A stretch of DNA of 29,888 nt from a virus, in IMG/VR virus record IMGVR_UViG_3300037156_000047, positions 1 through 29,888 of that record. One strand, 5' to 3'. How positions within the stretch are numbered: the stretch's first letter is position 1; each line of letters begins with the position of its first letter. Below the pieces are notes generated by a model that saw nothing but the letters and a program-made list of their open reading frames with translations, did no database searches and was not told where the DNA came from. The translations under genes and the position numbers were made by a program. Below are positions 1 to 29,888 of the stretch, one piece after another.

Positions 1-836
1 TTTTTCGCCGCTGCAAGGCTGGCGAGACTCCTGGCTTCCCGCGCTTTCGCGGGCGCTTCCGCTACGATTCGTTCACCTTCACGCAGGGCGGCTTCAAGTT
101 GACCGATGACGACAAGTTGGATATGTCGAAGATCGGTCGGGTCAAGATCGTCCTGCACCGACCGGTCGAAGGCACGGTCAAAACCCTCACGGTCAAGCGC
201 ACATCCACCGGCAAGTGGTTCGCCAGCTTCGCGTGCGAAACGGAGGCCGCGCCGCTTCCTGCCAATCCCAAGGCCATCGGCGTGGACATGGGTCTGACCA
301 AATTTGCCACCCTTTCGACCGGCGAGGCCATCGAAAATCCCCGCTTCTTCAAACAGGCCGAAAAGGCGCTTGCCAAGGTGCAACGCAGGCTCGACAAGGA
401 AACCAAAGGCACGCTCGAGCGCCGTTTCCGGCGCAAGGCCGTGGCCTTGACCCATGAAAAGACGGCCAACAGGCGTAAGGACTTCGCCCATAAGCTCTCA
501 CACCGACTCGTCAAGGACTTCGGTACCCTCTGTTTCGAGGACTTGAATATCACCAAGATGGTAGACGGATGGCTCGCCAAGGGCATCCATGACGTTGCGT
601 GGAACCAATTGATCCAGTTCACGACCAACAAGGCAGCATGTGCCGGTCGGTCGTTCGCGTTGGTCAACCCCCGCAACACAAGCAAAATGTGCTCCCGGTG
701 TGGGGTACTGGTCGATAAAGACCTGTCCGTTCGGGTGCATAAGTGCCCTTCTTGTGGGTTGAAAATGGACCGCGACCACAATGCCGCTCTAAATATCCTG
801 AGACTCGGGCTAGAGTCTCTTGCTCTGGGAGCATAG
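1..836 (+). CDS. tnpB: TnpB RNA-guided nuclease, C-terminal part (continues from the right edge)
   Basis: This is the distal three quarters of a TnpB/OrfB protein of the IS200/IS605 (IS1341-like) group. It is open from base 3, and bases 1-2 complete the codon begun by base 29888. The RuvC-like nuclease is visible: GVDMG with its Asp at 285-287, the LCFEDLNI segment with the Glu, and a final Asp in KMDRDHNAA. Between the last two lies a zinc ribbon, CSRCG and CPSCG, so the catalytic and zinc residues appear intact. Joined to 29621-29888 the protein is 367 aa, normal for TnpB. No tnpA transposase accompanies it. GC is lower (about 52% around 541-600) than in the phage genes, and the strand is opposite to all of them, both signs of an inserted passenger. 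TnpB proteins cut DNA using an omegaRNA made from the element's own right end. Confidence 0.93.
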   Translation, partial: FRRCKAGETPGFPRFRGRFRYDSFTFTQGGFKLTDDDKLDMSKIGRVKIVLHRPVEGTVKTLTVKRTSTGKWFASFACETEAAPLPANPKAIGVDMGLTKFATLSTGEAIENPRFFKQAEKALAKVQRRLDKETKGTLERRFRRKAVALTHEKTANRRKDFAHKLSHRLVKDFGTLCFEDLNITKMVDGWLAKGIHDVAWNQLIQFTTNKAACAGRSFALVNPRNTSKMCSRCGVLVDKDLSVRVHKCPSCGLKMDRDHNAALNILRLGLESLALGA

Positions 837-870
837 AAGCCCCCGGCTTGAGCCGTGGGGAGTAGTCACG
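798..870 (+). ncRNA. Candidate omegaRNA 3' portion overlapping the tnpB end
   Basis: In TnpB elements the guide RNA scaffold comes from the 3' end of tnpB and the right end of the element. Here a 7-bp perfect hairpin (800-806 with 813-819, 6-nt loop) lies inside the last tnpB codons. A second, stronger hairpin (840-860) follows right after the stop codon. This matches the usual omegaRNA arrangement. The exact 5' end, and the point where scaffold gives way to guide, cannot be fixed without a homologous element. The guide would be copied from phage sequence just beyond about position 870-880. Confidence 0.45.
840..860 (+). repeat. Right-end hairpin of the tnpB element
   Basis: CCCC (840-843) pairs with GGGG (857-860), C844 with G855, and GGC with GCC, around a TTGA loop, with a single bulged T at 856. 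The left-end hairpin at 29527-29547 has the same architecture, including the bulged T, but its inner stem is GCC/GGC. Subterminal hairpins of this kind are the recognition structures of IS200/IS605-type ends. The outer element boundary is uncertain and probably lies at about 865-884. Confidence 0.7.
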
Positions 871-884
871 ACCCGCCCATCAAT

Positions 885-916
885 AAGCGCCCTCAGCCAA
901 CCGGCCAAGGGCGCTT
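885..916 (-). terminator. Strong hairpin ending the late operon
   Basis: Nine perfect base pairs (885-893 with 908-916) enclose a 14-nt loop that itself contains a GCC/GGC mini-stem (896-898 with 903-905). It lies about 57 nt beyond the last phage stop codon, at the end of a roughly 28-kb co-directional gene run. The minus-strand side is followed by TTATTG rather than a clean T tract, so termination may be imperfect. The stem would also work for tnpB transcription from the other side. The rest of the gap 876-972 shows nothing else recognisable. Confidence 0.55.
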
Positions 917-972
917 GTAACGTAATTGCGAGATACAGCCACCCACCGGGCGCCATATTACACGGAGGGAGA

Positions 973-1416
973 CTATGCCGCCGCGCCAGACTCCGGCGTG
1001 GTCCCAGGATCGCCAGTCGGCGCCGCCACCACGCCCGCAGCCACGGCGGCGAAGTGCAGACCGATCTCCGTGTCCACAGCCAGGTCCACCAGCCCCACGA
1101 CGGCCGAGCTAACCCAATCAGAGGCGCCCAACCGCGCCAGTTCTGCGGCAATGCGGGGATTCAGGAAGGCGTTAACGGCGGCTTTTTTCTCGTCCACCGT
1201 CGAGCCCGGCAGGCGGGCAACGGTGAAAGTCAGGACGGCGTCGACGTCGGCGAGCAGCTCGCCAACGGTCTGAGGAATCTGGGGCATGGTGTTTCCTTTC
1301 GTGAAAAGACGTACCAGGGGGTCGAAAAACGCGGGAGGCTCCCGCAGGAGCGCCAGGACGTGAGTGAGGGTCAGCGCCGGGCCTGCTAGCCACGGCGCCC
1401 AGTCGGGGATATTCAT
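973..1416 (-). CDS. Unknown 147-aa protein, last gene of the operon
   Basis: Not recognised. The ATG at 1416 overlaps the stop of the previous gene (ATGA), the usual sign of translational coupling. The first 43 residues are Trp/Leu/Phe-rich and amphipathic (NIPDWAPWLAG, then LLREPPAFFDP). The remainder is an alanine-rich, probably helical domain with an acidic middle. A second in-frame ATG at 1287 has its own good ribosome-binding site (GAAAGGAAACACC before ATG), giving a 104-aa product beginning MPQIPQTVGELL. Whether one or both forms are made is unclear; the short form may be the main one. Its place after the endolysin suggests a lysis accessory or a terminal accessory role, but nothing in the sequence proves that. 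Confidence 0.65.
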   Translation of the reverse strand: MNIPDWAPWLAGPALTLTHVLALLREPPAFFDPLVRLFTKGNTMPQIPQTVGELLADVDAVLTFTVARLPGSTVDEKKAAVNAFLNPRIAAELARLGASDWVSSAVVGLVDLAVDTEIGLHFAAVAAGVVAAPTGDPGTTPESGAAA

Positions 1417-1559
1417 AACTTGGGCACCTGAAAGCCAAGGGGTGGCGTGGGTGGCGCGGTGGGCTCGGGCATCTGGAACACGACGGCGTGTTGGAAAGTT
1501 TCGATAGGCCAAGCCACCAGCGGCGCGGGCTTGCGGCGGCGGTCGTCCATGCCCTTCAT
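1413..1559 (-). CDS. Unknown 48-aa proline-rich protein
   Basis: A small ORF fully coupled to both neighbours. Its ATG overlaps the stop of the M15 peptidase gene (TAATG), and its TGA overlaps the next ATG (ATGA). The N-terminus is basic (KGMDDRRRKP) and the C-terminal half is proline-rich (PEPTAPPTPP). There is no membrane segment and no lipobox. Perfect double overlap in a compact operon supports it as a real gene, but no function can be assigned. Confidence 0.55.
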   Translation of the reverse strand: MKGMDDRRRKPAPLVAWPIETFQHAVVFQMPEPTAPPTPPLGFQVPKL

Positions 1560-1993
1560 TAGGTCTCCGACCAGTGCGCCGGCCGGGTCGCCGGGTTGGT
1601 ATCCCAGTCGGCGTGAACGAAAAACCCGTGCCCGTTGTAATAGCGCCCCGTGCCGCCCGCCACGTAGGCCGGAACGCCGAGCGCCTTGGCGCCGAGGAAG
1701 TCCACGCCGGCCGCCGTCTGCTCGTTGGCGCCCCGGTCGATGGCCTTGCCTTGTATGTGCTGGCTATGTGGCACGCCGCCGACCTTGGCGTTTTGAGTGG
1801 CGCAGCGGTAGGCGTCATCCACGATAAACGGCATGCCGCTAAACGAGCGCCACTGCTCCGCGTAGCCGGCAGTGATGACGAGGTTAGCCGCGACGTCTGG
1901 CGGGGTTGGGCAGCCGCAGTGGCAATCCATTTCGGCCTTGGAGAAATTGGGCGAATAGTGGGTGGCGTTGGGGTAGCCGGGATACTTTGTCAA
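1559..1993 (-). CDS. Endolysin: M15-family D,D-/L,D-peptidase
   Basis: A 144-aa peptidoglycan peptidase of the M15 type (M15_3-like). It would cut the stem or cross-link peptides of the cell wall at lysis. The family entry motif is present near residues 16-28 (NFSKAEMDCHCGC). The zinc-binding set is complete: His79 and Asp86 in SQHIQGKAID and His127 in FFVHAD. The start is TTG at 1993, preceded by a strong GGAGGTGA site that also contains the stop of the upstream micro-ORF. There is no signal peptide or wall-binding domain, so release would depend on a holin, and the micro membrane proteins just upstream are candidates. The next gene starts on its stop codon. Confidence 0.88.
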   Translation of the reverse strand: MTKYPGYPNATHYSPNFSKAEMDCHCGCPTPPDVAANLVITAGYAEQWRSFSGMPFIVDDAYRCATQNAKVGGVPHSQHIQGKAIDRGANEQTAAGVDFLGAKALGVPAYVAGGTGRYYNGHGFFVHADWDTNPATRPAHWSET

Positions 1994-1997
1994 GGTG

Positions 1998-2066
1998 TCA
2001 CCTCCAGAGGATAAACGTCGCGATGGCGCCGATGATCGCTAGGGCGGTCAGGCAGAACGCGGTCAC
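1998..2066 (-). CDS. 22-aa hydrophobic micro membrane protein
   Basis: A 22-codon ORF from GTG (2066), which overlaps the previous stop as GTGA. Almost the whole peptide is one hydrophobic helix (TALAIIGAIATFIL) ending in Trp-Arg. Its own stop codon lies inside the GGAGGTGA ribosome-binding site of the endolysin gene, so translating it may help set endolysin expression. It could be a minimal holin component or simply a coupling leader. It is too short for family recognition, and the evidence is hydrophobicity plus precise coupling on both sides. Confidence 0.5.
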   Translation of the reverse strand: MTAFCLTALAIIGAIATFILWR

Positions 2067-2152
2067 GGCGCGCGCCTGGGCGGCCAGAGCGCCAGCACCG
2101 CCGCAGCGGCGACAAGTGCCCACCAGAACAGCGGGCCGTCTAGATCCTTCAC
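2063..2152 (-). CDS. 29-aa single-span micro membrane protein, holin candidate
   Basis: A 29-codon ORF from GTG at 2152, overlapping the stop of the upstream gene (GTGA) and itself overlapped by the next GTG in the same way. After an acidic start (KDLDGP) comes one membrane helix (FWWALVAAAAVLALW) and a basic tail (PPRRAP). That places the N-terminus outside and the C-terminus inside by the positive-inside rule. It sits directly between a coiled-coil/membrane protein and the endolysin, where holins or antiholins are usual. The function is inferred from position and topology only. Confidence 0.5.
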   Translation of the reverse strand: MKDLDGPLFWWALVAAAAVLALWPPRRAP

Positions 2153-2529
2153 GGGTGAGGCGGGCGGGTGGTGAGCGCCGCCGTAAGCGCTCCCACCGCA
2201 GCCGCCATGCACATTTTCAGCCCGTCCCATGCCATCGTCCAAGTGTGCTCGGTGCGCATGGCGTCGGTTTCATCGCGGGTGGCGTTGATCTTGGTCAGGT
2301 TGGCCTCGTGCTGGGTTTCGAGGTTGGCGACACGGGTCTTGACGTCATCGATCCGGCGGGTGTGATCCTCTTGGATCTGCTTGATCCCTGGCGGCGCCAG
2401 CAGGTCGAGCGGGTCCTTGGTCATCAGCGCCAGCATTTTGTCCTGCTTGGCACCCTGCGCCCGCATCTCGCGCCAGATGGCACGCATCGCGGCGGTGTGG
2501 TCGTGGGGCTCTGTCTCGCCGCCGGTCAT
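2149..2529 (-). CDS. Coiled-coil protein with C-terminal membrane helix (XhlA/holin-associated type)
   Basis: A 126-aa protein from the ATG at 2529, which overlaps the previous TGA (ATGA). An ATG further upstream in the same frame would run far into the neighbouring gene and is unlikely. Residues about 15-85 are a charged, heptad-like helix (EDHTRRIDDVKTRVANLET). Near the C-terminus is one hydrophobic segment (MCMAAAVGALTAALTT). Short proteins with a coiled coil followed by one terminal membrane span recall XhlA-type lysis proteins. Its position, after a cell-wall-type hydrolase and before micro membrane proteins and an endolysin, supports a lysis role. The match is architectural, not a firm family assignment. 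Confidence 0.6.
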   Translation of the reverse strand: MTGGETEPHDHTAAMRAIWREMRAQGAKQDKMLALMTKDPLDLLAPPGIKQIQEDHTRRIDDVKTRVANLETQHEANLTKINATRDETDAMRTEHTWTMAWDGLKMCMAAAVGALTAALTTRPPHP

Positions 2530-3068
2530 ACGAACGGGTACTCGGTAGTAACCGCGCCGATGTAGTGGTACCCGTTGCCAGCGTAGAGCGCCGACCAATG
2601 CTCACAGATGGTCGCCTCGGTCAGGTCGGCGAGGTCGTGGTGCCCGTTGGTGTCGAGCCCGCCACACTTGCCATCCAGTCCGGTGTACACGCAGATGACG
2701 TGCGACCCGACGATCCTGGAGTCGATCAACGTCAGGAGGTGGGCGCTGTAGCCCGCCACCTGACGCACGGCGGTGAGGTACCAGCCCGCCACGTCGTCGC
2801 AGTCGATATAGAGCCGGTTGACGGTGCCGTTTATCAGCGCCGCCTGGAGCCGGTTGGGGTTGGTGTAGAAATCGACCACGCCGCGCAGTGGATCGCCCGT
2901 GTAGGGGTTGCCGTACTGGGTTTTGTACACGTCCACGGCGCCCAGCGGAGCGAGGGCGGGGACCGGCGAGCGGGTGGCGCCCCATATCAAATGGTCGTTG
3001 GCTTTCGACCACGACGCTTTATAATTTAGATAGCCCTCGGCGATGGCGCGTTGTTGGGGAGTGAGCAT
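2526..3068 (-). CDS. Transglutaminase-like cysteine peptidase-fold protein
   Basis: A 180-aa protein with a plausible papain/transglutaminase-type Cys-His-Asp triad. Cys90 lies in LYIDCDDVAGW, His123 in GSHVICVY and Asp139 in GGLDTNGHHDL. The DCDDxA pattern followed by a His-beta strand and a later Asp is the transglutaminase-like core signature. The N-terminal 60 residues are a helical region. The ribosome-binding site is CGGAGGCC before ATG. As the first gene of the lysis block it could cleave peptide or isopeptide bonds in the wall, either as a second lysin or as a tail-borne penetration enzyme. Phage use of this fold is known but not common. The substrate cannot be inferred from sequence. 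Confidence 0.6.
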   Translation of the reverse strand: MLTPQQRAIAEGYLNYKASWSKANDHLIWGATRSPVPALAPLGAVDVYKTQYGNPYTGDPLRGVVDFYTNPNRLQAALINGTVNRLYIDCDDVAGWYLTAVRQVAGYSAHLLTLIDSRIVGSHVICVYTGLDGKCGGLDTNGHHDLADLTEATICEHWSALYAGNGYHYIGAVTTEYPFV

Positions 3069-3096
3069 GTGTGGCCTCCGCTGGTGGGTGGTGGGG

Positions 3097-3357
3097 TTAG
3101 GTGGCGTCGGGTGCCAGCCATCCGGCCGCGGGCGGTGCGGGATCGGGGGTGACTGGTGCCTGAGTGGGCTCGGGCTCGGGCGGGGTGACCTCCACGGACG
3201 CCGCCATCAGCGCCCGGTCGGCGGCGGTCAGGTCAGCGACGGGGACTTGCACCTCCACGATCGATGCGTGAGCCCAGCGCCCGCCCTCCTTGATGCCGGT
3301 CCAGAAATGGGCCACGCCATCGGTGACGTGGGAAAATTCGCGTGCTTCGGTATGCAT
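3097..3357 (-). CDS. Unknown 86-aa tail accessory protein
   Basis: Not recognised. The start is taken at the ATG at 3357, because TAGGAGCACCCCC directly precedes it and contains the previous gene's stop. Upstream in-frame Met codons lie inside that gene. Residues 1-55 look folded (FSHVTDGVAHFWTG, KEGGRWAHASIVEVQV). The C-terminal 30 residues are a Pro/Glu/Ala-rich tail (PPEPEPTQAP). It lies in a run of small proteins between the hub/adhesin and lysis genes, a usual place for tail-tip or host-range accessories. Confidence 0.6.
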   Translation of the reverse strand: MHTEAREFSHVTDGVAHFWTGIKEGGRWAHASIVEVQVPVADLTAADRALMAASVEVTPPEPEPTQAPVTPDPAPPAAGWLAPDAT

Positions 3358-3367
3358 GGGGGTGCTC

Positions 3368-3928
3368 CTATGAGGCGGGGGCGGGGTCGGGTTGCGGGGC
3401 GGGGTCTGGCTGTGGGGCCGGGTCTGCCGCCGGGCGGGGCGTGAAGTCGCCAACGTGTGGCAGGGTGTGCTCGTACTCACGCCGGAGCAACTCGTCCGCC
3501 AGGCGGTGGCCTACGTCGACGGTGATCGCCGTCCCGAACACGAGACCGATCCCGCGGGCGAGGTCGTCCACCGTGAGCCCGATCGCCACGGCGCGGGCCT
3601 GGAGTTCGCCCAGGTCCACCGGCGGTAGCGGTGGTGGCGCCGGTGGTGCGGGCGGGAGCGGCCATACGAGCACACCTTGCCAGGTGGCGAGGGTAGCGCC
3701 CGCTGCGTCGGTGGCGGTGACGGTGAGGTCATCCACCGTGATGACATTCTCGCCCGACTCCGGGTGGGCGTTGCGAAGGGCGATGCACGCTAGGCTGTCA
3801 GCGGTGCTGACGAGGCTGACAATGCGGATGTCGGGGCCGTACTGCGCCACCCAGCCGAAGGCGATGTCATCGCCCGGCGGGTTCTGGCTGACCTGGGTAT
3901 CTTGGCCGGGGATCTCGATGAAGAACAT
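3368..3928 (-). CDS. Unknown 186-aa accessory protein with Pro-rich linker and C-terminal repeats
   Basis: Not recognised. The ATG at 3928 is used because GAGAGGA precedes it. A larger frame to 4207 would overlap the previous gene by about 260 nt. Three parts are visible. The first is a beta-rich N-terminal domain to about residue 78 (FFIEIPGQDTQV, ENVITVDDLTVTATD). Next is a proline linker (PPAPPAPPPLPP), then a helical segment (LQARAVAIGLTVDDLARG). The tail is made of repeated D-P-A-P-Q-P units. Linkers and low-complexity tails like these are common in virion-attached modules. Its position suggests a tail-tip accessory. Confidence 0.6.
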   Translation of the reverse strand: MFFIEIPGQDTQVSQNPPGDDIAFGWVAQYGPDIRIVSLVSTADSLACIALRNAHPESGENVITVDDLTVTATDAAGATLATWQGVLVWPLPPAPPAPPPLPPVDLGELQARAVAIGLTVDDLARGIGLVFGTAITVDVGHRLADELLRREYEHTLPHVGDFTPRPAADPAPQPDPAPQPDPAPAS

Positions 3929-3948
3929 GGGGCGGTCCTCTCTTGGGG

Positions 3949-4434
3949 TTAGGTGGGGATCAGGGTGCCCCAGAACATGAAGTGCGTGCCGGCGCCCGTA
4001 ACCTGCACGGTAAGCCCGGCAGCGATGGGCCAGAAGAGAAAGGGCGCATGCTCCGCTACGACTATGCCGGCTGTTGCGGAAGCGGCGAAAAAGTACCCTA
4101 CAAAAGTGGGCGTGGTAGTTACCACGGAGTTGGTTATCAACCCACCAAACGCTGCCGCTCCCCCAGCGGGCGCATTTGGCGCATACGTGCGATAGCGATC
4201 TACACATGTGGTCGCAAACCCAGCGCTAGGCGTGGCTGAATATACCGTCACACCGCCGATAACGATCGTGCTCGCGACGTTAGCTCCTAGCGTGGTCCAC
4301 CCGTGAATAAGCAACGTCATCCCCGCCGGAACGGTGTAAGCCGCCGCCGTAAGGTCCTGGAACACGGCCCCGCCGCTCGCGAGCCCCACCGCCTCGTCGC
4401 ACATCTGGCCTGGATTAATTAGAGGAAAAAACAT
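3949..4434 (-). CDS. Unknown 161-aa beta-rich protein
   Basis: Not recognised. The ATG at 4434 follows GAGGAGTTAGGCC, which contains the previous stop. The sequence is rich in Gly, Thr, Ala and beta-branched residues (TVPAGMTLLIHGW, STIVIGGVTVYS), like small jelly-roll phage surface proteins. Local GC is lower (about 48% at 4081-4140) than in the core tail genes, in line with exchangeable host-range genes. Probably a tail-tip or decoration protein, by position only. Confidence 0.6.
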   Translation of the reverse strand: MFFPLINPGQMCDEAVGLASGGAVFQDLTAAAYTVPAGMTLLIHGWTTLGANVASTIVIGGVTVYSATPSAGFATTCVDRYRTYAPNAPAGGAAAFGGLITNSVVTTTPTFVGYFFAASATAGIVVAEHAPFLFWPIAAGLTVQVTGAGTHFMFWGTLIPT

Positions 4435-4437
4435 GGC

Positions 4438-4776
4438 CTAACTCCTCGTCCAGACGGACGGATAGCGCCCGACGTAGGTAGGCGTGTAGGTGTGAACCAG
4501 CGTTATTAGCGGGTTGTAATATTGAATGGTGGTTATTTTGTTCTGCGTTGCCGCCCAGGTGATCACCCATTTGAAGGTCGGCCCGGCTATCTGAGTGAGC
4601 TTCCGCCCGCTGTAGGTCGGCGTGAGCGTGCCGGGGTCGAGCGGGTACACGGCATCAAAACTGGCGTTGATCAGTGGGAACGCCGCGGCGAGGTCCGTCA
4701 CGATCGAGTTGTGATCGATAATACGCAGCGTGTCATTGACCGCCACCGCGACGGATGTTTGTACGATGTCTGCCAT
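4438..4776 (-). CDS. Unknown 112-aa tail-region protein
   Basis: Not recognised. AAGGGGGCGAT precedes the ATG at 4776. The N-terminus (ADIVQTSVAVAVNDTLRI) resembles the short beta-strand starts seen in its neighbours. The C-terminal half is aromatic-rich (IQYYNPLITLVHTYTPTY). Base composition drops to about 45% GC at 4501-4560. The 41-nt gap upstream holds a palindromic G+C tract (4788-4801). It belongs to the small accessory cluster after the hub gene. Confidence 0.58.
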   Translation of the reverse strand: MADIVQTSVAVAVNDTLRIIDHNSIVTDLAAAFPLINASFDAVYPLDPGTLTPTYSGRKLTQIAGPTFKWVITWAATQNKITTIQYYNPLITLVHTYTPTYVGRYPSVWTRS

Positions 4777-4817
4777 ATCGCCCCCTTGGCCGGCCGGCCG
4801 GTGAATCTACGCTGACC

Positions 4818-5414
4818 CTACGCCAGATTCAGCGTGTACTGCCCCGACGCCGTATTTAACGAAGTCTTGGCGAACAGTTGCAAAAACCGGGCGATCACCT
4901 TGCCCGAGCCAGCCCCAGCCCCGGCCGACGCCGCACAGATGCCCCACTCTTGCAGGGTGGCGTTAGCTACCCCCGTCCCGAAAAACCAGTATCCAAGCCC
5001 CTGCGAGTAGATAGGCGAGCCCTGGATTACTGACGACGGTACCGCCCGGTGAATCTCGACGTTCAACTGTGACAGCGTCGGGTCGGTGGCGGTGGAGTTG
5101 GTCCCGGTGGCGATGTAGGTCACCGCCAGCGAGTCGAAGGCCAGGGCGGCGAATTGGTTGATGATGCTCGCTTTGAAACAGTTCATGATCGTGTTACGGC
5201 CCTCGACCGACTCGATGGCGTGGTTCACGCCGAGCGGGCAGACGCCATGGCGGTGTTCCATCTCCATGCACGGGGCAATCTCCGCCAGGATGATCGCGCG
5301 CTCGTGCGCCGGGAAGTGGTCGGCGACGGCGATCGCCTTGCTGTAGTCGGCCTTGTGGAGGGCGTATTCGCCCCACATGGCGAAGGTGTCGCGGGCGGTG
5401 ATGATGGCGGCCAT
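4818..5414 (-). CDS. Unknown 198-aa protein of the tail-tip cluster
   Basis: Not recognised. The ATG at 5414 lies 3 nt after the previous stop codon (TAAGCCATG). There is no clear ribosome-binding site, so translation probably depends on ribosomes finishing the upstream gene. The first 85 residues are helical and Cys/His-containing (CMEMEHRHGVCPLGVNH), a possible but unproven metal site. The rest is beta-rich with Gly/Ser (ATGTNSTATDP, GYWFFGTGVANATL). It could be a virion protein or a chaperone for one. Confidence 0.58.
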   Translation of the reverse strand: MAAIITARDTFAMWGEYALHKADYSKAIAVADHFPAHERAIILAEIAPCMEMEHRHGVCPLGVNHAIESVEGRNTIMNCFKASIINQFAALAFDSLAVTYIATGTNSTATDPTLSQLNVEIHRAVPSSVIQGSPIYSQGLGYWFFGTGVANATLQEWGICAASAGAGAGSGKVIARFLQLFAKTSLNTASGQYTLNLA

Positions 5415-5417
5415 GGC

Positions 5418-5729
5418 TTAGGTCACCGTGGTGCTAGTGTTGTCGCACCGCTTCCACACCGCTCCATTGCTCACGGCAATACAAGGGCCATTGCCGCCCG
5501 CGTTGCTGGCGAAGCAGATAGCGCCCGCGCCAGCCGTGGCGGCACTTGGGAGCGTGGCAACGGTGTACGACGCCAGTTCGATCGGCGCCGTGGCCTGGGT
5601 GGCGAAGAATAGGGTAAAGAGTTGCAGCACCGTCTGGTTGAAGTTGGCGCCGCCCTGCACGATGGGGAATACGTCGGTGGTCGCGGGGGTGACGACGGCG
5701 GTCATTGCGGAGATTGCGGTATCTGCCAT
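5418..5729 (-). CDS. Short tail-fibre-like protein, 103 aa
   Basis: The N-terminus ADTAISAMTAVVTPATTDVFPIVQ is represented here by the motif TPATTDVFPIVQGG. It matches the start seen on many phage fibre and tail-tip proteins, where it attaches a fibre to the particle. The second half (TLPSAATAGAGAICFASN) is a short Gly/Ala beta motif also frequent in phage minor structural proteins. No receptor-binding domain follows, so this is either a minimal fibre or an adaptor for the next genes. CGGAGGATCACGCCC precedes the ATG at 5729. Confidence 0.65.
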   Translation of the reverse strand: MADTAISAMTAVVTPATTDVFPIVQGGANFNQTVLQLFTLFFATQATAPIELASYTVATLPSAATAGAGAICFASNAGGNGPCIAVSNGAVWKRCDNTSTTVT

Positions 5730-5762
5730 GGGCGTGATCCTCCGGTAGGTGGTGGGGCTGGG

Positions 5763-8700
5763 TTAGGACTGGTAGGCGGCTTGCCCGTACTTGGTGGGCG
5801 CCGGAACGGTGGGCGCTAAGGTGCTGTTGAAGGTGATGGAGTAGTCGGCAGTGGCGGCGAGGGTGCTGGGGTCGGTCAATCCGCTATAAGTGGCACATAG
5901 GGTGCCGCCGGGATCGGTGGCGAAGGTGGCGACCCATGCGATTGGGTTGCTCCACTGGTTTAGCCCAGCGAAAGAAGATCCTGTAAACAAGGCGGTTGAT
6001 AGCGACACGGGCGAAGTACCGGCAATCGTTCCGCGTTGTACGCCGTCAATATAAAGGTAAACATTTCCGCCACCCCATCGGATTAGGAATGTATGCCAAC
6101 CGGCCGATAATTGAACGCTGTATGCTGGCGTACTGTAAGCGGTTCCACCGCTGGATATGCGTGCCGTATAGGTTGCGGGTGTGCCTGCACCTGTAAATAG
6201 TATGACTCTGTTATTTGCCGTTCCATCTGAAATATCAAACAGTACATGTCCGCCAGCATTTAACGCGGTTGCCGCCGCAACATCGCCATCCACGTAGAAC
6301 CGGCCGACAATCGCCCCCTGCGCGGGAGTAACGAACGAGCCGGGAATGGTGAGTGTCTCTAGTGCGCGGGTTGCCGTGGCGGCATTGGTGAACATGGGGC
6401 TGGTGGGGTATGCCTTTGCCTCGATCTGCACGTCCCAAAGGTAAACACCGGATACACCATTGCCAGTAAATGAATTTGTGTTTGATGTCCCGCAAAGCAT
6501 TATTTGAGGGGTGCCGGTGACGACGCTGGATGTCGATATCGCGCACCAGTACCAACCATTGCCAAGTGAGCGGATGTACGTATTCACACCTGTTGTATTT
6601 GTCACGGTACCGAGACTGAGGTCAAAGTAACCTTTTTGTGTAGACGATCCATCAAATGTCAATTCCAGGTAGTTTAGTCCACCAGCTTTGGCGAATACGC
6701 TAAATGCTCCCGGCGCGGCAGGTGTCAGCGACCCGTGCGTTACGTAGTGCGTTCCGGCGCCGACCGAGGCAATGAGGAGATCCGCTGTTGTGGTGCCGCC
6801 TGGAGCCGCAATGGCGTCCGCCGTGACAGTGGCGCGCACTTTGCTGTAACTGGCGTCATTAACGGCTTGCGCCCAGGTGCCTGTGTTGGTGGTGCCTTCC
6901 TCGACCATAACCCCCACCGTCCCAGCAATCGAAGGAAACCGGGGTAACCCCGTGGCCGTCAGCGCGCCTGTATAGGGGTCGTAGGCCGGGGAAGTGCGGC
7001 TAAAACTAGCCGACCGCACATTCCCCGCCGCGTCCGCGTAAATATACGGCGGCAGCGCCCCCGCCACCACGCTCCCGGAGTCGGTGAACACCACCGTATC
7101 CAGCCCCACCACGCCCGGCCCGCTCACGAGCCCCGAGTCCGTCATGGTGAGCGTATCCGACGCCGCCACGATCACGTCCAGCGGCGAGTTATCCGACTGG
7201 GTAGCCGTCAGCGCCTTGGCGCCGATGAGCAGCCCCAGCACGTATTCCTCGAACCCCTTGAGCCGGCTCCCGGCGGTGATGCTGTAGACGTACTTGCCCG
7301 ACCCGAGCGATTGGGTATGCACGTCCTGAATGAGGTACGAGCCCGCCAGGTCGCGCCCACTCGCTCCTAGCGTGAGCGCGGCGGTGATGGTCTGCCCCGC
7401 CATGAGCCCATCGGCGTAGGTGTCAAACGCCACCGTCACCAAGGGATTAGAAAACTCGTCCAGCTGCGCCAGCGCCCGCATACGTGCCCGCGCCAGCGTG
7501 TCGATCAGCGGGTCCTCCAGGTAGCCCTCGTATATGCCATCGCTCCCGGTCGCTAGTCCCGTGGGGTTCTCCAGCGCCTTGATCGTGGCCTGCGAGGCGA
7601 AGTCATCCGCCTGCGTCATGATCGGGATCGACTCGTAGTAAGTGATGACGATCGCCGCCGCCGCCGCTGGAATCTTGTCAGGGTAGAACGCCAACACGGG
7701 CGCATCGCCTGCCTCGGTGCCGATCACCGCATCGAGCCCGCCATCGGCGTCCACGTTCAGCACGCCGACCGTTTCGGCTACCGCAGCGACCGTCAGCGCC
7801 ACGTTGTACAGGCGCTTGAGCACCTTGGTCCGCCCAACCCGGAACGTGAGGTTGTTGTTAAAGCATGGCGTCACGGTAAGCAACGCCTGCGATCCGGTGG
7901 CGCTGGTGTAGAGGTGGACCCACTGCGAGCCCTGAAACTGGTTAGCGGCGTCCTTGTTGACCCACGTCTCCGCGCCGGTGGTGGCGTTGGGGATGATCCG
8001 CACCCGCACGATGTCCGTGTTGGTGTAGGTGAATACCGCCAGCGCCGTTTTCTGGACGCCCGCCTCGGACGGGTAGACCGTGCCGGCGTTGAAATAGACC
8101 CCGTACACCTCGCCCGCACTGGTCGCCACCGCGGAGGGATCCCAGAGCCCTACCCGCCCGAAGCCGGTGGTATCGGTGGGATAGACATCCATCTCGAACC
8201 GCTGGTAGCCGTCGCCCCTGGCGAGTGGCACGAGGGCGGAGAGACGCACGTCGCCCCACACGGCGTCACCGCCGACGACTTGCAGGAATCCCGATTCGGT
8301 AAGGGCGGCGCCGACCTGGGTGGTGGTGAAAATGTAGCCATCCGAGGCGATGTGACCCGCCGGTGGCGCCGGGTTGGTGACGTTGGCGACACCCCACGTC
8401 GCAAGGTTGAGGCTGGCAAACTTTTCCTCGAACAGCAAGTAGCCGTCCGTGCCATACGGCTGCTTGGAGAGACGGAACGCCGTAGTGAGACCGTCGCCGG
8501 TGAAGCGGTCCACCGTGGCGACGGTGGCGGGGTACTTGGCGCCCTTGATGATGACCCTGTTTTGGAGCTGGTCGCGCGCGGTGGTGACGGTCAGGTTGAG
8601 GAAATTATACGAGGTGTCCGTCAGACCGAACGGTGCCGGAATGGTGCCAGGCGCCGACCATACGATCTTTTTGTACGGCGTCACGTCCCACATGTAGCCC

Positions 8701-9254
8701 GTGAGCTTGGCGAGGTCCGCCATGACGCCGGTCAGGCGGTCGGAGCGCTTGCAGCGGTAGGAGGGGATCAGCGGGCCGGTGATGTCCACGCCGCTGGTGT
8801 CGAACTCCGGCGCGTACTTGGCGAACAGATAGACGATCAGCGCCCCGGGCGTGATGTTGGTCAGCCACTCATTGAGGGTCTTGCGGTCGGCGTAGACCCG
8901 CCAGTCGGTGCAGGAGCAGGTATAGCCCACCGCAAGGAAGCCTTGTTTGACTTGTGGCGCCGACGAGAGCACGCCACCGAACAGGCGCCTGCCTTCGGGA
9001 GTGATATTGCCGCCCGACTCCATGAGGATATGATCGCCCGTCTCCATGAGGATGCCACCGGTCGGTGGCATGGTGTAAATGACCTCCGCCCCCACAGAGG
9101 GAATGGGGCACGCCGCGGCGCCGGAGCCTTGGAAGTTCAGGTTGAAATCGAGCGTATCGGGAGAGGCGATCAGGTTGTCGACGTGGGAGAGGGATTCACG
9201 CTCGAGCCATGCGTCAAAAAATACACCCCCAATACTTAGGGTTGCGAGTGACAT
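5763..9254 (-). CDS. Tail hub / receptor-binding protein with two inserted or appended binding modules
   Basis: A 1163-aa protein directly after the tape measure, the position of baseplate-hub/tail-tip (Tal-like) proteins. Residues 1 to about 270 resemble a hub start: FFDAWLERESLSHVDN, then FGGVLSSAPQVKQGF and CTDWRVYADRKTLNEWL. From about 276 (FEEKFASLNLATW) to about 490 an unrelated lectin-like beta sandwich seems to be inserted. A second hub part follows (PLIDTLARARMRALAQL to SITAGSRLKGFEEY, about 690). Residues from about 780 are a separate C-terminal adhesive region. It has a beta module (GNGWYWCAIS) and a LamG/concanavalin-like module (SAGWHTFLIRWGGGNVYLYI). GC falls to about 45% at 6421-6660 but is about 72% at 7081-7140, so the C-terminal part was probably acquired separately. 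Ribosome-binding site GGAGGGCGCCCC before ATG. Confidence 0.75.
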   Translation of the reverse strand: MSLATLSIGGVFFDAWLERESLSHVDNLIASPDTLDFNLNFQGSGAAACPIPSVGAEVIYTMPPTGGILMETGDHILMESGGNITPEGRRLFGGVLSSAPQVKQGFLAVGYTCSCTDWRVYADRKTLNEWLTNITPGALIVYLFAKYAPEFDTSGVDITGPLIPSYRCKRSDRLTGVMADLAKLTGYMWDVTPYKKIVWSAPGTIPAPFGLTDTSYNFLNLTVTTARDQLQNRVIIKGAKYPATVATVDRFTGDGLTTAFRLSKQPYGTDGYLLFEEKFASLNLATWGVANVTNPAPPAGHIASDGYIFTTTQVGAALTESGFLQVVGGDAVWGDVRLSALVPLARGDGYQRFEMDVYPTDTTGFGRVGLWDPSAVATSAGEVYGVYFNAGTVYPSEAGVQKTALAVFTYTNTDIVRVRIIPNATTGAETWVNKDAANQFQGSQWVHLYTSATGSQALLTVTPCFNNNLTFRVGRTKVLKRLYNVALTVAAVAETVGVLNVDADGGLDAVIGTEAGDAPVLAFYPDKIPAAAAAIVITYYESIPIMTQADDFASQATIKALENPTGLATGSDGIYEGYLEDPLIDTLARARMRALAQLDEFSNPLVTVAFDTYADGLMAGQTITAALTLGASGRDLAGSYLIQDVHTQSLGSGKYVYSITAGSRLKGFEEYVLGLLIGAKALTATQSDNSPLDVIVAASDTLTMTDSGLVSGPGVVGLDTVVFTDSGSVVAGALPPYIYADAAGNVRSASFSRTSPAYDPYTGALTATGLPRFPSIAGTVGVMVEEGTTNTGTWAQAVNDASYSKVRATVTADAIAAPGGTTTADLLIASVGAGTHYVTHGSLTPAAPGAFSVFAKAGGLNYLELTFDGSSTQKGYFDLSLGTVTNTTGVNTYIRSLGNGWYWCAISTSSVVTGTPQIMLCGTSNTNSFTGNGVSGVYLWDVQIEAKAYPTSPMFTNAATATRALETLTIPGSFVTPAQGAIVGRFYVDGDVAAATALNAGGHVLFDISDGTANNRVILFTGAGTPATYTARISSGGTAYSTPAYSVQLSAGWHTFLIRWGGGNVYLYIDGVQRGTIAGTSPVSLSTALFTGSSFAGLNQWSNPIAWVATFATDPGGTLCATYSGLTDPSTLAATADYSITFNSTLAPTVPAPTKYGQAAYQS

Positions 9255-9269
9255 GGGGCGCCCTCCTGG

Positions 9270-12200
9270 CTAGGTGCGGAGTCCACCAAGGCGCCGAACG
9301 TCGGCCCCGCCCAGCGCCTTGAGGTCACGCCAGATCGCCGCGGCTTGCTGCTGTGACGTGCCGGGCGGAGCGGTGATGGTCACCCCGCCGTTGATAGTCA
9401 TCCCGCCTGCCTGTCCACCGCCGCCCGTGCTGGCCCGGTGTACCGCCATAATGTCGGCGCTGGATGGCATGGAGGGCGGGCGGTTGAGGTAGGCGGTGAA
9501 GTCGTGAGCGGGTGGTGAGGTGGGGGCAGTCGTCGCCAGTTTGGCGAACAGGTTGGCCTGCTGGCCTGCGTTGACGACCACCTCATTTTTATGGAGGTAG
9601 GCCGGGCCGTCTGCCGGGTGCGGTCCCATTTCGGCGCCATCGGCGTAGGCTGGCCCCCATGCGCCATTTACGTAGGCGATTTTACCGCCGCCGCCCTGCG
9701 ACGTGTCGGTGTTGGTGTTGGCGACCGCGCCGCCTGACGATCCGCCGGACGATCCGCCATTGCCCGAGAACGCCGGGCCGTAGTCGCCGGGCCCGCCCGC
9801 CGTGCCACCGTTGGCAGCGCCGGAACCGCCGCTGTTCCACGACACGTCGGAGGCAGCCGAGGCGGTGGCGGCGCTTTGGATATTGGCAATGGCGGTTGCG
9901 ATGGCGAGCTGGTTGCCGTAGATACCCAGCGTTTTCTCGGCGTTGGCCTGGATCGCCAGCGCCTGCGTGTTCTGTAGCGTGAGTGCGTCCACCTGGCGGT
10001 TGAGCGTGTTGTTGATCGTGTTTTCTTGCTCGTGTAGCGCCGTGGTGGTGTCGAGGATGTCCGTCTTGGTCTTGTTGATGACGTCCGTCTTGGTCTGCGT
10101 ATCCGTCGCCGCCTTGGCGTTGATCTTCGCTATGGCGTCGGTCTTGGTCTGGAACTCGGTGAGCGCCCGGATAGCGATCCCTTGTCCCTCGACCGCCAGC
10201 ACCGCCGCGGCGCGGTCGGTCTCGATCTGCGTGATGTCTTTCTCCGCCTGGAGTTGCTGGAGCGACAGCGTGGTGATCTTCTCCTGTGCGGCGTTGCGGG
10301 CGGCGTCCACCTGGTCCGCGCCCTGCTGGCGAAGGCTAATGAGGTTGCCGTTCTTGTCGGTCCCGCCCTGGTTCAGCGTCTTGTTGTTGGCGTCGATCGT
10401 GTGTTGGGCGTTGGTGAAGTTGGTTGCAGCGGTGTTTGCGGCGTCTTGGAGGGCGGTGAGGTCAGACGATGATTTAACAGGGGCGGCATTTGCGTTGCTC
10501 TCGTCAAGCAGCGTACCGATCGCGCTCTGGGCCGACGCCCGGACCCCAGCATCGCCGGTAGATACGAGATAGGTGGCGAGGTCGTCCAGTGCTTTCTTAT
10601 AGGCGCTAGAATTGGCCACGAGGGCATCCGCAGGACTCATGAGAAGCTGGCGGACCCGTTCCTTGGTGCCCTCCAGCGAGGCGGTGAGCGTATCCTCGAC
10701 GGTCTTAATGCTCTCTTGCCCGAAGAATGAATCGGTCGTCTTGCCGGCGGTGATGCCCATAATTGCATCGCCAATGGCCTTCCCCACTACATCGCTGCTC
10801 GATGTGCCCAGTTGCGAAATCAGGTCATTGATCGCCGTCTTGTAGGTCGCTGACTTGGACGCTAGCATGGCCGCGGGGTCGAGGCCGTTGACGTTCTTTG
10901 TGATGTTGTCAATGCTGTCGTTTAGGGCCTTCGTGGTCTGCGTAACTTGGGCGAGTTGAATCGCCTGGCTCTGATCGGCGATGGGCTTCACATAGGGGGC
11001 GGCGGCGCCGGTGGCGAGGTCGGTTGTGGAAACACCGTCCTTGGGCTTGTCCCACCACGTCGGTGTGACCGCTTGCCTTACCGCGTCATCCCGTTGTTTG
11101 ATGAGATCGGCGAGCCCCTGTTTAAGCGCCGTCACCGTCGCAGTATCTGCGGCTAAGCCGGTTAGGATGCCGCTCCCGGCGTCCTGCTTGATCGTCAGGA
11201 TTTGAGCGTCAACGGCCCGGAGCGTCGTCGCAATAGGGGACTCGGTATCGAGCGCCGTCACGATCTGCTGGAAGGCGCCGACCACGCCAGCGGCTAAGCC
11301 AATGTATCCCGAGGCGCCGCTCAGGATGCCGGCGAGCTGACCAGCGTCGCCCGTTGCAGTCTTGGTGGCCTCATCGACCTCCTTTGCCCAACTCTGTACG
11401 ATCTTGCTGTCGAAGAGCCTGGAGACCGTCGATGCCAAGTTGCCCCACGAGGGGCTCGATGCGAGGTCGGCGACGCTACCCATGGCGGATAGCATGGCTT
11501 GCGTCCAATCCGCCTGAATGGCGTCAGTCGTGACCTTGTTATTGGACTTAGCCAGCGCCAGGGATGCCGCCATGCGCGCGTCGTTGGCGGCACGGGCCGC
11601 GATCATCTTGGGATCGTCATCCGCCACGATACTGGCGGCGAAGATCGCCTCCTGGTCGGCGTGATTCTTGACAGCAGCCGCGGTGGCTTCCGCGTAGGCG
11701 TTTTCGGCAGAGGCCGCCCAGCGCTCGTAATACCCCATGCCATCGAGGCGCCCCTTGGCCTCGATGTCGGAGGTCTGATGCTGAAGGGTGGCGGCCACGT
11801 CGGCCACCTTGGCTTGCTGCACGAGGTAGTCGTCGCCCGCCTTGGCGTTTGCTGATGCGGTGTTGTCGTCCACCGCCTTGCGGTCGGCGCTCAGCTTGTC
11901 GGCAGCCTGTTGGAACAGGATGGCGTTCTGGCGTAGTCCTTGCTGGGTGACCGCTAGCTTGCGCGCCTCGGTAAATGCCTGCGCCTGGTCTTTGTTGATG
12001 ACATCGGCATTGAGCGCGGCGGCTTCCTGTTCGGCCTCCGCTTCTAGTGCGGTGCGCTTGGCGCGGAGCTTCTCCATCTCGCCGGCCGCGACGATGTTGA
12101 TCCGCTCCTTATCGAGGGCGGCCAGTTGATCGTTATGGTCCGTCAGCAACATGCCGTCGTTCGCTAGTGCGGCGGCGAGGTCGCGGTGCTTCTGGTCGTT

Positions 12201-14891
12201 GGTCTGGAGCTGTAGCGCGATGCTACGCGCGGCGGCGGCCTCGTCCACCTTGGCGATGGCTTCTGTCAGCGCCTTCTCGTCCGACTGTTGGGCGTTGATG
12301 TCGCCGGCCTTGGAGCCGTCGCCGGGATCTTTCTTGGCGCGGGTGCGGGCGGGTGCGGTGGTGACCGCCGCCCCGCGGGTGTGAACCGGAGGCGAGACAC
12401 CGCCCCCAAACTGCTGCACATCGGGATCGGTGGCATCCGCCACCGTCTCGGCGGCTTGGCGCACGACCACGGCATCCTGCCATACCTTGGCAGCGGCGGC
12501 TACTTCGGACTTGGTCGCGGCGATCTCCGCCTCCTGGGCGGCCACGGCTGCGGGGTCCGCTTGCGTCTTGAAATTGAATCCGGATGGCGCGGGCATCTTG
12601 AGCGCTGTCAGGTTGCCTTGCTGCGCCTGGAGTTTGTGATTTACCTTGTCATACTCCTGCTGCGCGGCGCCGGCCGTCACATGCGCCGATGCCAAGCTAA
12701 CCTGGGCGGCGGCGTGTTGCTTGGCGATCAGGGTGTCGTAAGCGGTGCTGAGTCGGTCCACCGCTGCGGTGTTAATGTCGATCGCATTGCCCTGGTTATC
12801 GAACCCAGATACCAGGTCTGGCGAGATCTTCACCAGGATGGCTAGGATCTCCGCCATGCGTTTCTGCTCGTCGGCACTAGGGCTGGTCTTGTTTTTGAGC
12901 GTCTCGTACTCGTCCGCCAGGTCATTGAGTTTCTCTTTTTGGTCGTAGATCTTCGCTGAAGTCAGCGCGGCCTTGTCGCCCATCAGCGCCATGGCACCGG
13001 TTCCCACACCAAGCGCCACCGCCACGGCGGCAAGGCCGGCGAGCAGTGGACCAATGGGACCGAGCAATGCGATCCACGCGGACGCGCCAACGGCCCCGGC
13101 GGCGGCCTCTCCCGCTGCGGTGCTGGCTGCGGACGCGGCAATGGCGGCGTCACCGGCGACGATCGTCGCGGTATTAAATGCGACCATCGCCTCCGTGCGT
13201 GCGGCCATGGCGACCTGCTCACCGGTCTGCCAGATCATGCCGGATGCGGCGATCTCCTTGATCAGTGCGTCTGCGGCGGCAACTTCTACCGCTGCGGCGT
13301 CTGCGGCGGCGGCGGTAGTTGCGGCGGTCGCGATGGCAGCGCGCGCCTCGGTGGCGAGTGCAGACGCCACGACGGCAGCACTGCCAACCGCCACGGCGTT
13401 GAATGTGCCGATGACGGCAGATACACCGGCAACGAATACACCAAGACCGGTGAACGCCGTACCAGCCACACCGATCGCCGCCGCAATGGCGAGCGCGGTA
13501 GGTGACATGCTAGAGAGCATATCCTCGGTGTGCTGGATGGTGTTGGCGACCAGGATCGCCGCCGGCGCCAGTTGTTCGCCTAATACCTTTTCGAGCGTCT
13601 CACCGGACGAGGATGCCAACTTAAAAGCGCCGGTGACGCCCTCCATCATCGTTTGCGCGATGCGGGCGGAGGCGCTTACCTCGCTCAGGTTGGCGTTCAT
13701 TTTGGCGTAGGCGTCGGGTGCGGCGTCGACCAGTGTGAGTAGGTCCTTGAGCGCGTAGCGGCCGGAGATCTTGGCTAGCTCCGCCTCTTTGTCCGTGGTG
13801 GTCATCTTGGCGGTTTTGTCGCGGAGTTGGTCGATGATGTCGTTCAACGGCAGCATGTCGCCGGCCGTATCCTTGACGCTGATCTTGAGATCCGCCAGCG
13901 CCTTCGCCGCTTCCTTGGGCGGCGCCACGAGGCGTTGAATGATGCCCTGTAGGCCGGTGCCAGCAACGCCGCCGACCAGCATTTGCTTACCAAGCAACGC
14001 CAGTTCGGTGGACATGTCGGTGAACGACTGCCCGGTGGCGTGGGCAATCGGTCCCATTACCTTGATCGCCTCGCCCATGTTCTCCAGGCTCATGCCGCTC
14101 GATGTGGTGGCCTTCGCCATAACGTCGGCAACGAGGCCCATCTGGGCGGCTTCCAGCCCGAACGACCGGAGCGAGCCGGCGCCAATGCGGGCGGCGCTGT
14201 CCACGCTGGTGGCGCTCGCGGCGGCCAGGGAGAGCACGGCGGGAAGGGCGGCGATGATCTGTTGGGCGTCGAACCCGTCACGCGCCATCCGCGCCATGCC
14301 TTGGGCGGCTTCGTTGGCGCTGTACTGGGTGATCTGCCCCATTTTAATGGCTTCCGCCTGGAGCGCCTTCATATCCTCGGCGCTGGCGCCCGTGATGGCG
14401 CGCGTGGCGTTGAGCGTGGCCTGGAACGTGCCGAACGTGGTGACGCACTCCATGAGCCCGCCCGATAGCTCGTGGAACGCCAGGCCGAGACCGAGGGCGG
14501 CGATGGTGGCGCCCAGCCCCTTGGCAACGTCGGACATGCCAGACATGGACGCCTTGGCGGTGTCGGTGGCGGCCTTGATCTCGTCAAGCCCCGCCTTGCC
14601 TTCCTCGCCTGCCTTCTTGGTTGCCTGCCCCGCGGCCTGCGCGGCGGTTATGAACTTGCCGAAGGCGTCCCGCGCCTGCTCGCCGGTCTGGACGGTGGTT
14701 TGCCCTGTCTTGGCGGCCTCGGTGCCCACCGTGGCGATGGCGGCAGCAGCAGGTGGTGCGGCCTGCTCGATCTTCTTGACCGCCGCTACGCCGGTTTCAC
14801 CAAACAGACTGAGTTGCGCCTCGGTGTTGCCAAGGGCCGCCGCCAGTGGTGATAGGTCGAGGCCAAGGGATAGGGTGATATCTTCCGCCAT
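9270..14891 (-). CDS. Tail tape measure protein
   Basis: At 1873 aa this is the longest gene, in the expected place after the tail chaperones. It spans the inside of the tail tube and sets tail length. Using the usual 0.15 nm per residue, it implies a tail of very roughly 280 nm. The TP901-type core is near residues 140-380 (MARMARDGFDAQQI, GMSLENMGEAIKVMG, GTGLQGIIQRL). A hydrophobic Ala-rich stretch lies near 460-650. Long coiled coils and repeated T-D-K and A-D-K segments fill 650-1650. A Gly/Ser-rich C-terminal part (NGGSSGGSSGG) precedes the end. No lytic domain is evident. TAAGGAGGTTGACCG links the GT frame stop and the ribosome-binding site to the ATG. Confidence 0.95.
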   Translation of the reverse strand: MAEDITLSLGLDLSPLAAALGNTEAQLSLFGETGVAAVKKIEQAAPPAAAAIATVGTEAAKTGQTTVQTGEQARDAFGKFITAAQAAGQATKKAGEEGKAGLDEIKAATDTAKASMSGMSDVAKGLGATIAALGLGLAFHELSGGLMECVTTFGTFQATLNATRAITGASAEDMKALQAEAIKMGQITQYSANEAAQGMARMARDGFDAQQIIAALPAVLSLAAASATSVDSAARIGAGSLRSFGLEAAQMGLVADVMAKATTSSGMSLENMGEAIKVMGPIAHATGQSFTDMSTELALLGKQMLVGGVAGTGLQGIIQRLVAPPKEAAKALADLKISVKDTAGDMLPLNDIIDQLRDKTAKMTTTDKEAELAKISGRYALKDLLTLVDAAPDAYAKMNANLSEVSASARIAQTMMEGVTGAFKLASSSGETLEKVLGEQLAPAAILVANTIQHTEDMLSSMSPTALAIAAAIGVAGTAFTGLGVFVAGVSAVIGTFNAVAVGSAAVVASALATEARAAIATAATTAAAADAAAVEVAAADALIKEIAASGMIWQTGEQVAMAARTEAMVAFNTATIVAGDAAIAASAASTAAGEAAAGAVGASAWIALLGPIGPLLAGLAAVAVALGVGTGAMALMGDKAALTSAKIYDQKEKLNDLADEYETLKNKTSPSADEQKRMAEILAILVKISPDLVSGFDNQGNAIDINTAAVDRLSTAYDTLIAKQHAAAQVSLASAHVTAGAAQQEYDKVNHKLQAQQGNLTALKMPAPSGFNFKTQADPAAVAAQEAEIAATKSEVAAAAKVWQDAVVVRQAAETVADATDPDVQQFGGGVSPPVHTRGAAVTTAPARTRAKKDPGDGSKAGDINAQQSDEKALTEAIAKVDEAAAARSIALQLQTNDQKHRDLAAALANDGMLLTDHNDQLAALDKERINIVAAGEMEKLRAKRTALEAEAEQEAAALNADVINKDQAQAFTEARKLAVTQQGLRQNAILFQQAADKLSADRKAVDDNTASANAKAGDDYLVQQAKVADVAATLQHQTSDIEAKGRLDGMGYYERWAASAENAYAEATAAAVKNHADQEAIFAASIVADDDPKMIAARAANDARMAASLALAKSNNKVTTDAIQADWTQAMLSAMGSVADLASSPSWGNLASTVSRLFDSKIVQSWAKEVDEATKTATGDAGQLAGILSGASGYIGLAAGVVGAFQQIVTALDTESPIATTLRAVDAQILTIKQDAGSGILTGLAADTATVTALKQGLADLIKQRDDAVRQAVTPTWWDKPKDGVSTTDLATGAAAPYVKPIADQSQAIQLAQVTQTTKALNDSIDNITKNVNGLDPAAMLASKSATYKTAINDLISQLGTSSSDVVGKAIGDAIMGITAGKTTDSFFGQESIKTVEDTLTASLEGTKERVRQLLMSPADALVANSSAYKKALDDLATYLVSTGDAGVRASAQSAIGTLLDESNANAAPVKSSSDLTALQDAANTAATNFTNAQHTIDANNKTLNQGGTDKNGNLISLRQQGADQVDAARNAAQEKITTLSLQQLQAEKDITQIETDRAAAVLAVEGQGIAIRALTEFQTKTDAIAKINAKAATDTQTKTDVINKTKTDILDTTTALHEQENTINNTLNRQVDALTLQNTQALAIQANAEKTLGIYGNQLAIATAIANIQSAATASAASDVSWNSGGSGAANGGTAGGPGDYGPAFSGNGGSSGGSSGGAVANTNTDTSQGGGGKIAYVNGAWGPAYADGAEMGPHPADGPAYLHKNEVVVNAGQQANLFAKLATTAPTSPPAHDFTAYLNRPPSMPSSADIMAVHRASTGGGGQAGGMTINGGVTITAPPGTSQQQAAAIWRDLKALGGADVRRLGGLRT

Positions 14892-14903
14892 CGGTCAACC
14901 TCC

Positions 14904-15799
14904 TTACCAATCTCCAGGGTCGGGCATCTCGTCCGACACTTCCGCCTCTGGCGGCATTGCCACCGTTGACCACCAGAAAATATCGAAATACACCAACAGC
15001 AACGCCATACTGAACGTCCGCCGCAGCCCGTCAGGCGTGAGCGAATACCGCGAGCACGCCCACTCCATAAGCATGGCGCTCGCGGTGTCGGCGGGGATCT
15101 TTACGCGCGGGTACTGGCGCCCACGACCTGACCAATCAGCGCGGCGATCTGACTGACCTGTTGCAAAAAATCGGTGATCTCGTTGAGCTTCATTTGCGCC
15201 ACGATGATCCCCACCAGTCGCGCGATACGGGGGGCGTCGGCGTCAGTGCGAGGCCGGGATTCCAACCACGCCACGTCGCACTCAGGCGCCTGGTCGGCCA
15301 GGATGAGCGCCACGGCCTCTTTAGCGCGGGGGAGCGACTCGAAGAACCCCGCCAACAGGTTGCCCTTCGGGGCGTCGATCAGCACGACCTTGATCATCTC
15401 GATCAGGCGCTCCTCGGCGGCGATGGATAGAAATTGGTAATGGAACTCCCGCCCGCCAATCGTGAACGCCTCGCCCAGTTTCGGGTTCTGCGCCAGGGCG
15501 GAGTATTTGGCGATCTCCGTGTCCGGCACGGCGTCGACCCGCTCCGGTTCCGGCGGGTTCTGGGCGTGCATGATGGCAAAGATGGCGTCGGCGTTGGATG
15601 GTGGAGTGGTGGGCTCGTTGGCGGCGTTGAGGGCCGCCAGGAGGTCGGCGGCGTTCGGCGCCTCGGGCGCGGTGTCTGGCGCCGGGTCGTCTGGCGACTC
15701 GGGCGCCTCGGTGCTGGCGTCCGGCGCCTCGGTGGCGGCGTCTGGCGCCTCGGGCGCGGGGTCCATGGGTGCGGTGGCGTCCTGGTCCTGTGGTGGCAT
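14904..15799 (-). CDS. Tail assembly chaperone GT, made by -1 frameshift
   Basis: Frameshift product of the 15101-15799 gene. At the slippery heptamer 15170-15164 the ribosome can move back one base and continue in an open frame until TAA at 14904-14906. The first 212 residues are shared with the G protein, followed by 86 frameshift-specific residues, about 298 aa in all. The T part reads ATGQSDRRADW, then YPRVKIPADTASAMLMEW, RRTFSMALLLVYFDIFWW, and an acidic end, PPEAEVSDEMPDPGDW. The G/GT pair loads and chaperones the tape measure during tail assembly. The T frame has no good start codon and site of its own after the G stop and lies immediately before the tape measure gene. That is the classic layout. 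Confidence 0.82.
15101..15799 (-). CDS. Tail assembly chaperone G (unshifted product)
   Basis: A 232-aa protein between the tube protein and the tape measure. The ATG at 15799 follows GCAAGGAGATATATTC; an in-frame ATG 33 nt upstream has no comparable site. The first 60 residues are a low-complexity acidic tract with repeated E-A-P-D units. The folded part starts near residue 90 (GEAFTIGGREFHYQFL) and ends in a helix (LNEITDFLQQVSQI). It is the more abundant member of the usual G/GT pair. The N-terminal repeat tract is unusual for this family. Confidence 0.8.
   Translation of the reverse strand: MPPQDQDATAPMDPAPEAPDAATEAPDASTEAPESPDDPAPDTAPEAPNAADLLAALNAANEPTTPPSNADAIFAIMHAQNPPEPERVDAVPDTEIAKYSALAQNPKLGEAFTIGGREFHYQFLSIAAEERLIEMIKVVLIDAPKGNLLAGFFESLPRAKEAVALILADQAPECDVAWLESRPRTDADAPRIARLVGIIVAQMKLNEITDFLQQVSQIAALIGQVVGASTRA
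15164..15170 (-). other. Programmed -1 ribosomal frameshift site (T TTT TTG)
   Basis: On the minus strand the heptamer is T TTT TTG, in exactly the X XXY YYZ phase of the upstream frame: codons GAT, TTT, TTG. After a one-base backward slip the codons are TTT TTT and the new frame stays open for 86 codons. There is no stop between the heptamer and 14906. The zero frame stops at 15101-15103, so the T extension overlaps the end of G by about 60 nt. I did not identify a downstream stimulatory structure with certainty. Confidence 0.8.
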
Positions 15800-15866
15800 G
15801 AATATATCTCCTTGCGAAGCTGGCCGCCCCATGCGAGGCGGCCAGCGTGGCGGGTACTCCGTGGGG

Positions 15867-16631
15867 TTAGCTATCCAGCATGTCGAAGCCGGAGGGCGTC
15901 ATGGTGGTGTCCGCAATACCCTGGACATCGAGCGAATACACGATCTGGTCGGCCAGGCTGTTCTTCTGCGTAGAAACGCCCTGGTTGCGCCCGTCGTGGA
16001 GGATGAAATACCGGTTCTTGGAGTTCGGCGCCTTGCCGACGCACAGGTAGCGGTCCCGGCGGTTGGCGTCGGTAGCGTTGTACTGCAACACCAGCCCGGT
16101 GCCGTCCTTGATCCCCGCCACCATGGCGAAGTTCTGAGCGGTGGCCTCCGTGAGTCCCGCCTTGATGCCGAACGACTTGGATTGATCCGCCCAGCCAACC
16201 GGCATTTGCGACTGGTCGCAATCAAGCCCCTTGCCCTTGGCGGTGGCGCTGAACTCGACGCCGCCCTTGGTGGCGCCACGGTTCGTCCAGACACGGGTGA
16301 CGCCCGCGGCGGTGGTGACAGGCGCCGTGCCGAAAGCCGGCGTGACGATGACATTCCAGCCGACCGTGCCCCAGATGATGCTCTGGACGACCGGCAGCGC
16401 CGCGGCCTCGGCGCACAAGAAGGTGTTGACCACCGTGGAATTGCACAGCAAGTCGCCAAGCCCGATGAGCAGCGAATCGGCGGTCGACACGTTAAACGCC
16501 GTGGGGGTCGGCGTGGGAACGGTCAACGCCGATACAGTGGTGAGCGCCACATCGCGGCTCGACTGATAGAGCATGCCAGCACCAATAATGATGTTAGCGG
16601 TGTTGCTGATAAACGTGGGTTTGGGTGCCAT
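15867..16631 (-). CDS. Major tail tube protein
   Basis: A 254-aa structural protein just upstream of the tail chaperones, the standard position for the tube protein. Features are a Thr/Ala-rich N-terminal half (ISNTANIIIGAGMLYQS, ADSLLIGLGDLLCN) and a C-terminal half with a regular fold (TRVWTNRGATKGGVEFS, KSFGIKAGLTEATAQNF, DRYLCVGKAPNSKNRYF). CTGGAGGACTATCTC precedes the ATG at 16631. Subunits would stack as rings around the tape measure. Assignment rests mainly on size, order and composition; a decoration role is the main alternative. Confidence 0.7.
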   Translation of the reverse strand: MAPKPTFISNTANIIIGAGMLYQSSRDVALTTVSALTVPTPTPTAFNVSTADSLLIGLGDLLCNSTVVNTFLCAEAAALPVVQSIIWGTVGWNVIVTPAFGTAPVTTAAGVTRVWTNRGATKGGVEFSATAKGKGLDCDQSQMPVGWADQSKSFGIKAGLTEATAQNFAMVAGIKDGTGLVLQYNATDANRRDRYLCVGKAPNSKNRYFILHDGRNQGVSTQKNSLADQIVYSLDVQGIADTTMTPSGFDMLDS

Positions 16632-16723
16632 GAGATAGTCCTCCAGCGTGCTAGGGGCTGGCGGGGCACAAGGCGCGGCCGGGGGGTTACATTAGCGGCG
16701 GGTCCTCCGCACGCAGGATCGAA

Positions 16724-16903
16724 TCAGTCAAACTTGCCGCCCCATTTCTGGTGGTCGGGCTTGGGTCCGTTCAGGATCGAATCTAGGGAACCAAGCGCCC
16801 CCTTGAGGCGCCGGGAAATGGTCATGTCGGCATCGGAGTGCGCGATTGCCCGTTGAATAGAGGCGCGCGCCACCTCGATGTATTCGCGCACGGCGGCGGT
16901 CAT
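16724..16903 (-). CDS. Unknown 59-aa protein
   Basis: A small ORF starting 10 nt after the stop of the previous gene, with GAGGGG about 8 nt before the ATG at 16903. The protein is helical and charged (VREYIEVARASIQRAI, SRRLKGALGSLDSIL) with a basic, Trp-containing end (PDHQKWGGKFD). No membrane span. It is not recognised. Good spacing and coding character support it. The 92-nt gap after it (16632-16723) contains only the next gene's ribosome-binding site and no clear promoter or hairpin. Confidence 0.6.
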   Translation of the reverse strand: MTAAVREYIEVARASIQRAIAHSDADMTISRRLKGALGSLDSILNGPKPDHQKWGGKFD

Positions 16904-16913
16904 GGGCGGCCCC

Positions 16914-17363
16914 TCACAGGCGGTAATACAGGTGGATCATCTTGGAGGCGTGCAACTGGCCCGGGCTCGCCGTATCGCCTGGCACCCATCCGCCATCGGG
17001 GGAGAGGTCCATGTCGTTGAGGTAGAGCGCTGGCGTGACGGTGTGGTCTAGGCGCTTCACCCGTGCGTAGGGGTCGCTGACCCGTTGCCCGATCCACTTG
17101 TCGAAGGCGTCCTTGAGGATGTTTAGTTGCGCCGTGTCGGGCTTGTTGCCGACCGGAGGCACGCGGAGGGCGATGTCGATCACCGCCATGGTCTTGTTGC
17201 CCTGCGCCGTGGGGATGCCATCCTCAGCCCAAAAAACCCGCAGGCAACTGGCGGGGAGTGCGTCGGCGCCGTTTTGGGAGTCGATCACCACCGGCACCCA
17301 TGGCGCGATGATGCCCCAGTCAGCGATCAGGGCGGTATTGAAACTGGTGTAGGCGTGTTGCAA
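16914..17363 (-). CDS. Putative tail terminator / tail-tube joining protein
   Basis: A 149-aa protein from a TTG codon at 17363, preceded by GGGGGCGTGAG and lying one base after the stop of the glycosyltransferase gene. The pattern of an N-terminal helix and a beta core (MAVIDIALRVPPVGNK, DKWIGQRVSDPYARVKR, MIHLYYRL) suits gpU/tail-terminator-like proteins, which are often near 130-150 aa and come before the tube protein. Only position and rough fold support this, with no diagnostic motif. The TTG start is inferred from spacing. Confidence 0.5.
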   Translation of the reverse strand: MQHAYTSFNTALIADWGIIAPWVPVVIDSQNGADALPASCLRVFWAEDGIPTAQGNKTMAVIDIALRVPPVGNKPDTAQLNILKDAFDKWIGQRVSDPYARVKRLDHTVTPALYLNDMDLSPDGGWVPGDTASPGQLHASKMIHLYYRL

Positions 17364-17364
17364 C

Positions 17365-18600
17365 TCACGCCCCCTTAGACAGTCGCCCGACCATCAGTTG
17401 CCCGTAGATTTCTTCGATACCCTCGCGCCCGTGGGTGGGCTCCATCGCGAGGGCGCGAGCCAGGCACGCAATGGCCTCGTCGGCGTGGCCTAGCTTGGCG
17501 TGCGCCATGCCGAGCATCGTGTCAGGGAGCCAGGTGGTAACACCCAGGTCGACGTGGTGATTTTTGGCGCCCAGGCACTGCTTGGCGGCGTGGGCGCTCG
17601 AGCACGCCATGTTATAGGCGCCGTCCTGGAGCTGGCAATTGGCGAGGCTCACCCAGAAACCGGGGTGATCCGGTCGGCGCCACTGGCAGATTAACTCCGC
17701 CTCCATGCGAGCGCGGGTGAATTGCTTGCTGACGGCGAGCGCGCTCATGAGGTCGCTAGCGGCCTGGTCGTGTGTGTTGCTCGTGTCGGTCCATGGGTTC
17801 AGTCGGCAGTGGTGCAGCGCCAGGAGACACTGGTCGATCGCCGCCCTGGATTGCACGGCGTGGAGCGATTGGGAGAGGTAGAGGCGCGTTTGCGGGCAGA
17901 TCGGGTTGGCTTCCACCATCCCGCCGAGGATGTCGAGGTTGCGCTCGGTCTTGTTGCCGCGCTCGATGGCCTCCGGTGTGTAGCCGGCATGGGTAATGGC
18001 GAGGCCCGGCGCGCGGCCGTTGGTGGCCACTACACCATTGTCATCGACCGGAGTTTCGTGGATCGGGTTGCGGTAGCGGATGCCAGGCAGGCGCGGGAAT
18101 AGGCGGGGGGTGTCGTTGCTGACGAAGTGGCGATCGAGTGAGTCGGCGGCGGATTGGTCGGACGTCACGGTGAGATTGTAGATCGCCGGGCCGCGCCCGA
18201 GGAACTCCCGGAGGCGCGTGGCGTTGGTGACTTGGAGCATCTCGTCGGCGTCGAGGACGAGTACCCAATCGCCGGTGCAGTGGTCAAGGGCGGCGTTACG
18301 GGCTTGGGCGAAGTCGCCGCACCAAGTAAAGTGGTAGACCTCGGCGCCTGCCTTGACGGCGGCATCGTGGGCTAAGGCGCTGGCGGGGTCGACTACCACG
18401 ACCACCTGGACGACCAGGGCGCGGGCGGAGTCGATGGCGGCGCCAAGGGTATCGGCGTCGCACTCGGCGGCGATCATGGCGAGGGAGATTGTGAGCGTGG
18501 CGGTGGGGGGTGCCAGTGTGCCCGCTGTTAGTGAGCTAGGGCGGAGTCCGCCGACCTTGCGCCAGCCGTCCGTGGCGGTGTTGTGTCCTTTGGTATTCAT
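17365..18600 (-). CDS. Family 2 glycosyltransferase with probable TPR repeats
   Basis: A 411-aa enzyme-like protein; the ATG at 18600 follows GGAAGGAATACGC. It would transfer a sugar from a nucleotide sugar to a protein or glycan. The GT-A core is clear: HFTWCGDFAQARNAAL, then GDWVLVLDADEML with the metal-binding D-A-D, then RYRNPIHETPV. Residues from about 200 onward look like helical TPR-type repeats (CPQTRLYLSQSLHAV, LGMAHAKLGHADEAIACL, ALAMEPTHG). The usual N-terminal NEE and DTGSTD loops are changed (AAECDADT, VDPASALAHD), so donor binding may differ. It interrupts the head-tail joining genes, between a gp10-like protein and a terminator-like protein. Modification of the virion or the host surface is possible. 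Confidence 0.85.
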   Translation of the reverse strand: MNTKGHNTATDGWRKVGGLRPSSLTAGTLAPPTATLTISLAMIAAECDADTLGAAIDSARALVVQVVVVVDPASALAHDAAVKAGAEVYHFTWCGDFAQARNAALDHCTGDWVLVLDADEMLQVTNATRLREFLGRGPAIYNLTVTSDQSAADSLDRHFVSNDTPRLFPRLPGIRYRNPIHETPVDDNGVVATNGRAPGLAITHAGYTPEAIERGNKTERNLDILGGMVEANPICPQTRLYLSQSLHAVQSRAAIDQCLLALHHCRLNPWTDTSNTHDQAASDLMSALAVSKQFTRARMEAELICQWRRPDHPGFWVSLANCQLQDGAYNMACSSAHAAKQCLGAKNHHVDLGVTTWLPDTMLGMAHAKLGHADEAIACLARALAMEPTHGREGIEEIYGQLMVGRLSKGA

Positions 18601-18644
18601 GCGTATTCCTTCCAAGGGCGGCGCCATGCGGGCCTGGGGTGGGG

Positions 18645-19124
18645 TTACTTGGTGGCGCGCGCCTTAGCCGCCGCCACGCGCCGGGCATTGAGAATCGCCC
18701 GTTGCATCTCGGCGGTAATGACGGCGCCACTGCCCTGGATACCTCGCCCACCGGGCAGGTAGGCGGTCCAGGACCCCTTGGCGCGGCCGGTGTCCACTGG
18801 CGTGTATTTCATCATCAGCGCCATAATGTCGAGGGTGGCGCCCGAAACGCCCATCATCGCCGCTTGTTGCGGGTCGGTGGGGTAGGACTTGAGCCCTTGC
18901 CGGAGCCGGGCCTCCAAAATGGCGCGGTATTCCGCCAGGTGGGGGGCGATAATGCCGTCCGGTGCCTGTTGGCTGTGGCCTGGGGGGCCTTCCAGGTACG
19001 GCATATAGTCCAGGTTGGAGGCGATGCGCCCCTCGACGGACTTCATTATCTTGGCGGAGTCGAACAGGAGGCGCAGGGCGGGGGAGAGGATCAGTGATTG
19101 GTTCTGGAGGTTGAAGTCGGCCAT
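18645..19124 (-). CDS. HK97 gp10-like head-tail joining protein
   Basis: A 159-aa protein with the gp10-family hallmark TPVDTGRAKGSW near residues 110-121. That motif is typical of the small tail-completion/head-tail proteins found just upstream of tail tube genes. The N-terminal half (PALRLLFDSAKIMKSVEG) is helical; residues 45-60 are an extended PGHSQQAPDG segment. The C-terminus is basic and Ala-rich. CGGAGGGCGCCCC precedes the ATG at 19124. It likely sits at the neck between connector and tail tube. Confidence 0.75.
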   Translation of the reverse strand: MADFNLQNQSLILSPALRLLFDSAKIMKSVEGRIASNLDYMPYLEGPPGHSQQAPDGIIAPHLAEYRAILEARLRQGLKSYPTDPQQAAMMGVSGATLDIMALMMKYTPVDTGRAKGSWTAYLPGGRGIQGSGAVITAEMQRAILNARRVAAAKARATK

Positions 19125-19160
19125 GGGGCGCCCTCCGTGCTGGTGTCGCCGTGGCCGGTG

Positions 19161-19673
19161 CTACGCCTGCATCCGCTTCACCACCACGTCCCAGTAAAAT
19201 GTGCGGCGCCGTAGCTCGCCGGCTACGATCGTGTATTTCTCGCCGTCAATCTCCACCCACGACGCCTCTAGGAGTTGAACCCGGCTCACGGCGCGGGTGA
19301 TACACAGCCCGGCGTCGCCGACGTGCAAAGTCATCCCACCACGGTTGCGGAATTGGTCGCGTAGGTCGACGGTAGGTGGCGGGGATATCGCCGCGGCGCC
19401 ATTGTCGAGCAGGATGTAGCCACCACCGCCGGGGCCACCGACCGCGCCATCTTGGGTCACGTAGGCGCCGCCCTCGGTTAGGAGAAATCCGGCGTTGTAA
19501 ATTATGCTCAGGGTGCCAGGATCGCCGCTGGCGGCGTTGGGCGCCGACATCGTGGCGTAAGCCAGCCGGATGACGCTCTCCGCGTAGGCCATGCCGATCG
19601 CCGTGGCGGCAGTCAGGTTGGCGTCCATCACCGCCAGTGCTGCTAGGCGGGTGCTGTCGTCATAGGTAGACAT
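19161..19673 (-). CDS. Putative head closure / neck protein
   Basis: A 170-aa protein between a connector-like and a gp10-like gene, where head closure (stopper) proteins normally lie. The first 45 residues are helical (STRLAALAVMDANLTAA). A Gly-rich middle follows (GGPGGGGYILLDNGAA). The C-terminal part looks like a small beta barrel (LLEASWVEIDGEKYTIV, RRTFYWDVVVKRM), as in stopper proteins. No strong family motif is visible; the call rests on gene order and fold impression. Confidence 0.5.
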   Translation of the reverse strand: MSTYDDSTRLAALAVMDANLTAATAIGMAYAESVIRLAYATMSAPNAASGDPGTLSIIYNAGFLLTEGGAYVTQDGAVGGPGGGGYILLDNGAAAISPPPTVDLRDQFRNRGGMTLHVGDAGLCITRAVSRVQLLEASWVEIDGEKYTIVAGELRRRTFYWDVVVKRMQA

Positions 19674-19694
19674 GGCGCACTCCTGCCTGCGGTG

Positions 19695-20333
19695 TTAGCG
19701 CATCACGCGGACGCGGTAGGGGTCGAGCATGGCCTTGATATCGGCGTCGATCAGCGTGTGGTCGGAGGCGACCAACGCCGTGACCTTGCCCTTCATGCCC
19801 ATCATCGCCGCCCGCTCTAGGTAGGCGAACACGAGGTAGGCGCAGGCCGCCATGATGGCGTCGGGAACCACTACATAGCCGGCGGTGTAAGTAATCTTGA
19901 TTTCCGTGTATTGCGCCATGTAAATGCCCGGCGGGAGCCAGATCTCGCCGGTGGCGTGGTTGTCAACGATCTGCGTGACGTCGATATCTTCCCACTGGGG
20001 CGGCCCGCCGAAAATGCTGGATAGCTCGAGCAACGACGTGGCGGGGAAAACCTGCATGCTGCTAGACGCCCGGCGCGGGTAGCCATAGCGCCCTTGGGCG
20101 GTGACGTAAGGAATCGTTGCCGGCGCCAGCGCCACCGCTGGTGTATAGCTCAGCAGGACGCGGTTGCGACCGGAGGGGAGGCGGAGTTGCTCCGTGTAGG
20201 AAGTCACTGCCATGGCGCGCTTGCAGTAGGTGTCGATCAGCACCGACGCACGGAGCACGAGGTTAGGCGCCAGCACGGCGGGGAGTCCGTAGGTTGCATA
20301 GTCGGAGGTCTGGAGGTACACGCTGGGCGCCAT
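19695..20333 (-). CDS. Head-tail connector (adaptor, gp6/gp15-like)
   Basis: A 212-aa protein with the layout of adaptor proteins that bind under the portal: an N-terminal helical bundle (YGLPAVLAPNLVLRAS, VLIDTYCKRAM) that recalls the early helices of gp6/gp15-like proteins. A beta insertion follows (RLPSGRNRVLLSY, GEIWLPPGIY). The final part has the YTAGYVVVPDAIMAAC segment, which closely recalls the conserved YxAGy-P-DI/V-A helix start of phage adaptor proteins. The upstream gene is a secreted-type protein, the downstream one a putative stopper. Confidence 0.68.
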   Translation of the reverse strand: MAPSVYLQTSDYATYGLPAVLAPNLVLRASVLIDTYCKRAMAVTSYTEQLRLPSGRNRVLLSYTPAVALAPATIPYVTAQGRYGYPRRASSSMQVFPATSLLELSSIFGGPPQWEDIDVTQIVDNHATGEIWLPPGIYMAQYTEIKITYTAGYVVVPDAIMAACAYLVFAYLERAAMMGMKGKVTALVASDHTLIDADIKAMLDPYRVRVMR

Positions 20334-20363
20334 GGTGTACCTCCAGACCGTGAGCGGCTCGGT

Positions 20364-20825
20364 TTAGTTCTGGCCGAGGCCGTACCGGACGGCACATGTA
20401 CCAGCGGTCGTCGTCTTGTTCAAGATCTTCACCTTGAAGCCGGAGAATGGATAGTTCACCGTCGTGCGCAAGACCACTACCGCGCTGGTGGCGCCATCAG
20501 CCGTTACGGCCTCTTGGGTTACGGTCTGTGCCGTGTCCAGGTACGTGGTGAGCGTCGCCGTGTAGGGGTGGGTCGACGTAAACGAGACGGTCAGCGCCCT
20601 TATACCGCTGTTGACGATCGCCGCGCCGGTGGCGGTGGCCTGCGAGCCCAGCGCCGTGGCGGAGGGGATGCCGAGTTGGGTCGGCGTGAAGGTGATGATC
20701 TGGTTGGGTCCGAGTGGGGGGTGATACCCCGTATCCATGGCCTTGGCATGTGGCGCGAGGGCACCGATCATACACAGCGCCGCCGTCAGGATGGCGAGGC
20801 CAAGGCGGGTGGGTTTGTTCGACAT
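20364..20825 (-). CDS. Secreted-type 153-aa protein within the head module
   Basis: Starts at the ATG at 20825 after GAGAAGGAGATAGAA, a very good site. The N-terminus is a textbook signal peptide: basic SNKPTRLG, a hydrophobic core (AILTAALCMIGALA) and an A-K-A cleavage motif at residues 27-29. The mature part of about 124 aa is a Thr/Ala-rich beta protein (GIRALTVSFTSTHPY, FSGFKVKILNK) with one Cys. Export signals are not expected on virion proteins in a capsid operon. It might act at the host envelope, for example in exclusion of other phages, or be a decoration protein with a processed leader. No family recognised. Confidence 0.7.
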   Translation of the reverse strand: MSNKPTRLGLAILTAALCMIGALAPHAKAMDTGYHPPLGPNQIITFTPTQLGIPSATALGSQATATGAAIVNSGIRALTVSFTSTHPYTATLTTYLDTAQTVTQEAVTADGATSAVVVLRTTVNYPFSGFKVKILNKTTTAGTCAVRYGLGQN

Positions 20826-20907
20826 TTCTATCTCCTTCTCGGCGCCGTGGCGGGCCGGGTGGCGTGGCGTGAGACGGGTGGGCGCGGTGGCCGTGACCGG
20901 GTAGTGG

Positions 20908-21246
20908 CTACTTCTTCGCCGCTGCTACAGCAGGCAGCGCCGCGGGCTGTGCAGGCTCGATCTCGATGATCTCGCCACCGTCGCCATGGGTGATAACCGG
21001 GCCGACGCCGGGTCGCTGGAGGCCATAGGCGGGGACGAGGATGGTAGAGGCGATGCCTTGCTCCAGGAGCCACTTGGCGGTGCCATTGTCGTCCATGTTG
21101 GCGACGCCATCCCAGAACGTGGTGGAGACAATGCCCTTGTCGGCGCCGATCGCCGGGTGACCGGTCTCCGGGTTGAGCTTCGGGCTGTGGACGGTGTGGA
21201 GGCCGGTGCGGTGGTTGGCGGCGCCGACGAGGTACAGAACGGGCAT
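20908..21246 (-). CDS. Unknown 112-aa protein after the capsid gene
   Basis: Not recognised. GAAGGAGGGCGC precedes the ATG at 21246. A compact N-terminal beta start (PVLYLVGAANHRTGLH) leads to a segment with KWLLEQGIASTILVPAYG. The Ala-rich end (PAALPAVAAAKK) looks flexible. Its place immediately after the major capsid gene is typical for a small decoration or neck-associated protein. The following 82 nt (20826-20907) contain only the next ribosome-binding site and no obvious gene. Confidence 0.6.
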   Translation of the reverse strand: MPVLYLVGAANHRTGLHTVHSPKLNPETGHPAIGADKGIVSTTFWDGVANMDDNGTAKWLLEQGIASTILVPAYGLQRPGVGPVITHGDGGEIIEIEPAQPAALPAVAAAKK

Positions 21247-21310
21247 GCGCCCTCCTTCGGGTGATCACGCAGCGGCGCGCCCTATGGCGGGCGGCGCGCT
21301 ACGGTGAGGG

Positions 21311-22273
21311 CTAGCGGGTGAGGGTCATCACGCAGTGAGCGTAACTGGGGCCCTTGAACACCGGGGCGCCGAACAGCACCACGACGCGCTGCTGCGCCAG
21401 GTTGGCGAGCAAACCAAGCTCGAACACGCGGGGGATCTCGCCGCCGATGTGATGGAACTCGACCAGGGGCTCCGACACGATGACGATCGGGTAGTCGGTG
21501 TTCGCGCCGTTGGGCGTGGAGACCAGACCGGGATCGGGAATCAGGGGAATCAGCCCCGCCTGCGTCATGATCGCCGTGACCACCAGGCCGGAGGCGGTGG
21601 TGAGCTTGTCGACAACGCGCTTCGTCAACGTGACCTCTTGGTCGTACAGGTCCAACGCCTGCGGACTCGCATAGATGGCGGTGGGGCGGGGATTGAACGT
21701 CGTGTTACCCACCATCGCCGCGACTTGCGCCTTGATGGACGCCTCTATGCTGGCGCCAATGGCGATGGTGCCGGTGAGCGTGATCTGGGTCTCGCCGCCG
21801 ACGTACTGCGTCGTGGTCGGGAGGGTCAGGCTGGTATCCGTGCCCGCCCAGATGGCGCGGCCGGCCACGAGGGTGACGCCAGAAATGGTGTCGAGCAGAT
21901 CCTTGGCAGCCAGTGTACTGGACACGCTGGATCCCTGCTGCTTGGCGATGTCGATGTCGAATTGGGACAGCGTGATCTCGGCGCTGATCGCCTTCATGGC
22001 GAAGGACCGCTCCAGGCGGGTCGGTGCCACGCGGGTGGCGGTGATCTGGCGCGGGTTGGTGAAGCCGCCCTGGGGAATGGTGGTCTGCTCGAAGTAGCGG
22101 CTGGGGTGGCCGGTGGCGGGCTGCTTGCTGATGCGCGCCCAGATGGGCAACTCGCGCCGGACGATGTCCAGCACCTCCGGCTGATATTTGGGCGCCTCGA
22201 TGGAGCCAGGCCCCATGAAATCCGCCGCCGCCTGGAGGGATTTAAACCCGGCCGTTTTAGTATCTTCTGCCAT
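21311..22273 (-). CDS. Major capsid protein (HK97 fold)
   Basis: A 320-aa protein from the ATG at 22273, preceded by CGAAAGGAGCGCC; an in-frame ATG 42 nt upstream has no site. It follows protease and scaffold, the expected order. The pattern fits HK97-fold shells. It has an N-terminal arm, then an E-loop-like stretch (YFEQTTIPQGGFTNPRQI), a spine helix (AEITLSQFDIDIAKQQG) and a P-domain (ATGLVV-like TTASGLVVTAIMTQAG). The closing A-domain strands are YPIVIVSEPLVEFHHIGG and RVVVLFGAPVFKG. If the upstream protease is active, the mature shell may lose some N-terminal residues. The 111-nt leader contains an 11-bp direct repeat. Confidence 0.85.
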   Translation of the reverse strand: MAEDTKTAGFKSLQAAADFMGPGSIEAPKYQPEVLDIVRRELPIWARISKQPATGHPSRYFEQTTIPQGGFTNPRQITATRVAPTRLERSFAMKAISAEITLSQFDIDIAKQQGSSVSSTLAAKDLLDTISGVTLVAGRAIWAGTDTSLTLPTTTQYVGGETQITLTGTIAIGASIEASIKAQVAAMVGNTTFNPRPTAIYASPQALDLYDQEVTLTKRVVDKLTTASGLVVTAIMTQAGLIPLIPDPGLVSTPNGANTDYPIVIVSEPLVEFHHIGGEIPRVFELGLLANLAQQRVVVLFGAPVFKGPSYAHCVMTLTR

Positions 22274-22384
22274 TGTGGGCGCTCCTTTCGGGATGCGACG
22301 GGGCGCCGGGTCCAATAGGAGCGGGCTAGTAGGAGCAGTCGGCCGTGCCTGAGTGGGCGGGTGGCCGTGCCTGGTTGGGAGCGC

Positions 22385-22957
22385 CTAGTTAGGCAATGCC
22401 ATGAGCATCTGCGTGCGGGTGACGGGGTCGGTCATGCCCGCCTTGTCCATCGCCGCGGTGAGCACGGCAGCGGTCAACGGGGCGTCGTCCTTGGGGGTGA
22501 GGTCAGCACGGGAGAGCAACGCCGAGATGGCGGGAGATACCGTGACCCGCTCGGGCTGCTGCGCCTGGGCGGTGAGGCGGGCGGTGAGGCTGGCGATCTC
22601 CTTGGATTGGGCTTCCGCCGCGGCGGTGAGAGTGGCGATCGCCGGGTCGGGCGCGACGACAGCGGCGCCCTGCACCGACGCGGTGTCCTGATAGTTGTCG
22701 GCGTTGGCCTTCATGTGCGCCGCGTGCTCGCCCAGGGCGCCCATTGCCGAACTGTCACCATAGCCACTCTTAGCGGCGGCGGCGTGGAGGTCTTGCAGGC
22801 GGTCCAGGTCTTCGGTCAGCGCCGGGGCGCCTTTCTTGACGGAGGCGGCGCGGACGGGCATTGCCGCAGCGACGGCGGCGGTAATGAGCGTGCCGACCGA
22901 CGCCAGTAGGTTGGTGTTGTTTGCGGCCAGCGCGGCGGCCAGTTCTTCGGGGGTCAT
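22385..22957 (-). CDS. Nested product: scaffold protein (internal start)
   Basis: A 190-aa in-frame product from the ATG at 22957, preceded by GGAAGGAGTACACACC. It is mostly predicted helix (TPEELAAALAANNTNLL, TEDLDRLQDLHAAAA, LTAAAEAQSKEIASLTAR) without a catalytic pattern, as expected for a scaffold. The same nested, in-frame scaffold start occurs in the lambda C/Nu3 pair. The stop is 111 nt before the capsid ATG. Confidence 0.6.
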   Translation of the reverse strand: MTPEELAAALAANNTNLLASVGTLITAAVAAAMPVRAASVKKGAPALTEDLDRLQDLHAAAAKSGYGDSSAMGALGEHAAHMKANADNYQDTASVQGAAVVAPDPAIATLTAAAEAQSKEIASLTARLTAQAQQPERVTVSPAISALLSRADLTPKDDAPLTAAVLTAAMDKAGMTDPVTRTQMLMALPN

Positions 22958-23482
22958 GGTGTGTACTCCTTCCGCCGCGGCGGCTAGTCGGGTCTGCTCG
23001 TAAGCTGCGTCCCGCCTGAGCAGGATGGCGGCGCCAGTGAATCCAGTTGAAGCCTTGATGCGGGCCACGCCTGCGCGCTCCGGGGCCAAGGTCACGTCAA
23101 TTTCAAAACTCATCCCGACGTTCTCGCCGGTGGCGTTGGCCGCCTGGATCGTGCGCACGGCGTCGGGAAAGTCCTTGTCCCAGAGCACGCCGCTGACGTG
23201 GATGGCGCCTGCCTCGATTCGCGCCTCGGTGATGACGCCAATTTTCTGCCGCACGTTATGCCCGGTCAGGTCGGAGATGTAGTTCACGCCCATACCAAGG
23301 AGCGTCGGCAGAATCTTTTCAGCCACGGTGGTGGGGAGGATCACGCAGTCCCCGCCACTACCGCCGGGCGCCTTGGTGCTGGGCGTGTCGAGTTGGCAAA
23401 GTATGCCGGTGAAAGGGTGGCGGTTCGGCGCGCCGGTGTCGGGCATGGCGAGGGCCATGGCCTGGAGGGTGAATAGCTTCAT
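22385..23482 (-). CDS. Nested product: prohead protease with scaffold tail (internal start)
   Basis: An alternative in-frame product of 365 aa beginning MKLFTLQAMALAMP. AGAAGGAGGCGCC sits directly before its ATG, one of the best ribosome-binding sites in the window. The protease part has HPFTGILCQLDTPS near its start, then TGH, IGVITEARIEAGAIHV, and GMSFEI with the likely nucleophile Ser. It would cleave scaffold and shell during capsid maturation. Separate translation from this site would restore the gene structure seen in most related phages. Confidence 0.65.
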   Translation of the reverse strand: MKLFTLQAMALAMPDTGAPNRHPFTGILCQLDTPSTKAPGGSGGDCVILPTTVAEKILPTLLGMGVNYISDLTGHNVRQKIGVITEARIEAGAIHVSGVLWDKDFPDAVRTIQAANATGENVGMSFEIDVTLAPERAGVARIKASTGFTGAAILLRRDAAYEQTRLAAAAEGVHTMTPEELAAALAANNTNLLASVGTLITAAVAAAMPVRAASVKKGAPALTEDLDRLQDLHAAAAKSGYGDSSAMGALGEHAAHMKANADNYQDTASVQGAAVVAPDPAIATLTAAAEAQSKEIASLTARLTAQAQQPERVTVSPAISALLSRADLTPKDDAPLTAAVLTAAMDKAGMTDPVTRTQMLMALPN

Positions 23483-24298
23483 GGCGCCTCCTTCTAGGTC
23501 GGCAACTGCCCCAAGACCGGCGGAAATTACGGCGCAGCGGCAATTTGGATGTTTTGGCGGGGCGTCGCCGCTCCAGCCGTCCGGGGCGTCGAAGTCGGTG
23601 TCGAGGGCGCGAATCTGACCATCCATGGCGTCGCAATGCCCGCAACACCTGGCGTCCGACGTGGCGCTCCACTGCTTCAGTAGCCCCATTTCCGGGAAGT
23701 CGGCGGCCACGGCCACCATCTGCGCCAGGCGGGCGGCGTTCATCGCCGAGTTAATTTCAGTCCTGGCGATCCGCTCGAGCTTCCACGCCTCTTGCTCTAT
23801 GGACTCGCCCAGCCGTTTGGCAGCGGGTCGGATGCCCTCGCCCATCGTGAGGCTCACACCGAGGGAATCTGCGGCGGCGGTGCTGATGCCGTCGCCAAAC
23901 TTGGTCAGCAACGCCTCTTGCGGGTCGCTGATATGGAGGATGGCGTCGATCGGGAGAAAGGCCGCCACCTGGGAGGCAACCTCTGGATCGCCCACGTTGG
24001 CGGCGACGTCCTCTAGCGCGTGACCGGCGCCCATTTCGATCGCCGTGGTGGTGCTGCGGGCCAGGCTGGCGAGCATCTCCGGGATCGACTCACTGAGGAC
24101 TTGCGAGACCTCGAAAATGGTGTGGGCGGCGTGTTGGCTGCGTACCGTGTCGCCGTGGCCGGTGTCGAGTAACTTGACCAGACGGGAGACCATCTCCTTC
24201 TTGGCCCGGCGGAAGATGCGCTGGAGGCGCATCCATGCAGTGGCTTCGAGGTCGAGGGCGGCGCGGGCGTGTTCGGCGGGGAGTGGGTCGAGGGCCAT
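22385..24298 (-). CDS. MuF-prohead protease-scaffold in one 637-aa reading frame
   Basis: One uninterrupted frame from the ATG at 24298 (CGGAGGGCACACC before it). Residues 1-272 are a MuF-type head morphogenesis protein: ARTEINSAMNAARL near 176, WSATSDARCCGHCDAMDG, then the closing PKHPNCRCAV near 250. Residues from 273 are a U35-like prohead serine protease. Its candidate His is in DLTGHNVRQKIG (about 346) and its candidate Ser in ENVGMSFEI (about 396). Residues 448-637 are helical, Ala-rich scaffold-like sequence. Two internal ATGs at 23482 and 22957 carry strong sites. The three products are normally encoded by two or three separate genes. Whether the full-length fusion or the internal products dominate is unknown. 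A +1-frame TAG lies just before the first internal site, so an ancestral or sequencing frameshift is possible. Confidence 0.82.
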   Translation of the reverse strand: MALDPLPAEHARAALDLEATAWMRLQRIFRRAKKEMVSRLVKLLDTGHGDTVRSQHAAHTIFEVSQVLSESIPEMLASLARSTTTAIEMGAGHALEDVAANVGDPEVASQVAAFLPIDAILHISDPQEALLTKFGDGISTAAADSLGVSLTMGEGIRPAAKRLGESIEQEAWKLERIARTEINSAMNAARLAQMVAVAADFPEMGLLKQWSATSDARCCGHCDAMDGQIRALDTDFDAPDGWSGDAPPKHPNCRCAVISAGLGAVADLEGGAMKLFTLQAMALAMPDTGAPNRHPFTGILCQLDTPSTKAPGGSGGDCVILPTTVAEKILPTLLGMGVNYISDLTGHNVRQKIGVITEARIEAGAIHVSGVLWDKDFPDAVRTIQAANATGENVGMSFEIDVTLAPERAGVARIKASTGFTGAAILLRRDAAYEQTRLAAAAEGVHTMTPEELAAALAANNTNLLASVGTLITAAVAAAMPVRAASVKKGAPALTEDLDRLQDLHAAAAKSGYGDSSAMGALGEHAAHMKANADNYQDTASVQGAAVVAPDPAIATLTAAAEAQSKEIASLTARLTAQAQQPERVTVSPAISALLSRADLTPKDDAPLTAAVLTAAMDKAGMTDPVTRTQMLMALPN

Positions 24299-24321
24299 GG
24301 TGTGCCCTCCGATTGCCGCGC

Positions 24322-24645
24322 CTAGCTGAACATCAGGTTAGTTGCCTGTGTAAACTGGGGAAGGTTCTGGTACGGGGTGGTTGCTTGCTCCTGTGTGTCA
24401 AGGCGCCAGCCTCGGCCGATGTCGGAGCGTCGCCAGAGGTTGAGCATGCCGTCTTGGGTGATCGTGACCATCGTCCCGTCTTTGATTCTCGACACCACGA
24501 CAAGAGCGCCGTCCTGGAGCATGCCTTCGATGGTCATGTACCGGACCTCCACGCCGCCGCGGTCACGAATGGCGACAATCTCGGGGTCGAGCGGGGCGAG
24601 TGAATCTCCCCAAGGCTCGACAACCTCACCATTCATTCCGATCAT
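24322..24645 (-). CDS. Unknown 107-aa protein upstream of MuF
   Basis: Not recognised. CCGGAGGGCGCCAG precedes the ATG at 24645. It looks like a compact beta protein (VVEPWGDSLAPLDPEI, GALVVVSRIKDGTMVTI, LNLWRRSDIGRGWRL) with a polar end. It sits between portal and MuF genes, where small head-associated proteins are common. No membrane span or metal motif is visible. Confidence 0.6.
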   Translation of the reverse strand: MIGMNGEVVEPWGDSLAPLDPEIVAIRDRGGVEVRYMTIEGMLQDGALVVVSRIKDGTMVTITQDGMLNLWRRSDIGRGWRLDTQEQATTPYQNLPQFTQATNLMFS

Positions 24646-24659
24646 CTGGCGCCCTCCGG

Positions 24660-24779
24660 TTAATCAGCGAACGCCACCAGTAGGCGCTCTAGTAGGTCTG
24701 GCGCGATGATGAGCCCCGCCATCGGCGGAGGCGGCGCCAGTTGGTAGTCCAGGCGGATGCCGGTAGGGAAGTCCGCCAT
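24660..24779 (-). CDS. 39-aa micro protein
   Basis: A 39-codon ORF with a near-perfect ribosome-binding site (CAGGAGGTGGACC before ATG). The peptide has a proline run (LAPPPPMAG) followed by a short amphipathic helix (APDLLERLLVAFAD). The next gene starts 15 nt after its stop. It is too short to classify. The excellent initiation site and tight packing make translation likely. Confidence 0.55.
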   Translation of the reverse strand: MADFPTGIRLDYQLAPPPPMAGLIIAPDLLERLLVAFAD

Positions 24780-24806
24780 GGTCCACCTCCTGACGCCGGC
24801 CGGGGT

Positions 24807-25031
24807 CTAGGTGAAGTCCGTCGCCACGACCGCCAACGCCGCAGCCAGACCGCCGGAGAGGCCTGCCAGTGCGGCGAGGTCGGCGTTGATCAGCGCCGCG
24901 TCCCGGACGTGGCCCTTGATGGCGTTGAGTTGGGCGGTGATATCAATACCCGTGGCGAGGCCAAGGGTTTGATCGGCGCCAACCGCAGCGGCGATGGCGG
25001 TGGTGAGGTCTGCGAGTGCTGTTCCAGCCAT
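24807..25031 (-). CDS. Unknown 74-aa Ala-rich protein
   Basis: The ATG at 25031 is chosen because AGGAGGCTCCCC precedes it and the portal stop lies just upstream; longer forms would run into the portal gene. The protein is strongly helical (LADLTTAIAAAVGADQ, TAQLNAIKGHVRDAAL) and ends in an Ala/Leu segment (GGLAAALAVVATDF) too weak to call a membrane span. Position between portal and MuF suggests a head-assembly accessory. Not recognised. Confidence 0.6.
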   Translation of the reverse strand: MAGTALADLTTAIAAAVGADQTLGLATGIDITAQLNAIKGHVRDAALINADLAALAGLSGGLAAALAVVATDFT

Positions 25032-25041
25032 GGGGAGCCTC

Positions 25042-26430
25042 CTATTTACGGGCGGGCTTGCGGCCCTTGGGTGGGGTGTCGGGGGTGCCCTTGGCGGGCT
25101 TGTCGTCGGGGCTCGCCACCGCGGCGGGCTGGGGTGCATTTTCGTCCGGGTTGGCGCTGGGCACCGTGGCGGCGTCTCCGCGCGCCTTGGCGATCAGGAT
25201 GGCGTTTTCGGTGGCGGTGAGGGCGCCGCGCCCGCCTTCTAGCGGCTCCAGCCCTAGCTCGTGGCGGTGCTCGTCGGGGACCGTGATGCCCGCCCCGATG
25301 AGGATCTCCCACACTTGCGCCTGCGCCAAGTCGTCCTCGTTGGTGAGCCCCTCGAAGACGAACGCCAGGTCATACCAACCAAGCGCCCGGCCTATTGCCT
25401 CGCGGGTGAGATACTCCGCCAGCAGCCGCGCCATGGGGAGGATGGCGCCCGCGTCGTCGGCTTCCGCCATTTCCTCGGCGGTGGCGCGGTTGACGGAGGT
25501 TTCCAAGTTGAGTTTCTGCGGGGAGATCCCGAACGCCAGGGCGATGAGCCTGACCAGCCAGGACTGCCACGCAAGGCGGAGGTCGGCGTCGGTGCCAGCG
25601 CCAAGCTTGAGCACTTGCGCCATGGCGCCCTTGGCACCCTCGGCGGGAGATTCGGACCCGCCGATAATGGGCGTCTCGCCCTGGCCCTCGACGCTGTCCT
25701 GCCAGTAGAGCCGGAAGGCGTCCACCTGGTCGGGCGTGATCGACGCGCCCAGGTCGAGCATGAATGACGGCGCGGCGTTGCCGGCGATCTTGCTGGCGAA
25801 GTCGAAACTGGAGACGAACGCGCAAATGAGATTGAACGCCACCTCCACCGGCGTGAGACCGAATGGCGTGGAGGTGCGGGGGTTCATCCGCAGGTACATG
25901 AGTTGGTCGTTGCGGAGCGGGATGTCGTGGCCCGCATAGCCTACGTGTTGAACGTACCGAGCTTCGTTGGGGGCGCCGGTCCACGCCGGGTAGAGGCGGA
26001 TCGTGGAGCCGTCCACCGGGAACAGCCAGAGCGGGTGGAGTGGGTCGGCGCTGACGACGATCTCCACCGCACCGGCGATGGTCATCGTGTCGTCAATGAC
26101 CTGCTCCGCCAGGGAGCGGAAGGAGTCGTCTTTGTTGGGCGAGGACAGGCAGACGGTGACGATCGCCGCGCGCTTCTCCATATCCGGCGTCATCTCGAGG
26201 CCGGGCGCCGCTACGATCTTCCACGCCGCGGCGGCTACGGGGTTTTTTGTGACGTTGAGCGCCGCGCGGACTAAGGGGTGCTCCGCGAAGCGCTGGAGGT
26301 TGGCTTGTGTAGGCTTGGGGATGGGGCGTTGCGTGCCACCGCCGCGGAAGGCGTTGATCCAGGAGGGGTAGGGCTGGGTGCCGCGGGTGGGAGGTGCCGG
26401 TGCTGTCGGTGCGGCGTGGATGCGGGCCAT
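25042..26430 (-). CDS. Portal protein
   Basis: A 462-aa portal, the dodecameric DNA gate at one capsid vertex. The order terminase, portal, MuF, protease, capsid fits. The sequence follows the SPP1/HK97-type plan. It has an N-terminal region (WINAFRGGG), then wing strands (ALNVTKNPVAAAAWKI, GAVEIVVSADPLHPLW) and the LYLRMNP-like step LMYLRMNPRTSTPFGLTP. The stem/clip helices include AFGISPQKLNLETSVNRA, a very typical portal segment, and the crown helix region is EEMAEADDAGAILPMARL. The last 45 residues are a disordered Pro/Lys tail (KGRKPARK). GTAGGAGGGCTAACCC precedes the ATG. Confidence 0.93.
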   Translation of the reverse strand: MARIHAAPTAPAPPTRGTQPYPSWINAFRGGGTQRPIPKPTQANLQRFAEHPLVRAALNVTKNPVAAAAWKIVAAPGLEMTPDMEKRAAIVTVCLSSPNKDDSFRSLAEQVIDDTMTIAGAVEIVVSADPLHPLWLFPVDGSTIRLYPAWTGAPNEARYVQHVGYAGHDIPLRNDQLMYLRMNPRTSTPFGLTPVEVAFNLICAFVSSFDFASKIAGNAAPSFMLDLGASITPDQVDAFRLYWQDSVEGQGETPIIGGSESPAEGAKGAMAQVLKLGAGTDADLRLAWQSWLVRLIALAFGISPQKLNLETSVNRATAEEMAEADDAGAILPMARLLAEYLTREAIGRALGWYDLAFVFEGLTNEDDLAQAQVWEILIGAGITVPDEHRHELGLEPLEGGRGALTATENAILIAKARGDAATVPSANPDENAPQPAAVASPDDKPAKGTPDTPPKGRKPARK

Positions 26431-26442
26431 GGGTTAGCCCTC

Positions 26443-26616
26443 CTACGGACGCGGTGGCGTTGGGTCCTGCTTGATGTGGATGTCGATCCCATTGCGGTCG
26501 AGCGCCTGCGCCCAACGCCAGCCAACGGCAGCGGCGAGCGTGGCGGCGAGCGTGGCGAGCATACCGGAGGCGAGGACACCCAGCCCGAAGCCGAGGGCGA
26601 TGGGGGCTAGGTGCAT
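26443..26616 (-). CDS. 57-aa single-span membrane protein
   Basis: Starts at the ATG at 26616, overlapping the end of the preceding small ORF by 10 nt, with GGCGAGG upstream. Residues 4-34 form a long hydrophobic helix (IALGFGLGVLASGMLATLAA) followed by RWAQALDRNGIDIHI and a Pro-rich tail. It is the largest of four tiny ORFs between terminase and portal. Function unknown; a membrane role early in assembly or DNA exit is possible but unsupported. Confidence 0.55.
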   Translation of the reverse strand: MHLAPIALGFGLGVLASGMLATLAATLAAAVGWRWAQALDRNGIDIHIKQDPTPPRP

Positions 26617-26717
26617 GGGTGGGCCTCGCCGATCGTGGTGGGACGGGGTTCTTTCCATGCGGCCTTGAATGCAGCGAGTTGGACGGCGTCCACTTCGGCG
26701 CGGATGGCGTTGTGCAT
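26607..26717 (-). CDS. 36-aa micro protein, third ORF of the 86-bp array
   Basis: The ATG at 26717 is preceded by AGGTAAGCGCC, the same initiation cassette that precedes the two upstream micro-ORFs. The TAA inside it ends the previous ORF. The peptide is soluble and helical (NAIRAEVDAVQLAAFKAAW) with a basic Pro-rich end. It differs from the two hydrophobic members, so only the cassette is shared. Not recognised. Confidence 0.5.
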   Translation of the reverse strand: MHNAIRAEVDAVQLAAFKAAWKEPRPTTIGEAHPCT

Positions 26718-26722
26718 GGCGC

Positions 26723-26803
26723 TTACCTCAGGATGTCAAAGATGACCAGACCGCCGACCAACATGCCGACGGCGAAACTGATAGCGCACCAGGCGAGTAG
26801 CAT
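26723..26803 (-). CDS. 26-aa micro membrane protein (array unit 2)
   Basis: A 26-codon ORF with one hydrophobic helix (AISFAVGMLVGGLVIF) ending D-I-L-R. AGGTAACCGCC comes before its ATG, with the previous stop codon TAA embedded in it. Same length, same ILR end and same spacing as the upstream unit, so the two are probably diverged copies. A real but unstudied membrane micro protein is the favoured reading. Confidence 0.5.
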   Translation of the reverse strand: MLLAWCAISFAVGMLVGGLVIFDILR

Positions 26804-26808
26804 GGCGG

Positions 26809-26889
26809 TTACCTCAGGATTGCGGCGGCAGTGAGGATGCCGATTGCGTACGCTATGCCCCATCGCACGAGGTAGCCCGTCCCATTCAT
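26809..26889 (-). CDS. 26-aa micro membrane protein (array unit 1)
   Basis: A 26-codon ORF directly after the large terminase. Its ribosome-binding site AAGAGGTAAGCGCC contains the terminase stop codon, so the two are translationally coupled. The peptide has a short polar start (NGTGYLVRW) and a hydrophobic helix (GIAYAIGILTAAAI) ending I-L-R. It shares length and C-terminus with the next unit. Confidence 0.5.
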   Translation of the reverse strand: MNGTGYLVRWGIAYAIGILTAAAILR

Positions 26890-26894
26890 GGCGC

Positions 26895-28136
26895 TTACCT
26901 CTTGATGGATCCGAACGAGAAACCGGCGGAGGGCGCCTTACCGTACAGTGTGAACTCTCGATATCGCAGGGCGTCCATGCCGTGGTCGTTGACCTTGAGC
27001 GGCTTGTCTTCGCCCTTTATAATGGCCTTGGGGTCCCACGAGTAAGAGCCAAATTCCTTGACGAGGTGCGGGCACTTCTCGCGGTGAATCTTGACCTTGC
27101 CATCTGTCAGGCGGTTGGACACCACCCGAATACCTGGCACCACGTCATTGTCTGCCGATGTGATGCCCTTGAATCCGTCCTTGCGAAGTTGGGCCGCCAT
27201 GGACGAGGCGGAAGGATCGATGTAAATGTGGCGCGGTAGGCGGTTGCCTAGAAACTTGATCAACGCCTGCGAGTATTCGCCGTCCGTCAGTTGGCGCATC
27301 GTGTCGCGCCCGCAGTGGCGGTATTCGTCGACATACCAGCCCACATCAGCCTTGGCGCCAACCAAGAGCGCGTGAAAAGGGTTCTGTGTGCCGTAGTCAA
27401 GCGTGAGGTCAAACCAGTCAAACGCCGCAGGCTGGTCGACATCATCAAACCCATGGGCGTCTAGGTCGAATGAGTCGTAGATGACGCCTTCGGCCATGAC
27501 CCACATGCCCTTGACCATGCGCTGAAACCACAACCCGGTGAAGCTGGCGCGGATGTCGGCCTTGTATTCTTCGGACAGGGCAAAGTTATCGTCTAGGTCG
27601 AAGTGGTGAACGGTCACGCGCCCGGAGGTTAGCGCCGCCTCGTTGCCGATGTAATCCTCATGGACCCAGTGAAACGGCGAGTCCGGGTTGGTCGTCCAGA
27701 TGGCACGCCCGGCTCCCTTGGAGCAACGAAGGATCGACTGCTTCACCACCACCTGGGGGATCTGCGTCACCTCGTCAATGTAGCAGCCTTCGACCGTCAT
27801 GCCGCGGATGCGTTTTTCGGCGCCAACGTCCCGAGCGCCAACACAGTGAATGGTACGGCCGAACAGGTAGAGGGTGTGATCGACGTAGCGGGAGTGCTCC
27901 GGGCCGACCATATCCAGTAAGTCGCTTATGACGTTGCGGTACAGGGTATCGCCCGTGACGCCTAGCATCAGGAGCCGCCCACCCTCGGACGTTTCCGACA
28001 TGACGTAGATCACCCAGCGAATGATACTGGCGATCGTCTTGCCCGACCGGACGGCGCCTTCAAGGATGTTAATTCGGGTGAGTGGCGCCTCGATCACGTC
28101 GAGTTGCTTGGGGCTAAAGTCGCAGTAAGTGAACAC
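26895..28136 (-). CDS. Terminase large subunit
   Basis: A 413-aa DNA-packaging motor. The GTG at 28136 overlaps the small subunit stop (TAGTG); the frame continues upstream but that part is antisense-like and overlaps the small subunit. The ATPase has Walker A EGAVRSGKT near residues 26-34 and Walker B CYIDEV with its Asp-Glu near 120. A coupling-like TTNPDSPFHW follows. The RNase H-like nuclease has Asp in LTLDYGTQNPF (about 246), in YIDPSASSM (about 306) and in NDHGMDALRY (about 387). All active-site acids look present. It cuts concatemers and pumps DNA through the portal. Length is a little under the usual 420-500 aa. Confidence 0.93.
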   Translation of the reverse strand: MFTYCDFSPKQLDVIEAPLTRINILEGAVRSGKTIASIIRWVIYVMSETSEGGRLLMLGVTGDTLYRNVISDLLDMVGPEHSRYVDHTLYLFGRTIHCVGARDVGAEKRIRGMTVEGCYIDEVTQIPQVVVKQSILRCSKGAGRAIWTTNPDSPFHWVHEDYIGNEAALTSGRVTVHHFDLDDNFALSEEYKADIRASFTGLWFQRMVKGMWVMAEGVIYDSFDLDAHGFDDVDQPAAFDWFDLTLDYGTQNPFHALLVGAKADVGWYVDEYRHCGRDTMRQLTDGEYSQALIKFLGNRLPRHIYIDPSASSMAAQLRKDGFKGITSADNDVVPGIRVVSNRLTDGKVKIHREKCPHLVKEFGSYSWDPKAIIKGEDKPLKVNDHGMDALRYREFTLYGKAPSAGFSFGSIKR

Positions 28137-28654
28137 TAGCCCCGCCCCGCGTTCCGCTTGCTCTGCTGAATGGCGTCGACCATATTTTGTAGCGGGTTGC
28201 CACTTGGCGCCGCCTGCAATCCGTCCTTCATGCCTAGCGATAGTCGGCCCATCTTGTCGGCGGCGGCCAGGGCGGCGATGTAGTCCTTGAGATCTTTCGG
28301 CGCGTTGAGGAACGCCACCTCCACGATCTCCGAGCCCTCCTTGGTGAAGCCGACAACCGATTGTGTCTTGCCTGGGTTCATCCATTCGGCGTAAAGGGCG
28401 CGGGCCTGGGCGGCAAGGCGGAGTGATTCGCGGGTCCATTCGGTGGCGTCGGTGAGTAACTCCTGCGCTATACGATGCGGCAATTCCGCCGACACCCTAC
28501 CGACAACCTGCCGACAGTCGGAAACCCACGATTCAGACTTTGCGCGCCTTTCGATGGTGCGGCTTGATATACCATATTTGTCGGCAAGCTTTCGGTAGCT
28601 CGTGCCGCCCTTTAAATATTCGGCCTTGATGGCTGTCCAGTTCGGGCTTGCCAC
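28136..28654 (-). CDS. Terminase small subunit
   Basis: A 172-aa DNA-recognition subunit of the packaging enzyme. The GTG at 28654 follows GGGAGGCGCCTGT. The N-terminus holds a helix-turn-helix (SYRKLADKYGISSRTIERRA), the usual DNA-binding part, which would recognise the packaging site. The rest is helical (LPHRIAQELLTDATEW, AALAAADKMGRLSLGM) for ring assembly, ending in a basic tail. It overlaps the large subunit by one base. Packaging sites often lie in or near this gene, but I could not identify one. Confidence 0.85.
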   Translation of the reverse strand: MASPNWTAIKAEYLKGGTSYRKLADKYGISSRTIERRAKSESWVSDCRQVVGRVSAELPHRIAQELLTDATEWTRESLRLAAQARALYAEWMNPGKTQSVVGFTKEGSEIVEVAFLNAPKDLKDYIAALAAADKMGRLSLGMKDGLQAAPSGNPLQNMVDAIQQSKRNAGRG

Positions 28655-28725
28655 ACAGGCGCCTCCCTTTATTCAATATCTCCGAAGCCGGTAGCGAAAA
28701 CGGCTCATCGTGAAAGCGGCGGGAC

Positions 28726-29109
28726 TTAGGAAGCCGCCCGCAGTGCAGCTGCGTAAGCTTCAGCAACGGTAATGCGGGGGCACGCCTGGAGCCTGCCAGA
28801 TCGGCGCGCGCGCTCCGCCTGTGTGTCGGGGCTCTCGTCGCGGTGGTGATAGTCCGTCCGCCGGTCGGAGCAGTCGCCGGGGAATAGGGCGATGAGGGCC
28901 GCCAGGGCGGGGACGAGTCGGCGGGCGGCAAGGATGGCGGGATCTTCGCCGGTGGCGGGCACGAAGGCCGCGGGCGTGAGGTTAATGGTGCGGGTGGCGA
29001 GGTGCTGGCGGCTGACGACGGGCTTGGATGCGGCCTTTCGAGCCGCCTGCCTTTGCTTGTCGGTGACGACCACGGCGGCTAGTTGTTCGGCGATCTTTGA
29101 TGCGCGCAT
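28726..29109 (-). CDS. Unknown 127-aa basic protein
   Basis: The ATG at 29109 is chosen because GGAGGCCAGT precedes it; the longer form would start inside the terminator. Not recognised. The N-terminal half is basic and helical (ASKIAEQLAAVVVTDKQ, ARKAASKPVVSRQHLA), the middle is hydrophobic (ARRLVPALAALIALF), and a charged stretch follows (DRRTDYHHRDESPD). It could bind nucleic acid. It lies between the regulator and the small terminase, where HNH nucleases or regulators often occur, but no HNH motif is visible. Confidence 0.55.
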   Translation of the reverse strand: MRASKIAEQLAAVVVTDKQRQAARKAASKPVVSRQHLATRTINLTPAAFVPATGEDPAILAARRLVPALAALIALFPGDCSDRRTDYHHRDESPDTQAERARRSGRLQACPRITVAEAYAAALRAAS

Positions 29110-29124
29110 ACTGGCCTCCAATGC

Positions 29125-29154
29125 AAAAAGACCCTGAGCAGCAGCTCTTGGTCT
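29125..29154 (-). terminator. Terminator between the regulator and the late operon
   Basis: Read on the minus strand: AGACC pairs with GGTCT, with an inner GAGC/GCTC stem and a TGCT loop separated by a small internal loop. Five T residues follow. It lies about 65 nt after the regulator's stop and only about 16 nt before the next ATG. Late gene transcription entering from the mapped promoter must pass this point. The rest of the gap 29110-29216 contains no further recognisable element. Confidence 0.6.
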
Positions 29155-29216
29155 TCGGTGTTTCCTCACATAAGCACGCCAAGGGCACGCCCAGCGTCAC
29201 CCTTGATTGCTCAATA

Positions 29217-29405
29217 TTACCCCGTAAGTCGGGCTATTTTGCGGATAGCAGCATAATAAGTTTTATGTACGCATTGCGGAGATATGCCCATAACGCGGGC
29301 GGCCTGGCTGTATGACAGGTTTTTTGCGGCGATAAGTTCGAACGCCTCGCGCTGGCGAGCGGTCAACTTAGCGAAGGCCTCGGGGGGAGTGAGGGCGGGT
29401 AGCAT
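29217..29405 (-). CDS. Sigma-70 region 4-like / RinA-type small regulator
   Basis: A 62-aa protein beginning MLPALTPPEAFAKL. The ATG at 29405 is preceded by GTGGAGGGACGT; an in-frame ATG at 29453 lies upstream of the promoter -10 box and cannot be used from it. Residues about 15-58 match a sigma region 4-type helix-turn-helix: LTARQREAFELIAAK, then SYSQAARVMGISPQCVHK, then TYYAAIRKIARL. Such small proteins control late transcription in several phage groups and sit just upstream of the small terminase, as here. There is no sigma region 2, so it would act as an activator, not a complete sigma factor. Confidence 0.75.
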   Translation of the reverse strand: MLPALTPPEAFAKLTARQREAFELIAAKNLSYSQAARVMGISPQCVHKTYYAAIRKIARLTG

Positions 29406-29437
29406 ACGTCCCTCCACATGCGCGCGCGCACGAGGCC

Positions 29438-29466
29438 AGTATACCCCAAGCAAGCGTGAGTTTCAC
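29438..29466 (-). promoter_or_regulatory. Sigma-70-type promoter for the regulator/late genes
   Basis: On the minus strand, GTGAAA (29466-29461, 4 of 6 matches to the -35 consensus) is 17 nt from TATACT (29443-29438, 5 of 6). Transcription would start near 29431, giving a leader of about 25 nt before the GGAGGG site and ATG at 29405. A run of alternating CG/CA (29419-29431) lies at the start point. This is the only convincing phage promoter I see on that strand. Confidence 0.6.
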
Positions 29467-29526
29467 GGTATCGCCTGATGGCGTGGTCTGGGATGTGGCG
29501 GGCCATTTACCGAATGCCCCGTAAAG

Positions 29527-29547
29527 CCCCCGCCTTTAGGCGTGGGG
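29527..29547 (+). repeat. Left-end hairpin of the tnpB element
   Basis: CCCC (29527-29530) pairs with GGGG (29544-29547), C31 with G42 (last two digits), and GCC with GGC around a TTTA loop, with a bulged T at 29543. It is the twin of the right-end hairpin at 840-860. The inner stem bases are swapped but still paired, so structure is conserved rather than sequence. A second hairpin (29559-29563 with 29568-29572) follows. The element's outer edge is probably between about 29505 and 29526. Confidence 0.7.
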
Positions 29548-29608
29548 ATATAAGGGGCGCGGCGTGAGCCGCTGTAACGTCCAGCCGAAAACTTAAGCGA
29601 TTCTGGGG

Positions 29609-29614
29609 TATAAT
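29609..29614 (+). promoter_or_regulatory. -10 box (TATAAT) immediately upstream of tnpB
   Basis: A perfect TATAAT only 6 nt before the GTG start codon. Transcripts starting at the normal distance would be nearly leaderless. There is no purine-rich ribosome-binding site between them. I did not find a strong -35. Low tnpB expression is usual and this arrangement fits it. Confidence 0.5.
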
Positions 29615-29620
29615 AGACAT

Positions 29621-29888
29621 GTGCTTAAAACCTTTCAGTACAGAATCTACCCGACGAAATCCCAAGAAACGGCGCTCGACGCCGCCCTTCGGGCCTGCCG
29701 GTGGGTGTATAATCAAGTTCTCGAAGCCCGCAAGACCGCCTGGGAGGCGGATAAGGTGAGCTTGAGTCTGTTCGATACGATGAAGTTCCTGCCCGGCTGG
29801 AAGGCCGATCATGACTTTCTCAAGAAAGCGCACTCGCAGACGCTTCAAAACGTCTGTGTGCGCGTTGACTTGGCGATGAAAGCCTTTT
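29621..29888 (+). CDS. tnpB: TnpB RNA-guided nuclease, N-terminal part (continues at base 1)
   Basis: The first 89 codons of tnpB, from GTG at 29621. The start FQYRIYPTKSQETALDAAL and the segment RACRWVYNQVLEARKTAW are the standard N-terminal helix-turn-helix-like opening of TnpB. Before the edge comes LQNVCVRVDLAMKAF, which normally continues FFRRCKAGE-PGFPRF. That continuation stands at the left edge. The last base of the window is codon position 1 and the first two bases are positions 2 and 3, so the join is in frame. Direct joining gives three Phe where relatives usually have two, which could be natural or a 3-nt overlap at the cut. Confidence 0.9.
   Translation, partial: MLKTFQYRIYPTKSQETALDAALRACRWVYNQVLEARKTAWEADKVSLSLFDTMKFLPGWKADHDFLKKAHSQTLQNVCVRVDLAMKAF

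Follow-up and report, generated by a model that had tools for sequence, protein, structure and literature searches.

The window, that is, the whole metagenomic virus record IMGVR_UViG_3300037156_000047 of IMG/VR (29,888 nt), most probably represents the late half of some larger tailed phage that was cut off at a transposon; a complete minimal phage replicated by its host is the less likely reading. Its content is a single long series of particle and lysis genes together with one small transposon, a tnpB element. Every phage gene is encoded on the minus strand, in a single packaging-head-tail-lysis run, from a sigma-70 region-4 regulator at 29405 down to position 973. In a codon-usage scan of both strands the minus strand scored best in 92% of the 120-nt windows, while tnpB made the sole sustained run on the plus strand and no other convincing gene was found there. 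The GC skew climbs steadily along the record without a turn, which fits transcription in one direction and locates no origin.

Gene content of the operon

The genes for TerL, portal, capsid, connector, tape measure and lysin follow each other in late order on one strand, as in the late operon of a tailed siphophage (Caudoviricetes). In the direction of transcription the features are as follows.

29438..29466, minus: promoter-like site GTGAAA-17-TATACT upstream of the regulator (consensus scan 9/12)
29217..29405, minus: sigma-70 region-4 regulator, the first gene of the operon (62 aa from ATG 29405, GGAGGG RBS)
28726..29169, minus: 147-aa protein with no credible match in PHROG, Pfam or NCBIfam (weak coding score, no RBS)
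28136..28654, minus: terminase small subunit (phrog_1206, E 5.7e-12)
26895..28439, minus: terminase large subunit, SV1-like (phrog_2, E 3.2e-46)
26443..26892, minus: two 26-aa membrane micro-ORFs and a small membrane protein, spaced by a 21-nt stop/RBS/start repeat
25042..26430, minus: portal protein (phrog_2662, E 1.3e-32; 40-45% to IMG/VR kin)
24322..25139, minus: two small proteins (24807-25139 and 24322-24645) with no credible PHROG, Pfam or NCBIfam match
22385..24298, minus: fused head protein with Mu-F-like and prohead protease-like domains (Pfam Phage_Mu_F, E 1.1e-16)
21311..22273, minus: major capsid protein, 320 aa from an internal ATG (40-48% to 108 IMG/VR relatives adjoining portal and protease)
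20364..21246, minus: two small proteins after the capsid gene, decoration-like by position only, no family match
19695..20333, minus: head-tail adaptor (phrog_442, E 1.6e-13)
18645..19673, minus: putative connector (19161-19673, role uncertain) and neck1/tail completion protein (18645-19124; phrog_169, E 1e-12)
17365..18627, minus: glycosyltransferase, an accessory gene inside the neck/tail region (phrog_13126, E 2.6e-15)
14892..17363, minus: tail terminator, Ig-bearing major tail protein and tail chaperone region, roles by position and order
9270..14891, minus: tape measure protein, 1873 aa (phrog_4704, E 5.3e-60)
5763..9254, minus: tail protein or fibre with a lectin-like (LamG) region (phrog_5939, E 3.5e-27; Laminin_G_3, E 4.3e-5, under cut-off)
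2526..5729, minus: distal tail and unassigned proteins (phrog_5417, E 7.3e-5, for 4818-5414; no match for the rest)
2149..2598, minus: possible lysis accessory protein of XhlA-like type (weak match to phrog_1193 'hemolysin', E 0.0016)
1559..1993, minus: endolysin, peptidase M15 (phrog_894, E 8.3e-17; Peptidase_M15_3, E 1.1e-11)
973..1561, minus: two or three small ORFs closing the operon, no PHROG match
872..926, minus: terminator-like hairpin 3' of the last gene, no long T run

An earlier note on this DNA had called the packaging, head, neck, tail and lysis modules recognisable, and we found family matches for TerS, TerL, the portal, the Mu-F-like protein, the adaptor, neck1, the tape measure, the fibre and the M15 endolysin. 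The TerL is 42-44% identical to Streptomyces SV1-like and related IMG/VR TerL. The major capsid protein had no PHROG or Pfam match and no match in the phage collection; this protein and the prohead protease were identified via relatives only, with residues about 270-443 of the fused head protein aligning with separate protease-like ORFs of the kin. The Ig domain was detected in ORF 15867-16631 (phrog_2175, E 2.4e-4). The glycosyltransferase search returned distant, mixed plasmid matches. In the lysis set, formed by the M15 endolysin and the weak XhlA-like protein, a certain holin was not found.

The hairpin at the end of the operon folds as RNA at -29.6 kcal/mol (z -4.1), a stability reached by 0 of 200 shuffled sequences. 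The promoter-like site at the opposite end scored near chance level in the scan and was retained for its position only. The regulator, whose start is likely the ATG at 29405, matched Pfam Sigma70_r4_2 (E 1.4e-10) and the PHROG sigma factor families 1740/1190, with NCBIfam sigma70-ECF under cut-off. Of the proposed 'sigma-4/RinA-like' identity, the sigma-70 region 4 was confirmed; no RinA family match was found.

The claim that replication, integration and repressor genes are absent was borne out. None of the 31 candidate genes had a credible match in PHROGs, Pfam or NCBIfam to any family for replication, recombination, integration or repression. The lack of a recognisable replication, integrase or repressor gene is a trait that the record shares with siphophages free of replication genes. 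The early region of its own (replication, recombination, regulation) that a complete siphophage has was seen neither among these 31 genes nor in the codon-usage scan. Hidden early genes were sought by family searches of the unassigned minus-strand ORFs and by the scan of both strands, and none emerged. We found neither an iteron-like array nor any other signal of an origin in the record, and no structured RNA with an Rfam match. The 21-nt repeat at 26714-26906 was rejected as an origin; it is the stop/RBS/start repeat of the tiny membrane ORFs, and its DNA fold is not unusual.

The tnpB element and the circular join

Both ends of the record lie within a single tnpB gene. Joining the end to the start produces a single open frame of 367 aa, collinear with the TnpB of Methanothrix and Parachlamydiales except for a single extra Phe at the joint. 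What had been described as a genome that 'jumps to tnpB' is instead a circular join within one gene, the two parts of which are given here.

29511..29888, plus: IS left end and 5' part of tnpB (start 29621), running on at position 1; target TTAC at 29507-29510
1..869, plus: remaining 3' part of tnpB up to its stop at 836, then the IS right end, which closes with TCAC at 866-869

Together they make one intact IS200/IS605-type tnpB element of 1,244 bp, with no tnpA, located between the terminator-like hairpin and the promoter-like site of the operon. We observed a TnpB zinc-ribbon domain (PF07282, E 9e-26) with a full-length alignment, subterminal hairpins, the target tetranucleotide left of LE and a conserved cleavage end at RE; the same GTCAC end follows tnpB on its 3' side in loci L020-L022 and L024. 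The element resembles the tnpB-only (IS1341-like) members of IS200/IS605 in its RE GTCAC, its LE target TTAC and its TnpB (50-52% full-length to the Methanothrix/Parachlamydiales copies), but differs in occupying the gap of a phage late operon. The TnpB search gave only distant matches, in Methanothrix, Parachlamydiales, Methanoculleus and Lachnospiraceae, and neither it nor the glycosyltransferase search pointed to a host. There was no trace of a second IS copy in the record, and an exact 28-mer of its tnpB occurred in no other contig of IMG/VR as searched, a set from which records very close to this one may be missing.

A random cut of the circle would land in the 1,244-bp IS in 4.2% of cases, and the record ends do fall there. 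The repeat at the record ends is 3-4 nt long, compared to the k-mer-sized 93-127 nt in the circular short-read contigs of the collection.

Relatives of the record

A close relative was not found in the collections searched. IMG/VR was scanned with the TerL, capsid, portal and tape measure proteins as well as with profiles for TerL and capsid, and the best identity was 48%; no near DNA match was found among phages for positions 1-25000, used as the query. A family of IMG/VR records (IMGVR_UViG_3300037466_000798, 66.6 kb, and about 100 others) has the head module, with portal, Mu-F/protease, capsid and adaptor in the same order at 30-48% identity, as well as a weakly similar tape measure and tail protein; however, the terminase differs in the member examined and no further genes are in common. 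Five of these kin have true terminal repeats (93-127 nt), with lengths of 55.4, 59.6, 60.3, 66.6 and 124.7 kb, none near 30 kb. Replication genes are present in four of the five: DNA polymerase, DnaB and a DnaD-like loader in the 66.6-kb genome, DnaB (with an integrase) in the 60.3-kb one, helicase/primase and RecT in the 59.6-kb one and a polymerase in the 124.7-kb one; the 55.4-kb genome encodes at least a single-strand annealing protein. Among 37 head-module kin records of at least 31 kb, 14 had an integrase match and 11 a DnaB match.

The Streptomyces phage SV1/Vondra/Alderaan group shares a TerL 41-43% identical to that of the record and the late operon order from terminase to endolysin. 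These phages, however, are 34-41 kb long and have early genes beside the late operon (an integrase in Vondra; an annealing protein, SSB and Cro/XRE regulators in Alderaan), and their head genes are not similar to those of the record by tblastn. By gene content alone, the record can be likened to Rhodococcus phage RRH1 (14.3 kb), Arthrobacter cluster AN (15.6 kb) and the plaque-forming Microbacterium cluster EE (16-18 kb), autonomous siphophages with genomes nearly all structure and lysis and without annotated replication genes. They differ in size (14-18 kb), in a compact late module and in the small HTH and/or HNH genes of their non-structural end, and they were absent among the best matches listed for TerL, Mu-F protein and capsid in the phage collection.

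Possible explanations for the lack of early genes

We give about an even chance to a truncation, in which assembly or recombination cut a larger siphophage at the IS and left its late half as the record. The full genome would belong to an uncultured tailed siphophage, probably of 40-60 kb, with the record as its operon for packaging, virion and lysis. Its early genes, serving replication, recombination, lysogeny or takeover, would lie at the present place of the tnpB element, after the late terminator and before the promoter of the sigma-4 gene. The 1.24-kb IS would be present in more than one copy in the genome or in the sampled population, and the late half would have closed onto itself across the IS. 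The likeliest step would be assembly, because the IS repeat is longer than the short-read insert, and perfect repeats not spanned by read pairs give wrong joins (PMC7111523); the alternative step would be recombination between two IS copies in direct orientation. We infer the second copy, the missing half and the step that removed it from the late-only content, from complete kin about twice the size of the record and nearly all with replication genes, and from the SV1-like TerL kin with early genes beside the late operon. Ends inside the IS are expected if the IS was the repeat that stopped assembly, and the 3-4 nt end repeat, unlike the k-mer-sized ones, points the same way. Several observations weaken this reading: the second copy is not seen in the record and the tnpB 28-mer matched no other IMG/VR contig searched; two copies would be needed exactly at both early/late borders, leaving late promoter and terminator intact; kin at 30-48% identity are a weak guide to genome size; and a collapsed repeat would normally leave contig ends at the borders of the IS, not ends that meet mid-gene within 3 nt. 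The earlier suggestion that an event between transposon copies removed the early half fits best, given the larger kin and the ends in the IS, but it meets a single intact copy and is only partly supported, since contigs broken at the IS during assembly would account for these facts just as a biological deletion would.

The truncated late half competes mainly with a complete small phage, a circular or circularly permuted molecule made up of ~28.6 kb and one IS, whose single virion/lysis operon the host replication proteins would copy in full, possibly starting at a cryptic origin or through recombination-dependent replication; such a phage would probably be strictly lytic. The ends closing exactly into an intact tnpB, the IS filling the gap between hairpin and promoter-like site, and the cultured precedents RRH1, AN and EE speak for it and make the host-replication-only alternative of the earlier note a real, if lesser, possibility. 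Yet the precedents have several small helix-turn-helix genes (AN, EE) and HNH (AN, RRH1) besides their compact late modules, whereas here a single sigma-4 protein remains beside a 28-kb late module; the lack of any origin signal and the doubled size of the complete kin also count against it. That an autonomous ~29-kb tailed phage, about twice the size of known replication-gene-free siphophages, has as its whole genome one host-replicated late-type operon begun by a 62-aa sigma-4 protein is, in our judgment, rather unlikely. A full virion set without replication genes would also suit a replicon needing a helper phage or a second IS-sharing segment. Known satellites, however, usually keep replication and regulation and borrow structural genes, the reverse of the content here; no second element with the same tnpB 28-mer was found in IMG/VR, and we know of no segmented tailed phage. 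We regard this explanation as quite improbable. Less probable still is that a host chromosome carries these genes as a fixed cluster, either a domesticated gene transfer agent or a defective prophage. It would account for structural and lysis genes with neither integrase nor replication genes, but a cluster fixed in a chromosome should not form a closed circle, and the record has no host flank or host genes; its tape measure gene is very long, and a terminase small subunit and a mobile IS are present. No chromosomal copy is known, genome contigs having been scanned with TnpB.

As a truncation, the record would warn that an apparently closed circular virus record may be half a genome when a transposon sits at the join. 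If it is a complete genome, a full-sized siphophage late module would live without replication or regulatory genes beyond one sigma-4 protein, and the lifestyle of RRH1, AN and EE would extend to a larger particle.

Circular closure and the tnpB element

The window, 29,888 bp long, is an entire IMG/VR virus record and was not excised from a larger contig. The first and last bases of the record both fall inside one tnpB gene, and joining the end to the start gave a single open frame of 367 codons, whose product aligned from end to end with the TnpB proteins of Methanothrix (52%) and a Parachlamydiales MAG (50%). Compared to these relatives, the joined TnpB had one additional phenylalanine, exactly at the joint; since a T run is located there, a 3-nt overlap of the ends or a homopolymer error accounts for it. 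The tnpB frame is intact across the joined ends and, therefore, the record closes as a circle. This closure is what the earlier note described as a jump to tnpB and from there to the late operon's end.

We observed that the nearest relatives found for TnpB (1-836 + 29621-29888) came from archaeal (Methanothrix) and bacterial (Parachlamydiales) MAGs, so the TnpB lineage has spread across domains. A chromosome scan with TnpB as the query yielded no host.

The tnpB element is intact (~1,244 bp), has a single copy and carries no tnpA. Its right-end motif was found at the equivalent place behind related tnpB genes in four other loci (L020-L022 and L024). The element lies between the second pair of features listed here.

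29507-29510: TTAC, directly after which the element begins (left end)
866-869: TCAC of the GTCAC with which the element finishes (right end)
872-926: terminator-like hairpin that follows the last phage gene (-29.6 kcal/mol, z -4.1; without a long T run)
29466-29438: promoter-like site preceding the regulator gene, a sequence match of a kind near the chance-expected number and relied on for position only

Gene content of the late operon

All phage genes are on the minus strand, in the following order.

29405-29217, minus: sigma-70 region-4 regulator
then, minus: uncharacterised gene, TerS, TerL, tiny membrane ORFs, portal
then, minus: two small uncharacterised genes, fused Mu-F/protease head protein, capsid, two small proteins
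then, minus: head-tail adaptor, connector, neck1, glycosyltransferase
then, minus: tail terminator/tail tube/chaperone region, tape measure (1873 aa), tail fibre, distal tail proteins
operon end, minus: possible XhlA-like lysis protein, M15 endolysin, small ORFs

For the decoration-like genes and the genes of the tail terminator/chaperone region, roles were assigned by position only. Among the phage genes there was no credible family match to a polymerase, primase, helicase, SSB, recombinase, integrase or repressor, and NCBIfam added none. The helix-turn-helix part of TerS had weak matches to repressor and invertase families, which is the usual behaviour of such domains. A codon-usage scan detected no sustained coding on the plus strand except tnpB. 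Thus, the earlier description of a late set with no replication, integration or repressor genes was right in substance.

Several single genes deserve a remark. At 26680-26910 (minus), a 21-nt repeat, ATCCTGAGGTAAGCGCCATG, recurs with a spacing of 86 nt in two membrane micro-ORFs of 26 aa each (starts 26889 and 26803) and a third small ORF (26717); it comprises the final codons of an ORF, its stop, an RBS and the start of the following ORF. The glycosyltransferase (phrog_13126, 17365-18627) sits within the neck/tail region, an unusual location for an accessory gene. The Mu-F-like head protein and the prohead protease-like domain form one ORF (22385-24298), while L037, a locus of head-module kin, has a separate protease-like ORF. 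The capsid protein (21311-22273) had no match in PHROG, Pfam or the phage collection; its relatives (L125-L198) are encoded on >100 IMG/VR contigs. The capsid belongs to a widespread family, which the libraries searched failed to identify from this member.

Relatives of the record

No close relative of the record was found. TerL was 42-44% identical to terminases of SV1-like actinophages and of IMG/VR, while the portal, protease domain, capsid and adaptor showed 30-48% identity to a large IMG/VR family (the kin). None of the fetched loci had both the SV1-like TerL and the kin head module, making the late operon a mosaic.

Completeness of the kin was judged from the ends of 32 records. Direct terminal repeats of 93-127 nt were present in five, of 55.4 kb (at least an annealing protein), 59.6 kb (helicase/primase, RecT), 60.3 kb (DnaB, integrase), 66.6 kb (polymerase, DnaB, loader) and 124.7 kb (polymerase); a sixth record (63.6 kb) was not counted, its repeat being just 12 nt long. 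In SV1-like phages (34-41 kb), the early genes adjoin the late operon. Thus, those relatives that can be assessed possess an early half, which the record lacks.

Complete phage or late half

Two readings account for the data. The record could be a complete small phage dependent on host replication, a reading to which we give appreciable weight, if short of an even chance. The exact closure and the position of the element, which occupies the gap from the end of the operon to its start, agree with it, as do the cultured precedents RRH1, cluster AN and cluster EE (PMC11749239, PMC5513430, PMC11953736). These phages, however, have genomes of 14-18 kb, compared to 29,888 bp here, and retain other small genes (HTH and/or HNH) that the record lacks. 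A helper-dependent or two-part system is improbable and a transfer agent still more so, neither having positive support.

In the other of the two readings, to which we give about even odds, the record represents the late half of a 40-60 kb phage. At 1.24 kb, the element exceeds the length of a short-read insert; it would be the repeat where the late half closed onto itself, through assembly or recombination. Against this stand the single copy of the element, the tnpB 28-mer of the record, which no other IMG/VR contig carries, and the precision with which the ends meet. On the other hand, both ends of the record lie within the element, an outcome expected for 4.2% of random cuts. The size and gene content of the kin also argue for the late half of a larger phage, and the late module alone already has the size of a normal late half.

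Follow-up and report, generated by a model that had tools for sequence, protein, structure and literature searches.

A head-assembly frame joining MuF, prohead protease and scaffold, with strong start sites at both internal joints

In phage Mu the head genes follow the order portal, MuF, protease with a nested scaffold, and capsid; scaffold Z starts within gene I, behind a Shine-Dalgarno sequence, whereas F is a separate gene and gene G lies between F and I. In phage lambda, the scaffold Nu3 is nested in frame within the 3'-terminal part of protease gene C, which contains no MuF and whose product is an S49-type protease that differs in fold from the protease described here. A scaffold start with a Shine-Dalgarno sequence has also been predicted inside protease gene 27 of the Pseudomonas Mu-like phage PaMx73, with no MuF described in that frame (PMC4378225). 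Fusions of MuF and protease have been reported for Microbacterium cluster EG phages (PMC7302621) and annotated in Mycobacterium cluster B1 phages, whose authors found no scaffold (PMC9584339).

The window, that is, the whole stretch of 29,888 bases analyzed here, is a single metagenomic IMG/VR contig and the only sequence source of the MuF fusion that we describe. One open frame on its minus strand (22385-24298) runs from ATG to TAG over 637 codons and encodes a MuF domain, a prohead protease and a helical scaffold, in this order. The initial annotation had read the frame in the same way, and Pfam, the AlphaFold model and the relatives agree with it (Table 1). The order portal-MuF-protease/scaffold-capsid is that of Mu, Mu gene G excepted, and the scaffold start lies within the frame behind a Shine-Dalgarno sequence as it does in Mu; the in-frame scaffold at the 3' end resembles lambda, and MuF and protease are in one gene as in the actinobacteriophage fusions (Inchworm gp9; Microbacterium EG). 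For the neighboring capsid gene, the copy in the relative L004 (10530-11534) matches PHROG 10, major head protein. It seems probable that this is a tailed-phage head-assembly gene in which three genes, usually separate or nested, share one frame with three starts and give nested products.

Table 1. Coordinates of the head-assembly frame, its parts and its neighbors in the window
Feature	Position	Strand	Evidence
MuF-protease-scaffold single frame	22385..24298	-	637 codons, uninterrupted
MuF-like minor head protein part, residues 1-258	23525..24298	-	PF04233; PHROG head morphogenesis; A-HIS1
MuF/protease linker, residues 259-272, contains internal ribosome-binding site	23483..23524	-	GC3 0.50
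Prohead protease part, residues 273-447, putative start ATG 23482	22958..23482	-	alignment, AlphaFold, Foldseek
Scaffold part, residues 448-637, putative start ATG 22957	22388..22957	-	helical; conserved C-terminal segment
Shine-Dalgarno GGAGG, outer start ATG 24298	24306..24310	-	pairing -10.0, rank 2/43
Internal Shine-Dalgarno AAGGAGG before ATG 23482	23487..23493	-	-11.1, frame's best
Internal Shine-Dalgarno AAGGAG before ATG 22957	22966..22971	-	sequence; pairing score; relatives
Portal gene, upstream neighbor	25042..26430	-	Pfam PF04860 E=2e-29
Major capsid protein gene, directly downstream neighbor	21311..22273	-	place and family shared with L004 10530-11534 and further loci

MuF was the sole family that Pfam recognized in the 637-codon frame: PF04233 (Phage_Mu_F) matched residues 149-258 (E=1.1e-16, 62 bits against a curated cut-off of 29.6), which bears out the MuF signatures first noticed at the front of the frame. 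The PHROG matches of this part were head morphogenesis families, and it is 33% identical to the minor head protein of A-HIS1, the only hit of the 637-residue protein in a tblastn search of 50,697 phage records. The MuF part is located near the portal gene (25042-26430) and upstream of the protease. Two small frames without family match separate it from the portal, one at 24322-24645(-) with a strong Shine-Dalgarno sequence (-10.0) and the other at 24807-25139(-).

The protease and scaffold labels go beyond what sequence alone can prove, and they are supported by structure prediction and by relatives. When AlphaFold was given the single sequence of all 637 residues, the pLDDT was only 42. With an alignment of 34 sequences, structure prediction, which had been proposed as a check on the parts, gave a confident protease followed by scaffold helices: pLDDT was about 90-97 across the protease core, disorder was predicted for 164-176, the scaffold Met being residue 176, and helices began at 178. 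Foldseek found T4 gp21 (5jbl) as the best solved fold (E=4e-5, prob 1.00), followed by herpesvirus assemblins with weaker E-values, and the BFVD structure matches included many prohead proteases. His75 and Ser125 (protease numbering) are invariant in the 34 sequences, in agreement with the conserved His and Ser of prohead serine proteases, and are putatively catalytic. The U35-like protease suggested from a His and Ser pattern is therefore right at the level of fold. A detectable sequence match is absent, however: Pfam Peptidase_S78 (PF04586) and Mu-like_Pro (PF10123, the family of Mu I) did not match in the window, the protease parts of 14 family members hit no Pfam profile at E<=10, hhalign to HK97 gp4 was empty and a PDB sequence search gave no signal.

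Both internal ATGs are in frame, the one at 23482 (MKLF) being preceded by gaaggaggcgcc and the one at 22957 (MTPE) by ggaaggagtacacacc. All 43 in-frame ATG, GTG and TTG codons were scored by pairing of their Shine-Dalgarno region with the 16S tail. The top three were 23482 (-11.1 kcal/mol), 24298 (-10.0) and 22957 (-8.3), the fourth scoring -6.5, so that the three best pairs of Shine-Dalgarno and start coincide exactly with the three boundaries of the frame; a context matrix derived from 13 further phage genes gave the identical top three. The good ribosome-binding sites first pointed out at 23482 and 22957 are thus among the best three of 43. That of ATG 23482 is also second among the 23 phage start sites that were scored, with a spacing of just 4 bases between AAGGAGG and ATG. 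As controls, the nested start annotated for Mu Z ranked 1 of 18 in gene I and the annotated lambda Nu3 start ranked 3 of 38, for which reason this rank is a good yet imperfect guide. Prediction of mRNA accessibility did not single out the internal starts. In a shuffle of synonymous codons restricted to the window, the internal Shine-Dalgarno sequences were not significant (p=0.16 and 0.33), because the residues E-G-G and E-G-V favor such motifs. They may therefore stem from the encoded amino acids, and it is the relatives that decide.

No relative was returned when viral and genome contigs were searched with the whole protein, and tblastn of the protease-scaffold part in phages found nothing. 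Relatives were reached through the portal first and then through protease alignments, giving a comparison set of 78 distinct frames of the protease, the window included. The portal search led to L003 and L004, in which the portal is followed by a 373-residue protein and then by the capsid protein, with no MuF; this protein matches the protease part of the window at 40% over 164 residues. Protease and scaffold are in one frame in 58 of the 78. In the clade adjoining the window, the scaffold is a gene of its own with a matching C-terminal segment (L062, L082, L085, L101), which together with the helices of the model agrees with the scaffold-like helices of the initial annotation.

The scaffold boundary has a Met, or a GTG or TTG start, at a nearly fixed place. 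A Shine-Dalgarno core (GGAG, AGGA or GAGG at -16 to -5) precedes it in 56 of 57 scorable frames, compared with 28 of the 612 ATGs found elsewhere in frame and about 9% of the remaining codons overall, although these frames are related sequences and less independent than the Fisher value implies. The start codon is ATG except in three frames with GTG or TTG, all behind AAGGAGG; L003/L004, L019 and L020 have such an internal TTG or GTG. In L022, a prophage of Ralstonia sp. TCR112, the scaffold start (MTKEE) would be the sole internal start. The boundary Shine-Dalgarno is written through different residue strings (QE, AGD, SEI, KGE, EEK) and in different codon registers. The scaffold is read in frame as the C-terminal part of the protease gene, a nested arrangement of the known kind already recognized by its likeness to lambda C/Nu3 and represented also by Mu I/Z. 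Comparison with the relatives shows ATG 22957 to be a real gene boundary, and the nested scaffold start can be called close to certain. The conservation strongly supports the earlier claim of a free scaffold, which is almost certainly made from this ATG. With this start kept in dozens of related phages, it is very probable that several nested proteins come from one gene. That both internal ATGs are unused, chance Shine-Dalgarno-like sequences in a gene whose sole product is the 637-residue protein is hardly credible: the window-only codon shuffles would allow it, but the Shine-Dalgarno of the scaffold start is kept in those 56 of 57 related frames, the sister clade has separate scaffold genes, and excess scaffold is generally needed, as in lambda and Mu.

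Concerning the protease start, no domain precedes the protease in L003/L004, L016, L019 and L020. The protease genes of L003/L004 and L020 start at the position of ATG 23482, and those of L016 and L019 close to it. By this comparison ATG 23482 also appears as a real gene boundary, and the gene starts of relatives that have no front domain support it as the predicted protease start. Production of a protease-scaffold from it is likely. A different reading would be that only the scaffold start is used and that ATG 23482 is a leftover of a recent two-gene fusion, the gene giving a polyprotein, from which cleavage frees MuF, plus free scaffold. The lowest codon adaptation of the frame is found in the MuF/protease linker, as expected of DNA that formerly ended one gene and began another; relatives fused to DUF6582 mostly have no Shine-Dalgarno start at the protease boundary, and the MuF-protease joint of Inchworm gp9 has no strong one. 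We consider this reading unlikely, however, since the Shine-Dalgarno of ATG 23482 is the best of the frame and the second of 23 in the phage, and an unused site should decay unless the fusion were very young.

MuF is fused to the protease in the window only (1 of the 78 frames), and among these frames no relative was found with a fused MuF plus a start like ATG 23482. An HMM search with the MuF of the window against the relatives' frames gave only A-HIS1. MuF relatives from other records are stand-alone genes, and no match was found between them and this protease profile. PF04233 is present in 3 of 32 relative records and was seen beside the protease in L005 only, where the stop of a stand-alone MuF gene overlaps with the start of the protease gene (TGATG). 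L005 and the window belong to one well supported clade (97/93), whose internal order is open and in which the window lies on a long branch. In the simplest history, MuF would first have been a gene immediately upstream of the protease gene, which is the arrangement of L005 and approximately that of Mu; the MuF stop would then have been lost in the lineage leading to the window, and the protease gene would have kept its ribosome-binding site. The poor codon adaptation of the linker (GC3 0.50 vs 0.80-0.85 in the three domains) fits this history.

The join might instead be an assembly or sequencing artefact, with the real MuF stopping just before the ribosome-binding site of the protease and the two genes separate as in L005. 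This is consistent with the uniqueness of the join among the 78 frames and with a TAG in the +1 frame at codon 268, directly before AAGGAGG. Yet the scaffold Shine-Dalgarno likewise has a TAG in the +1 frame before it, at a joint where the relatives make the in-frame fusion certain, which means that such TAGs arise by chance (there are 20 in 637 codons). Furthermore, the AVI that follows NCRC matches the MuF of A-HIS1 in the frame of the window, and frames of 1873 and 1163 codons are intact on the same contig, making frequent indels unlikely. An artefact is accordingly quite improbable, and the MuF-protease-scaffold fusion is in our opinion very likely real and made. Nor was the TAG before ATG 23482 accepted as proving that a stop was lost recently, as a TAG likewise precedes ATG 22957, at a joint whose protease-scaffold fusion is common to relatives.

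The actinobacteriophage fusions offer the closest comparison for the front of the frame. In Inchworm gp9, one of the Mycobacterium cluster B1 cases, MuF comes first (260-339, slightly under the Pfam cut-off) and a scaffold-like tail, judged by eye, is at the end, but there is no strong Shine-Dalgarno at the MuF/protease joint (best -4.1). No sequence kinship of the window protein to these fusions, and with it no sign of common descent, was found by tblastn in 50,697 phage records. The initial annotation was upheld in its order of domains, its two internal starts and its proposal of nested products, whereas its view that a MuF in front is unusual stands within this protease family (1/78) and not in general, as actinobacteriophage fusions had already been described (PMC7302621, PMC9584339). 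Nested scaffolds and MuF-protease fusions being each known already, what is unusual is a MuF fusion that retains strong starts at both joints.

In most relatives the slot before the protease is occupied by DUF6582 (PF20223 by Pfam, the rest by motif). In L006-L015 and most of L025-L100 it is the usual N-terminal partner of the prohead protease, a pairing which suggests that this domain of unknown function acts in head assembly; L100 seemingly has two DUF6582-like copies. In L080 (4221-6182, +) a NUDIX domain and DUF6582 are fused before the protease-scaffold, and in L024 (IMGVR_UViG_2883327909_000003, 4440-6002, +) an Acb1 anti-CBASS domain (PF23474, E=4e-42) precedes it in frame. The Acb1 domain has two HxT motifs; a good start codon with a Shine-Dalgarno was not found before it in L024. 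In L007 a frame starting MAVGIYVIRNVSNGKVYIGSSGD (5079-5795, +), putatively GIY-YIG endonuclease-like, lies between the portal and protease genes. A rather speculative idea, which we hold doubtful, is that the front of the frame is a procapsid loading slot whose passengers differ by phage (MuF, Acb1, NUDIX with DUF6582, DUF6582), the scaffold tail carrying them into the head and internal starts setting the copies per layer.

For the window we infer three products, their ratio and their cleavage as follows. Initiation at ATG 24298 would give a MuF-protease-scaffold of 637 residues, at ATG 23482 a protease-scaffold of 365 and at ATG 22957 a free scaffold of 190, and the strength of each initiation would set the copy number of these nested proteins. 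All three would have the scaffold tail in common and therefore co-assemble with the capsid protein. A few long forms would bring the protease, as well as MuF beside the portal, into the procapsid, and during maturation the protease would cut scaffold, linker and itself loose. If this is true, the proportions of three head components made from one gene depend on initiation strength alone. MuF, about whose role little is understood, would then also be bound physically to the protease, and this would account for the way in which low-copy proteins reach the portal vertex. For the family, a gene caller that keeps the longest frame alone would miss the free scaffold, and the conserved internal start provides a simple annotation rule for this large, hitherto unlabelled group of protease-scaffold genes.

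Follow-up and report, generated by a model that had tools for sequence, protein, structure and literature searches.

The window, by which is meant the whole stretch of DNA analysed here, is an entire IMG/VR record of 29,888 nucleotides (G000:C1:1-29888). It holds the late genes of a temperate-type siphophage, every one of them on the minus strand and running from 28654 down to 973, and a single plus-strand gene, tnpB, which is cut by both edges of the record. Its features, in order of position, are as follows:

1..5, no strand: left side of the break, TTTTT.
1..836, plus strand: 3' part of tnpB, comprising two bases (TT), 277 codons and a TAG stop, with domains PF01385 and PF07282.
837..869, plus strand: right end (RE) of the IS605-type element and presumed 3' end of an omega RNA, AAGCCCCCGGCTTGAGCCGTGGGGAGTAGTCAC.
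884..916, no strand assigned: strong hairpin past the last late gene (fold z -3.88).
973..28654, minus strand: late module, with TerS, TerL, portal, MuF-like protein, capsid candidate, connectors, glycosyltransferase, tape measure, tail genes and M15 endolysin.
28726-29169, minus strand: ORF of unknown kind, between the terminase operon and the tnpB element.
29217-29453, minus strand: helix-turn-helix-like ORF (by eye), in the same interval.
29516..29558, plus strand: left end (LE) of the IS605-type element, a nested imperfect hairpin, GCCCC..AGCCCCCGCC-TTTA-GGCGTGGGG..GGGGC.
29621..29888, plus strand: 5' part of tnpB, comprising a GTG start, 89 codons and one base (T), with the HTH_OrfB_IS605 domain (PF12323, E 3.5e-16).
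29885..29888, no strand: right side of the break, TTTT, the same letters as the start of the left edge.

Within the late module the tape measure protein is 1873 aa long, and the candidate major capsid protein is named from homology to L113 and L114 together with its position. The hairpin at 884..916 is a probable terminator of the minus-strand late operon. A glycosyltransferase-like gene (17365-18627, minus strand), matching PHROG 13126 at E 2.6e-15, lies inside the structural operon with connector genes on one side and tail genes on the other. Between TerL and portal, at 26714-26906 on the minus strand, a 21-nt sequence occurs three times at an exact 86-nt spacing, each copy with a stretch resembling a ribosome-binding site and an ATG on that strand; the array looks like three tandem tiny genes of about 28 codons each. 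These repeats, at about 26.7-26.9 kb, had been considered as a packaging signal, an idea dropped on finding that the copies sit at the apparent starts of the tiny genes. No ORFs other than the two at 28726..29453 separate the terminase operon from the tnpB element; the second of the two is short, carries a helix-turn-helix that by eye is like the last domain of sigma factors, and stands upstream of the terminase operon, where it may encode a late-gene activator. No phage DNA match to 28100-29888 was found.

The left edge begins with the two bases (TT) that complete the codon begun by the last T of the right edge, as the ORFs confirm and the original prediction had described, and a literal join of 29888 to 1 is in frame and open over 367 aa. 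Placed on the PHROG 506 profile, the right piece covers positions 6-93, and the left piece puts its residue 4 on position 97 and hence its residue 1 on position 94; the pieces abut without a gap, with exactly one surplus residue, that of the split codon. The continuity of family sequence over the break that had been predicted is thus seen at profile positions 93 and 94, which meet, and the left piece at 1-836 is as integral to the finding as the piece at 29621-29888 that was first reported. The surplus falls in a run of T: the edges share exactly four T (...GCCTTTT / TTTTTCGCC), no repeat longer than 4 nt is common to both, and no homopolymer of at least 7 occurs elsewhere in the window. Where the literal join reads three Phe, all seven relatives of a first TnpB alignment (42-48% identical in tblastn searches) have two, and in a larger alignment of 85 relatives, at up to 59% identity, not one has anything inserted between the two aromatic residues. 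The absence of a third aromatic residue from all 85 favours a 3-nt overlap at the linearisation point, which the original prediction had raised as possible; judged from these alignments, such an overlap would be the better reading of the break, is well supported, and restores the family FF motif. Most simply, the true sequence at the break would be about six T, and a circle would be about 29,885 bp.

Joining the edges also brings together the parts of one mobile element. The helix-turn-helix domain from the right, and the OrfB and zinc-finger/RuvC domains from the left, come together in one protein, in which the RuvC catalytic residues D185, E269 and D348 (numbered in the 367-aa join) are invariant in the first alignment. 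The LE hairpin has a fold z of -2.34, and nested hairpins like it precede several related tnpB genes by eye. The RE motif was found downstream of tnpB in 43 of the 85 relatives, against 68 of 1760 control stretches, and one relative (L120) carries it with one substitution. LE and RE, which have 21 of 24 bases in common, occur once each and at opposite edges; as the LE lies at the right edge and the matching RE at the left, the join makes one whole element. The TTTAC at 29506-29510 is likely to be its insertion motif. The Y1 transposase tnpA (PF01797) is absent from the record, which fits the tnpB-only class, and the joined edges make an intact tnpB-only IS200/IS605-type element that is ordinary in itself. 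By analogy with known TnpB systems such as ISDra2, its protein would be a nuclease guided by an RNA that ends at the RE, with the flanking DNA from position 870 presumably serving as the guide. The element lies in the interval that separates the end of the late operon from the point where the terminase operon starts. No empty insertion site was found for it, because no relative is close enough in DNA, and the best match to the TnpB among genome contigs, at 50% in a Parachlamydiales MAG, gave no clue to the host.

Could the two edges hold unrelated partial tnpB genes that happen to fit? The gene is common, and contigs often break in it: of 80 related viral contigs, five (L125, L143, L194, L195 and L196) end in tnpB, at residues 11 to 37. 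One attempted test of single origin, the similarity of half to half across TnpB proteins, came out positive yet was dropped as too weak (Spearman 0.36); its outcome, in which 13% of mismatched halves scored as well, is compatible with coincidence. However, if two copies of a 1104-nt gene are cut independently and uniformly, the chance that the pieces abut within 0 to -4 nt is about 0.0046; among the five IMG/VR contigs that end inside a related tnpB, none has a tnpB piece at the opposite end; and frame, register and strand all fit, as do LE and RE. The original prediction had judged it unlikely that two independent copies would break at the same codon by chance, and on these figures coincidence is very improbable. 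It is almost certain that a single tnpB sequence supplied both edges, and the intact 367-aa gene that had been proposed holds, with its domains, catalytic residues and both ends in place.

Whether one sequence means one circle is a separate matter. When a short-read k-mer assembler closes a circle, the two ends of the contig are left repeating each other over one k-mer length, and circularity is called from a direct terminal repeat at a threshold of at least 20 bp (PMC8116208). The window has no direct terminal repeat of at least 20 bp, its longest common edge being 4 nt, and an edge so short could come from a closed path only if overlaps had been trimmed, by the assembler or elsewhere in the pipeline, or if a long-read assembler had been used.

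TnpB, TerL, endolysin, capsid and portal queries were run against viral contigs in search of close relatives. These single-sequence searches returned no close relative, the TerL alignment reaching 65%. That identity is shared by two contigs, IMGVR_UViG_3300038443_001643 (G001; loci L033/L116/L117) and IMGVR_UViG_3300037467_002200 (G002; locus L034), several of whose tail proteins are 36-47% identical to those of the window. The first has 42,979 bases and a 248-bp imperfect terminal repeat with one mismatch; the second, 19,489 bases from another data set, crosses the junction of the first at 100%. Together, the repeat and the crossing contig give G001 a circular map of about 42.7 kb, and no relative nearer to the window could be closed. 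With ORFs chosen by third-position GC, its genome being high in GC, G001 has about 21 kb between a holin-like gene and TerS, including a serine recombinase, an S24-type repressor and an MT-A70 methyltransferase. Another relative (G004, TerL 57%) has an integrase, a HicB-type protein and a repressor beyond its M15 endolysin. The Streptomyces phage SV1 group is more distant (TerL about 42%) and shares with the window the head order of terminase, portal, head morphogenesis and major head genes, but in SV1, at 37.6 kb, the endolysin is followed by about 20 kb devoted to regulation, integration and replication, with an integrase, repressors, a replication initiator and SSB, a block that the window lacks. 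In its place stand the tnpB element and the two small ORFs, with about 0.95 kb of non-tnpB DNA. Neither a tyrosine integrase (PF00589) nor a serine recombinase (PF00239) was found in the window, nor was any integrase, recombinase, repressor or replication gene; the integration, regulation and replication block that runs from the lysis genes to the terminase in complete genomes of the SV1 and G001 kind is missing, and a complete phage of that kind cannot close here unless its early region has been lost.

These observations bear on the reading that the record is a real and complete phage genome of 29.9 kb, circular or circularly permuted. The exact join speaks for it, as does a relative, G001, that maps as a circle; against it stand the lack of a terminal repeat of at least 20 bp and of every integrase, recombinase, repressor and replication gene looked for, of which relatives keep about 20 kb at that position. 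Such a genome is improbable. The proposal that the sequence is probably a circle thus survives in part: the edges belong to one tnpB and a closed assembly path is likely, whereas a complete physical circle is doubtful, given the 4-nt edge and the missing early block. To label the record a complete circular phage genome would be unwarranted without reads.

The preferred account, to which we give a probability of about 0.62, is that of a closed path through tnpB in an incomplete phage. The edges would hold one half each of a single tnpB sequence; the assembly path would have closed on itself at about 29,885 bp and been cut in a run of six T inside the gene, leaving the 3-nt overlap. Closure would on this account be a property of the assembly graph, the tnpB element in it being either a single collapsed copy or a single real one, and the closed path would not be a complete phage genome. 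It might have arisen in one of two ways: Firstly, two tnpB copies may flank the late module of a larger phage, of about 45-50 kb, and have been collapsed by the assembler. Secondly, recombination between two such copies may have produced a deletion circle. The lack of an early region is better accounted for by a collapsed two-copy phage or a deletion circle than by a complete phage of 30 kb. The two-copy version nevertheless has a low prior, because near-identical tnpB pairs in one phage were unseen among 80 loci, where a single contig had two copies, only 68% alike in DNA.

It is worth noting that the record would look no different under a two-copy arrangement, whether the copies had been collapsed or had both broken at one base, a rival that the original prediction did not weigh. 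In its uncollapsed form the window would be a linear part of some larger phage or prophage with identical or near-identical direct tnpB copies on either side, both ends having broken at the same T run in mid-repeat, and there would be no circle even in the assembly graph. This would account for the missing early genes and for the absence of an overlap of k-mer length, and the extra T would follow if both ends had been read partly into the same homopolymer; tnpB is, moreover, mobile, and 5/80 related loci end inside it. However, contigs built from de Bruijn graphs normally end at repeat borders, not in mid-repeat at the same base; identical tnpB pairs are unseen in relatives; and the tnpB peptides of this record match no other viral contig. 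We regard a linear piece as unlikely, though the foremost of the alternatives to a closed path.

The closed path through tnpB carries a practical lesson, in that a phage fragment can pass for a complete circular genome when it closes at a mobile element. A physical ring would be a defective phage form not usually seen in metagenomes. There is a slender chance of a real 29.9-kb circle, self-maintained or helper-dependent, with only the late (structural, packaging and lysis) genes of a temperate phage and an RNA-guided nuclease element. Ordinary phage satellites lack structural genes, and a late-gene-only circle, if true, would be their reverse. Either way, edges interrupted in tnpB merit checking before contigs are called complete.

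Among known systems, the element itself is best compared with ISDra2 of Deinococcus radiodurans, with whose TnpB (PDB 8bf8, 8h1j) the joined protein aligns over its full length (E 4e-52), the D/E/D residues of RuvC and the zinc-finger cysteines included. Like ISDra2 and the tnpB-only (IS1341-type) members of IS200/IS605, it has subterminal hairpins at its left and right ends; it differs in that tnpB is split by the contig ends and the record is without tnpA. ISDra2 inserts at TTGAT, whereas the insertion motif here is probably of the TTTAC type.
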